A DNA stretch of 64,000 nt from Zingiber officinale (taxonomy: Eukaryota > Streptophyta > Magnoliopsida > Zingiberales > Zingiberaceae), in NCBI RefSeq assembly GCF_018446385.1, contig NC_056005.1, forward strand, positions 62,842,239-62,906,238, given 5' to 3'. Shown here piece by piece: positions 1 through 64,000 of this stretch (position 1 is its first letter; every line of letters starts with the position of its first letter). Below the pieces are notes generated by a model. It was not told where the DNA came from, made no database searches, and saw only the letters and a program-made list of their open reading frames with translations. Both the position numbers and the translations under genes were made by a program.

Positions 1-1747
1 GGATCCGTGTGAAGTTTAAAATTCATGTACGAGTTTCTCTACTCCTAGATCTACATTAGATCTACAAGATCAGAAGGTATACCTTTGAAGCGATGCCCTT
101 CGCTTAATCCTGCTCGTCCAAATGATGTCAGATCTCGAGAATGTCAAAGTAGACACTCCTCTATGTGTATCCACACGAACAAGGAGATGGAGAAAAGACA
201 CTAGAGTGTGCTAGCACCCTTTGTGGCTCTCGGCAATGGAGGAAGAGAGAGAGAGAAGAGAGCTTGAGGAAGAAGATGAGAGTTACACACAAAATGAAAA
301 ACTCCTCTCTTGAATCAATTGTGGTCGGCCACATTAAGAGGTTAATAACCTCCATGGAATACCAAGAGTCACAACTCTTGGTAACTCCCATGAGGTGGCA
401 TCCCATTTAAGCAACCATGTTGATGTGGAGCATCATCATTGGTCCACTCTTTGCCAACTCACCAATAAGGTGGCAAATGGTCAAGTCAAACTTGATTCTT
501 CATCTTCCTCTCAAGTCAAGTCAAACTTGACCACTTCTCTCCCATGGTTGATCAAATCTAACCATTGGTTCAAGTCAATTTTAATTTAATGAATCTCTAT
601 TCATTGAATTAAATTGACTCAATGAGTCTAAGTCCAAATTAGACTCATCTAACACATTAACCAAATTGAGTCCAACTCAATTAGCCTAATTTGGATTACT
701 CTTAATCCAATTTTGTTCATCACATGGACCTAATCCTTTAGGTTCATCAAATGAACCTAATCTCCATCTAATTGTCCTTTGTGTGTGACCCTATAGGTTC
801 TTATAACATTGGTAATACTCCTAAACTCATTTAGAAGCATAAGTAATGAGTGGTGTCTAGCAACACATCATTACTACCCAAGTTATAAGAATGTTGAGAT
901 CCAACATCACCTTGTGGCTACTAATTGTGACTCATCACAATATATGACAAGTGTCCTTCTATCCTTGTCATCTAGATTGATCAATGTGAGGCATAGACCG
1001 TGTCATCCTCTAATCAATCTAAATCTTGAATCCCAAGTAGACTCACTTAATCAAATGAGCTCAACATCTCATATTGACTCATTTGGGCATGGTCATGCAC
1101 TTAGTGGTCTCACTCTATCAAGAATATTGATGTCTCTCCCGTCATATAAGAGGGATAGATCTTATCTACATCACTCACATCCCTCCGCATAATTTGTTAC
1201 ATACCCAGTAATCGCCTTTATAGTCCACCCAGTTACACGTTTGACGAAGCCAAAGTATGTAACTTTTATGTAGGGAACCATGATGACTTCAGGTCCAAGG
1301 ACTAATAGTCATACTAATAGCCACATGAGAAATTATATGACACTCATATAACGATCCATGATACTTTCTCATGACGGGTCATTCAGTATGCATTCTATAA
1401 TGCATACCCATGTGTCAACTTGATATCTCTATATCCATGACTTGTGAGATCAAATCATCGAGTTGACCTATATGCTAGTCTCATCGCATTAACATTTTCC
1501 CTGAATGCTAATATTTGACTAGGAATGATTAAGAGTAGTGTTCCCTATATCATCTCACTATCGATTCAACTAACCGATTGATATAGGTAAGAACCTTCTA
1601 CTCAACGACGCTATTATACTTAGTTATTTGGCACCAATACAAGTAAGCATAATAACCAAAAACAAATGCCTTTATATATATAAGAATATGATACAACGAG
1701 TCGATACAACAATCATCAAATGATTGGCTCTATGGCTCTAACTAACA
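1..1747 (-). repeat. Copia-1 left LTR (3' LTR of a minus-strand element), cut by window edge
   Basis: This stretch matches 7453-9198 nearly base for base, with roughly 2-3% differences by eye over the parts compared. Its inner end, ctaaca at 1742-1747, is the TG start of an LTR read on the minus strand and is preceded there by a purine tract. About 66 bases are missing on the left because the right copy begins at 7387. The 127-codon open frame at 809-1192 recurs in the other LTR and is LTR sequence, not a gene. Confidence 0.93.
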
Positions 1748-1760
1748 ATCTCCCACTAGC
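1748..1760 (-). other. Polypurine tract of Copia-1
   Basis: Read on the minus strand this is a purine-rich stretch (AGTGGGAGAT) directly against the LTR start. That is the standard place for priming plus-strand DNA synthesis in Ty1/copia elements, and it fixes the element orientation as minus. Confidence 0.85.
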
Positions 1761-1767
1761 ACTAGTG

Positions 1768-1997
1768 TCAATCAGTATAGACTCTAAGGCCCAAAGACCT
1801 AGTGTGACCATCATGCTTTCTCTGTGCCAAAGCTTTGGTCAAGGGATCTGCGATGTTAGCATTAGTGGGTACTCTGCAAATCTTCACATCTCCTCTATCC
1901 ATGATCTCTCGAATGAGATGGAAGCGTCGTGGTATGTGTTTGGTTCGCTGGTGTGAGCAAGGTTCCTTAGCCTGTGCTATTGCTCCATTGTTGTCAC
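1768..1997 (-). pseudogene. Copia-1 RNase H C-terminal tail, separated from the rest of pol
   Basis: The minus-strand translation gives the end of a copia RNase H domain: the DNNGAIAQAKEP strand, a KHIPRRFHLIREI helix, then NANIADPLTKAL, ending in TGA at 1768-1770 just before the polypurine tract. The upstream part of RNase H and the end of RT are missing. The reading frame stops abruptly at about 1997, where unrelated LTR-like sequence begins. It is the far side of the lesion that splits the polyprotein at 2845-5901. Confidence 0.88.
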
Positions 1998-2862
1998 TAT
2001 AACGCCCGCCCTCCCTGCTACCCTAAGGGACGGGGCTACGATACTCTACGTATAAATTTTTCTTTTTAAAACAGCGGAAGACTTAAAATAATTTTCATAG
2101 TTTTAATAAAACTTTTCTTTTAAATTTCTTTTGAACTATACTATCACATGGCATCAAAATCATAACATCAAATCCAGTGAAACCATAATGTCAAGCCACA
2201 CATGTTTAGGTATCACAAGTCATAAAATACCAATGCATAGTTCTTTAAAGAAATTTTAAGCAGGTTCTTATTTATTTGGTTGCCTAGACACTGCCACACA
2301 CATCTTCGTTGCCCCTCCTGCTGCTCCTCTAACTCATCCAGCTTTTTCCTTTATCTGTGGTACAAGGAAAGTAAGCTATGAGCACTCATGGCTCAGTAAG
2401 TTCCTTTCCTACTCACTAAAACCAACAATCAGCACATAATCAAGAATGCATCAACAAGTCATAATCTCAACTAATCATGGCATAACATAGCATTCTATTC
2501 AAACATATCATGCATCATAATACAATCACAACTAGTCATAGCATATCAAGCATCATCATGGCCGAAACGTATACATAGTGCATTGCATAAAACATAGCTA
2601 GACATGGCATAACAAACAAGTATCATGGTATATCAAAGCATGGCCGAAACATGTATATCAAAGCATCATACTATGGCCGAAACATGTACATCAAGGCATC
2701 ATCATATCCATGGCCGAAATTTATATATCAAGCATCCACAAATCCATGGTCGAAACATGTCTATAAGGTATAGCATGAACATAACATAATCATACCTTAT
2801 CATGGCATATCATAATCAAGAGCATAACATGAAACATAGCATAATCATAAGGTGTATGCAAT
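1998..2862. repeat. Foreign LTR-like fragment inserted in Copia-1 pol
   Basis: Non-coding, AT-rich sequence unlike its surroundings. It begins ATAACGCCCGCC, close to the TGTAACGCCC-type start of some gypsy LTRs, and carries many irregular copies of CATGGCCGAAAC between about 2550 and 2760. It replaces the region that should join RT to RNase H, so this was a replacement (insertion plus deletion) and not a clean insertion. No target duplication is visible. The gypsy assignment is an inference from the terminus only. Confidence 0.55.
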
Positions 2863-5800
2863 ACTCCCTAGCCAGGTCTTGATAGACTGAAGCATAGGGA
2901 TGTCCTTCCTAATGAGCAGTATGTCATCCACATACAATATGAGGAAGACAACTATGTCCCCTACAACCTTCTTGTAGACATAAGGTCTATCTTCGTTCTT
3001 GATGAAACCAAACTGTTTGATTGCATCATCAAATCGAAGATTCCAGCTCCGAGAAGCTTGCTTTAGTCCATAAATGGACCTATGCAGCTTGCATACTCTG
3101 CTAGTATGCTGTGGATCTACAAAACCCTCAGGTTGTGTCATGTACACATCCTCGAGTAGGTTTCCATTCAGAAACGCGGTTTTGACATCCATCTGCCATA
3201 TCTCATAGTCATGGTAGACTGCAATAGCAAGCATGATCCGAATGGACTTAAACATCGCTACTGGAGAAAAGGTTTCATCATAGTCAATACCATGAATCTG
3301 CTTGAAACCTTTAGCTACCAAGCGACCTTTATAGATAAGTCCATCCATGTCAGTCTTTCTCTTAAAGACCCACTTGCACCCAATGGGTTTTACCCCTTCA
3401 GGTGGATCAACCAAAGTCCATACTTGGTTGGTGTACATGGATTCCATCTCGGATCTCATGGCCTCTAGCCATTTCTCGGAATCTGGTCTCATCACAGCTT
3501 CCTGATAGGAGGTAGGCTCATCCTCAATGAGCACAACATCATCATGGTCAGACAAGAGAAATGAATATCTCTCAGGCTGACGACGTACCCTATCAGACCT
3601 GCGAAGAGGTAGGTCTACTTGAACCGGTTGTTATTCCTCAACTCCTTGTGGAACAACATCATCCACAACACTTTGTAGTTCCAGTTCAACTTCCATCGAG
3701 GCTTCAGTGCTATAGTTCACATCTTGAACTTCTTCAAGATCGAACGTACTCCCACTAGTTTTTCTAGAAACAAAATCCCTTTCTAGAAATACCCCAGTCT
3801 TAGCCACAACTATCTTGTGTTGACAGGGAATGTAGATGTAATATCCCTTTGTTTCCTTGGGATATCCAATAAAATAGCACTTATCGGATTTGGGTCCCAA
3901 TTTGTCTGAGACTTGACGTCGAACGTAAGCCTCACAACCCCAAATCCTCATAAAAGACACCTGGGCATCTCTCCCAGCCCATATCCTATATGGTGTCTTT
4001 ATTACAACCTTAGATGGAACTCGGTTGAGAATGAAGGATGATGTGTCTAGAGCATAGCTCCAAAGATACATAGGAAGATTTGTGTGACTCATCATAGACC
4101 GTACCATACCTAATAATGTATGATTCTTCCTTTCGGATACACCATTCCACTGTGGTGTTCCAGGAGGAGTGAGTTGGGATAGGATCCCACACTCAGCTAG
4201 ATAGTCACGAAACTCATGGCTAAGGTATTCTCCACCTCGATCTGATTGAAGTATCTTAATACTCTTGCCAAGCTGGTTTTATACTTCATTCTTGAATTCC
4301 TTGAACTTTTCAAAGGATTCTGACTTATGTGTCATCATATACACATAACCATATCTACTGAAATCATCAGTAAATGTAATGAAGTACTTATAACCACCCC
4401 TAGCAGCGACATTGAAAGGTCCACATACATCACTATGTATAAGTCCTAACAAGTCAGCCGCTCTCTCGCTGTGTCCACTAAAGCGAGTCTTGGTCATCTT
4501 GCCCAGTAGGCATGACTCACATGTCTCATAAGATTCAAAATCAAATTTGTCCAGCAAACCATTTTTATGGAGCTGGGATAAGCGTTTGTCATTTATATGA
4601 CCTAAGCGATAGTGCCAGATATAGGTTTGGTTCATGTCATTTGACTTGAACCTCTTGGTACTTATGTTATAGATAGGGTTTTCAAGGTCTAGAATGTAGA
4701 GTCCGTTCATTAGAGGTGCACTACAATAGAACATATCATTTAAATAAACTGAACAACATTTGTTCTTTATTATAAATGAAAAGCCTTTCTTGTCTAAACA
4801 AGAAATTGACATAATGTTCTTAGTCAAAGCAGGCACATAACAACAATCATCCAATTCTAGTACAAGCCCAGATGGCAGAGATAGAGAATAAGTTCCTACA
4901 GCAACAGCAGCAACCCGTGCTCCATTGCCTACGCGTAGGTCCACCTCGCCCTTCATCAATGCCCTGCTATTTCTCAGCGCCTGCACATTAGTACAAATGT
5001 GAGAAGCACATCCGGTATCTAATACCCATGATGTAGAAATAGATAGATTGACTTCTATAACATATATACTTGAAGTGGAAGTCTCACTTCTCTTTTTCTT
5101 AAGATCTTCTAGCTACACTTTGCAGTTCCTCTTCCAGTGCCCGGTCTGACCGCAGTGGAAGCAGGTAGCATCCTTGGCAACCCCTCCTTTGGGTTTCAGT
5201 GTCTTGACTTTGCCCTTGGCTTGGGACTTTCCCTTACCTTTGGGCTTGCCCTTGCCCTTGTGTTTCTGAACCATCATAATATTGTTGGGCTTAACCTTCT
5301 TAAGGTTGAGCTCAGCAGTTCTTAACATGCTAAGCAGCTCGGGCAGTGGCTTGTCAATTTCGTTCATGTTATAATTTAGAACGAATTGACTATAGCTATC
5401 TGGCAAGGATTGCAAGATCAGGTCAGTGACCAGCTCTTGGCCAAGCGAGAATCCCAACCCCTATAGGTTTTCTATGTACCCAATCATTTTGAGTACATAT
5501 GGGCCTACGAGAGTCCCATCTTGCATCTTGCACTGAAATAGTGCCTTAGAGATCTCGAATCTCTCGTGCCTCACTTGTCCTTGATATAGTTGACGAAGAT
5601 GTTCAACCATATCATAAGCGCCCATAAACTCGTGTTGCTTCTGAAGCTCAGAGTTCATGGTCACGAGCATAAGACATGACACATCTAATGCGTCATCTTG
5701 ATGCTTCTTATAAGCATCACGATCAGCTCGCGTGGCAGTGGCAGGAGGTGCCTCAGGAATGGGCTGCTCCAGGACGTACAGTTTTCATTCCTATGTGAGA

Positions 5801-5901
5801 ACTATTCTCAGGTTCCTGTACCAGTCCAGGAAGTTAGCTCCATTGAGCTTGTCCTTATCGAGGACAGAACACAGGGAGAAGGAGTTCGTGTTTAACGACA
5901 T
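2845..5901 (-). pseudogene. Copia-1 gag-pol polyprotein, broken (Ty1/copia)
   Basis: One frame runs from the ATG at 5899-5901. In order: gag; a CX2CX4HX4C zinc knuckle (CFHCGQTGHWKRNC) near 5118-5160; protease with active-site DTG at about residue 295 (5017-5019); the GAG-pre-integrase zinc finger (HYRLGH...CESC); the integrase core; and reverse transcriptase with YVDDILL. In-frame stops lie at 5791-5793, 5785-5787, 5458-5460, 5110-5112, 4276-4278 and 3628-3630, all without frameshifts, so decay was by point mutation. RT ends at about 2863 where foreign sequence begins. Order PR-INT-RT-RH marks Ty1/copia. It cannot make a functional polyprotein. Confidence 0.93.
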
Positions 5902-7373
5902 GGTAATCTACAACAGAAAAATGTAGAAAAATAAATATCATATTTCAATTAATCATCTAATTAGGCCTTTAATTAAATAATGCTCCCACTGAATTCTATA
6001 ATTCAAGTAGGACAAGATCCACATCATACTACGCCTTGAGTTAGCTTTGGATAAATCGCCCAAGATTAGTATGATCGGTAGGTAACTAATTACCAATTAC
6101 ATCTCTATGCAACTCTTGTTTATAGGATCAAGATCCGCATATATATTAAAACTTGAGTTAGCTTTGGCTAAATCGCCCAAGAATTAATATAAATATGATT
6201 TTGACCTATCTACCAACTATTGGAAAATGCCTATAGTTAAACTCGATCCAATTGAGTTGAGTTGTACTCACCCATATGTTGATAGGCAGGACCAAGATTG
6301 TCCCTCCGAACCCTACCAAAATAATATGTGTTGCTCTGCTTTGGCAGATTCAACAACAACATGTGATCGAGGTAGTGATGGGTATCACGGCATGGTAGGC
6401 ATTTCGAGTTGACGCGATTAAGATCTAATCTAATCGTCGGTGTGTATCATATACTCGATTTAGATCTAATCTAATCGTGGAGGTGCATCATGTGCACGAC
6501 TTAGATCTAATCTAATCGTTAAGGCACTAATTAATTACTAATCTAGCATGCATCACATATATACACACAAGCAATTAATTAAACTTTTTGTGATTAGTCA
6601 TGGCCCTACTACGATCTTCTCAAGCCAATGAGAAGATCGGATGGTCAACCTAAGGTCAATAGCTTCTTAAGCTCCTTCCGGTGACCACCTTGTGTTGCTC
6701 GCACCCTCCTCGTAACTCCATCTCGAGTGGACCTTCCACCGCTTCATTTTGTACATTACAAAGGTGAAACTCAAGTTATATTCGAGTCTAAACTATTTTA
6801 CAATAGAAAATAAAATAGGAAAGGCACGACGCGCAGGTCGTGTATCATATACAACACGCACATCACAGAAAATGGCACGCAGGCCATGATATAAATTACA
6901 ACACAATTTTTTTTCAATCAAACTGGGGTCTTTGGGCCATGACCATCACAAAATGATACATAATTATAAATTATATAATTTCTATTAATTTCTGTAAATT
7001 TTCCCACAATTTTTACAATTTTATGAGTAAAAATTCTCGGCGGTCCCATTTAGCGATTTTCGGGCGCAATCGCGGAACGAAGCCCCTTGCGGGATTAGGG
7101 GCAGCACCCCTACCCGCGATATAACCATCGTGAGTGTTCCTAAGCGATCCTACAGTGCCTTAGTCTACTGTCCCAAAATGAATTCGGCGAAACCTTGCCG
7201 TTTCGGAAAGGTTTTCTCGGTAGTCGAAGCCTACAACTGTCGAAACATTTGTTGCTTCGCTTCTACGAGAAAATTACCCATAAAACACATAAAATTAGGA
7301 AATTCACAGAAAGTTACAGAACTGAATGTTTTTTAAAAAAACACAAAATAAACACGTATGCGTTTCGCACGTG
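5902..7373 (-). other. Copia-1 untranslated leader with short tandem repeats
   Basis: About 1.5 kb between the primer-binding site and the gag start. No coding domain is seen. It holds a two-copy repeat of about 120 bp around 6005-6190 (shared TTGAGTTAGCTTTGG core) and a three-copy 41-bp repeat at about 6425-6530 (core GATCTAATCTAATCGT). Long leaders are common in plant copia elements. The small open frames here look fortuitous. Confidence 0.75.
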
Positions 7374-7385
7374 GCTCTGATACCA
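7374..7385 (-). other. Copia-1 primer-binding site (initiator Met tRNA)
   Basis: On the minus strand this reads TGGTATCAGAGC, complementary to the 3' end of plant initiator methionine tRNA, one base inside the LTR that starts at 7387. It confirms a minus-strand copia element and fixes the inner LTR border. Confidence 0.93.
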
Positions 7386-7386
7386 C

Positions 7387-9198
7387 TGTAGGGATTTTCG
7401 GGCCGTAAAAATCGCCTTTTTACGTTGCGAAAACCCCGAACCCCATTCCACCGGATCCGTGCGAAGTTTAAAATTCATGTACAAGTTTCTCTACTCCTAG
7501 ATCTACATTAGATCTACAAGATCAGAAGGTATACCTTTGAAGCGATGCCCTTCGCTTAATCCCGCTCGTCCAAATGATGCCGGATCTCGAGAATGTCAAA
7601 GTAGACACTCCTCTATGTATATCCACACGAACAAGGAGATGGAGAAAAGACACTAGAGTGTGCTAGCACCCTTTGTGGCTCTCGGCAATGGAGGAAGAGA
7701 GGGAGAGAAGAGAGCTTGAGGAAGAAGATGAGAGTTACACAAAAAATGAAAAACTCCTCTCTTGAATCAATTGTGGTCGGCCACAGTAAGAGGTTAATAA
7801 CCTCCATGGAATACCAAGAGTCACAACTCTTGGTAACTCCCATGAGGTGGCATCCCACTTAAGCAACCATGATGATGTGGAGCATCATCATTGGTCCACT
7901 CTTTGCCAACTCACCAATGAGGTGTCAAATGGTCAAGTCAAACTTGACTCTTCATCTTCCTCTCAAGTCAAGTCAAACTTGATCACTTCTCTCCCATGGT
8001 TGATCAAATCTACCATTGGTTCAAGTCAATTTTAATTTAATGAATCTCTATTCATTGAATTAAATTGACTCAATGAGTCTAAGTCCAAATTAGACTCATC
8101 TAACACATGAACCAAATTGAGTCCAACTCAATTAGCCTAATTTGGATTACTCTTAATCCAATTTTGTTCATCACATGGACCTAATCCTTTAGGTTCATCA
8201 AATGAACCTAATCTCCATCTAATTGTCCTTGGTGTGTGACCCTATAGGTTCTTATAACATTGACAATGCTCCTAAACTCATTTAGAAGCATAAGTAATGA
8301 GCGGTGTCTAGCAACACATCATTACTACCCAAGTTATAAGAATGTTGAGATCCAACATCACCTTGTGGCTACTAATTGTGACTCATCACAATATATGACA
8401 AGTGTCCTTCTATCCTTGTCATCTAGATTGATCAATGTGAGGCATAGACCGTGTCATCCTCTAATCAATCTAAATCTTGAATCCCAAGTAGACTCACTTA
8501 ATCAAATGAGCTCAACATCTCATATTGACTCATTTGGGCATGGTCATGCACTTAGTGGTCTCACTCTATCAAGAATATTGATGTCTCTCCCGTCATATAA
8601 GAGGGATAGATCTCATCTACATCACTCACATCCCTCCGCATAATTTGTTACATACCCAGTAATCGCCTTTATAGTCCACCCAGTTACACGTTTGACGAAG
8701 CCAAAGTATGTAACTTTTATGTAGGGAACCATGATGACTTCAGGTCCAAGGACTAATAGTTATACTAATAGCCACATGAGAAATTATATGACACTCGTAT
8801 AACGATCCATGATACTTTCTCATGGTGGGTCATTCAGTATGCATTCTCCAATGCATACCCATGTGTCAACTTGATATCTCTATATCCATGACTTGTGAGA
8901 TCAAATCATCGAGTTGACCTATATGCTAGTCTCATCGCATTAACATTGTTCCTGAATGCTAATACTTGACTAGGAATGATTAAGAGTAGTGTTCCCTATA
9001 TCATCTCACTATCGATTCAACTAACCAATTGATATAGTTAGGAACTTTCTACTCAAGGACGCTATTATAGTTAGTTATTTGGCACCAATACAAGTAAGCA
9101 TAATAACAAAAAATAAATGTTTTTATATATATAAGAATATGATACAACGAGTCCATACAACAATCATCAAATGATTGGCTCTAGGGCTCTAACTAGCA
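7387..9198 (-). repeat. Copia-1 right LTR (5' LTR), complete, 1812 bp
   Basis: Bounded on the plus strand by TGTAGGG at 7387 and CTAGCA at 9198, so on the element strand it runs TG...CA with one changed base near its outer end. It matches the left copy through 7453-9198. The target-site duplication cannot be tested because the other end of the element lies outside the window. Confidence 0.93.
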
Positions 9199-9204
9199 GG
9201 CCTA

Positions 9205-9545
9205 CTCTCCTTAAGGTATATCATGGTCAATATTAGCCTTTCCTTCTCAGGGTATATCCCGGTCAATATTATCTTACTTGCATTAAGATATATATTGGTT
9301 GATGTTGACCTGCCTCTTCTGAGGTATCTATCGATCGATATCGGTCTACCTCCTTTGAGGTATTTCTCGATCGGTATTAGCTTACTATCCTCAAGGCATA
9401 TATCGGTCGATATTAACCTGTCTTCCCCTAAGGTATATCTCGGCCGATGTTGGCCTACTCTCCTTGAGGTATATCTTGGTCGATATTAGTCTTTCCTTCT
9501 CAGGGTATATCCCGATCGATATTGATCTATCTTCTCAACTCGGCT
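9205..9545. repeat. 36-bp minisatellite, about nine copies
   Basis: Units begin GGTATATC and continue CGGTCGATATT, with seven of eight measured units 36 bp and one 37 bp. Because 36 is a multiple of three, an 88-codon plus-strand frame at 9223-9489 reads as a degenerate 12-residue repeat. That frame is a by-product of the period and no protein domain is visible. The array abuts the right end of Copia-1. Confidence 0.85.
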
Positions 9546-9847
9546 ATCTCCTTTTCCTTCCTCACCAGGGATCCATGAAACTTAACCCATATCAGCTATT
9601 ATTTGTGTGACCAAAGGAATACCAACTATTAATTTTATTTGTCATAAAGTTAGGATGACAAGATAATAAAATTAATGGGTAAGACCCTCTTGTTATAAAT
9701 ATTTGATTTTGTATACATCCACACTAACATGGCATGCAAAATTCACGGTGTTTTGAGGTGTTGGTAAATTTAAATAATATTGTTTGAGGAATCAATATTG
9801 TTCTAAATTTAGAGTCTTGACCAAAAGTTTATTTTGTGATTCTTAGG
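9546..9847 (+). other. Probable Copia-2 leader without 5' LTR
   Basis: Non-coding sequence leading into the Copia-2 gag start. No sequence like the start of the Copia-2 LTR (TGTTAAAGTGTATAC at 12496) is present here or further left, so the 5' LTR has been lost. Confidence 0.5.
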
Positions 9848-10330
9848 ATGACTTTCAACCCACTGGCTATTATACTGTAAGAGAACAAACTTACTGGTCC
9901 CAACTACATAGATTGGAAAAGAAACCTGGATATTGTCCTAACTGTTGTAAGCTATAAGTTTGTACTAATGGAGGTCTGTCTTAATGTGTCTAATAGTGAT
10001 TCTAGTGAAGAGGAGATTGAGTATCATAAGAAATGGGTCAAGACAGATGAGATGGCGCGGAGTTACATTTGGCTTTTAAATCAAATGTGATGCAACATCA
10101 GCATCAGACCATGCCTACTGGCCATGACATGATATACAATCTCAAGGAACTCTTCGGACACTAGAATCAGGCTGACAGGCAAGACTATATGATCTCTAGG
10201 TACTGGACTAAAAGCAGGAATGAAGAAGCCGAAAGGTAAGTACTTCATTTACAAGCAGTCTGGACATTTGTAGGCGGACTGTCCTCATAGGAAGAGAACA
10301 ATATAGGTATATCTTATTCTCTAGTAGTTG
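9848..10330 (+). pseudogene. Copia-2 gag remnant
   Basis: From the ATG at 9848 the translation reads as a copia gag amino terminus (LTGPNYIDWKRNLDIVLT, then VKTDEMARSYI), with in-frame stops after ten codons and again near 10090. Further on it loses frame, and a degraded basic and zinc-knuckle-like region follows near 10210-10330. It is an old gag copy with no coding capacity. Confidence 0.8.
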
Positions 10331-10379
10331 GAACATGTTTAGTGGTGTTATCTACCGGTACCTTGCATGTAGATATAAT

Positions 10380-10735
10380 AACCACTGATCATGTCTGCAA
10401 ATCATTGTAGGGGTTCCAAGAAACCTGACAACTACACGAAGGAGAAATCACTGCTTACATGGGCAATGCTACAGAAGTAGCAGCTGTTGTAGTGGGAGAT
10501 GTTTATAGGAATAAAATATTAGTTTTAAGAAATTATCTTTACGTACCAAGTTTTAGAAAGAACTTGATTTCAGTTTCTAAACAATACAAGGATGGATATT
10601 CTGTCTATTTATGATAGCAAAGGTGTTATCAAGATAAATAGGGAAGTTATCTGTTCTGAGACGTTCGTTGGCAATTTGTATACTCTAAATCCAATAACTC
10701 CCACAATGCAACAAATAATGTAAAGTCAATCCATG
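10380..10735 (+). pseudogene. Copia-2 protease / pre-integrase remnant
   Basis: Shifting frames encode pieces typical of the region after the copia protease: a GNATEVAAVVVGDV strand, then NYLYVPSFRKNLISVS, then a pre-integrase stretch ending NLYTLNP. The integrase core that should follow is absent; the next 247 bases are LTR-derived. Confidence 0.75.
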
Positions 10736-10982
10736 AAATTAATATTTAATTGAATTTGTAACATGGGTGGATTTGGATCAATAATGTTAAGCATCGTTTG
10801 CGATCCAAGTCCAAACCACTAAGAATAGATAAGTTGAATTTGGAATCAATAATGTTAAGTTCCATTTGCGATTTCAAATTTAATTTCTAAAGAACATAAT
10901 AGGTTGTTAGGAATGGTTCAGGACTTGTACAAAATTTTTGTACTGAGGAATCGGTACGATATTCCTAGTAGCAACCAACTAA
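10736..10982 (+). repeat. LTR 3'-end segment in place of integrase in Copia-2
   Basis: This segment resembles the last 200 or so bases of the Copia-2 3' LTR (about 14810-15020). Both carry GAATCAATAATGTTAAG-like stretches, then a CTTGTACAAA block, then a GGTACGATATTCC / GGACGGTATTCC block, then AGTAGCAACCAAC. It runs directly into RT coding sequence at about 10983, so integrase has been exchanged for an LTR end. Divergence from 14810-15020 is clearly more than a few percent. Confidence 0.78.
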
Positions 10983-12473
10983 AGTCTGGGAGCTAGTAGA
11001 ACCATCAAATAGTGTAAAAGCTATTGGATGTAAATGGATCTACAAAAGGAAAAAAGGGATAGACGGGAAGGTGGAAACCTTCAAAGCAAGGCTTGTTGCA
11101 AAGGGTATACTCAGAAAGAGGGAATCGATTATGAGGAAACATTTTCGCCGATAGCCATGCTTAAGTCTATCCGGATTCTTTTATCTATTGCCTCTCATAT
11201 AGATTATGAGATTTGGCAAATGGATGTCAAGACAGCTTTCCTTAATGGAAGTCTTGAAGAAAACATCCATATGAAGCAACCAGAGGGGTTTATTGCAAAG
11301 GGCAAAGAGCATCTTGTATGTAAGCTCAATCGGTCTATTTATGGACTGAAGCAAGTTTTAAGATCTTGGAACATCCGGTGTAATGAAGTAATCCAGTCTT
11401 ATGGATTTATTCAGAGTCCGAATGAGTCTTCTGTATACAAGAAGTGTGATGGAAACATGGTGGTATTTCTTGTACTATACGTAGATGATATTTTGTTAGT
11501 TGGATACAATATCAAAGTGTTGTCGGAAGTAAGGGTGTGGTTGTCCAAGAAATTCGATATGAAGGACTTGGGAGAATGTGCACATATTCTCGGGATCAAA
11601 GTAATAAGGGATCTCAAGAAAAGAATGTTGTGTTTATCCCAAGCTTCATATATCGATACTATCCTAGCTCATTTTAGCATGCAAGACTCCAAGAAAAGTT
11701 TTCTAACTTTTCGGCATGGAGTATCTTTATCTAAAGAGATTTCTCCAAAGATATCAAAAGAGATAGAAGAAATGAAGGCAGTTCCTTATGCTTCAGCTAT
11801 AGGAAGCCTAATGTATGCTATGTTATGCACAAGACCGGATATCTGTTTTACCGTGGGTATGGTTAGCAAATATCAAAGTAACAGGACATGGACATTGAAC
11901 TGTCGTAAAGCATATATTAAAGTACCTAAGAAGGACTAGAGAAGAGATTATATGTCGGTTTACCAAGCAGATGATTTGATCCCTATGGGTTACACGGATT
12001 CTGACTTCCAATCAGATAGGGACAATAGTAAGTCTACATCAGGCTATGTGTTTACTTTAGGAGGTGGAGCCATAGCATGGAGGAGTGTTAAGCAGAAATG
12101 TGTTTCTGACTCAACCATGGAAGTTGAGTATATGGCAACCTCTGAGGAAGCCAAAGAAGCTGTATGGCTCAGGAACTTTTTGATGGACTTAGATGTGATT
12201 CCTGGTTTTCCCAAAATCATCACAATTTATTGTGATAATAGCGGTGTAGTAGCAAACTCGAAGGAACCACGAGCCCATAAGGCAAGTAAACACATTGAGC
12301 GCAAGTACCACTTGATACGAGACATTGTAAAGTGAGGAGAAATTGTTGTCACCAAGATTGCATCAGTAGATAACCTGACAGATCCTTTCACTAAGGCTCT
12401 TCTGGCGAAAGCTTTTGATCGGCATATTGAGGGGATGGGAATCAGATGTATGGCAACATTTATGGCAGCATAG
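10983..12473 (+). pseudogene. Copia-2 reverse transcriptase and RNase H remnant
   Basis: RT starts mid-domain at VWELVEPSN and shows KGIDGKVETFKARLVAKGY, an in-frame stop just before TQKEGIDYEETFSPIA, DVKTAFLNG, YGLKQ and the catalytic YVDDILL. A frameshift near 11877-11900 is followed by RNase H in another frame (YTDSDFQSDRD, TSGYVF, STMEVEYMA, DNSGVVANSKEP), a TGA at about 12334, and a terminal stop at 12471-12473. The segment from 11034 to 11939 is open but is only a piece of RT. Best read as a dead Ty1/copia copy. Confidence 0.9.
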
Positions 12474-12484
12474 TCTTTTATTAT

Positions 12485-12495
12485 AAGTGAGAGAT
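12485..12495 (+). other. Polypurine tract of Copia-2
   Basis: AAGTGAGAGAT lies twelve bases after the RNase H stop and directly before TGTTAAAG, the LTR start. Position and composition are those of a copia plus-strand primer. Confidence 0.85.
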
Positions 12496-13559
12496 TGTTA
12501 AAGTGTATACTAAAAGTCTAGCTTTCTTGTATAAACAATCATTTTGAAATAAGAATCACATTTGCCAAATGTCTATATTTATGCTAAGTATAGTTGTCCA
12601 TTTAATTTATATTGTAGATAACATGGTGTGAGGAGACACATAGAAGATCATGTTATCAGTTCCTTATAAATTATAAATAGTAGCTCACAACCAAGATGGA
12701 ATGGGACAAACCATTGGAGTGGTTGTAGTGTAATTTGGTATTAGTTTATCTTGACTATAAATTACACTAGTACACTTTGAGTGTATTGAGTAGGACCATT
12801 TGAGGTAGTTTCTTTTTATACTGACTCTTTAAAAGAACAAGACCTCTGTTATTATGGAAGTGTGTACTCTTAATCATGATATAATAATAAGCACATATAC
12901 TTAATATTTATTTCTTTAATTTATCAAAGGGTGTGATTAGTTCGATAAATCAATAGGCTCGATAAGTTGGAAAATTATATTATTTATATGGTGTGTTGTT
13001 GATTATAGAATGAAATTGCGGCCTAGTAATCTAGGTTTATAATGTCCCCTTGAGGAGCTCATAAGGATTGTCATGTAAATCCTGCAGGTGGACTTAGTCC
13101 GACATGACAATAAGGTTGAGTGGTACTACTCTTGGAGCTAGATATTAATTAAGTGAGTTGTCAGCAACTCATTTAATTAGTGGGCATTTGATATCTTAAA
13201 GACAAGGACACTGACACACTCATGATAAGAAGGAGCCCATATTGTAATATGGGATTGGTACAGTAGTGCAATAATAACTCTTTAGTAGAATGAGATATTA
13301 TTGATTAACTTGAGTTGGTGTTCGGGGCGAACACGGGAAGGTCAAGCTCATCGAAGACCAAAACCAATTTCTCCTCTGAATCCCTATTATAGCCTCTTAT
13401 TTATAAAGCCTTATATCCACCCAAAAGCCTAGCTTCTTAAGGCCCAAGCTAGGGCCGGCCAAGCCTTGCTTGGAGACCAAACAAGGGGCCGACCAAGCTA
13501 AGCTTGGAGCCCAAGCTAGGGCTGGCCAAGCCTTGCTTGATGCCCAAGCAAGGTGCCGG

Positions 13560-14110
13560 CCACACATAAGAAGAAAAGGAAGTTTTATTTTTTGTAAAAT
13601 CTTTCATTTTATAGAGATCCATAAAAAGGATTTAAAAGGATGATTTTAATATAAAACTTTCCTTTTTTAGATTGGTCACAAAAGGAAATAAAAGGTGTTT
13701 TTATTTTGTTAAAAACTTTCCTTTTATGATGGTTTTAAAAGAGAGTTTTAAATTTTAAAATCTTTCCTTTTTTAGCTTTCTACAAAGGAATAAAAGAGAG
13801 ATTTGAAATTTTTCCTTATTTGTAGTTATCTATAATGTGAAAGAAAGCTTTTAATTTTTGTTATAAAACTTTCCTTCGTGTAATCATGTTTTATTTTAAA
13901 TCTTTTCTTTTATAGATATCCATAAAATGATTTAAAAGAGAGAGATTTTAATTTATAAAACATTCCTTTTATAACTATCCACAAAAGGAATTTTAAAAGA
14001 GAGATTTTAATTTTGTTTAAAATCTTTCCTTGCTTGGAGCATAAGCTTGTGGCCAGCCATGTCATGGGAGAAAAGGAAGTTTTATTTTTTGTTATAAAAC
14101 TTTCCTTTTT
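13560..14110. repeat. AT-rich degenerate tandem repeats in the Copia-2 LTR
   Basis: Around seven irregular units of about 70-80 bp, each containing an AAAACTTTCCTTTT-like block, a TCCATAAAAGGA-like block and a run like TTTAAAAGAGAGATTTT. They lie in the U3 part of the LTR, immediately upstream of the TATA box. Confidence 0.7.
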
Positions 14111-14127
14111 TTGACAAGACCAAGGAA

Positions 14128-14135
14128 TATAAAAG
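14128..14135 (+). promoter_or_regulatory. TATA box of the Copia-2 LTR
   Basis: TATAAAAG in the expected part of the LTR, followed by an untranslated stretch rich in CT. It would mark the U3/R border about 25-35 bp downstream. Inferred from sequence only. Confidence 0.6.
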
Positions 14136-15020
14136 AGAAGGAGGGGGTGCCTCACCTCATAACGCATCTTCTATTCCTCTCTATTCTTCCTTGGTGGCTG
14201 GCCCTTGTTCTTTCTCTTCTCTCCTTTTGTTTTCCCTCTTGGTGGCTGACGGCATCTTGGTGTGGAGATCTCTTGGTGGCCGGTTGCTTGAAGGAGAAGA
14301 AGAAGAGAAGGAAACTCTATTGTCTTGCATCCCTTGGAGGTTAGTTGGTGGCCGGATCTTGGAAGCCTTGGAAGAAGCTTGAGTGGATTTCATCTTGGAA
14401 GATCGTCGTCCACACTACGTCCAAGAGAAGGAGAGGAATACAATAGAAGATCAAGAGGTCTATAAGCTGCAAAAGGTATAACTAGTTATTAGTTTCCGCA
14501 TCATGACTAATTCATCTTTTGTATAGATCTTGGAAACCAAACACGAGAGGTTATCAGTTTTAATTATCGTTTTTGTTATCGATTTTATTTTCCGATTTCA
14601 TGTTTCGATAATGTGTTTCTATTGAGGTCTCTATAGTTAAACCTAGTTTACTATAAGAAGTTAAATATCTGATTTCTTTGTGAGGGTTTGTCTAGGAAGT
14701 GGTGGATGATCTCATACCCAAGAAGGCCTAGTGCCTCACCATGTTTAACCTGGAAGCCGATCTTTGAAATAGATATTTGATAACTTCTATAATATGGTTT
14801 AACTTAGGAAGATCACATCGGTTGAACTTGGAGTAAGAATGTTAAGTTTCATTCCCAATCCAAGTTTAACTTCTAAAAGGAAATTTGGATTAATAATGTT
14901 AAGTATCATTTGCAATCCAAATTTAACTTTAGTAGAGCACATGGGTAGGTAGGATAGTTCTATGCTTGTACAAATTTTTATACAGGGGAACTAGGACGGT
15001 ATTCCGAGTAGCAACCAACA

Positions 15021-15195
15021 GGCACAGCCAGGTCTTGGAAGATCATATCTGAGGAGGCAGGGTCGTGATCCCTCAACATGGCCGTGTCTTTAAATTTTGG
15101 GCCAGAGGAAGCGTCGTCATGCCTCGGAGCACGGTTCTGTCCTCATTCTTCATTTCAGGGGAGGTATGGTCGTGTAGATCCACACGACCACCTCC
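15021..15195 (-). repeat. Athila-like element B, left LTR fragment (outer part)
   Basis: Continues after the SIRE-like insertion at 19401. The joined sequence contains the GGCACGACCGTGCC-type dyads also seen at 21975-22330 in the right LTR of B. The minus orientation is inferred from the gag fragment at 20117-20545. Confidence 0.55.
15191..15195. other. Target-site duplication, left copy (CCTCC)
   Basis: CCTCC immediately precedes the TG of the LTR at 15196 and recurs at 19396-19400 just after the CA of the second LTR, the 5-bp signature of integrase-mediated insertion. Confidence 0.9.
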
Positions 15196-16173
15196 TGTTG
15201 GAACCCCAAGGTTGTTTTGGTGTGATCAACAAGTTAAGTTAGGTCCTGTGTGTATTTAACCTTGTGTCTAAGTGTGCAGGAGCTTAGGAGCACAGGTACT
15301 CGAGCGGAAGACGCAGCTAGCGAGAAGGACGGCATGCTGTGCGTCCGAGGGACGAGGCGCTGCGGAAGAGTACACCGGCGGACGAGAAGGAAGCGCGTGG
15401 TGGTTCCGAGGGACGAAAGCCAGAGCGGAAGATTGCTCGGGGAGCAAGAGACGCAGCTAGCGAGAAGGTCGACGACTGAGGGACGAAGACTGCGGATGAG
15501 TACGCTGGCGGACGAGAAGGAAACACGCGGCAATTCCGAGGGACGAGATGCCGGAGGGAAGCACGCTCGAGAAGACCGGAAGTTGGGTTCGGGTGAGCCC
15601 TTTTCCGGATGGCAGAGATCACCCAAGCAAGCGGATCCGGAGTAGAAGACCCGGACCGAGCTGAACCAAACCGGAGCGGTGGTCCCCGGATGAAAAAGTC
15701 AACATTGGTTGACTTTGGGCTCCGGGGCGCCCGGAGCCACCCGGGGCGCCCGGAACCCTTCCGACGCCCGGACCCAGTATTTTGACCGGATCGAGTCAAA
15801 ACTCGATCTGAACGTTGGGGGAAAAACTTCCAGGCGCCCCCACCAAGGCTATAAATATAGCCTTGGTCCGAAGCTTCATATAAACTCGAAATTTACATTC
15901 CAAACACTTGTGCGCTCTAGCTTCATCTCTTTGTGCTTTCACTGCTGTAAGAGGCTTCTCCGCCTGAAGGAGATATTTTAGTGCACGTTCATTCCTTGGA
16001 TTAACAACCTCCTTAGTTGTAACCAAGTCAAGTTGTGAGCCTCTTCTTTCTGCTTTTTATTTACTGCTAATTTACTTTATGCAAGTGTTCTGTTGAAAGT
16101 TCGAGAAGGGTCTTTTCAGTTTATTTTTTTCAGGCTATTCAACCCCCCTTCTAGCCGGCCCAACGGTCCTACA
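15196..16173 (+). repeat. SIRE-like element, 5' LTR (978 bp)
   Basis: Begins TGTTGGAACCCC and ends GGTCCTACA, matching 18338-19395 throughout. Relative to the other copy it has extra sequence at about 15330-15385 and fewer units of the GC-rich GGGCGCCCGGA module (about three versus six). The open frames on both strands at 15234-15799 arise from this GC-rich composition. Confidence 0.95.
15850..15857 (+). promoter_or_regulatory. TATA box inside an inverted repeat, SIRE-like 5' LTR
   Basis: TATAAATA is framed by CCAAGGC and its inverse GCCTTGG, so the box sits in the middle of a 24-bp near-palindrome. The same arrangement is at 19059-19066 in the other LTR. Confidence 0.7.
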
Positions 16174-16175
16174 AG

Positions 16176-16187
16176 TGGTATCAGAGC
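16176..16187 (+). other. Primer-binding site, SIRE-like element
   Basis: Begins with TGGTATCAGAGC or overlaps it within one to two bases, just inside the 5' LTR end. Complementary to initiator Met tRNA, as in most plant copia elements. Confidence 0.92.
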
Positions 16188-16229
16188 TGAGACGCTTCAG
16201 GAGGACTAACCACCGAACGAAGCAACGAG

Positions 16230-17687
16230 ATGGCCGGATCTAACATCCACCCACCAAAATTCGAGGGGGACTTTGCAAGCTGGAAGAAGCACATGGAGGT
16301 ATTTTTCGGCACCGATTTTAATTTATTACTAATAATGGAACTCGGTTTTGAAGCTCCTGAGGGCAAAGCGAAAAATCAATGGACAAAGAAAGAGCAGGCC
16401 GAGTACGTGGCAAACAAGAAAGCATAATTCCATTTGCTAACCGTACTTCCGCCACAAGAAGTCAACCGTGTCGGCACCTACAACTCGGCAAAGGAGCTTT
16501 GGGAGAAGTTCCTTGAATTACACGAAGGAACATCCGAAGCCAAGCTTGCGAGACGGGACTTACTTCGCAACCAGCTCACCAACCTCCGTCTTGAAGAAAG
16601 TGAAACAATTGCACATCTACACTCAAGGATACAGGAGCTCATCATCGGACTTTCGAATCTCGGAGAAGAGGTAAGTAACCGAGATTCGCTCAGGTACGCT
16701 TTAAATTCCTTCCCTAGAAATTCAAAATGGGCATCACTAGTAGATGCTTTTTACATTTCGAAGGACTTAGAAAAAATTTCATTAGAAGAATTTTTTTCAA
16801 CATTTGAAGTGCATGAGTCAAGATGTGCAGGAATGAGGGAGCCAAAGAACAACGTCGCCCTCAAAGCTTCGAGAGACGAACCTGAATCGGAATCTTCTCT
16901 CGACGACGAAGAAATGGTAATGATGGTAAGACGATTTAAGAAGTTATACAATTCTAGAAAAACTAACCATCCACAGGGTAGAAAGAAAAGAACGATCCGC
17001 TGCTACCATTGCGACGAAGAAGGGCATGTCAAGGACAACTGCCCCAAGCTGAAGAACAAAGACAAGGAAAAGGGTAAGAAGCCTATCCAAAAACGAAAGG
17101 CCCTGAAGGCGACGTGGGACGATACCTCGTCCGAATCGGAAGTCGAAGCATTCTCCAGACTCGCACTGATGGCGAGTCATCAAGACGACGACTGCGATTC
17201 AAGCTCTTCCGAAATGAGCATCGAGAGCATCGATGAAGGGGGAGACACGTCGGAAGAAAGCAGCAGCTCAGGGGGAGAAACAGACAACGAGATCGACAAG
17301 GTAAGTCAGGTACGATCTCTTCCTCCCGATAAAATGTTTAAGTTCGTTAAACTTTTAACAAAAGATTGCTACAAATTAGAAAGTGAAAATAAAAATTTAA
17401 AAGTAATTCTAGCTAAGTCTTGTCCCTTAGAAGAATTAGATAAATTAAAAATAGCAAATGAAAAATTGAAACTTGAAAATGATGATTTGAAAATTCAAGT
17501 AGATAACTTGAAAAACTATGCATGTTCATCTAAAACCAATTTTAGAAGATTTAATAATTTAAATTGGTACTTTAAATATCACCCCGGACAAATTAGGAAC
17601 ATTTCAAGAAAATATGTCCCTAAAAGCTTTTTAATTAATCCAGTAGGGTGGAACCTATATTGGGTTCCTAAAACATGCCTAAACTAA
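16230..17687 (+). pseudogene. gag of the SIRE-like element, one stop codon
   Basis: The frame runs from ATG 16230 to the stop at 17685-17687, about 485 codons, broken only by TAA at 16425-16427. It shows an N-terminal copia gag domain (PPKFEGDFASWKKHMEVFF near residues 9-27), a UBN2-type core with LWEKFLELHEG, a basic stretch, a CX2CX4HX4C knuckle (CYHCDEEGHVKDNC, about 16999-17040), a Ser/Glu/Asp-rich segment and a leucine-heptad region near 17360-17510 likely to form a coiled coil. It ends near WVPKTCLN, a point where pol would follow in an autonomous relative. The rest is open, so readthrough or a very recent stop is possible. Confidence 0.9.
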
Positions 17688-18323
17688 ATTGTAAAATTAG
17701 CGCTTTAAGTGAGAAAATTAAACAAAGAATTTCCTTATGAGGCTTTGTCAAGGAAGTGGTTGTTGCTCCAATAACCAAGAAGGTCTAGTGCCTCGCTACG
17801 ACCTGGAAGCCAAAATATTGAAATAAATGTTTAATTAACTTACTAATAAAGCATTAATACAAGAATTAATTAGTGCTTTAAAAAGGTTATTCAAAACATT
17901 TTATTTTAGAAATTTACTTAGAATTTTTTTTCCCCCTAAGTAATTTTTTTTACGCTTAAAAATTCTCAAAAATTTTAGGATTTTTTTTCTTACTTAGAAA
18001 AATTCTCAAAAATCATTTCTTCCTAAGTTTAAAAAAAAAAAAATCTTTTTCCTGAAACTAGAAATCTTTTCTAAATTACTTAAAAATTTAGAAATTTTTT
18101 GAATTTTTCTAAGTTTTTAAACCCTTAGATTGTTTTTTCTAGGAACCTCACTTTTTTTGTGATCAAAGGGGGAGAAGGGAAAGTATAAGTCTAGGGGGAG
18201 GTAGATAGATTTAATTTTTTTTATCTTTTCTATCTTTTTGCACTTAAATTGCAAATTAAGTTAATTTACTTAATTTTATTTTATATCTATTTTAACCCTA
18301 CCTTAACTTAGGTTGATCACACC
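17688..18323 (+). other. AT-rich 3' non-coding region of the SIRE-like element
   Basis: Homopolymer T and A runs, without open frames of note. It takes the place of pol. GGGGGAGAAGGG and AGGGGGAGGTAG at about 18170-18205 are extra purine tracts ahead of the true one. Confidence 0.75.
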
Positions 18324-18337
18324 AAAAAGGGGGAGAT
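18324..18337 (+). other. Polypurine tract, SIRE-like element
   Basis: AAAAAGGGGGAGAT ends one base before TGTTGG of the 3' LTR. Confidence 0.9.
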
Positions 18338-19395
18338 TGTTGGAACCCCAAGGTTGTTTTGGTGTGATCAACAAGTTAAGTTAGGTCCTGTGTGTTTCTA
18401 ACCTTGTGTCTAAGTGTGCAGGAGCTTAGGAGCACAAGTAGTCGAGCGGAAGACGAAACTAGCGAGAAGGACGGCAGTCCGAGGGACGAGGTGTTGCAGA
18501 AGAGTACGAGAAGGAAGCGCGTGGTGGTTCCGAGGGACGAAAGCCGGAGCGGAAGATTGCTCGGGGAGCAAGAGACGCAGCTAGCGAGAAGGTCGACGAC
18601 CGAGGGACGAAGACTGCGGATGAGTACGCTGGCGGACGAGAAGGAAACACGCGGCAATTCCGAGGGACGAGAAGCTGGAGGGAAGCACGCTCGAGAAGAC
18701 CGGAAGTTGGGTTCGGGTGAGCCCTTTTCCGGATGGCAGAGATCACCCAAGCAAGCGGATCCGTAGTAGAAGACCCGGACCGAGCTGAACCAAACCGGAG
18801 CAGTGGTCCCTGGATGAAAAAGTCAACATTGGTTGACTTTGGGCTCCGGGGCGCCCGGAACAGTCCGAGCCGCCCGGAGTAGCCCAGGGCGCCCGGAACA
18901 GTCCGGGGCGCCCGGAGAAGCCCGGGGCGCCCGGAACCCTTCCGGGCGCCCGAACCCAATATTTTGACCAGATCAAGTCAAAACTCGATCTGAACATTGG
19001 GGGATAAAATTTATCCCCCCAGGGCGCCCGGAACCCTTCCAGGCGCCCCGACCAAGGCTATAAATATAGCCTTGGTCCAGAAGCTTCATATAAACTCAAA
19101 AATTTACATTCCAAACACTTGTGCGCTTCTGTTCTAGTTTAGCTTCTGTCTTTTGTGCTTTCACTACTGTAAGAGGCTTCTCCGCCTGAAGGAGATATTT
19201 TAGTGCACGTTCATTCTTTGGATTAACAACCTCCTTGGTTGTAACCAAGTCAAGTTGTGAGCCTCTTCTTTCTGCTTTTTATTTACTGCTAATTTACTTT
19301 ATGCAAGTGTTCTGTTGAAAGTTCGAGAAGGGTCTTTTCTGTTTATTTTTTTCAGGCTATTCAACCCCCCTTTTAGCCGGTCCAACAGTCCTACA
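18338..19395 (+). repeat. SIRE-like element, 3' LTR (1058 bp)
   Basis: Matches the 5' LTR and ends AGTCCTACA. It is longer mainly because the GCGCCCGGA module at about 18848-18955 is expanded. TATAAATA lies at 19059-19066. Confidence 0.95.
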
Positions 19396-19400
19396 CCTCC
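19396..19400. other. Target-site duplication, right copy (CCTCC)
   Basis: Identical to 15191-15195; see the left copy. Confidence 0.9.
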
Positions 19401-19866
19401 ATACTAGCTTCGATTGGTTCCAATTCTCTACCCATTGAGAGACACAACCGTGCCATAGGGCATGGCGATGTCAAGTCTTCTTCACAGCATGGGAGGCATG
19501 ACCGTGTCGATCCACACGGTCGTGCCCCTTTTGGGCTCTGGATGACACACGACTCCAAATGTAGGGGCACGGCCATGCCACGGGGCATGACCATATCTTG
19601 GCTTTTGACTCTAGGGAGGCACAATCGTGCCAAGAGGCATGGCCAACCTCTTCTTTGAGTAGTTCTGAGGTATGTTTTTATCTTTATTTATTCTCCAAAT
19701 CGCAACATATCAATCAAAAAATGACAAAAGAGCAGATCTCTGATAAAGAGAAAAATAATACTAAAATAATGATAAAATAAGGTGTAACAACATAGAATGT
19801 AATCAAGAAATATAAGTATATGTGCATTAAAATAAGGATAAATGTGTATACAAACTACGCACATCA
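19401..19866 (-). repeat. Athila-like element B, left LTR fragment (inner part)
   Basis: Continues 15021-15195. It carries dyads such as GGCACGGCCATGCC and ends ACTACGCACATCA, the outer end of an Athila-type LTR read on the minus strand. Element A ends with the same CTACGCACATCA at 37390 and 45321. Confidence 0.65.
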
Positions 19867-20099
19867 CACGGCCTGCCCAAGCTAATTTTCGAATGAGGCT
19901 TCATTGTGCATTCTTTATCCATGTTTGCTCCATATCGCATCTGATTAATGAAAATAAGGCAAAAGAAAATCTCAAACAAAAGAAGTAATCATACCGATAA
20001 AATGATAAAATGGAGTGTGATAACATAAATTATAATCAAGAAATGTAAGTGAATGTGCATCAATCAATGTCTAAAAGCATATATAATCTACACACATCA
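19867..20099 (-). repeat. Second LTR end of element B family, fragment
   Basis: This resembles the preceding 230 bases (both have a GCAAAAGA.AATCTC block, a GATAAAATGGAGTGTG / GATAAAATAAGGTGTA block and a CACATCA end), so two LTR ends stand side by side. Inference: a solo or truncated LTR next to another, from unequal recombination or internal deletion. Confidence 0.6.
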
Positions 20100-20116
20100 C
20101 ATTGTAAGCCATTTCT

Positions 20117-20545
20117 CCAACCCATGATGAGGGCATTGCTCAATAAACTTTTAAATCTCTCCTATGCTGCGAATAATTATTCTTCCTCTATTTGAGTAAA
20201 GTTCATGATTTGGTTTCTCATGAATGTTATCCTACTAGGCGGGAAAAAGTAATTCAGAAAGCATTGCTCCAATTGTTCCCAACTCATTATGCTTTGTGGA
20301 TGAAGGGAACTCAACTAAGTCTTTGCTCTACCCTTGAGGCTAAATGAAAATGGTAGCAATTAAATAGCATTTTTTGGGATTCCTTCACACTTTACCGTAC
20401 TACAATATTCTTGAAATATCTTAAAGTGTAAGTATGGATTTTTAGAATTTTCTCTTCCAAATTTGTGAGCTTGAATCATGGAAATCAGTGTTGGGTTAAG
20501 TTGAAAGTTGACAGTATCAATCTGTGGTCTTACAATGGGATCCAA
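20117..20545 (-). pseudogene. Athila-like gag fragment of element B
   Basis: Minus-strand translation from 20545 reads an Athila-type gag: a NFQLNPTLISMIQAHKFG-type segment followed, after a gap in frame, by SWEQLEQCFLNYFFPPS and an ERFKSLLSN.L helix with two stops. The gag of element A at 42774-43208 shows the same order with better preservation. Protease and pol are missing, since LTR-like sequence follows at 20099. Confidence 0.8.
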
Positions 20546-20770
20546 TCATCTTGCAAATATTAGTGTGTAAAATTCTCTCAAAGGCCTATCTGTTATGTTA
20601 GTGCTCAAAGAAAAAATAAAAGTGCAGAATTAAAAATAAGAAAGAGAATACAAAGATAAGAAAAAGAAATTGCAAGATATAAACAAAATAAGATAATGCA
20701 AAAATTTAAAAAGAAAAAGAAAATTATCTAGAGTAATTCATACTAATCAACTAATATTAATTAGAAACAA

Positions 20771-20788
20771 TCCCCAACAACGATGCTA
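20771..20788 (-). other. Degenerate primer-binding site of element B
   Basis: Minus-strand TAGCATCGTTGTTGGGGA is a mutated form of the TGGCGTCGTTGCCGGGGA at 43591-43608 in element A, at the same place between gag and the right LTR. Confidence 0.6.
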
Positions 20789-21199
20789 AAAACTTGTTAT
20801 GCAATCTGTAAGTGTACGAAATTATTGTCAAGTAATAAAAATATTGATCCACGGGGATCATTGATTAAGCACTAGTGACTTTGCAAAGCAAGTTATCTAG
20901 ACTATTGAAGGTTGGTTGAACACTTGTGAGCAAGAGATTGAGAGAGAGAGAGGGTTGAGAGAGCAAGTGAGCAAGAGAGAAGAAGGAATTGGATTTGGAG
21001 GAGAATCTAAGATTTTGGATTCACTATGATGCTAGTTAATGTCTTTAGGAATTATTTATCTCCTGAACTCCTTACCTACACTCTTGTAGGAATTCTAACT
21101 AGAGTCCAGCACAACTTCGCGAAGGTCGTGCTAGAGAGTTTACACTAAGTTTCAACGTTATTAAGTAAATAAGTAACTCTAGAAAAGGGATACCATAAG

Positions 21200-21218
21200 C
21201 CCCCCCCCCCCCCCCCCC
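21200..21218 (+). repeat. Homopolymer of 19 C
   Basis: Uninterrupted C run in the element B LTR. Length in homopolymers is prone to sequencing error. Confidence 0.9.
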
Positions 21219-21974
21219 AGTCATACAATCGCTAGTTATCTCATTAACGTTAGATTAATGTTATTAAATAAAGAAATAACCTAGAAAGTCTAGTTAAAAT
21301 ATTACAAGACCCTCCGATCATACAATCTCTAGATTATACAAGTTAGTTCCTAACATTAAGTTGGGGAAATTCATCCAACTCTAATTAACTTTCCTTGTAG
21401 AGAATTAACCTTCATTTTAAGGAGATACTATAGAAAGTCCGATTAAAGAGATACCTTCTATCACAAAGGTCCCCAATCATTCAATCCAGAGTACCTCCTC
21501 TACACGGTGACCGATCCTCTACATCTAAATGTATTGACCTCACACATATTTCGTCAAAGATATACAAGACACAACACAATAGAACAAGTCATAAACATAT
21601 CATTGAACAAAGAAATGAACAATTACATAGTTCATATATCAACATCACATTATATTTACTTTTTGCATCCTATATTACGAGAATCTACTCCATAGAGAAG
21701 GAATAACAATCCAAAGACAGAAATAATAACATTCTTACAACCTAAATGCAAGAAATGAGGAGAAGGAATGCTTAGCAATGAGTCGTCGATGTCTTCAGAA
21801 TGTTTCCTTACTTCGGAGGTGGACGGATCATCGACGGCTCTTTGATGGAAGCTCTAGGATTTTCCCTAAAGGGGAAAACTCTTTCCCAAGGAAAGGGACA
21901 AAGCCCCAAATCTAAGATAGGTCAAAAGGGAAGAAAAATCCCCTTTTACAACCAGAGGGCACGATCCCTTCACT

Positions 21975-22330
21975 TTCTCCGTCACACAGACGTGCCTCAA
22001 GGCATGATCATGGCGTGTGTTCTATGGCCTAGGGAAGGCATGGTCGTGCCTCAGGGCACACCTGCCCATGAATTTTGCTAGGAAAAGGGGGCACGACTAT
22101 GCCTCTCGGCACAACTGGGTCGTTTCTTGCTCTGAGTTGAAGAGACTCAGTCGTGCCTCTGGGCACGACACGGCCATGTGTTCTACTTGGAGACCTAGCA
22201 TGGTCGTGCCGCTCGGCACGGTCGTGCCTCTCAGCACGGTTGGGCCATCTGTAGCACCGAGGAGTGAGGCATAGCTAGCCCGTGTGGACTTCTGAGGGTG
22301 TGCTCTAGGGTCGTGTCTCCAAGAGACACG
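21975..22330. repeat. Array of GGCACG/CGTGCC dyads in element B LTR
   Basis: Several units show GCATGGTCGTGCCTC followed by GGGCAC or CGGCAC, separated by spacers of about 25-35 bases, the recurrence being about 55 bp. The design is that of the CACGGCCGTG arrays in element A but with a changed core. Confidence 0.65.
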
Positions 22331-22612
22331 GTCGTGTTAGTTGGTACACTTGGCACAATCCTATGTTGTTGTTTTTTCTCCTCCAAAGTCACTCCAACGC
22401 GTGTTCTTCATCCATTTTCGCTTCAAATTGTGTCCTATTAATAAAAATATGCAAAGAATAGATCTTTGAATAAAACAAGTATAAATTGTTATAATAATAA
22501 AATAGAGTACAATAAATATAAAATAAGGTACAATAAACATAGATTATACTTATAAAATATAAATAGATGTGTGTTAAACAATACCTAAAAATAGATATAA
22601 CCTAGCACATCA

Positions 22613-23866
22613 CATACATATATCATACTAGTTATATATTTTAATTAATTTATATGTATATATATAATTTTATTATTCAACAAATTATATCATTTAACAA
22701 ATTATGATCATACAATATGTTAATTATATGTTAAATTGGATAAAAAAATAAAACCAATGACTTAGAAAGTGAAATGAGATTAACAAATTTAATGAATTAA
22801 AAATGGTGAAACCCCACATTAAAAAATTTAAAGCAAATAGTTAAAAATTTTACTTCAGGTGGAATAGTTTAATATTAAAAATTTTAAAATAAATGAATTG
22901 ATTTATATTGAATCAAAACATTAGTATTATTAAAATATTATAAATATGATTAAATGATAAATCTCATTAAAAAAATCTAAACAAATTTTTAAAAGGTAAG
23001 ATTTTTTTTTAAAAAAACGGTGAACAACTTTTAATCACCTGTTTAAAAAAAAATAAGTACAATTAGCCTCCGATCAAAGGTTGAACATGGTCTATGATTT
23101 AAATATTTAATCAATATATTAAGTGATTATAGATGAGGTTAAACAAGCAAAAGTCCTAATAATGAAATTAGACATGAGAAGGGGTTGTACAAGTGAAAAT
23201 CCTAATGATGAAGCTAGACAATATGTGAAGTCCTCGTGATGTTTGAGCTATGCTGGCGTCCATCTTTCTTACAATCTTTCTTACATTTGCAGAGGCTTCA
23301 CAAGTTTCACACAATTTGGGTCTCATTTCACTACTATTTAAGAATCTTAGAGGAATATTTCTCCAAATATTCTATATTTCAAATATCCCCTCAGAGAGAA
23401 GATAAGGATAAAAAGCTACGACAGGCGACTAGTCTTTTAGATTTTTTTTTTTTTTTGTTTTTTTTTAATTCAATGAAAAATATATAAATATTTGAGATAT
23501 TTTTTATGTTAATTTTTTATATTTTTTTATGAGATATTTGATGATCAAATTTAAAATATTTAAAAGTGAGATCATAAATATTTGATTGATAAAATGTTTA
23601 ATTATAAAATTTAAGAAGTGAGATATTTAAATGATGACCTTATCTTATTGTGATTAAGATGATAGCACAGACCTACCTGGACTGACTCCTTTGCCCAGGA
23701 AGGTGCTTGCATTATGATGGGCGAATGTCAGATATGTTTCCTTTGGGTCTTTGTAACCATTGTTTATGTAACCTGCCTTGGCTACTTAGAATAAAGAGTG
23801 GCACTTGCCAACCCAAAATCATTTTTTCTAAAAACAAAAAATCATATACACTTTCTTATTTTGCAG
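22613..23866. other. AT-rich intergenic sequence, no gene recognised
   Basis: Poly-A/T runs and short AT-rich repeats, with a T-rich run at 23443-23467. At 23655-23730 a short stretch looks weakly coding on the plus strand but has an in-frame TGA. It might be an upstream exon or intron of the gene ending at 24001, but splice sites are not convincing. Confidence 0.5.
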
Positions 23867-24001
23867 CGGGAAGTGGAACTGAGGACAATTTTTCCCCCTC
23901 AGCACTTGCGAAATGTCACCCTTGCGTTTTTCAACTACAAACATTCGCCAGGTTTGAGAATAACAAATGCTTACCATCGCCGTCGTACTAAAATCACCTG
24001 A
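23867..24001 (+). CDS. Terminal exon of an unidentified host gene (candidate)
   Basis: A polypyrimidine stretch and TTTTGCAG at 23859-23866 are followed by a 44-codon open stretch ending in TGA at 23999-24001. The peptide starts REVELRTIFPPQHLRN, continues VTLAFFNYKHSPGLRITN and ends in a basic YHRRRTKIT tail. Its composition and the splice-like start look like plant coding sequence, unlike the AT-rich surroundings. I do not recognise the family. No convincing upstream exon is found to the left, so it may be a gene relic. It faces the minus-strand gene ending at 24268, leaving about 266 bases between the two stop codons. Confidence 0.5.
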   Translation, partial: REVELRTIFPPQHLRNVTLAFFNYKHSPGLRITNAYHRRRTKIT

Positions 24002-24189
24002 TAGATGAAGTCAAAAAAAAAAAGTCTCTACAAGGGTGCTCAATAATGACAGATTATTATAATAGGGTAGAAATCATTTCCCAATAGATGCATACCCTGG
24101 GAAAAACTTCTCACAACCTCTAATCATTTGACGATCCACTATAAACTACCCCCGTAATTTATCTCCTGTGAGGATTTTTACTACAAAAG

Positions 24190-24191
<2 letters not shown>

Positions 24192-24250
<59 letters not shown>
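24192..24250. repeat. (AT)n microsatellite, about 29 repeats
   Basis: Pure alternating AT. It lies 17 bases beyond the stop codon of the minus-strand gene, thus in its presumed 3' UTR, and in the narrow gap between two convergent candidate genes. Confidence 0.95.
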
Positions 24251-24251
<1 letters not shown>

Positions 24252-24267
24252 CATACAATCCAAGCTT

Positions 24268-24370
24268 TTATAGTTGACTGTTCATTTGTTGTTCAACCCA
24301 AGCACAATAGTCGCTGTGTAACTTCTCAGCAAGCAGAGGAACAAGCCTGTCGAGAAGACCTTGCATAACC
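24268..24370 (-). CDS. Last coding exon of the DUF1997-like gene
   Basis: Acceptor TATTGACAG precedes GGTTATGC at 24370. The first base completes the Leu codon begun in the exon at 24977-25035. It encodes VMQGLLDRLVPLLAEKLH and SDYCAWVEQQMNSQL, then TAA at 24268-24270. No stops or frameshifts. The 606-bp intron to the next exon shows no coding sequence that fits. Confidence 0.75.
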
Positions 24371-27300
24371 CTGTCAATAGAAGGGAAAAATTAATAATTT
24401 CCATGCTTCCCACATGTTAATTGAAACATATGGAACAGAGTTCCGATAAGAAATCTTCAGTGACTGCATTTTCTGCAAGAAGTTGTGCACATAAGACAAG
24501 CTACAAAAACATCCTACGATTTTCCAGAGAAACACAGTTATTTCGGAAAACTGTTTGATCAAGTAATATTCGTCAACCAAAATCTTGTTTTATACACATT
24601 AAGGGAAGAGTGATAACCTCAGTGCCAAATTTGGATTCATACTGTTTCCTGAATATTTTTACCAGCATTGTGGACAAGGTTAGTTGAGTAAAGGGTAGAA
24701 GTGATGCATAGCCTCATGCAATGGAATTATATCTAAAGAAAATTTTTGCACACTCCATTTGCTACCAGTGTCAAACTTGGATCTCCAACAAAAGTGCAAG
24801 AATAAAGCTTCTCAGATAGAACAAAAAAAAAATTGTTCTGCCTTCATCTTTAACTGAACCTTGCATGAGCAGACCTTAAAAAATATAATTTAAATGATTG
24901 ATACCAACTTTAACATAGATTTCTCAAGCATTTGAGATGTTTACAACTGCAGAACATATTAATGAAAAGGACTTACAAATTTCCAGGTTTTTCCACAGCT
25001 GACAAGGGAAGTAAGCTGAATGGTTTTGTATAAACCTGCAATGTAGATGTATCCATAAACATGTAGGCACTCTGTGGTTAATGAAAATCAAGAAAGCGTC
25101 AATGGAAAATATAAGCATGAGAAAAGATGAGACTTGATAAAGATCTTGTAGGGGTAGCAGCAAAAATCTCAATAACATTGTCCTTGAATCCACTTATAAC
25201 ATGCAAAGGATGTGAGAATGCATGCATTATGTTTAAGTAGCAATAGAATAGTGTTAGTAACCCAACTGTAAATTTATAAATATGCATGTAAATGTAAGAT
25301 GCCAATAAGATAATATAAAGAGACATCTCAGGTGAGACAACCTTAATAATTGTGTCCCCAACTAAACACTAAATCAATGCAAAATCGCTGTTCCTAGTTC
25401 TCCGTCTGAGTGATGCAAAATTTCTATTTGGCAACACAATTTCCAACTCTCCAACTATTCTTGTTCCAGCAATTCTTCTTCCTGAGGATTTCTGCCTGTG
25501 CATGTTTCTGCCTCCATTTCTGCTTTGTATTTCCTCAATTCACTTTTCTACCTCACCAGGAAACAACCAATTCCAGTGACCTTTCTACACCACTGGATTT
25601 AACCATGGGTTCCTCATCTTTTAACTGAACATTTCTACACCATTAAGTTTTGTGCATTTCCACATGTTCATAATTTCTACTTTTCCAATGAGAGCTGCAT
25701 CTGCACTTCTGAGTTCTTCAATCTACAATGCATTTTGAATGAAACTGGCCTGCCCTTCTTTGTAATGTTTTTTTTTGGTTCTTTACTGATGTTTTTTTTT
25801 AATCTTTCCAAAATTTTGCCCCTTTCTAATTTGTTGCATAACTGTGTTGATCTTGAGTACGTCATACCTTAATCTGCCAGTTTTGCCACGTCTCTCAAGT
25901 TCAATGGTTAGCAAGTATTGTAATAGCATCCCTAAATTTTATTCCATGCAATGGAATCAATGGCAAAAGAATATATTTCACCACAGAATATAAATTTTGT
26001 GGGAGAATCATACCTCTTAGGCTGCCACAGATAGCTTTAACAGATAGATTGTTACTTTACATGGGTATATTCCACTCAACTTTCAGATCGAGGTTGTTCT
26101 TATTGCATGCTACCTTATAAATATGACATCCGCTATTTTTCATAATCAAATCTCCCTTACTGTTTCTTTTTCTTGTGATGTAATATGATATCTTCCGGCG
26201 CATATGTTTAGTTGCCCACTCTTATCTTCAAATAGGGAACTATTCATCAAAAGTATTTTCTATAGTTACTCGTGCATATAGAAGTATAATGTTTGAGCCT
26301 ACTCCTTTCTTTTACACCTTACCATCTCCATTCAAGTCCATGTTGTGGAGGTACTTTCCATTCCTATAATTTTTGGTCCACCATCTCCGTTAAAAGATAC
26401 TAGCATTAGACAATCATAGACTCATTATGGGCCATCATATGTTAATTTTCCAATATGCCATAATATTCAAACTCTTTTGCTTTGCCAACATCTGCCTTTT
26501 TGGAACCTCTAAATTAGACTTCATTATTCTCTAAAAAGATATTCATATACACTATCATACACACTTTCTTGCAAATTATTTTATATTTCCTCATCACTTG
26601 ATTAATCTTTGTTTTTTTCTCTTTTTGTATTTTTGAATACACATTCTGTTGGTACAATATTACCCCAAGTGTTCAAGTCCAATTAGGTTGTTTTGATGTT
26701 GTTTGCAAAGGGTTTAAGTTCGTTTTATTTTGTTACTTGGGTATGTTTGTCAAACAAAAGCACGATGGACAATTCAAAGTGCAAGTGGTGATTCAACTCA
26801 ATAAGTGTTGAGGTTGGAGAGGTCTAAGTAGATCAAAGTTGATTACTTGGTATATGGAAAAGTCTAAGAGTCTTCGTAGATGAAGTTTAAGTGTTGGTAG
26901 ATGGGGAAAAAAAACCTCCTTGGCATATAGAGAAAGATCAACAAGTACACAAGTCCAAGGTGTAAACTTGACTAAAGAATAAGTGTTCTAGATCATAATT
27001 GATTAATGAGCTCGATCTCAAGTTAAGTCAAGATCACTGAGAAAATTTAGTTGACTAGTCTACTGAAGCTTTGTTTCAATTGACTCAATAGTCAATTATA
27101 GACATTCTACTTGTGAACAAAAGCATTCTGTTTTGGCTTGAGTCATCTAGACAACCGCGACTGCTAGAAAACTCTATTTGAATTGAATCGACTTAAGAAA
27201 TATTCATTAGAGGTAAGGTTCACAGCAACAACCATTTGAGTCGATTAGAAGAGGTTGGAGTCTACTAAATGTCATTTATTGGTGAATAAGGTTGCAAACT

Positions 27301-27695
27301 TATCTCATTGAGTCAACTAATAGGATTAGAGTTGACTAATAAAAATTGAGTTGATTGGACCAGGTTGGACTTGACCAAAAATGTTATCCAGTAGAAAATA
27401 AGGTTACGAACTTATAGTTATCAACTGACGAAGATTTGATCAATCGGACAAGTGTAAATTTGACTTTAGGAGGCCATGTATTAGGACTAGGGGTGCAAAC
27501 GGTGCTAAAAAGCTTATTAGCATTAGCATTGCTTTTATTTTCATTTACATTTCCACTACATATTGAGCTCTAACTAATTGCTAGCACGTTGTGAGACTTA
27601 TATTTTATACAATAATATTTGAATTGATTTAAATGTCAAGTTTTGGTTATTCACTCGCTTCCAGCCACGTATGCTATACATTCCATTGCTAGATC

Positions 27696-27733
<38 letters not shown>

Positions 27734-30700
27734 CCAGATATCCAACTCTTCGAACTGATTAAGAGGTGAGCGACTCGGCCCAGTTTCCCATCGATCACTT
27801 TGGTAAATCGAGATGTGCTCACGGAGACCTATCCAAGCGTGTTCTTAGAGTTGTCAGCGCACTGGAGAAAAATTCCTACAATGCATCACAGCTAGGATTC
27901 GACCCTTAGATGTCTGGTTAACCGTTTGAAGAGCCTAACAGCTGCACCATTACCCTAGGGCAACTTTTTATTGTATCAAGGCGCCGGATCCAAGATCAAG
28001 ACAACCCTACACAACATTGGGGCGGAAGAGAGCAAAGCAGCCCTATATAACATTGGAGATGATAAGGCGTCGGGTCCGGATGGATATGGAGTGAAGTTCT
28101 TTACCTCAGCATGAGATATAGTTGGTCCGGATTTATCACAGCAGTACAAGAGTTCTTTCAAGGTGCGAAGTTGCTAAAACAATGGAACCACTCATTGATC
28201 TCTTTGATACCAAAGACGGATCATACTCCAGGAGTTTCGGATTATCGACCCATCTCTTGTTGTAATGTCTTCTACAAGATAATTGTCAAGGTGTTGAGTG
28301 GCCGATTAGCTATGGTATTGGAATATTTATTGGATCCAGCACAAGCAACTTTCATGAAAGGACGGTCTATAGGTGACAACATCAACTTAACCCAAGAGCT
28401 ACTATGGAAGTATACACGTAAAAGAATCTCACCAAGGTGCATGATTAAAGTAGACATGAAGAAAACATTTGATACGGTGGATTGAGATTTCCTCGTGGCG
28501 GCCCTTGTTGATTTTGGTTTTCCCCAACAATATTGTGGTTCAGCATGGTTTCTTATTCTATCTCCCTAAACGATGGCCTTCATGGATTCTTTAGTGGAAA
28601 GTGCGGCCTAAGGCAAGGTGACCCCTTATCACCCTTGCTTTTGGTATCTTGTATTCCTTTAGATTGGGAGAAGTTACCAATTGTCAACTATGGTCCTCAT
28701 TGCTATTACAAGGAAGATAAATGCTTGGCCGAAGCACACCTTATCGTATGCGAGACGATTGGAGTTGGTAAAAACGATCCTTCAGGAATGGAATGTTATT
28801 GGCTTTCTATGCTCCCTATTCTCGATGATATCATTGAGAAGATCAAAGCTATATGTTGGATGTTTGTTTGGTCTTCCAAGCAACCACCGATATCGTGGGC
28901 CACCATTTGTCTTTCTAAACATGATGGAGGGTATGGCCTTTGGGATCTTCATACATGGAATGATGCTCTACTAAACAAAACACTATGGGAGATTCAATCC
29001 AAAACTAACTCGTTATGAGTGCAAGAGTGCTGATTTTTGACATTGGGAAGTCAAGGCTTCGGATTAAGAGGCTTGTGGACATTCAAAACAAGATCCAAAG
29101 GGCTACAAGCGGAAATGGTGCGACGAATATGATGATGATTGAGTGGTTCGCGGCGGAGAAGAAGGGGATTGCAAATGCCTAGCAGTTCTTCAAACCAAGA
29201 GGCTCAATGGTGGCTTGGGCACCAGTGGTTTGAAGGCCAGAGATTATGCCAAAGCATTGTTTCATTGTATGGCTACTTGCACATGGGAAACTACGAATAA
29301 CAAATAGAATGCCATATGAATCGACCAAGGCTTGTGTACTTTGTCGGCATTATGATGAGTCAAACCGTCACTTGTTCTTTGAGTGCCCCATCACTTGTGC
29401 TTTATGGAACAAGATGAAACGATGGATAGCGACCAGTTATGAAGTCCGTTCGGTAGAGGAGCTATTTCAGATCCTTGGATAACACTACAAAGGTGCCAAT
29501 CGCAAAATGAATGTCCGATATCTTGGTGTTTCAAGTATGATCTATGTCTTGTGGAAAGTCCGCAATAGATGTCGCTATGGGAATGGCTCTGGATGTTATA
29601 CATGTCTATTGCTTTGTGGACCTGCGTTGATAGTGAATAGTTGCAGATGACTTGTGTCCATGTGTGTGTTTATGTTTTTGTTTATGAGCTGTTAGAGGAG
29701 TTTATATCATATGTCGGGATAGTTAACTCCTTTTTAATGATTGTCTCGTGTAGTGTTGTTGATTGAGGTCGTAACTTCTTGAAGTATTTTTTATACATTT
29801 ACCTAATTCCATTGAAAGTATGTTTTGTTGTGATAGATGAGATGATAACTTTACATTCTAATGATCTTTGGAAGCCATAAAGGAGGCACTTTTGTGATGA
29901 TTATTGAATACCTCCTCATATTCTTTTAATTGTATGGATTATGATTGATTTAAATTAGCTTAATTATAGAGATTACGATAGATTGTAATTAATGATTGAT
30001 AGACATATTATGATTATATCCTCTTTCCCTCCTTATGTATATGCATACCTACTTGTAAACATATTAGGTTATTGAAAAAAATAATCTCTTTCTCTTTTAC
30101 ATGGTATTCGAGCAAGTTCTCCTTCTCTGACCTTTTTTTTTATTGTCATTATTATTGTTGTGCCTCCTACTACTGATGTCCCTTGCAGTCAATGTTGGTG
30201 TCGATGTCCTTTGCTGTCGATTTTAGCACCGACATCCCTTGCTGCCGATTTCGGTGTCGACATCATGTGCTATCGATTTCAGTACCAACGTCCCTTGCTG
30301 TCGATTTCGATGCCGATGTACTTTGCTAATGATTTCGACGCCGACGTCCCTTGCTGTCACCTTCTACTACTATTAGATCAACCAGTGTTGTCCTATCTTC
30401 TACTACTGAGGTTCCACCTCTGATTTCCTTATATAATGAAGTCTTCATATTCTAAACCCAATTTGACTACCATTATTAAATTGAATAGGAACAACTATCT
30501 CTTGTGGTCATATTCGTTTAAATTATTCCCGGGATGTCACAAGAAGGAGCATATTTTGTCCTGTCTTCCTGACAGTAAAGATCCAAAATATTCAGATTGA
30601 GTTTTAGACGATTGTTCTGTTATGGCTTGGCTTCTCAATAACATAGAGAAGTTCGTGAGTACTAATATTATGTTTGTGGAAACTGTCAAGGAGATGTGGG

Positions 30701-33700
30701 ATGCCTTACGGGGGTATGCCTTACGGGGGTATGTATTCGAATGACAAGAACGTTTCTCGGATTTTCAAATTATATGAAAAACTCTTCTCTCTTCCTTCGC
30801 CAGGATGGTCAATCTGTTAATAACAATTTTACAACTCATAAGGAGGTTGCCGATGAAATTCTGCTATACTATCTGCTCTCTTCTGATGCTCAGACTCGCA
30901 AGAAGTGGGAGGAATTCTTGGTTACGAAGTTCCTATCCGGTTTGGATTCCACTCTACGACTAGTTTGGGATAATATGTTGGCAAGTGATAACATTTCCAT
31001 GTTATTGAATGCTCTATCTCGGGTAAGGTTGTCAAAATCGAGAGTTTAAGTAAAATCGTTAAAGCAGTCATAAAATTGAATCATAAAATCATAAGATTTT
31101 ACATCATACTTTAAATCAGTTTTAAAAGAAAATATTTCAATCCAAATTATAACATAAATCTACATATAGAACATTTTAATTCATATAATCATAAACTATT
31201 CAGTTTTAAACTTTCAAACAACTAAATACTTGCCATGAAAACACAACATAAATATAAATTCAAATCTAAAGCTTAAGTCCAAAGATAAATAAAACACAAG
31301 ATAACAAGTTAATATAAATCATTTATAGACAAGTGCAAATCTAAAATCGCCCCAAAACGACATCATTTTATCTAAAATGGCCCCGTTTTATTAACGACAC
31401 AAAATCAATAAAATCATCCCAAAAATCGTGTTTTTACGTGTTTAAATGTGATTTTATGATTTTGATCCGATTTTACTTTAACACACGATTTTGTCACAAT
31501 TTCACTCAATTTTGATAGGTAAACTCGTGATTTTGTACGAGTTTACGAGTCCAAACACGAGTTTGATAACATCGATCTCGGGTTCTTCGTGTGACCATGA
31601 GCCGTCCTGACACTAGTTTTTCTTCATCTTTCGACACTTCGGTTATGGCTGCTCGTGATTGTGGATTCTTTCAAGTCATAATAGTATTCATGATCATGGT
31701 CGTTGTCGTGGAACTAATACCACCAGGAGTAACCGTTCGTGTGTTCACTATAGCCGTTCCAACCACGCCTCCAAGAAGTGTTGGGGGAAGTTTGGTAAAC
31801 ATGACTCGACTAATAATGCATCTACCAAACTATCGACTTCATCACCTTACACTGGCAATCATGAAGATACAGTCTCTGTTTCTCATACTTATTATGAGAA
31901 ATTGCTTCGCTCTTCTACTAGCAATCCCTCTGCCATTGCTACCTCATCCTCTCCAAGTGAATTTGCTATGTCTTGTGATAAGTCTTGGATGATGGATTAT
32001 GGTGTATCTGCTCATATTACCGGTAATAAGTCTGTTTTTTCTTCTTCATTTGTTTCCTCATCTTTATCGCTTGTTCGTATAGCCAATGGTACCTATTCTC
32101 CGATTATTGGAAGTGGTGTTATCAAACCCGCGATTAATATCACTCTTGAAAATATTCTCTTTGCACCTTAATTTCTTGTTAGTTTACTATCCATAAGCCA
32201 GCTAACAAAAGCTCACAACTTCTTCTGTATCTTTTTATCCATCCGATTGTATTTTTCAGGATCTACACATAAAGAGGATGATTGGTGGAGGATATGAGAT
32301 TGATGGCCTATACTATTTGGATTCGGTTACACATGCATGTTCTCAGGCACTCTCAACAACTGTGACTTCTTATCAATGGCATTATCGTTTAGGTCACTCA
32401 TCTTCTGCTCTCAAAAGTTTGGTTCCCGTTCCTTTTACTAATTTCCAGTGCGAGTCCTATGAGTTCGGCAAACACCATCATACTTTTTTCCATCTAGAGT
32501 TGATAAACATAGTTCTTTTACATTTGAACTTGTTCATTGTGATGTTTGGGGACCTAGTAGAATTGACTCAAGAGGAGATTTTCAGTATTTTATAATTTTT
32601 ATTGATGATTATTCTCATATGACTTGGTTATATTTATTCAAAAATAGGAGTGAGGTTCCTAAGGTGTTAACATCATTTTATAATGAAATAAAAACTCAAT
32701 ATTCTGCTGCCTTACGCATTCTTCGCACCGATAATGCACTTAAGTTCAATCAGAAGACAATGTCTACATTCTGTTATTCTCATGGCATAATTCATTAAAC
32801 CTCCTGTTCACACTTCCCAACAAAATGGAGTTGTTGAATGCAAACGTCATATTTAAGACATAGCTCGTACTCTTCTTTGTCACATGCATGTTCCTCAATT
32901 TTTATAGAGTGATGTTATTCTCACAACTTGCTTTCTCATAAATAAGATATTGTTTACTATGTTACATAGGGATATCCCCTTCTATTGTCTTCATCCTAAC
33001 AAATCTCTTTTCTTTGTGCTTCCTCGTGTATTTGGTTATGTTTGTTTTGTTCATAATTTTACTCCTGGCTGGGATAAATTGTCTCCTCACTCTATTGAAT
33101 GCATCCTACTTGGATATTCTCGCACTCAAAAAGGATATCAGTCTTGACCCACTCACAAAATGCTATTACACCTGTGCTAATGTTACATTTTTTTAGTCTC
33201 AACCATACTTTTTCCCCGTGTAGCTCAGTTACTTGATACATTAGCATCTCCTCCATTACCTATCCCACCATCCATGCCCCCCACTACAAATGTAACATTA
33301 GACTCAAAAACCATTGAAGGTGTACACAAGGCGTGCTCAGCCATAACCAGATTCATGTCCTTCGCCTCCTCTTCTTGCAGCTCCTGATGCTCCTAGCCCC
33401 TCTGATATTGATCTGTCTATTGCTCTTCGTAAAGGTAGTCGATCTTGCACTACTCATCCTTTGTATAATCATATCTCATTTGATTATCTTGGTTGCGTTC
33501 CGCACTTTTGTTGTTTCTCTATCATCTACAGAAGTTTCAACTTTCTACTCTAAGGGTTATCAACACTCAGCTTGGCGAACAACAATGGATGAGGAAATGT
33601 CTGCCCTTATCTCTGGTGATACTTGGAAACCGATGGTTACACCACCCCCTGTTGATATTGTTGTCTGTCGTGGGGTATTTACTTTGAAATTTAGAGCTGA

Positions 33701-36700
33701 CGGTACTATTGATGGACACAAAGCTCGTATGGTGGTTAAAGGATTTACAGAGACTTATGGTATTGATTACTTTGAAACGTTCTCTCCTACTGCCTCAATT
33801 CTATTAGAGTTCTATTCTCTTTGGTTGTCAATCAATCTTGGCTAATGTATCAGCTAAATGTGAAAAATATTTTTCTTTAAACAATTTGCACGAGACTATG
33901 TTTATAGAGCAACCTCTAGGGTATTTTGCTAAGGGGGAGAATGTCACTATGGTTTGCAGATTTAAAAAGGTCATTTATGGTCTTAAACAAAGCCCTAGAG
34001 CCTGATTTAATAAATTCAGTAATATAATCAATATTGGCTACAAGAGTAGATCGGTATGCTACGAGAAATCCTAAGCTGACATAGAGCATAATGGATGAAT
34101 TATAATTCATCATCACATATTAGGAGAGTGGTCATTTAGAGGTTGTGGGATCTTGTGACAGGGTTTCCTTAAGAAGCCATCCCTAATTTCGACCGTTCTG
34201 AAAGGAGATAATTTAAGTTGGTATGTCGATATAGTTCCAAAAGTTTACATTAGATACAAGGGTTAGTCTATCTACAAGAATCGCTATTGAAGATAGAAAA
34301 CCAAACATAAATTAAGTGTTTACAATCATTTGGGTGAAATCGAAGTCCTAGAATCACTTCCCCCTTTACTCACTTTCCTAACTCAGCTCTTTTCTCTGCC
34401 TCTCTCTCTCAATTCTCTCATGTTTAGCTTTCCCACTCTCTCTCTCTCAATTCTCTCAAGCCCCCTTGCGAACACAACCAACCATGATTCTTTAGATAAC
34501 CTATTTCGTTATTCTGACTAGTACTTAATTCACAGTACTTGTAAGATCGATATCTTTTTATTACTTGACGACATTTCCATGCATTTGCAAATCTATCCCA
34601 TTAAGTTTTTGACGTCGTTGTCGGATACTGTAATTGATATTAGTTGGATAGCAATGTGATTAATCTAGATTTCTTTTTCTTCTTCTCTTTTTCAGCATTT
34701 TCTTTTCTTATTCTGATAAGCAAAATGGATGGTCAAAATCAATGGTTCATTCAATCTGATGTTGTGAATTTTTTTCCTTATTGTTGTGAGATCTGTGGTG
34801 TAACATGGCTTATGACTGATAATTGTCCACTACTAATTTACCCTACATATAGAGTAAGTGGAGAAAAATATGATCTCTCCGACTATAATGATTGGTAGCA
34901 ACAACAACTATATTATGAGATGTGTGAAACAACAAGACATATAACCAATAATTATAGTAGGTTTCCCAACTTATAAATCAAGTGTGAAAATTTTATTGCA
35001 ACTCAAAACAATGCGAATGAAGTTATGAAGAAAACACTTGAAGAAATAGATTTAGTTGTGTCTACTCATGCTATTGTTACTCATGTTGTTAATGCTAATC
35101 TTGGTATAGTTTATCCTACTTATGATAATATTATGGATGGAAATGTAGGGACTTGTGTTGTAGAAACAATACCCCAAGAATCACTTTCTTTAGTCACACA
35201 ACCACTTGACACTATGGATGTTGCAGGAACTAAACTTGTTGATAATAAAAGTGTAAGGACTTATGCAATGGAAATAGAGCTCCAAGAATCATTTCCTTTA
35301 GTGGAACCACCACTTGAGATAGAGCCCATCTTAACCATACATGAAACTATATTCGCTGATTTACTCACTTTGATGATTGATGTAGGTAAAATTTCATTGG
35401 ATATATCTAAAGCTACAAATCAATATTTTCTTGAGCATGTTTGTGGTAGGACATATTTTCCATAGCAACCACATGATGATTTCATAGAAACCATTTGAAG
35501 ATGAGCATATTTAAGGATGGCTTGAGACCTGGAGCAAGCAAGTACTTGCTCCTCCACAAGCACGGTTTAAGACAGATGTAAGGCCAAGAACCCTTTGCAA
35601 GAGGGTTCTAAAATATCTGACTCCTTCGCAAAAGAGGTTTAAAAGCTATCCCGTTGATAAACTTAATAAGGGGTCGAGCTTATGAAATAAGCACTTCTTG
35701 AGAGGTAATTCAAGTTTCTTATTTTCGTTTATATTTTTCTCTTGTTTCGTAGTTTTAACCTTTTGTTTTGCTTAATTTCGGAGCAAGGAGCATGATTTCG
35801 GAGAGCGGCTCTTGTTATTCTCATTGATAAGACATAAAAAGGAGCAAAAAGGGAGTTCGAGGACAAATTCTAAAGCCACGGGCGCCCGTGCAAGCCTCCA
35901 CGGGTTGTGCCCAATTTCCAAAGCTCACCACGAGCACCCGTGTCAGGCAAGGGTCGTGACAGCTGGCACAGGTGCTCGTGGCGGAGTCCAACAAGAGTCA
36001 TAGCGCCCAACTCGAGCGACAGTGCCAGCACAGGTGCTTGTGGCGGAGTCCAACAAGAGCCACAACGCCCGACACGAGCAATAGTGCCAGCCGACATGGG
36101 TCGTGCCAGGCACCTGAAAAAAAAAATGATGAAAATAGAGCTTTCGTGGTAAATTTCGCCGAGAGCAAGCACTAGCCATGCCTCCCTTGATCTCCCTTCT
36201 TTCCCTTTTCATAACCTTAACCCTACTTGGTTTTTCTTGTCTAATTTTCTGTTGACCTCCGCAAGTGTACGGATATGTCGCAAGTAATAATAAATCCACA
36301 GGGACTGGAATAAGCACTAAAGATGTCTCAAAGCGAGTAAGCTAAACAACCAATCAATTGAAACAACAATCCACAAGATATTCAAACATTCAATCAAGCA
36401 TGGTAACTAAACCCTAATCACAACAATCCACACAAGAAAGAATAGATACAAACAGGGCAAAATCATAGAAATAGAAATGTTGGCAAATCCACAAGAGTTT
36501 ACATCAAATCTCCATTACAAATGCTCCCTCCATCCTAGAACAAGAGATCTAATCCATGGAACAAGGAAAGAATGCAAAAGAAGAAGAAAAGACAAACATC
36601 TTGATCCCAAATCCACAAAAGATAGGGAAGAAAAGCTTATCTACGATGAAAACCGTCTTCGGATCCAATCCTCGCTCCCCGGAGTCGAAACGTTGAAGAT

Positions 36701-39700
36701 CCGCCCTTAGAATCGCCGGAATCCCTCCAAGAAGGTGGAGGAACGCCCAAATCTTCAATTCCCCCCAAAAGGGAGAAGATCCTCCTTCAAATCTTGAAGA
36801 AACATTTATATAGAGGTGGGGTTCGGGCGCCACATGGCCCCGAGGCACGACCGTGTGAGGTTCACATGGCCAGAGCCATTTCCTTCTCTGCCAACCTTAC
36901 ACGGCCGTGTGTGGTACACGGCCGTGGCTTGCTTCTGCCAATACTCCCCTTGCACGGTTGTATAGATCTACACGGCCTGCACTGGCTCCGCCTCTGGAAA
37001 CCTGGCACTATCGTGTGGTGTACACGGCCTGGCTGCTGTTGGCTTCAAATCTTAGCACGGCCGTGTGATGCTCACATGGCTATGGCCACTTCCTCCTCTG
37101 CTGCAGCCACACGGGTGGTGATCTCCACATTGCCTGGGCAACCCCCCATGGTAGGTCGTGTGACAAGAATGGTTCCTCCTTCCTCCATAGTAAATTTTGG
37201 CCTTTAAACACGAAACCTTCACCAATTTCGACTTCTGTGTACAGAAAATGCACAAAAGCAGATCTCCGAACATAAAGAGTAAATATGCTAAAAGGAAAAT
37301 TGGAAGTACGAAAGTGCATAGATAAAGCATGTGCAAATGTGAATGTGCGCCAAAACATGCTAAACAAGTGTATACAATCTACGCACATCACACCCCCAGA
37401 CTTAAACCTTTGCTTGTCCTCAAGCAAAAATTCATATGCTTTACAATGCTCTCATATCCCTAATGCATTCTCCTAACTCTATCAAAAGGTTTCATTAGCA
37501 AGCATGATCATGAAAACATGTTAAGTTTGGCTCAAGCATAAGTACCTGTGCACAGTGCGAATAAAACAACTCAAAACTCTTCAAGTCGTCATCAAGTTTG
37601 AATTCCTAATGTTTCCAGTGATAGACAAGTAACCAGTGATAGGTACTTACTTGCCACACACTTGGTTCATATTTCTCAATCAACCCAAGGTCTCAAAGGC
37701 ATGCTCAATCTCAAGAGAAGCTAAGCAGTCATTTCCACAGTAACCTAACTCGGTCTCAAAGGGGTGAGTAGTTAGTTTCCACTCACGACAACTGTTTTTT
37801 ATATCCCTTATTCACTTTTTTTTTCTTTGTTTTTTCACACTTTTTTTTCATAAGTATTTGCATTGTGCAAATCTTATTCACAAATGTACTTTTAGCACAA
37901 ATGTTGAGATATTTTGATTTTTCCAAATGAGCTTGTATGAGTTGAGCCTCATCCAGTAACCAAAATGAAGTTTGAGAAATCACCATGGAAACCAAGTACT
38001 AAACAAATAAGATGAATCATGACTATTTCAACGATATCAACCATTCAAGCATCAAGTATACATGCAGTGAAGATAAGATCTTTAAGGTCAAGCCAAGACT
38101 AAAATTCATCTCCATAGATACTTAGCTTATTTCATGCTACCCAAGATAGAGAAAAAAAAGATACATTAAGCATACTACTAGCATCACTTAAAACATCATG
38201 AATCTAGATAATGAATGTGCTAACATTTAATTTTGAAGACAAGAAACCATTTAAGTGAAGTTTTGATGTTCTCAAGATGTATGCCACAAGATTTTTCAAA
38301 AGATAGTCAAGTGACTATCAAAACAAGCAATCAAGCAAGACAATCGAAATAAAATGCAAAACAAAAACTAAACATGCAGAAAACAAGCAAAAACTAAAAA
38401 CTAGAATGCAACAAGAAAAATCAGGTTCGACACCCCCCCCCCCCCGACTTAAACTTTTCATCGTCCCAATGAAATCAATATGGTAGAGGAGGTGGAGGAC
38501 GAGGAAAAGGATGCCTACGACGTGGTTGGCCAATGGGAAAACTAGGGAAACCTGGAGTTTCGCTCAGAATTATATGATACTCAAACAAAGCATCTACTTG
38601 CTGGCTAGTGACACTTATGTTTTGCATAAAATCTCTCATTCTAGCTTGATCCGTATCATAATCCTGGACAAATTCAGCCACTTGACCTTGAAAATTCCTC
38701 GTGAATCGAAAGTGTTCTTGTACTTTTCTAAACTGATTATCTGATAAAGAGAAACGACCTTCCAACATTCTTCGTTGGGCATCATGCTTCTCATGAAGCG
38801 TTTCTAGAGAAGTACGAAAATCAGAAAAGTCAAATCTGGAGGGACCCGTACCATAGGCAAAAGAATGTCTAGCAGGATCCGAGTGTCCGGAAGGCTGCGG
38901 ATATCCAGATGTCGAGGGCTCAATGTGTGGCTCTGTGTCTCCGGATATGAAGGGGACATTTTCGGGGTCTACATCAGTGATTACCCAATTAGCTGGGTTG
39001 CGAACTGAAGTTGGATCAGGACAAGGAAGAGGTAAAGGAAAACCATTCCTCCTAGGAAATGTGAAACCGTTCTCATCCCGAATAATCATTTTCATAGCAA
39101 GACATGCATCCATGTCGATCATATCATTGCCATGAATAACTTCCAACCCATCTAAATCAAGTTCCAAGTTAATTACTATTTGAGTAATCAACTCACCAAG
39201 AACTATCGATCCCGAAGACGCCCTCGCAGCTCTCACTAAGGATTGTAGAAAATGAAAACCGGAATCAAAATTGACCTTATGCAACATAGCCCATAGAGCA
39301 TAGAGTTCTACTTTCTTAACGACTCCATCACTTTCCCCTCTACCAAGAATAGTTTTGCTCATGACTCGATGCAAATATCTAAAAACAGGGTTTTGCATGT
39401 GAGAAGCCTTAGCTCTAGAGGGCTCATAGGGATGATCTAATCCGGTGATAGAATTCCAAAAATTATTCCAATTAAACCTAGAGTCAAACATCCGAGAGCT
39501 ACCGAAAGACAATCCAAAACAAGTGTTGAAATCACTAAATGTCCATTGAAATTCTTGATTCATTAATCTAAAGGTTATCTTGCCAACATAATCATCCTCA
39601 TTGGCAAAATGGACATCTAGTGAACTTAGAAACTCCAAAACAAGGCGAGGATAAGTAAGTAGATGTGTGTACAACATATCACTCCAATCTAGAAACCTAA

Positions 39701-42700
39701 TCATCCAATCTATATCGTCTCTAATTCCGATCATATCTAAAACGGTTGGGTTCATATACCTAGTACACACGATCTTTCTATGGACAAGAATTGCAAATTT
39801 AGTTATTTGATCATCATTTCTAAACACAATATTGAATTCGTTGTCATTACCTTCGTTGCATGAGGTCCTCTTTCCTTTGCCTTGCACTAGTTGTTTCCCT
39901 TTGTCTTTGGATGGTTCTTTCCCTTTGTCTCCACCACTAGATCCACCACTACCCTTGCGAAGTCTCTTCAATAGGTTGGACATATTGTCAAGCTTGAGTA
40001 GGGAAGGGTACTGTTTAGGGTTGAAGAAACTTGATCTTGAAGAAATAGATCTCGAAAAACAAGATCTTAGGTTAAGAAAGTGGAGATCTTAAGTCTAAGA
40101 GAAAAGAAGAATCTAGATCTAGATGAAAGTTTGTGGAAAAGAAAGGGTTTTAGGTCTAGATCTGAAAAGGTTTGGAAGAAAGGTTGAAGAAAAGAGAAAT
40201 TTTGGAGAGAAAAGGGTGTTGAGATGAGGAGGGTGTGTGGGGGAACACGGCCTGAATCTAGCCGTGTATAGGCGACACGGCCTGGTAAGATTTCTCCACA
40301 CGGGCCGTGTAGATCTACACGGCCCCTGCCTTCTCCTTCTCGGGTTGAGTCACACGGCCGTGCCAATTGGCGCGGCCATATCCTTCTTCCTCTCGGCTAT
40401 CCTTACACGGCAGTGTCTGGGACACGGCCTCACCAGCTTCCTTCTCTGGAATCAGCACACGGCCGTGTCTGATGACACGATAGTGCATACTTCTGCACTG
40501 GTTCCTTCACACGGCCGTGTGTGAGACACGGCCAAGAAGTTCTCCTCCTCTGAATTCTTCACACGGCCGTATCTGGGACACGGCCATGCACTTTTTCTTC
40601 TCTGGAGACTCCACACGGCCGTGTCATGTAGACACGGCCCAAGCATCTCCCTTCTCTGCACCATAAGCCTGGTCGTGTACAGCACACAGTCAGGCTCTGT
40701 TTTACTCCACTTGATGAAATTTCTCCTTTCTAGCTCTTCCAATACTTCCAGGCCCATGAAGAAGTCATGGCCAGCTCATGGAAGTGAAATTTCAACCTGA
40801 AAACAAAGCAAAAACCAAGTAAAAACACTACGAATGAACAATAGAAACATGGAATGAAACTAACTAAAAAGAACCCTTGGGTTGCCTCCCAAGAAGCGCT
40901 TGTTTAAGGTCTTTAGCTCGACCAATCTTGATTACTTTTCTCTTTTCTTTGCCCTTGGAGGACAGACATATTTGTCACTTTTGTTGGGAGGTCTCCTCCC
41001 AACATCTTCCACCACATTATTCTCTTCGTTTGGTGGTCTCCCATGAGGATGGAAATTCCATTCCTCCAATTTGTAAATGTTTGCCCTGCTGCAAGCATTC
41101 AGAAGAGAAGAGACATGGTTAGAGGCTTTAGATAAATCATATTCCAATCGTTCCTTACCAATCACCAAAGAAAGTTCATGATTTTTAACATCTATAATAG
41201 CTCCTGCTGTAGCAAGGAATGGTCTTCCCAATATGATAGGGATTTTTGGCTCCTCCTCTATGTCTAACACAACAAAATCGGTGGAAATTATACTCCCACC
41301 TACTTCTACCGGCACATCTTCAACGATACCCATAGGGTACCTGCAAGAGTGATCAGCAAGTTGTAGTGTCATGATAGTAAGTTTAAAATTTTTGAGACCT
41401 AATTTATTACAAATAGAATAAGGAATGAGGCTAACACTTACCCCCAAATTAAAAAAAGTTTTCTCAATAAATTGAGTTTCTATATTGCAAGGAATATAAA
41501 AGCTTTCGGGGTCTTTCAACTTTGGGGAAGTGTTCTTTTCAAAAAGAGCGATGCATTCCTCTGTAAGTGCAATGGTCTCTATATCTCCTTTCCTTCTCTT
41601 ATTCGACATGATGTCCTTCAGGAATTTGACAAACTTGGGCATTTGAATAATTGCATCTATGAGTGGTACTTCAACGCATATTTCTTTCACCTTCTCTAAG
41701 AATTTGCCAAACTCTTCATCCTTCTTTAACATAATAAGTTTTTGAGGAAAAGGGACTGTTATATTTTGATGGTTAAGTGGAAGAGTCTCTTCAACCTTAG
41801 TGGTACTCTCCTCATTATCTTGAATCTGATTTGGTGTTGGAGGAGAGAGTTCTTCCTCAGTGTGCATCCCTTTTGGAGCAGTCACTTGGGGATCTCCCAA
41901 GGTTCGTCCGCTCCTAAGCTCAATTTTGTTGCAGTGCTCCATGGAATTGACATCAGGCTTGCCAGATAATTGTCCTGGTGCTCTAGAAGATTAGTAAGCT
42001 AGTTGGGCAATCTAACTTTCCAAAATCTTTTGATGTCTATCAGAATTATCCATTCTCTAAGTGAGCTTTAAAATGTCTTGTTTCATTTCATTCTGAGTGA
42101 ACATAATTTCTTCAAACATCTTTTCAATTTTAGACGTAGGAAAGCCTTGAGAAGATTGTTGCTGAAAATTCTACTGCCCGGACTGAAAATTAGGTCTTGC
42201 CCCCATAGATGGTCCTTGATCTTGATTATTTCTATAGGAAAAATTATGATGACTTTTCCATCCAGGGTTGTAGGTATTTGAGTATGGGTTGTTCTGCCTT
42301 TGATTGAAACTCATGATTGCATCACATTGCTCTAATTGATTGATTTGTGCAGTGATAGCTCATAATGGACATGAGTCATTTGAATGTTCGGAACTTCCAC
42401 ATACTTCACAAGAAGAAACAACGGCATTGACTGTATTTGAAATAGCTCCCATATTCTCAAACCTTTTTGTAAAAACATCCAGTTTTGCAGCCAATAAAGT
42501 CACTGCATCAACATCAAATTTTCCTGATGCTTTTGTTGTTGGGTTACAAGAATAGCCACCACTTCTTTCATTAACCCATTGATGGTGGTTTTGTGCTACG
42601 CTCTCAATTATCTCCTCGGCTTCATCCAAACTCTTGTTCATAAGTGCTCCTCCAGCAGCTGAATCAAGGGACACTTTTCTATGATAATTAATGTCGTTAT

Positions 42701-45700
42701 AAAATGTATGTAGCACTAACCACCTTTCCAAACCATGGTGTCGGCATTGTCTGAGCATATTATTGTATCTATCTCAAGTTTCAAATAAAGATCCAGAGTC
42801 CGCTTGCTTGAAGCTTGCAATAAGATTCCTCATATGAGCTGTTTTACTTGGAGGATAGAATTTGTCAAGGAATTGTTGCTCACATTGCTCCCATGTGGTG
42901 ATGCTATTTGGAGCCAAAGAGTTTAACCATTGCTTGGCTCTATCTCTCACAGAAAACCCAAATAATAGTAGGTGCACTGCCTCTGAAGGAACACCATTCA
43001 TTTTCATTGTGTCGCATATTTCGTAGAAGACTTCCAAATGTTGATTTGGGTCTTCATGCGGTCCACCACCAAACTGATTTTGCTGCACCATAGATATAAT
43101 TGCAGGTTTGATCTCAAAATTGTTTGCTTCAACTGAAGGCCTTGAAATACTAGATCGAAACCCCTTAGCATAAGGTGCTGTATAATCCTTTAGTGGTCTA
43201 TTCACCATGATAGAATGTTCTTGTTCTTCTTGTTGTCTTTGTAGAATTTTTCTTCTATGAAATGTTCTGTCTATCTCAGGGTCTAGAGGAAGAAGTTCTC
43301 CGCAAAGTTAGATCTTCGCATACACAAGAATAAGATAGCAAAATACGTTTACAAAAGAAAAAGAAAAAAAGAAACTAAATCCAAAGAAAACATAGAGAAG
43401 TTAGACAAAAATGTTAGAATAAACAGAGATGAAGAATTAGAATCACAACAAAAAGAATTGACAAAAATGTTATGTAAGAAAGGAAAAACTTATGAAAATA
43501 GAATTCTAACAATTAGTTATAACTATGCAAATGAAAAGAAATGTAATGTTTAGTCTAACTCAATTGAAAATCCCTAATGTTATAGCGCAGTCCCCGGCAA
43601 CGACGCCAAAAACTTATTGACCTCCGCAAGTGTACGGATATGTCGCAAGTAATAATAAAAGATATCGAATCCACAGGGACTGAAATAAGCATTAAAGATG
43701 TCTCAAAGCGAGTTAGTTAAACAACCAATCAATTGATTTACAAAGTCTAAGTGTAACTATGAAAGGTAAACAAAGAAATAAAAGAATAAAAAACAAGAAT
43801 AAGGGCAATGATAAATGTATGTTCTAGGAGTTTTGGTTTCTTTGTAATGTTATTCAATGTAATGATCTACCAAATCTCATTTCTCAATTGTCCATCATTT
43901 GTAGAAGGTTGTCGGTTCCCTCTTGCAATAGACAACCGGCCTAGGACTGAAATATATCTAAATGCGATCAATTAGAAATGAACCTTATGTTGTCCTTACA
44001 CGAACTTGCCTGTCACGTGCGTCCCTCGGAAAATCAACATAGAAATCACTATTTCTCAACCTCATTAGATATAAAGATTAATGCATACAATCTATCCTAC
44101 CCTCTTGGAATACCTAATTTCCCCTTCAAGATTACCCCTCAAACGTCCTTACACGAGCATGTTCCTGTCACGAACGTCCCTCGGAAAATCAAATGAGGAA
44201 TTACCTCTACAAGATCCACAAGATATTCAAACATTCAATCAAGCATGGTAATTAAGCCCTAATACAACAATCCACACAAGAAAGAATAGATACAAATAGG
44301 GCAAAATCATAGAAATAGAAATGTTGGCAAATCCACAAGAGTTTACATCAAATCTCCATTACAAATGCTCCCTCCATTCTAGAACAAGAGATCTAATCCA
44401 TGTAACAAGGAAAGAATCCAAAAGAAAAAGAAAAGACAAACATCTTGATCCCAAATCCACAAAAGATAGGGAAGAAAAGCTTATCTACGATGAAAACCGT
44501 CTTCGGATCCAATCCTCGCTCCCCGGAGTCGAAACGTTGAAGATCCGCCCTTAGAATCGTCGAAATCCCTCCAAGAAGGTGGAGGAACGCCCAAATCTTC
44601 AATTCCCCCCAAAAGGGAGAAGATCCTCCTTCAAATCTTAAAGAAACCTTTATATAGAGGTGGGGTTCGGGCGCCACATGGCCCCGAGGCATGGCCGTGT
44701 GAGGTTCACACGGCCAGAGCCATTTCCTTCTCTGTCAACCTTACACGGCCGTGTGTGGTACATGGCTATGGCTTGCTTCTGCAAATACTCCCCTTCCACG
44801 GCCGTGTAGATCTATACAGCCTGCACTAGCTCCGCCTCTGGAAACCTGGCACGGCCGTGTGGTGTACACGGTCAGGGCCCTCTTGCTCACTAGAAATCCT
44901 GCACGCCGTGTGATGTACACGGCCAAGGCCTTCCTGATCTCTGGAAATCTCACATGATCGTGTGGTGTACACGGCCAGGGCTCCATCCGACTTCAAATCT
45001 TTACACGGCCGTGTGAGGTTCACACGATTGTGGCAACTTCCATCTCTGTTGCATCCACACGGCCTGGGCAACCCCCCATGGCAGGGTCGTGTGAGGTACA
45101 AGAATGGTGCCTTCCTCTTTTACTTCGCTTGCGGATTTGGCCTTTAAACACGAAACCTTCACCAATTTCGACTCTGTGTACAGAAAATGCACAAAAGCAT
45201 ATCTCCGAACAAAAAGAGTAAATATGCTAAAAGGAAAACTGAAAGTATGAAAATATGTAGACAAAGCATGTGAATGTGCGTCAAAACATGCTAAACAAGT
45301 GTATACAATCTACGCACATCATTTTCTTTTTATGATTCAAAGTTGAGGAGGAATATGACTATTGGATAGAAAGGTGTCTTTAGCACATGAATGACTCATA
45401 CAATTGGCACGTATCACTTGGTAAGCTCTAAGTTCCATCCATAATATATTTTATAATTATTGAAGACTATGAAATCGACGAACTCACTGCGCACCTTCAA
45501 GACACAGTACCGTAGTGCATATTGTTTGCAGATGATATTATTTTGGTAGATGAGACACGTGAAGGAGTAAATGCTAAGCTAAAATCTTGGAGGGAAACAC
45601 TAGAAGAGAAAGGTTTTAAGCTTAGTAAATTAAAAACAGAATATATGAAATTTAAGTTTAGCAATATTAGAAGTAATGAAACAATTGTTAAGATAGGAGA

Positions 45701-48700
45701 GGACGAGTTGCCGGGAACCGAGAGATTTAAATATTTAGGATCATTTTTACAAAATGATGGAGGGATTGAGAGAGACGTCTTACATAGAATACAAGCAGGA
45801 TGGGTGAAATGGAGGGGAGCGTCGTGTGTTTTATGTGACCGTAAAGTACCTCTTAAACTTAAAGGTAAGTTTTATAAAACCACTGTTAGACTTGCTATGT
45901 TATATGGAGCTGAATGTTTGGCTATGACTCGAGCACATGAGCATAAGATGAGAGTTGCAGAGATGAGGATGTTAAGGTGGATGTGTGGACATACGAAGAT
46001 GGACAAAAAAGGAATGAGAGCATTAGAGAGAAAGTCGGAGTTGCATCTATTGAGGACAAACTTCGAGAGACACGTTTAAGATGGTACGGACCAATAAATG
46101 CTCCAGTTAGGCGATGTGAAACTATGATAAACATGCATATCAAACGAGGAAGAGGAACACCAAAAAAGACTTGGTTAGCAACAATAAAACAAGATAAAAT
46201 TTATTTAAATATAGATGATGATATAATATGAGATAGAGCTCAATGACGTGTAAAAGGATTCATACAACCGACCCCACCTAGTGGAAAAAGGCTTGGTTGT
46301 TGTTGTTGTTGAAGACTATGAAAAGTTCAAGTCTGGGGGATGTTTGTTTGTTAGTTTATTTTAGCTAATAATTAGTTGCATTTGTCTTATTTCTTTTTGT
46401 ATTATTAATGTTTACATGTCATTAATGCAATGTCTTGCTTATTTGTTCCTTGTAACAAGTTACTCTAGATTTTTATATTGTGATAGTATGCTAGTATGCT
46501 TAATAATCTATTTTTTTCTATCCGTAGTAGTATGAAGTGAGCAATGTTTTTATTAGAAGAATTTGAGTGTTGACCTAGTGTTAGGATCTTTTCACGCTAT
46601 GCTTGACTTTGATAGTAATTATTTCTGAAAATAGTTATGATTCATAGAACCGGACTAGTACTCTTGCTTCCTACGTGACCTCTCAACTACATTTTGGTTA
46701 CTAGATAAACTCGGGTCATGTCACCTCATTTGGAAAAATCAAAATCCGAAAAAAAAAAAAGAGAAAAAAGATTTTGTTCAAGTGTTGCACTTTGCAATCA
46801 CTTAACGAAAAAAAATAAGTGATAAAAAATAGTTGTTGTGAGTGAGAATTAACAAATTACTCCTTTGAGATCGAATTAGGTTACTGGAGAAGTAACTGTT
46901 ATGTTTCTCTTAATACTGAGTATTCCTTCGAGACCATGTGTAGACTTTGAGGGGGACAAATCTGTGTGTGGCACATAAGTGTCTATCGTCGGAAGGATTA
47001 GGAACATTATTAGATGACGATTTGACTAGAATTACAAGTCGAAATTAAAAAAAGTTGAGTCGCTCATTGTACTGAGCACGGAGAACTTATACTAAGGTTA
47101 CACTCAAATAATTTTATTATCTTACTCAGTAGTGAAACTATATAATAGGATTAGACTGATTCACTAGAGATTATGATGCATCATTTACCGACATAAATCT
47201 AGTTTGCAGGTTTTACTTGAAGACAAGCAAAGGTTCAAGTTTGGGAGTATTTGATGAATGTAGATTATATATATATTAAACATCATTTATGATATATTTT
47301 ATTGCATTTCATAAGCGTAATTTGCATTCGCACACTCTATTTCTTTGGATTTCATTACTTTTACTCTATTAGTTCAAAAAACTACTCTTTGCCTATTTTC
47401 ATTAATAGGACGTGGATTTAGAGTCAAAATGGAGCATCGAACGTGGAGTTGGAGCAAGGAGCATGCTATGGGCATGCTCCTACAGCCAAGAGAGACAGAA
47501 TGGAGAGGAAAAAGACTCAACGCGGGCTAATTATGTCTCATCATCAAGCTTCATTATCGAGCCAAACACACAAAGCGTCCACGAAGAAAAAAAATTCAAA
47601 AGACTCTCAAAATAAAGTTTTAATCAAGGAATACGCTCCGACAATGTCCCATAACACGAGTATGTTTATATGGAAGAAATCAAGGGCAAAACAATGATAA
47701 AATGACCCAAACAACTTCCACCACAGCCACTTGTGTTGCCGGGCACGGTCGTGTCAAATGTGCCCATTTTTCGGAGCCAAACACGGGTGCCCGTGTTAGC
47801 GAACACGGGTCGTGTCAGCCTCCGGCTCAAACCGTAGGTTAAACTTTGAACGGTCATAACTTTCGACTCGATTGGAGCCACAGGTCGTACTACCTATCAA
47901 AATGTAGATAATTTCAAGATCTACAGCTTTGATTCAAGGTTCAACCCGAGAAAATAGGGTCTAAGGGCTGAAAAACTAGTTTTAGTAAAGTCATGTATAT
48001 CTACAGATCTGGATAGTTTGGGGAGGTATAAAAGAGTCAAGCAAACTCTTGCTTGACTCATCTTGGACCAAGAGACTCCGTAACCCTCCTTGGGAGAGGT
48101 TTTTTCCCTCTTGGGAAAATCCTAGAGCAAGCATCTTCTTCCATCCTGACAATTCGTCCACCTCCGAATCAAGGAACCATTCTGAAAACACTAACAATCT
48201 TCTCGCTAAGCATTGCTTCCTCTATTCTCTATTTTTGATTGTATGAATGCTTCTCTATTTTTCGTTTGTAATTCCCTTGCAATCGAGTAGTTCTCTTGAT
48301 TCTAGGAATAGGATTAGCCCCTTTAATGTGTAAATGTTATTCTATTTAATCTATTAAGTTTGCATGTTACTTGTTCGATGAAATATGTGTTAGTGGTCCA
48401 GATCTACTATGTAAACACAATCTCGATGTCGAGAGGCACGAGATTCGTATCTCACAGGGATTCAGAGATGGACCGAGGGGAGAACCCAATCCTTCAATCC
48501 ATAAACAACCAAGACACGGAGAGTCGGTTATGAGAGTAGATCGATAAGTTGCGAGGAACCCTAGGCTGACATAGAGCTTAATTGATCAATCTTAATTCAT
48601 CGTCACATAATAGGAGTGAGTGGTCATTTAGAGGTTGTGGAATCTCGTGATAGGGTCACCTTAGGAAGCAATCCCTAATTTCGACCGTTTCAAAAGTAGG

Positions 48701-51700
48701 CAATAATTGGAGTTGTTACAACGGTGTAATTCCAAAAGTTTACATTAGATACAAAGGTTAGTCTACCTATACAAATCACCATTGAGTATAGAAAATCAAA
48801 CATAGATAAGGTATTTACAATCATTTGGGTGAATTTGAAGTCCTATAATCACTTCCCCCTTCACTCACTTTCTTATCTCAGCTCTCTTCTCTACCTCTCC
48901 TTCAATTCTCTCGTATTCAGCTCTCCCACTCTCTATCTTAATTCTCTCAAGCTCACTTGCGAACACAACCAACTGTGATTCTCTATATAACCTATTTCAC
49001 CATTCTGACTAGTACTGGATTCACAGTTCTCGTAGGATCGATATTTTTTTATTGCTTGTCTACATTTCTGTGCAATAGCAGATTTATCCCATCAAGTTTT
49101 TGACGTCGTTGCCTCCGACACAAACTGCAGACCAAACTTCAAACGACTATAACTTTTGGCGCGATTTGAGCCACATATCGTACCCCCTATCAAAATGTAG
49201 ATAATTTTAAGATCTACAATTTTGATTCAAGGTCTAATCCGAGAAAACTGGGTCAAAGGGGCGAGAAACCAATTTTGGTGGAGCCATGTTAATCTATAGA
49301 TTTGGACAGTATAGGGAGGTATAAAAGGGTCAACCAAACCCTTACTTGACTCATCTTCAACCAAGGGACTCCACCCCCTCCCTCCTTGGGAGAGGGTTTT
49401 CCCCACTTGGAAAATCCTAGAACCATCATCCTCATCCATCCACCTCCGGAACAAGGAACTATTTCCAAAGACACCAACAATCTTCTTACTAAGCATTTCT
49501 TCCTCTATGTTTTGGATTGTATGAATGTTTCTCTATTGCTCTGTCTCGATCGTTGGCTGCAGGTAGTGTTGACCAAATGACTTCGAATGACTTGGTCAAC
49601 ATAAAAGACAGCTCATCATACCCTCCCCTTCTGGGCATGATGACTTGGTCAACATTCCAACCACATCATCGGCAGTTCCGTCTTCTCAACTTTCAAACGG
49701 GATCAAATTTGGCATCGTCTGTGGGAACTTCGCCTGATCTGGAACGTGAAGATGGATGACATCAAAAAACTCTATCATCATCATAATCCTTGTGGGTTTC
49801 GACGAACATATTATATTCTCCTCACTCCACAGGTATTCGGGAGTAAAGGAACCAAGTCAGATCCGCAGCTGGACGACATGTTAGTTTTTCTATTATTATA
49901 TTTTTTCCCCGACTCCACTAGTATTCGGGAGTTGAGGGACTGAGGCGGATCCTCAACCGATTGGCACGGCTCCTAGATCAGGTATGCTACGGGCTCTGCT
50001 CCTTTTTTACGATCACAGAATCTGCTACAACTCCTTGATAAGAGAGTAAGATCATAATTCCTTGATCAAAAACTAGGGCCCTAGATCCTTGATCAGACAT
50101 TAGGGACATAGCTCCCCGATTAGACACTAGGGGCACAGCTCCCCGATCAGATACTAGGGACACATCTCCCCGATCAAAGACTCACGATACAGCTTCTCGG
50201 TCAAGATCCAGGGGCCTCGCTCTTTGATTACAAGCTAGGGGTCTTACTCTCCGATCAAGGACTAAGGGCTCAACTTCCCGATCTGGTGTGCTACAGGCTC
50301 TGCACCCTCCAATCATGGGGCTCTGCATCCTCTTACTGCTACAGGCTCTGCACCCTCCACCTATGGGGATCTGCATCCTTTTACTACTATAGGCTCTGCA
50401 CCCTTCATCATAGAACTCTACACCCTATTACTACCATATGCTTTGCACCATCCACCTATGAGGATTTGCATCCTCTTACATTTACAGGCTCTGCACCCTC
50501 TACCCACGGCGCTCTGCTTCCTCCTATTGCTACGGGCTCTGCTCCCTCATATTTCTATGGGCTTCACTTCCTTTGATGGTCAGGGCTCATATTATTCTCT
50601 CCTTAACTCCGCGGATATTTAGGAGTCAAGGGATCGACATTATTTCTCTCCCCGATTTCACGGGCATTTGGGAGTCGAGGGATCAAGTCAGATCTTCAGC
50701 CGGTCGACACCACTTCACGATCATGTATGATAAAGGCTCTACTCCCTCATATTACTAAGGGCTTCGCTTTTATGAATTTCTGAGCTTAACCTCCCCCGTT
50801 CGGAGTCGAGCTATCACCATTAGTCTCGAACCAGAGTATCCCACGGGCTCCGAGTCCACTCAGTCTACGGGCTTTGCACTCGCCCGTGTGATTCACGATC
50901 TCCTCTACCGCTCGACATCGCTCGATCGCCCACTCGGCATTCGCCCGATCGTCCACTAGGCGTTAGCCCGTTCGCTCGGTTGGCGTTCTCTCGATTGCCT
51001 GATCGGCATTTTTCGATCACCCGATCAAGGTTTACTGTCGCTCGATCGACATTTTTTTGATCACGCGCTCGGAACCCCTCGCTCGCCGACTCTCCACTCG
51101 CTTGGTGTTCTCCCGAGTGCTCGGTCAGCATTTCTTCGATCTCCCGCTCGACACTATTCGGTCTTTCGCTTTATTCCGTTTATACGCACGCTCGGCATTC
51201 TTCCGTTCGCTAGGCATCCGTTGGGTACCATTCGGCCGTTCGATCAAATTCTCTCGGTCGGCTTTCTAGACTCTCGCCCAAGAGCGAGTTAGAAGCGAAC
51301 AGGGCTCTCGTGGCTAACGACCTCTCAGTCGGGCATAACGACAAGTCGGTCGGGTTCTCTCCTTGATGAGGTGCTGGTCTTACTTGCTGCTCTATTCGAC
51401 ACTCGTCGCCTGGTCGACATTCATCGCTCACGCCTCATTCGCCACACTGCCCGGCACTCATCGTTCGCGTCTTACTCACCGCTCTGCCCAGCACTCACCG
51501 CTCGCGCCTCACTCATCGTTCTACCCCGCATTCACTTCTTGGTTGACACCCATTTTGCTTCTTGCCTAGCATTCGCATAATAGTCTGATCGCTTTGCTCA
51601 ATATCGCCCCACCGCCTGCTTGATATTGCTCGGTCCACCCGCTCAACATTCTCCTATTACTCGGTCGGCATTTTTCGATCGCCTGGTTGGATTTTACGAT

Positions 51701-54700
51701 CAGTCGGTCGACATTTTTCGATCGCCCAGTTGCAGTTTACTGTCGCTTAGTCGACATTTTCTCGGTCGCGCGCTCGACACCACTCGCCCATCGTCTTTCC
51801 ACTCGCTCGGCATTCTCCCGAGTATTCGGTCGGCATTTCTTCGATCTCTCGCTCGACACTACTCGGTCTTTTGTTTTGTTCCATTTATACGCACGCTCGG
51901 CACTACTTGATCTTTCGCTTTGTTCCGTTTGTACGCACGCTCGGTATTCAACCGATCGCTTGCTCGGCATACGCTCAACACCATTTCTCATCGCTCACTC
52001 GGTATTACTTCAGTCACTTGCTCAGCATCGCCATAGCAACTCATTCAACGTTATACGATAAGCCCAGTGATCGGACTCTGCATTCAGGAGAGATTTTGTT
52101 TTTCGTTTGGCTGAGTCTAATCAGTCAGACTTGCGCCTCCTTCAACTAGATTTAAAGGGGAGGCTTGTGATATGAATATATCTTGGGACCCCAGTGGAAT
52201 TAGGAATAGAGGGGGAGGGTATTTTGGTCAAATCACTGTATAGGACTTGAAGAAAAGGAGATGCACTGTTCACAAGGGGTTTTTTTTCTTCGGGGGTCCT
52301 TCCGCCGCCATGAGGGTGGAAGGTGGGTGGCCGCCTATTCCGCCTCCGGCGTCATTCCCTGCGATCGCCGCCCCTCACAGTGGTCGGCTTCTCCTACCTT
52401 CTCCAGGCCAACACACACCTCTGCCGCCTCCCATCTCATCGCCTCCTCCTCAGCCAAGGAGGATGTCGCTCCCTCTCCACACACCGCAGCCTTGTTTGCC
52501 GACAATCGCCAAGAACCGCAGCCATGCCCGCCAATGCCTCTTTCGACTCCTCACGCCACCGCTATTGCACGAACCCATGCGAGGATACCGCCACATGCTC
52601 TCTCGCTCTCTCTCTCTCCCGTAACTCGACTGCAGCTAGTGGGTGCTCGTCGTTTCCCTCATTGCTTGTTGGACACTTCACCATCGCCTCCCCGCACGCG
52701 TGCAGCCACTTCCACTACCAGACAGACCTTCGGACGTCGACGCCGCCTCCCCCTCTCTATGAGCCGGCAGCACACACTCCGCCTCTCTCTCTATCTCTGA
52801 GTTCACCGGCACTCTAACAACCGCCCTTCAGCAGGTGCCACCGGCTACTCTCGACCCATTCTAGCACCGCAGGGATCACTGTCGCACTCCGCAGTCGTCG
52901 TCATCGCGCTATAGCCGGCTGTTATCTTCGCGCCATAGCAGGTCGCCGCATTGCCGTCTCAACCAGACACTGCATGAGTTTCTCTGTTCGTCGCTGGTAC
53001 GACCGACCACACTAGCGCAAGATCAGCCTCGAGCCGTAACCATCCCCCATTGTCGTAGACGACCTCCAATTCATGTTGTCATACACTTCTGATGCCAATC
53101 CGGTATCTGATCCACATTGACGTACGTTTTCGACACTGATCTGGCCTTCGAGCCACTGTTATGTTCCGGCCATCGAGCCGCTATTTCGTTCTTTCCATGT
53201 CATTGTGTTTCAGTCTGCGTGTCGATGTCATATCCTAGCCTGTGTACCGACGTTATATCTCGACCTACGTGCTTTTGTCATATCCCGGTGTGCGTGTCGC
53301 TATTAGGTCCTTGCCTACATGTCGCCTTCTAGGTCCAAGTCACATTCAACTCCGTGTATCCAACTCCTCATCCAGCTCGCATTCAGCTACTCTTCCGAGT
53401 TGCGACAACTCGATCAGCGCCACAACCAGCTTACTGATCCACCAGAGGGCGCCCCCTGGGCTAGGGTACGTTCTCCATTCTTATTCTATACGCATTTCCT
53501 TATTCTACTATTGGTTCTGTTCTTTATATATTCGTTAGATCTGCCTCGAGCATCGGAGTACCCAGATCGGAACAATCCGGTCGCTGGCTGCGGATAGCAT
53601 TGACCAGAGGACTTCAAACGACTTGGCCAACATAGAAGACACCTCATCATACCCTCCCCCTCCAAGGCATGACGACTTGGTCAACATTCCAGCCATATCA
53701 CCGGTAGTTCCGTCTTCTCAACTTTCAGACAGGATCAGTCACATAATGGGAGTGGTCATTTAGGGGTTGTGGGATCTCGTGATAGGGTCTCTATAGGAAG
53801 CAATTCCTAATTTTGACCATTCTGAAAGTAGGAGATAATTGAAGTTAATATGCCGGTGTAGTTTCAAATGATTACATCGGATACAAAGGTTAGTCTACCT
53901 TCACGAATCAACATTGAGGATAGGAAACCAAATATAGATTAGGTGTTTACAATCATTTAGATAAAACCAAAGTCTTAGAATCACTTCCCCTTCCCTCACT
54001 TTTCTAACTCAGCTCTCTTCTCTATCTCTCCCTCAATTCTCTCGTGCTCAGCTCTCCCACTCTCTCACTCCCTCTCTCTCTCAATTCTCTCAAGCTCCCT
54101 TGCGAACACAACCACCTGTGATTATCTAGATAACCTATTTTATCATTCTGACTAGTACTTGATTCATAGTCCTCGTGAGATCGATATCTTTTTATTAGTT
54201 GACGATATTTCCATGCACTTACTGATTTATTCTATTGTCGGGGATAATTATTCGTAATGTGGCATAATGGTAGAATTTGAGTTTTTATTTAACAAATTAT
54301 TCGTAATGTGATTAAGTGAATATAGTTGTGGATATTAAAACATTTCTTGTGATTTATATTATGGTTGTATAGCAACTTCCCACTTAACAAGTACCCAATA
54401 GACCATCAAACCCTAATCATGAGGAGCCATGGCCTACAAACGAGTATGGGGACAAACTTGGGGTGTGACATACACATTGATTTGTAGCCTTAGTTGGCGA
54501 CAATATAGCAGTGAGAAAACAAAATTTATGTTAACATCAATTTATGGGGAAAAAAAGGTTGTAACTTGACTAGATATATTAATTATAATTATAATTTTTA
54601 TCTTTTCCCATTTATTCTTTCCTTGGCATGATGTCACATAAGCAATATCACTGGATAGCTCGCTCAAGTGAGAATGAAACATAGCAGATCCTACAAGGTG

Positions 54701-54886
54701 CATATAACACAAGTAGATGTGATATTTGCTGGGTGTATGCAGCAAAAGGTGGTGCAGATGGATAGCAAACTTAAACATTAGAATGGATAGTTTTTCTTAC
54801 GTCAAGTGCAATTCTCAAATTCACATCCACAACCAAGCATGGCTCTGAATTATCAGCCTCCCAAGTTATATGATTTCTCATAAATG
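24268..54886 (-). CDS. Host gene, three C-terminal exons, DUF1997-like, with a ~29.8-kb intron
   Basis: Exons at 54801-54886, 24977-25035 and 24268-24370 join in phase (0, then 2) with GT donors and CAG acceptors to give one continuous 80-residue C-terminal segment ending in TAA. The segment has beta-strand-like NHITWEADNSEPCLVVDV, then PFSLLPLSAVEKPGN, then an amphipathic GLLDRLVPLLAEKL helix and a DYCAWVEQQ tail. This is the order I know from the end of plant and cyanobacterial DUF1997 (PF09366) proteins; the family call is from memory. The 5' part must lie beyond 64000 or be unrecognised. The 29,765-bp intron holds the nested retroelements. Alternatives: exon 54801-54886 belongs to a displaced or duplicated gene piece, or the gene is dead. 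Confidence 0.6.
24977..25035 (-). CDS. Penultimate coding exon of the DUF1997-like gene
   Basis: 59 bases between acceptor ACATTGCAG and donor GTAAGTCC, both close to consensus. It encodes VYTKPFSLLPLSAVEKPGN plus two bases of the next codon, which the exon at 24370 completes. Fully open in this frame. Confidence 0.78.
25036..26647. other. Intron sequence without recognised elements
   Basis: Moderately AT-rich, unique-looking sequence. Short open frames on both strands have no domain. A stretch at 25140-25210 reads openly on the minus strand but lacks good splice sites. Interpreted as the 3' part of the giant intron. Confidence 0.5.
26648..27480 (+). repeat. Degenerate LTR-like fragment (SIRE-like start)
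   Basis: Begins TGTTGGTACAATATTACCCC and soon has AGGTTGTTTTGATGTTG, recalling the TGTTGGAACCCC...AGGTTGTTTTGGTGTG start of the LTRs at 15196 and 18338. It continues with repeated GAGTTGACT / GAGTCGATT motifs. No primer-binding site follows, so it is a solo or truncated LTR at best. Confidence 0.4.
27481..28019. other. Unassigned repeat-like sequence with (TA)n at 27703-27729
   Basis: Contains a short TA microsatellite and, from about 27740 to 27955, dispersed-repeat-like sequence ending CTGCACCATTACCCTAGGG. No coding capacity seen. Confidence 0.4.
28020..29689 (+). pseudogene. L1-type LINE remnant (reverse transcriptase and zinc-binding tail)
   Basis: RT pieces in shifting frames: DDKASGPDGYGVKFF, then SLISLIPKTD and VSDYRPISCCNVFYKII, KGRSIGDNINL, MIKVDMKKTFDTVD, and GLRQGDPLSPLL. 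The next domain with the FADD box is missing. The text jumps to the C-terminal region (ISWATICLSKHDGGYGLWD) and a zinc-binding domain (KACVLCRHYDESNRHLFFEC) near 29325-29390. Order and motifs are of plant L1 LINEs. A stop at 28483-28485, frameshifts and internal deletion make it dead. Copia-4 inserted at 29690. Confidence 0.88.
29690..30101 (+). repeat. Copia-4 5' LTR, about 412 bp
   Basis: Begins TGTTAGAGGAG inside LINE sequence and ends TCTTTTACA immediately before a primer-binding-site-like sequence. Short LTR length suits small copia lineages. The 3' LTR is missing because element C sequence takes over near 34040. Confidence 0.75.
30102..30113 (+). other. Copia-4 primer-binding site, two mismatches
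   Basis: TGGTATTCGAGC differs at two positions from the Met-tRNA site TGGTATCAGAGC found in the other copia elements here. Confidence 0.75.
30197..30358. repeat. 28-bp tandem repeat in Copia-4 leader
   Basis: Five and a half copies of a TCCCTTGCTGTCGATTTCG-type unit of 28 bp between the primer-binding site and gag. Confidence 0.75.
30436..31023 (+). pseudogene. Copia-4 gag, 5' part
   Basis: From ATG 30436 the frame reads KLNRNNYLLWSYSFKLF, has a TGA where a tryptophan is usual, then VLDDCSVMAWLLNNIE. A 15-bp direct duplication (TTACGGGGGTATG) near 30707-30735 disturbs the frame. After it come SRIFKLYEKLFSL and KWEEFLVTKFLSGLDS in another frame. A UBN2-type copia gag. It is interrupted at 31024 by a MITE. 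Confidence 0.85.
31016..31023. other. 8-bp target duplication of the MITE, left copy
   Basis: ATCTCGGG here and at 31575-31582 flank the AT-rich insertion exactly. Confidence 0.85.
31024..31574. mobile_element. hAT-like MITE, 551 bp, in Copia-4 gag
   Basis: Flanked by an identical 8-bp duplication (ATCTCGGG), the hAT superfamily size. The ends are imperfect inverted repeats: TAAGGTTGTCAAAATCGAG at the left, and the reverse complement of the right end reads CGATGTTATCAAACTCGTG. The interior is AT-rich and non-coding. The gag frame resumes after the right duplication. Confidence 0.82.
31583..32171 (+). pseudogene. Copia-4 gag 3' part, zinc knuckle and protease
   Basis: In the frame of 31659-32171: a basic region, a decayed zinc knuckle (CVHYSRSNHASKKC, with the second Cys now Tyr), and a protease start SWMMDYGVSAHITGN in which the usual Ser/Thr of the D-S/T-G triad is Tyr. 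Both changes would abolish normal function. Confidence 0.82.
32172..33200 (+). pseudogene. Copia-4 integrase remnant
   Basis: Frames alternate: a pre-integrase HYRLGHSSSALKSL, CESYEFGKHHHTFF with a changed Cys, IIFIDDYSHMTWLYLFKN and LRTDNALKF from the core, then a stretch with stops, and FGYVCFVHNFTPGWDKLSP with GYSRTQKGY from the integrase C-terminus. Frameshifts and stops throughout. Confidence 0.82.
33300..34040 (+). pseudogene. Copia-4 reverse transcriptase remnant, truncated
   Basis: RT N-terminal motifs SAWRTTMDEEMSALI, LKFRADGTIDGHKARMVVKGF and GIDYFETFSPTAS lie in one frame to about 33810. After a frameshift the text shows an EQPLGYF-like segment and VIYGLKQSPRA. The element stops near 34020-34040 where element C LTR sequence begins, so the rest of RT, RNase H and the 3' LTR are gone. 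Confidence 0.85.
34042..34603 (+). repeat. Element C (Athila-like), 5' LTR, truncated at its left
   Basis: Matches the 3' half of the LTR at 47252-49094, with shared TGACATAGAGC, GTGGTCATTTAGAGGTTGTGG, TTACATTAGATACAA and TCTGACTAGTACT blocks. It lacks the first 1.2 kb. Directly followed by a primer-binding site. Confidence 0.85.
34606..34624 (+). other. Element C primer-binding site
   Basis: TTTTTGACGTCGTTGTCGG, a variant of the Athila-type site TGGCGTCGTTGCCGGGGA seen in element A, in the expected place after the LTR end. Confidence 0.75.
34725..35465 (+). pseudogene. Element C gag-like remnant with decayed zinc knuckle
   Basis: One frame from ATG 34725 to the stop at 35463-35465, broken by two stop codons (near 34897 and 34974). 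The first part has CEICGVTWLMTDNC, a CX2CX4HX4C knuckle with Leu in place of His, then YRVSGEKYDLSDYND. The 146-codon open part from 35025 is not recognised; it contains two loosely repeated QES.xLV.xPL segments. It lies between the primer-binding site and the end-of-pol motif, so RT and integrase are absent. Confidence 0.6.
35668..35712 (+). other. Conserved end-of-pol motif of Athila-type elements (element C)
   Basis: GGGGTCGAGCT and later AAGCACTTCTTGAGAGGTAA correspond to GGTCGAGCTAAAG and AAGCGCTTCTTGGGAGGCAA on the minus strand of element A (40876-40926). It marks the boundary between the former coding part and the 3' non-coding part. Confidence 0.6.
35877..36112. repeat. Dyad array in element C interior (CACGGGCGCCCGTG type)
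   Basis: Units with palindromic or near-palindromic cores (CACGGGCGCCCGTG at 35877, CACGAGCACCCGTG at 35929, then GCACAGGTGCTCGTG copies at about 35967 and 36028) spaced irregularly at 40-60 bp. It sits just after the end-of-pol motif, the same position as the array in element A. Confidence 0.7.
36245..36249. other. Target-site duplication of element A, left copy (TTTTC)
   Basis: TTTTC precedes the LTR at 36250 and is repeated at 45322-45326 after the other LTR. Removing element A and one copy restores continuous element C sequence. Confidence 0.88.
36250..37390 (-). repeat. Element A left LTR (3' LTR), 1141 bp, internally deleted
   Basis: Starts TGTTGACCTCCGC and ends CTACGCACATCA. Relative to the right LTR it lacks about 490 bp (corresponding to about 43730-44216). 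It includes a TATATAAAT box on the minus strand at 36804-36812 and dyad units at about 36848-37120. Confidence 0.93.
36804..36812 (-). promoter_or_regulatory. TATA box of element A LTR
   Basis: Minus-strand TATATAAAT, retained as TATATAAA at 44649-44656 in the other LTR. On the element strand the dyad array lies just upstream of it. Confidence 0.6.
37391..37403 (-). other. Polypurine tract of element A
   Basis: Minus strand AAGTCTGGGGGTG immediately precedes the TGATGTGCG start of the LTR. Confidence 0.88.
37404..38474 (-). other. Element A 3' non-coding region, with a second G-tract
   Basis: No coding sequence. At 38433-38445 a run of 13 C (13 G on the element strand) in an AAGTCGGGG...GTG context copies the layout of the true polypurine tract and sits 30 bp after the accessory ORF stop. 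Parts of this region are related, in reverse orientation, to 46320-47250 of element C. Confidence 0.7.
38475..39983 (-). CDS. Intact 502-codon accessory ORF (Athila ORF-1 / plant transposon protein type)
   Basis: Uninterrupted from ATG 39983 to TAA or equivalent at 38475. It has a Ser/Gly/Lys-rich N-terminus (residues 1-45), a large globular domain with RFLDWSDMLYTHLLTYPRLV, FRLMNQEFQWTFSDFNTCFGLS and YALWAMLHKVNFDSG (about residues 85-270), then a Pro/Ser-rich linker, a likely coiled coil (about 390-460) and a Pro/Arg-rich end. It resembles the Athila ORF-1 / Transposase_32 type proteins of plant Athila elements, whose role is not known; an envelope-like role has been proposed for some. No signal peptide and no clear membrane segment is visible. 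Being open while gag has several stops is notable. Confidence 0.85.
   Translation of the reverse strand: MSNLLKRLRKGSGGSSGGDKGKEPSKDKGKQLVQGKGKRTSCNEGNDNEFNIVFRNDDQITKFAILVHRKIVCTRYMNPTVLDMIGIRDDIDWMIRFLDWSDMLYTHLLTYPRLVLEFLSSLDVHFANEDDYVGKITFRLMNQEFQWTFSDFNTCFGLSFGSSRMFDSRFNWNNFWNSITGLDHPYEPSRAKASHMQNPVFRYLHRVMSKTILGRGESDGVVKKVELYALWAMLHKVNFDSGFHFLQSLVRAARASSGSIVLGELITQIVINLELDLDGLEVIHGNDMIDMDACLAMKMIIRDENGFTFPRRNGFPLPLPCPDPTSVRNPANWVITDVDPENVPFISGDTEPHIEPSTSGYPQPSGHSDPARHSFAYGTGPSRFDFSDFRTSLETLHEKHDAQRRMLEGRFSLSDNQFRKVQEHFRFTRNFQGQVAEFVQDYDTDQARMRDFMQNISVTSQQVDALFEYHIILSETPGFPSFPIGQPRRRHPFPRPPPPLPY
40240..40760. repeat. ~52-bp array with CACGGCCGTG dyads, element A interior
   Basis: CACACGG starts at 40297, 40351, 40404 (as TACACGG), 40456, 40508, 40560 and 40612, with weaker members near 40245 and 40665. 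Spacing is 54, 53, 52, 52, 52 and 52. Each unit is a palindrome CACGGCCGTG, 5-9 variable bases, a second ACACGGCC, then a CT-rich spacer containing TTCTCTGGA-like text. It lies between the protease/end-of-pol part and the accessory ORF. Confidence 0.88.
40876..40926 (-). other. End-of-pol motif of element A
   Basis: The minus-strand text GGTCGAGCTAAAG...AAGCGCTTCTTGGGAGGCAA follows the protease frame with one stop between. In an autonomous relative RT, RNase H and integrase would precede it. Its direct joining to protease shows where pol was lost. Confidence 0.65.
40932..41942 (-). pseudogene. Element A protease region, open for 336 codons, catalytic Asp changed
   Basis: A linker with NKIELRSGRTL leads to a retropepsin-like domain: YIPCNIETQFIEKTFFN then LGVSVSLIPYSICNKLGL, the hydrophobic strand VLDIEEEPKIPIILGRPFLAT and AGAIIDVKN. 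In this family an Asp stands before LG at the active site. Here it is Asn, so the enzyme should be dead although the frame is open. The frame is the 3' continuation of gag at 43208. Confidence 0.85.
41943..43208 (-). pseudogene. Element A gag, several in-frame stops
   Basis: From ATG 43208: an N-terminal NNFEIKPAIISMVQQNQFGG, Retrotrans_gag core (FSVRDRAKQWLNSLAP, TTWEQCEQQFLDKFYPPSKT), and a knuckle CEVCGSSEHSNDSC near 42366-42410. TGA at 42771-42773 and 42357-42359 and further stops near 42171, 42057 and 41992 lie in one frame, without frameshift, continuing into protease. Typical Athila-lineage gag order. Confidence 0.9.
43209..43590 (-). other. Element A 5' untranslated leader
   Basis: A-rich on the plus strand, no coding sequence, between primer-binding site and gag start. 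Confidence 0.75.
43591..43608 (-). other. Primer-binding site of element A
   Basis: Minus strand TGGCGTCGTTGCCGGGGA, the Athila-type site (commonly attributed to an Asp-tRNA primer), a few bases inside the right LTR. Confidence 0.85.
43615..45321 (-). repeat. Element A right LTR (5' LTR), 1707 bp
   Basis: Matches the left LTR at both ends and contains a 490-bp block absent there. The dyad array at 44690-45060 has CACGGCC starts at 44690 (as CATGGCC), 44744, 44797, 44850, 44902, 44953 and 45004, a spacing of 54, 53, 53, 52, 51 and 51. Confidence 0.94.
45322..45326. other. Target-site duplication of element A, right copy (TTTTC)
   Basis: Identical to 36245-36249. Confidence 0.88.
45327..45459 (+). 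other. Element C interior between two insertions
   Basis: Short non-coding piece of element C between element A and the LINE. Its last bases TTGAAGACTATGAAA (starting at 45460) are duplicated after the LINE. Confidence 0.65.
45475..46308 (+). mobile_element. 5'-truncated RTE-type LINE, with 15-bp target duplication
   Basis: Flanked by TTGAAGACTATGAAA at 45460-45474 and 46309-46323. It encodes the C-terminal half of an RTE-clade reverse transcriptase from DELTAHLQDT and FADDIILVDETREG, through FKYLGSFLQNDG, HRIQAGWVKWR and VAEMRMLRWMCG. A TAG precedes FADD and a frameshift in the A6 run near 46003 splits off the end (REKVGVASIEDKLRETRLRW). It finishes with GGTTG(TTG)n, the tail type usual for plant RTE LINEs. 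Dead on arrival through 5' truncation. Confidence 0.92.
46309..47251 (+). other. Element C 3' non-coding region and polypurine tract
   Basis: Resumes element C after the LINE. Related in inverse orientation to 37404-38430 of element A. It ends AAGGTTCAAGTTTGGGAGTAT (47231-47251), a polypurine tract before the LTR at 47252. No coding sequence. Confidence 0.7.
47252..49094 (+). repeat. Element C full-length LTR, 1843 bp
   Basis: Starts TGATGAATGTAG after a polypurine tract and ends TATCCCATCA, followed by AGTTTTTGACGTCGTTGC, a primer-binding site. Having a tract before and a primer site behind, it is the shared LTR of two joined copies. TATAAAAG is at 48027-48034. Dyads AACACGGGTGCCCGTGTT and GCACGGTCGTGTC lie at 47745-47815. 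Confidence 0.88.
48027..48034 (+). promoter_or_regulatory. TATA box of element C LTR
   Basis: GGAGGTATAAAAGAGTCAA, repeated as GGAGGTATAAAAGGGTCAA at 49320 in the next LTR copy. Confidence 0.65.
49095..49112 (+). other. Primer-binding site remnant followed directly by another LTR piece
   Basis: AGTTTTTGACGTCGTTGC then CTCCGACA, after which sequence equal to the middle of the LTR (about 47822 onward) begins. The entire interior of a second copy has been deleted. Confidence 0.7.
49113..49550 (+). repeat. Element C third LTR copy, left part
   Basis: Matches 47822-48245, including the TATA box. It breaks off at about 49550 where element D begins; the continuation is at 53738. Confidence 0.82.
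49551..49705 (+). repeat. Element D 5' LTR, last ~155 bp only
   Basis: Matches 53583-53737: GGCTGC...TAG, GACTTGGTCAACAT, CTCATCATACCCTCCCC, GGCATGATGACTTGGTCAAC, CCGTCTTCTCAACTTTC and the GGATCA end. Confidence 0.85.
49708..49727 (+). other. Tat-type primer-binding site
   Basis: TTTGGCATCGTCTGTGGGAA differs by one base from the TTTGGCGCCGTCTGTGGGAA usual in Tat/Ogre elements. Confidence 0.75.
50040..50565. repeat. Tandem repeats in element D (27-bp and 48-bp units)
   Basis: 27-bp units of the form CTCCCCGATCAGACACTAGG near 50110-50190, then about five 48-bp units (CTACAGGCTCTGCACCCTCC...) from 50291 to about 50545. The 96-codon frame at 50286-50576 exists because 48 is a multiple of three. 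Confidence 0.8.
50880..52050. repeat. CGCTCGGCATT-type short tandem repeats in element D, with a ~170-bp duplication
   Basis: Units of about 25 bp centred on CGCTCGGCATTC and CCGATCG. A longer segment at about 51025-51200 recurs diverged at about 51730-51905. The open frames on both strands here reflect the repeats. Confidence 0.7.
52166..53737 (+). repeat. Element D 3' LTR, 1572 bp
   Basis: TG...CA borders, preceded by a purine tract. The first third is GC-rich and open in three frames at 52247-52817, which is a composition effect. No TATA box was chosen. Confidence 0.78.
53738..54231 (+). repeat. Element C third LTR copy, right part
   Basis: Continues C LTR after element D from GTCACATAATGGGAG. 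It matches 48590-49090 and 34130-34600, and breaks off shortly before the LTR end, leaving TGTCGGGGATAAT, a possible primer-site residue. Confidence 0.83.
54232..54800. other. Intron sequence next to the host exon, with a possible LTR end
   Basis: AT-rich. CTTGGGGTGTGACA at about 54459-54472 resembles the 3' end of some gypsy LTRs. Otherwise unassigned. Confidence 0.4.
54801..54886 (-). CDS. Upstream exon of the DUF1997-like gene
   Basis: Bounded by acceptor TTCTTTTCCTGCAG and donor GTAAGA on the minus strand, both strong. The 86 bases encode two bases of a preceding codon plus FMRNHITWEADNSEPC and LVVDVNLRIALD, with no stop. It ends in phase 0, matching the exon starting at 25035. Earlier exons were looked for up to 64000 and not found. 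Confidence 0.75.
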
Positions 54887-55489
54887 CTGCAGGAAAAGAA
54901 CATATCATAGAAGTATGATAAGATGCCGATGAAACCACATTAATATCAAGTTATGTATAAAAGACCTCTGGTTTCTATATGTATTTCAAAAACATCTCGT
55001 ATTGTTTTTATGCCTAAACCAGTTCATTTGCGCATTCTGACATTGGACATGTTGGGTTGAGCTTTGGGCCCACACTAGAAGTTAACACCCAAAAAGTTTT
55101 ATCCTTCAACCTTGTACTTACCTAACTTAATTTTGGCGACCATGACAAATGTTGAGAGCTCAAGAAACCAAGGCAGGGATGACATTTTTAATATCTTTGC
55201 CACATTTTATTAAGGATGAGATCAGTAGGAGTAATCTCTGTTGCAGTTCTTCTCTTTGATCTCCCTTTTTTATCACACACCGCCACATGCATTGTTACCC
55301 TCTTCCACTATGAGAGACATGAGCAAGCAGTAGTCCAGTCTCCCATTTCACCAGTGAGTCCAATCTCACCTATGCAGCAGTGCTTCTTTCTCTTCCATGC
55401 CATCAGTGTGCCCCAAAGTTTTCCTTGCATCCCAGCTGATCAACCGGTTATTGTAGTTCCGTGACCTTATCTCTATGGGTACTGGGTAG
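54887..55489. other. Intron or intergenic sequence, no feature recognised
   Basis: A minus-strand stretch near 55120-55190 is open and ends at a GTAAGT-like site but matches nothing I know. The plus-strand frame at 55216-55464 has no domain. Confidence 0.4.
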
Positions 55490-55975
55490 CACGTGCTATG
55501 CAGAGTTTGGTAGATTGGTTTGAGCAAACGAAGGTGTGGTTAGGGCTTATGACTTCTTTAGGCGTCCCAATCCTAAGAAGCCCTGGGTGGGGACAGTGTG
55601 GAATCCCTACATCCAACTTAGCCATGCAGTTATGCTTCGGATGCTAGGTTAGAGGCAACTTCCCACCAAAGGCAGATTGAACTACTTGAGGATTGGTGTT
55701 GTGTCTTTTGTAGGCGAGAAATGGAGTCACAAGAGCACTTGTTCTTTGGGTGCCCTCCTATAATGATCTTATGACGGTGGGTCAAAGAGTGACTGCATAT
55801 AGGGCAGGAAATGTCTACCTATCGGCAGATGCTACGAGTCTTTGAGTGTGTCTTCAGAGGAGGTTGTTTCTAAGGCTAGAGTGAGAAATTTTTAGAAACG
55901 TACAGATCCATGTCTATCGGACTTTGGGAGTGTACATAAGACGCTATTTCTGGATATTATACCTTGGTCTTACTT
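55490..55975 (+). pseudogene. LINE zinc-binding-domain remnant
   Basis: Shifting frames read PNPKKPWVGTVWNPYIQLSH, RQLPTKGRLNYL and then CVFCRREMESQEHLFFGCP, the RT-associated zinc-binding domain of plant L1 LINEs, as at 29325-29390. Several stops; no RT nearby. Confidence 0.75.
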
Positions 55976-57350
55976 TGATATATATATTTTACTTATAAAA
56001 AAAATTGGTCAAAGGACATGTAACCTCCCTTGGGTTAGTGTGGTATGCCCAACAACAAACAATAATTATATCAAGGGGATTGTAGTAGGGCTATGACAAG
56101 CTGAGTATATATTGTAAATAAGGATAATTATGTTTTAAAAAAATATGTTTTTAAAGAGTTAACTCAGTGATCATCATTTTACGGAAGTATTTAGAGGTGA
56201 CAATTGCTTCTGGGATATTAAGAAGTTTTGGTATAGAAGGTGAAATAGTCTAATTAATAATCTAGTCCTTAATATGTAAAGCTTAAGTCTATAAAAGAAA
56301 AGTAATTTTTAATGTATTTTCACCTTGAAATAATGAAATTCCTTTTTGTTATTTATTTTTTGTATGAGATAGTTATCCTTTTTTCTTTATCTTTTTTAAT
56401 CTAGCACTGGGACCCTTCGAGCCGACTAATCCTGGAAATGACCGACCCATGAAATTTCCCAACGATCCAACAAAAAATTCTAGTGGTCATCAAAGTCAAT
56501 CCAATATCCAAGTTTGTGATTCCACTAGAGGAAAATATCCTGCAATACTCGTAGTTGAAATCGAACCGTGAGTGCTTAGGAGACTCCATGGGCGCCCTAC
56601 TGCTACACTATAGGTCAGGGCATGAGATAGTTATCCTAGTACTTTAGCTTTGACAATTTAAGATTCAATTTTGGTGTCGCATCAAGTTTCAACATTCATA
56701 TTCCATCCCCCTAAGTCGTCTTCACCTTATGCATCCATCCATCCACCACCTCTTCCGTGCCACACCACCACTTATCCATCATCAACATCTCACGTCCATC
56801 ATAATATTCCCAATGGTGACAATTTTGCCACTAGTGCTCTTTGTTCGCCGCAAGTAAAAATCCCCAGCCACAACACCACTAGTCTCATCTACACTATTAA
56901 CCACTAACAAACCTCCCTTGCATGTGTCTGACCTTGTTGACATACACTCTTGGCGTTGGCTCTATCCAAATAGTTAACATTAGCCCCTCCTTTGTGACTC
57001 TAAGTTGATGTCGGCAACCTAATCTTTAAGATGGCACTGCTCTACCATCACTGAATCAGTAAAAGATCTGGACTATGATGAGGAGCAAACTCTCTAAATT
57101 TATTCTCCTACTTCTAGTCGTCCTTTAGAGACCCTCTTCAAGGTAGATTGTTTGCTCCATAGTCTTTCTTGCCTCTAACCATTGATAGTTCCAACAATGC
57201 CTCTTGGTTGCTTGATCTTATTGTGAAACTACTCGCAAGGCTGCCTAGAGCTTTAAGTGGAGAAGAATCTACATAGGTTACATCAAAAGGTCTTTAACAC
57301 AATCTAGCTTATCTCCCCTATGGGTATACAATGCTACTAATGCAATTGAA
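55976..57350. other. Unassigned sequence, repeat-like
   Basis: AT-rich to 56400, then a stretch around 56400-56620 with a CGAACCGTGAGTGC...GGCGCCCTACTGC text of dispersed-repeat character, then a CT/CA-rich segment. No supported gene. Confidence 0.4.
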
Positions 57351-57570
57351 AGGCTATGACAGATAAGTTGATCCTGGCAGGTCGCCGAGAAAGATAACTC
57401 AATCCTGGCAATGAAAGATAAGTCAATCTTGGTCGGGCGGTCTGGAGAGATGGCTAGGTCTCGACCGGCCGTCCGATAAAGATGATTCAATCTTAGCTGA
57501 AAAGTCAAGAAAAATAAGATGAAAGTAGCGGTTGGGAGAGATAGCTCGATCCCGATTGGACAGTCAGGAG

Positions 57571-58437
57571 AGATCATAGTTGTGAAAGGCTCGCCCCTAG
57601 CTACACCTAAGCACAAGACGCAACCAGGCACGCCTGGGTAGTAATTCAGGCACAATACTTGAAAAAAGCACGCTTAAGCACATGCCTTTTAAAGGCGACA
57701 GGCACATGTACAGCATAATTTTTCAACTTATTGAAGTAAATTTCTTTTAAAGGTCAATCCTCACAGCGGTCGCAAAGGCGTCGCGCAAGCCACATGGCCA
57801 CAATGGCTATAGAGGCGCCGCGTGAGCCCCGTGGCTATTGTGAACATGTCACGAGAGCCTCGTGACTATGATAGAGGCATCACACGAGCCCTATGGCGGA
57901 CAGTCGTACGAGCCCTGTGGTAAACAGTCGTGCAAGCCCTATGTCCACTACGATGCGTCACGCGAGTCCCGCAATTGTGGGCGGTGATTATCAGGAAGTA
58001 AATTAGTAAATTATCTTTTAATTAAATAAAATTCAAGTTAATAATTTCAATCAAGTCCTAACTATAGTATGGATAATTTAAATAAATTTAATTAAACTAA
58101 TAAAATTATCTATATATATTCCTTTTTTAAAAAAATTATTTTATTTTTTAGTTTTTAGTTTTTATATTTTCTATTTTCATATTTTAAATATTTAGATTAA
58201 ATGTTTTTAGTTAACATATTTTATATTTATGTGTATAACATATTTATTTGAATTATGCTTATAATGTATTTATTTATTAGTGAATTTTATATTTATATTA
58301 TTATTTAATATTTTATAAACTAGTGAAATATTTTGACATAAATTCCCTATATACATTTGAATTGTAAAAATTCATACCTAAAGCACCTTACTTAGGTAAG
58401 GTGTGTGCCTCACCTTGCGCCTCACACCTTAAATAAC
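57571..58437. mobile_element. Probable insertion splitting the minisatellite (hAT-like ends)
   Basis: The left end has GTGAAAGGCTCGCCCC..AGGCACGCCTGGG and the right end GCCTCACCTTGCGCCTCACACC, inversely related GCCTCGCC-like termini, with an AT-rich middle and a small repeat (CGAGCCCTATGGC type, 57770-57990). The target duplication is not clear. Confidence 0.4.
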
Positions 58438-58713
58438 TATAGAGAGATGATTCAATCATGGTCAAAAGGTCATGAAAGATAAGTCGATCTCGGTTGAATG
58501 GCTGAGAGAGATAACTTGATCCTGGCCAAAAGGCAAGAAAGGATAAGTCGATCCTAACCGGGTGACCGGGAGAAATGGCTCGATCTGGGACGGATGACCG
58601 AGAGAGATATTCAATCATGGCCAAAAGGCAGAAAAAATAAGTTAATCTTGGTCGAGTTTGGAGAGATAACTTTATCCTAGCTGAAAGGCCAAGAAGGATA
58701 AGTCAATCCCAAC

Positions 58714-58853
58714 CGGGTGAGCGAGAGATGGTTCAATCCAGGCCAGGCAGTTGGAAGAGATGGCTTGATCTTGGCCGAATGACCGGGTGAGCGAGAGATG
58801 GTTCAATCCAGGCCAGGCAGTTGGAAGAGATGGCTTGATCTTGGTCGAATGAC
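58714..58853. repeat. Near-perfect 70-bp tandem duplication
   Basis: Two adjacent 70-bp copies beginning ACCGGGTGAGCGAGAGATGG, differing at one base. Much younger than the surrounding diverged minisatellite units. Confidence 0.85.
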
Positions 58854-59630
58854 CAAAAAAGATGATTCAATCCTAGCCAAAAAGTCAAAAAAGATAAGTT
58901 GATCTTGGCCAGTCGGCGATAAGAGATAACTCTATCCTAGCTAAAAGGTAAATGGCTTGATCCCGGCCGAACGACCACGATAGATGCTTATATCCGAGCC
59001 AAAAGGTCAAAAAGATAAGTTGATCTTGGTCAATCAACTGAGATAGATAACTCTATCCTAGCTAAAAGGATATGAGGAATAAATCAATCACAGTCAGGTG
59101 GCTGGGAGAGATAGCTCGATCTGAGCTATACACGGCTAGGAGAGATAATTCAATCTTGGTCGAAAGGCTAGGAAAGATAAGTTGATCGTGACAAGTCAGT
59201 CGGGAGAGATGGCTTGATCCCAATTGAAAGATCGGGAGTGATGATTTAATCTTAACTGAAAGACTAGGAAAGATAAGTTTATCCTAGCCGATCGACAAGA
59301 GAGATGGCTTCATCCCCGATCGGTCGACCAGGAGAGACAATTCAATCCTGGTCGAAAGGCCATTAATCCTGACCAGATGGGTGAGAAAGATAACTAAATC
59401 CTGGCCGAAAGGCCAAGAAGGATAAGGTTATCCTAGATAGTCAAACAAACGATCGGATGGGCAATAAATATAAATTTATTCAGCCGGAGAGATAACTCTA
59501 TCCTGGTCGAAAGGCCGGGAAGGATAAGTCGATCCCTCGATTGGGTGACCGAGAGAGATGAATCGATCCCGATTCGATGGCCAAGAGATATAGCTCGATC
59601 CCAACCCAACAGCCGAGAGAGAGTTCAAAG

Positions 59631-62340
59631 GCAAGTGTCACCCTCCAGGTTGAGACGTTAACCATGTGTCGCCTGGGTGGTCATGCCATTTATCAGGTGT
59701 CACCCTTGGTTCCCTAGGAGGTTACGAGCTACATGTATATGTTAGGACCTGTCGAGGCTTGAAGCCGAAGAGATCCAGCTAGGCTAAGAGTCTTCCACTT
59801 GAGGAAGTTCCTTTAGGAGAGCGTCACCGGACGGGCACACGAGGAAGATGTCTATCCCACACGAAAGAGGAGGGAGAGGGGTTAACCTGGTCAGGTGATC
59901 CATGGCTATAGCAGCAGCAACTCCCACCGACACACACAAGGTTCCATGTGTCAATCGCCCACCTCCTCTTCTTTCAATGCGCCAGCTTCCTTCCCTTCTT
60001 ATCTTCTTCTTCCTACCATTTTTCCAGCACCAACAGCCTCTCTTCTTCTTCCTTTTCTGTTTTCCTCTTCTCCATTAAATAGGAGCAGCACCTTGCTTCC
60101 TTTTCAGCCAGCCAACAGCAGCAAGATAATTGTTGTCTTCTGCAGCAACCTTTTCCTTCTTTGTTCAGCAATTACACCAACTAATCAGCAAGAACAATAA
60201 CTCTAACCACCAAACGCAGCTGCCAGAGCGAGCCATCACCAGAGCCTGTCAGAGCTAGCCAAGGCCATCGGCAAAGAGGAGAAAGGTTCTCCTCCCTTCC
60301 CTTTTACTGTCTCAATAGCTTTCTTTTTATTTGTATTTTTATTCCTACCAAGCGACCTTCTATTCTTCCAGCAACAAAACTCCAGCTCCTTATCTTTTTC
60401 TTCCCTTCACTTGACAGCAGCAACAACTTAGTTGTTGTCCTCTTCCAGCAAAAGTAAGTCCAGCACTTCTTTCTTGTTCTAACCAACAGCAGCAAATATT
60501 GTTACTTTGTTTTGTTCTCGTGGCAAGTGTAGCTATTTTTGCCACCTGGTGCCGGAGTGCCAAAGGCAGGAGCCGATGACTCTCCTGTTTGCCAAACCAA
60601 GGGGAAACATAGTTTTTCCTTATTTTTGAATCTTCTGATATTCTCATTCAGGAGATTGTCATGCGTACAAGGACCGATTGAGGGTAAGGATTGATTCGAT
60701 TTTTTGATATTGAAAAATACTTGGTTCAATTGGACTAATTACAATTCGTTGTATGGGTTCGATTGGCTTGAGCATTTCGTTTGTTGTTTTATCAATTGAA
60801 GGAATGTTATGAGGTATATATTGACTTTGAGTCTTAGATAATGTTCAAATTTTGTTATTACTCTATTGGGTTTCATTTTGAGTATTTGAAGTATTTTCAT
60901 AGAATATTTGTAGATACGAATTCTAGTGGAACACAGTGATTTGCTGACACTCAAAACTTTTGTTGTATATAAAAGTGGGTAAATTCGATCCTTTTGACTC
61001 ATTATACATTTCCTTGTGCATGAATAACCAGATAAATGGATTATATACACTTACATAATTGTTTTCGAAAAAAGGATTCAAATGAGATTTAAAATAGTGA
61101 AATGGAATGTTTAAAATAATTAAACCACTGGAGACTAAATAATATGCTATTTCATGGTCACATATGAGTTTTATATTGGGATTAAGATGAGAAAGGTTGT
61201 TTTGAAAATAACAATGGATATTCTGAATTATACTTCGGTGGATAGCTGTCTTTAAATTTGTATGAAATAAAAATTCCATACTGATGATACTACATATTGT
61301 TGATACTTACACCTTTAGATTGTATACCTTTACTTGCAAACATTACGATGATACCATAATGAATTAACATGATGCATATTAAAAGTTGATTTGGATTGGT
61401 CATTCACACTAACCAATAAGATATGAATTTAGAATTTAACAATTGTAATAAATGAAGAAAATGAAATCCTAGAAGTGAAACCTCTGAGGATTATCTTATA
61501 TCAAATACTAAACTGCCCGCATGTTGTGGTAGTGTGTTCGCCCATGGTCCAAATTAAATGAGCGCCCACATGTTGTGGTAACGTGTTCTCCTCCGATGTG
61601 GATTTTACTTGTTAGTTAGCATTATATTGTTGTTTTCCACCGATGCGGGGGCTTTTAGCCCATATGTCGCTATTACACTCTAAGGACACTAGCTCTAGTG
61701 ATTCACTTCTTAGATGATTTATAGATTTACAACATTGATATTCATGTTGATACTCACATAATTGTAATATTTATCTATGTTGAGATTATACCTTTAATAA
61801 CTTGTATACATTAAATAATAAGAATTGAGAATTTATCTTGATGATAATTTGAAATTCTAAATTCCAATATAAAAATGTTAGATGATCATAAATATACATT
61901 TATGTTTAAATTGAGAACTTAAAGAAGAACTTAAAGTTGTAATAAGGCATTGTGCTTCCTTGACGTCTTAAATAAGATTAAATTCATGTTCATCTATTTT
62001 AATTATCCACTTAGCAATTTGTGTTTACTGTCGGCTTCCCTTCACCTCCAATTTTGTAGGCACAAGCACATTTTCGATATCATAGCTGGTTTCAACTTAT
62101 ACATAGAGTTGCTAAGAGATCTCGATTTGTGGATTCCTTGTTTGGTTTGATTTTTACATTTTGTTTCATCTATTGTTTTATCTGTATAGTTTTTCATTGT
62201 ATAGAAAGAAAATGATATATATAAATAAATTAATTTGATAAATTCTTATGTTATCTTGATTATATGGTTCCTAGGTATACTTTCATTGAGTGGGGTACCT
62301 CCCAGTGAGCAGGAATTACACCCCTGGGTGTGACATATGG
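59631..62340. repeat. Possible gypsy LTR remnant
   Basis: A CT-rich transcript-leader-like stretch with TTAAATAGGAGCAGC (60073), a GTAAGGATTGATTCG stretch and an end CCCTGGGTGTGACA at about 62321-62335 suggest a long LTR of a chromovirus-type gypsy element. No paired copy, primer site or coding domain in the window, so this is tentative. Open frames at 59895-60200 and 60304-61279 lack domains. Confidence 0.25.
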
Positions 62341-64000
62341 TTTAGGAGAAGATTGACATACTGTGTAAGAAATAAATCTTTATGTAGGTCAAAGCATAGG
62401 AGATTTCTCTTTTCTAGTATGACTAGGATTATGATAGATAATTTCACATTGATTTTAAGGAACTATCCTGAGTTCAAAGAGTAATAGGAAACTGAACTAT
62501 CTTATATTTATAAGAGTTGCCACCTCATTTATACTCAATTTTTCTCTAGAGATCTTGTCATCATCATAATGAAACAAGCGCTAACAATTCAACAATTCTC
62601 TCTAAGAAAAGATTTGTTTTAGGATTAAAGTTATGTTCAAATTATGAAGCGCACTAATGCAAATTGTCTACAAATAGACAATTCAATCCATTGGAACTAT
62701 GTTCTTTTGTGAGGCAATTTAATATCCTATAAAGCATTAGGTAAATTGTTCTAACCAAATCAAGTGCAAACATAAAGTATAGGGTCATATCCCTAGTAAT
62801 ATATGAGCTCATCTAGGCTATATAGTTGATGACCGCGTTGAAGTATGCTCCCACAGCTAAAAAAGTTTTTCCTGTGGCAATTAAGTTATCATGTAAATAG
62901 CCTCCAATCCAATATCAAGAGATGAATCAATGTCACTTAATTAGAAAAAGTATAATCCAATTAAATTGTACCTTATTTGTTAGTATATGCTAGTCAAATC
63001 CTTAATAGGGCATAAAATTGAGTATATATGTACCAAACTGAATTTGCACAATACATTTATTATAAACCTAAGGACCTAAATATATATGCCATTAATTTTA
63101 GAGACCTACTTGTAATTTTTTATTGATTAATAGTATACATAGTTATAGGGAACTATTCGACTGATTTTTCATAATAGAGGTATTAGATTAGTAGTTCTTA
63201 AGCTAGTGGATTTAATTCCGTATTACTCTGGGTTTTATGAGGTCATGCATACCACATGTAATGGTCCTCTCATTGTTATGAAGCAACAAATATTTTACTT
63301 TCCCTAAATTTCAGAATAGATGTGTCACTAAGTATGTAAATCCTAATATTCGAACACCTTCAACATCCAGAAGGAAGATCTTGACTTTATAGGGCTTCAT
63401 TAATCACATCATTTGCAAGTAAAGATTGCAACCTCAACACCAGAAAACAGTTTAAGAGGTCTCCTCTGAAGAACATATTATCGATACCTTCATCTAACCT
63501 CTTAGTGGGAGACTCATTTTTGATATTTCAGCAACAAAATTAAGCATGAGAGAGATTATGCAGTTTGTGCATATTTGATATCTATGTTCTATTTTTAGGA
63601 GCTAGAACAGATATCATTGATTTATAATGTTGGGGCTTATCTAGTGTATCTCCAAAAAATTAGTTTTCTTTTCTCCTCTCAACTCTAACATATTCATGTT
63701 GTAACATTCTGTTGGGAATTTGAAATTTATATGTTGTTGTTCATATTCATGTTGTCACTTGTCAGCAAGATGTTGTTCAGCAAGTTGAGCATGCATTGCA
63801 TCTAGGAGTAAGCTCCAAAGTATATCTAAATGGAACATGAAATTTCATCTAGCAATTTTTTTTTGAAAAATAACATCATGCATTCGATGCTAAAAGGTAG
63901 AGTCAATAATTTGGGTTGACCATGTGAATCTTACCTTGTCACACCATATTACTAATAATTAGCCATGAAAACTAAATGATCGAGGTAGTAGGATTTACAT
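62341..64000. other. AT-rich sequence, nothing recognised
   Basis: Short open frames only. No exon fitting the DUF1997-like gene, no RT motif and no LTR pair were found. Confidence 0.5.

What the first reader, a model, noticed from the sequence alone, without database searches (positions are those of the whole stretch)
24268..54886. A host gene whose penultimate intron (~29.8 kb) holds the whole nested retroelement cluster
Exons 54801-54886, 24977-25035 and 24268-24370 on the minus strand have consensus splice sites and join in phases 0 and 2 without a stop to give one plausible C-terminal protein segment (NHITWEADNSEPCLVVDV ... PFSLLPLSAVEKPGN ... GLLDRLVPLLAEKL). The phase match at both junctions, and the smooth protein join across 29,765 bases, are hard to explain by chance. 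The intron contains at least one L1, one copia, four Athila/Tat elements or LTR copies, an RTE LINE and a MITE. That makes it a candidate for heterochromatic-intron gene regulation (intronic methylation, alternative polyadenylation).
Basis: partly seen in the sequence, partly recalled or inferred. Interest (0 to 1): 0.85.

Follow-up and report, generated by a model that had tools for sequence, protein, structure and literature searches.

The report
Ginger DUF1997 gene with giant intron
The end of a ginger gene for a conserved protein of unknown function is split by a 29.8-kb intron full of old mobile elements; the gene model is right, but genes of this kind are already well known in plants.

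Summary
The core observation holds. The three minus-strand exons join to 81 residues identical to the C-terminus of a named ginger (Zingiber officinale) protein, LOC122028760 isoform X1 (228 aa, DUF1997). Of 129 other listed proteins, 126 run without gap or insert across the junction that the 29,765-bp intron interrupts; the other three lack the residues before it, two ginger isoforms and one from oil palm. Residues 1-146 were not found in the window, so the intron before exon 54801-54886 is at least 9.1 kb too. The intron holds a bounded Athila-type element (36250-45321, 5-bp target duplication, no room for pol), copia and LINE remnants and a three-copy repeat; a MITE was not confirmed. The predicted protein has a START/Bet v 1-like helix-grip fold, and a tomato DUF1997 protein is in a chloroplast stroma proteome table. 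Heterochromatic control could not be tested. The four ginger isoforms include two that skip the 86-nt exon between the two large introns and one with an alternative acceptor in the last intron; none shows a 3' end in the giant intron. It is a clear but ordinary example of a known kind: plant genes with TE-expanded introns.

The parts
54801..54886 (-). Exon A, 86 nt; codes residues 148-175 (FMRNHITWEADNSEPCLVVDVNLRIALD) plus two bases of codon 147; skipped in two annotated ginger isoforms
25036..54800 (-). Penultimate intron, 29,765 bp, GT...AG, with much retroelement sequence
24977..25035 (-). Exon B, 59 nt; residues 176-195 (VYTKPFSLLPLSAVEKPGNL)
24371..24976 (-). Last intron, 606 bp; retention gives an immediate stop (NL-stop); an alternative acceptor makes an exon starting at 24874 (ginger isoform P0062, ...NLSAHARFS)
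24268..24370 (-). Last coding exon C, 103 nt with TAA; residues 196-228, most of the C-terminal helix
54887..64000 (-). Part of the preceding intron (at least 9,114 bp); no earlier exon of the gene found here
   Evidence: tblastn and 5-residue word scan with P0001
36250..45321 (-). Athila-type LTR element in the gene's own sense; 5-bp target duplication TTTTC at 36245-36249 and 45322-45326; LTRs 36250-37390 and about 43615-45321
38478..40088 (-). ATHILA ORF-1 domain (PF03078, E 3.6e-22) inside that element
40935..41990 (-). Aspartyl protease-like reading frame (PF13650, E 6.5e-4, 20.8 bits, under cut-off 24.3)
42777..43307 (-). Retrotransposon gag (PF03732, E 3e-11)
31659..33842 (+). Copia remnant, antisense to the gene, in separate frames: Pol_BBD and GAG-pre-integrase above Pfam's cut-offs, rve (32.1 against 32.6 bits) and RVT_2 (26.1 against 31.6) under theirs
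28066..28482 (+). L1-like reverse transcriptase fragment (RVT_1, E 3e-13), antisense to the gene; the L1 label is recalled, Pfam says only RVT_1
45516..46076 (+). Second reverse transcriptase fragment (RVT_1 C-terminus, E 3.4e-6, 27.3 bits, under cut-off 29.6); the RTE label was not tested
34043..34620 (.). First of three direct ~0.5-kb copies (others 48533-49111 and 53734-54236), 81-84% identical, unassigned family

Best explanation
The window holds the 3' end of a functional ginger nuclear gene for a conserved DUF1997 protein with a START-like fold, probably plastid stromal. Its penultimate intron was enlarged to 29.8 kb by successive retroelement insertions, now decayed, which selection tolerated because the splice sites and exons stayed intact. 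The intron is transcribed and spliced out, joining exon A (54801-54886) to exon B (24977-25035). Exon A is an 86-nt island between two very large introns (29.8 kb and at least 9.1 kb) and is sometimes skipped: alone, with a frameshift, or together with the preceding exon (46 nt by subtraction), in frame. Shown: exon structure, protein identity, conservation across the junction, TE content. Inferred: that the gene is functional, that the isoforms come from transcripts, that skipping comes from intron size, that the protein is stromal, and that the TEs have no regulatory role.
Against: No RNA reads were seen; the isoform names look like RefSeq model names (recalled convention) and may be partly computational. 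The 5' exons are outside the window, so a partial duplicate of the gene is not strictly excluded. Oil palm shows the same 44-residue skip (P0081), so skipping may be ancestral rather than caused by ginger's intron growth. No methylation data, so a regulatory role of the TEs is not excluded. The tomato protein's orthology to the ginger one was not tested.
Confidence: 0.85

Rival explanations
1. Heterochromatic-intron regulation as proposed by the first reader: the intronic TEs carry CHG methylation and H3K9me2, and an IBM2/EDM2-type pathway is needed for transcription and splicing through them; loss of the mark gives transcripts ending in the intron. It can be true together with the best explanation's gene model.
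For: Long TEs, one in sense orientation with LTRs, sit in the intron. In rice 4,227 of 37,866 gene models have heterochromatic introns and OsIBM2 acts on dozens of loci (PMC7145194, sections 6 and 12 read). In Arabidopsis long methylated intronic TEs need silencing to avoid premature polyadenylation (PMC4417168, section 14 read).
Against: No methylation or mutant data here. None of the four ginger isoform proteins seen ends in the intron read-through VRKTIHSNV. Rice heterochromatic introns are enriched near the promoter (abstract), whereas this is the penultimate intron.
Confidence: 0.3
2. Exon A skipping is an ancestral, possibly regulated splicing event of this gene family, independent of the TE load.
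For: Oil palm LOC105050903 X7 (P0081) lacks the same 44 residues as ginger P0061. The skip removes exactly 132 nt, in frame.
Against: Only 3 of 129 listed proteins lack exon A's residues, and two of the three are ginger. In the AlphaFold model the 44 residues hold a helix and two strands of the sheet (136-144, 145-156, 163-175), so a working product is doubtful. The protein set is clustered at 90% identity and one search listed 120 of 147, so absence elsewhere says little.
Confidence: 0.3
3. The window carries a dead 3' fragment or a misassembly, and the real gene lies elsewhere with a short intron.
For: No 5' exon was found within 9.1 kb upstream.
Against: All 81 residues, all splice sites and also the alternative acceptor used by P0062 are intact. 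The window has no N runs. An Athila element with matching 5-bp target duplication in the intron argues for real stepwise insertion.
Confidence: 0.05

Closest known systems
Plant genes with large TE-rich introns (grapevine survey, PMC3058033, passages read)
   Same: Introns of many kb rich in LTR elements and LINEs; grapevine had 2,697 introns over 3 kb, with a class over 20 kb, and over 80% of their content was repetitive (low-complexity and simple repeats included).
   Different: In the 39 grapevine genes compared with Arabidopsis and poplar the large introns are mainly 5'; this one is penultimate. Species and gene are different.
Intronic-heterochromatin genes of rice and Arabidopsis (OsIBM2 targets, RPP7, AT3G05410; PMC7145194 and PMC4417168, sections read)
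   Same: A host gene keeps long retroelements inside an intron.
   Different: Methylation, IBM2 dependence and premature polyadenylation are untested here; the variant isoforms seen are skipping and alternative acceptor types.
At4g31115 / Solyc08g074450 DUF1997 protein
   Same: DUF1997; the tomato protein is listed as matched to At4g31115 in a table of a stroma proteome paper (PMC10493611, passage).
   Different: Orthology of the ginger gene to either was not tested; I found no paper giving a function in the DUF1997 and At4g31115 listings, of which I read passages of two papers only.
Athila lineage of Ty3/gypsy LTR elements
   Same: ATHILA ORF-1 domain, gag, LTR pair and 5-bp target duplication.
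   Different: Only 846 bp lie between the protease-like and ATHILA frames, so pol has no room there and it could hardly move by itself.

Membership tests
DUF1997 (PF09366) | Score above Pfam gathering cut-off (27 bits) | tested here: met
   Window peptide 51.4 bits; full protein P0001 125.6 bits over 2-153 of 153
START / Bet v 1-like (helix-grip) fold | Curved antiparallel sheet with long C-terminal helix, matched over most of the domain | tested here: met
START / Bet v 1-like (helix-grip) fold | Sequence-level relation to a solved member | tested here: inconclusive
   Profile search of PDB sequences found 0 matches at E up to 1
Plant gene with TE-expanded intron | Intron far above usual size, rich in TEs, with both exons conserved | tested here: met
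   29,765 bp; TE domains and LTR pair inside; junction conserved in 126 of 129. Reported mean length of whole ginger genes is 5,031 and 5,028 bp for the two haplotypes (PMC8342499, passage)
IBM2/EDM2-dependent intronic-heterochromatin gene | CHG methylation and H3K9me2 over the intronic TE | not testable with these tools
   No methylation data held
IBM2/EDM2-dependent intronic-heterochromatin gene | Transcripts ending prematurely in the TE intron | tested here: inconclusive
   Not among the 4 ginger isoform proteins seen; isoform numbering up to X6 shows that others exist
Athila LTR element | ATHILA ORF-1 domain, LTR pair, target duplication | tested here: met
   PF03078 E 3.6e-22; TTTTC on both sides; outer ends TG and CA, while the inner end of the LTR at 43615 reads TA
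Athila LTR element | Reverse transcriptase and integrase of its own | tested here: not met
   No such domain in the four minus-strand frames tested (38478-40088, 40935-41990, 42363-42773, 42777-43307); only 846 bp between protease and ATHILA frames. Shorter frames of the element were not tested. Hence a defective derivative

The most novel reading that the evidence does not exclude
The paired giant introns act as a chromatin-sensitive splicing switch: methylation of the intronic TEs sets the inclusion of the 86-nt exon A, so the cell makes either the full START-like plastid protein or truncated forms lacking two strands or the C-terminal helix, in an allele-dependent way in clonal ginger.
Probability: 0.08. 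Interest if true: 0.6.

Novelty: new member of a known kind. Interest (0 to 1): 0.3.

Why it matters
It shows that a gene can be recognised correctly from raw sequence across a 29.8-kb TE-filled intron. It also gives a clean test case, an 86-nt exon isolated between two very large introns in a vegetatively grown crop, for asking whether intron growth by retroelements erodes exon inclusion. The gene is conserved across the flowering plants in the listings, and I found no function for it.

Tried and rejected
Upstream exons: sought in the whole window with P0001 by tblastn (30 best pieces per query) and a 5-residue word scan; apart from the three exons only weak, scattered matches (E 0.45 and worse) appeared.

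Complementary TE pairs that could loop out exon A: blastn of 54887-64000 against 25036-54800 gave 37 matches at E up to 10; the 30 printed were all of 31 bases or fewer (best: 20 bases, E 0.065), so no looping pair was seen. The upstream intron is cut at the window end.

Alternative exons of the gene inside the intron: none seen in the same tblastn and word scan.

MITE: no terminal inverted repeat pair recognised in 25036-36249 (pairs of 20 nt or more) or 45327-54800 (24 nt or more); shorter repeats and the stretch between were not scanned. Pairs I1 (31030-31058 / 31468-31496, 29 nt, 86%) and I6 (33226-33245 / 33841-33860) were not followed up.

Solved-structure relatives by sequence: none at E up to 1. 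NCBIfam: none.

Papers: no paper in the library names LOC122028760 or LOC122027434; DUF1997 is in 9 papers and At4g31115 in 3, of which passages of PMC9258809 and PMC10493611 were read. The abstract and sections 6 and 12 of PMC7145194, the abstract and section 14 of PMC4417168, and passages of PMC8342499, PMC8342452 and PMC3058033 were read. Other papers were seen only in search listings.

Full report
Observation. On the minus strand, 54801-54886, 24977-25035 and 24268-24370 have GT/AG boundaries and join in phases 0 and 2 to an 81-residue open frame ending in TAA. Pfam places it in DUF1997, profile positions 83-153 of 153, E 1.7e-13.

Identity. A search of 5.8 billion proteins gave ginger (Zingiber officinale) LOC122028760 isoform X1, 228 aa, 100% identical over the part compared. 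Its sequence shows that all 81 window residues equal its residues 148-228. The window is therefore ginger or something indistinguishable from it here. Residues 1-146 were not found in the window, so the gene should go on beyond 64000 and the intron before 54886 is at least 9,114 bp. The last three coding exons hold 248 nt in a 30,619-bp span; the mean length of whole ginger genes is reported as 5,031 and 5,028 bp for the two haplotypes (PMC8342499, passage).

Junction test. Searches listed 130 proteins between them (82; best 120 of 147). Aligned one by one to P0001, 126 of the other 129 run without gap or insert over D175/V176, the site of the 29.8-kb intron; the other three (P0061, P0081, P0083) are forms that lack the residues before it. 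At S146/A147, 125 of 129 are continuous, two have inserts and two lack the region. At L195/V196 the script counted 123 of 129 continuous, one gap (P0127, not inspected), one insert and four lacking the region; one of the 123, P0062, is a ginger form whose unrelated tail happens to align, so the true number is 122. Most departures fall on the junctions themselves, as retained or skipped introns and exons would give (alignment of the 82 proteins). Brachypodium P0082 and Morus P0128 end in PGNL, which is what retention of the last intron would give in ginger (NL-stop), so that intron position and phase look conserved.

Isoforms. P0061 (LOC122028760 X2) lacks 44 residues, 132 nt. P0083 (LOC122027434 X6) lacks exactly exon A (86 nt), and its frameshifted tail reads from window 25036 through exon B into exon C. 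The difference, 46 nt, is the size of the preceding exon, which is outside the window (inference). P0062 (LOC122027434 X2) ends in SAHARFS, reproduced in the window by an acceptor that starts an exon at 24874. Oil palm P0081 lacks the same 44 residues as P0061.

Intron content. Pfam hits and self-comparison give: an L1-like RT piece at 28066-28482 (+); copia pieces at 31659-33842 (+) in several frames; an Athila-type element at 36250-45321 (-), with gag, protease-like and ATHILA ORF-1 frames; a second RT piece at 45516-46076 (+, under cut-off); and three copies of a ~0.5-kb repeat. The Athila element's outer ends are TG and CA, the inner end of its right-hand LTR reads TA, and it is flanked by TTTTC on both sides. 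It covers 9,072 bp, about 30% of the intron. Only 846 bp separate the protease and ATHILA frames, so pol has no room there. The aligned core of its LTRs differs by K2P 0.078 over 718 sites, about 3 My at the often used 1.3e-8 per site per year (rate recalled) and 6 My at half that rate. The Athila element lies in the gene's sense orientation; copia and both RT pieces are antisense. Ginger is reported as 33.66% copia and 21.69% gypsy (PMC8342452, passage), so such content is unremarkable.

Interpretation. The simplest account is passive growth of an intron by retroelement insertion with the splice sites kept. The more interesting lead is exon A, an 86-nt exon between two very large introns that is skipped in annotated isoforms of both ginger loci. 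That the same residues are skipped in oil palm warns that this may be older than the TE insertions. No long complementary repeats between the two introns were seen in the part at hand.

Verdict. Gene structure confirmed, gene identity settled, TE inventory partly confirmed, regulatory interpretation open. A new example of a known kind.

Noticed in passing
window 1-9198: Copia element on the minus strand 3' of the gene with 1.75-kb LTR-like direct repeats (1-1747 and 7453-9198, 97.4% identical) and adjoining pol frames at 2845-5112 split by two stops; by repeat divergence younger than the intronic Athila element.
   Followed up: partly
window 20119-20225 (+): Plant C/D snoRNA snoR71 (Rfam RF00097, 43.9 bits against 40) about 4 kb 3' of the gene's stop codon.
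   Followed up: no
window 15196-16173 and 18338-19395: Direct repeat pair, 86% by BLAST, flanking a copia-type gag frame at 16428-17684; perhaps a gag-only element.
   Followed up: no
window 19693-20101: Two diverged direct copies (73%), the first holding the 12 bases CTACGCACATCA that also end the Athila LTRs; next to the snoRNA.
   Followed up: no
window 58441-59602: Long diverged tandem array with periods of about 32, 70, 121 and 155 bp in the preceding intron.
   Followed up: no
window 24192-24250: (AT)29.5 run about 17 bases 3' of the stop codon, in the presumed 3' UTR, a likely polymorphic microsatellite.
   Followed up: no
window 24874 and proteins P0082, P0128, P0049, P0071: The last intron of this gene family seems prone to splice variation in unrelated plants: apparent retention, alternative acceptor and an insert.
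   Followed up: partly
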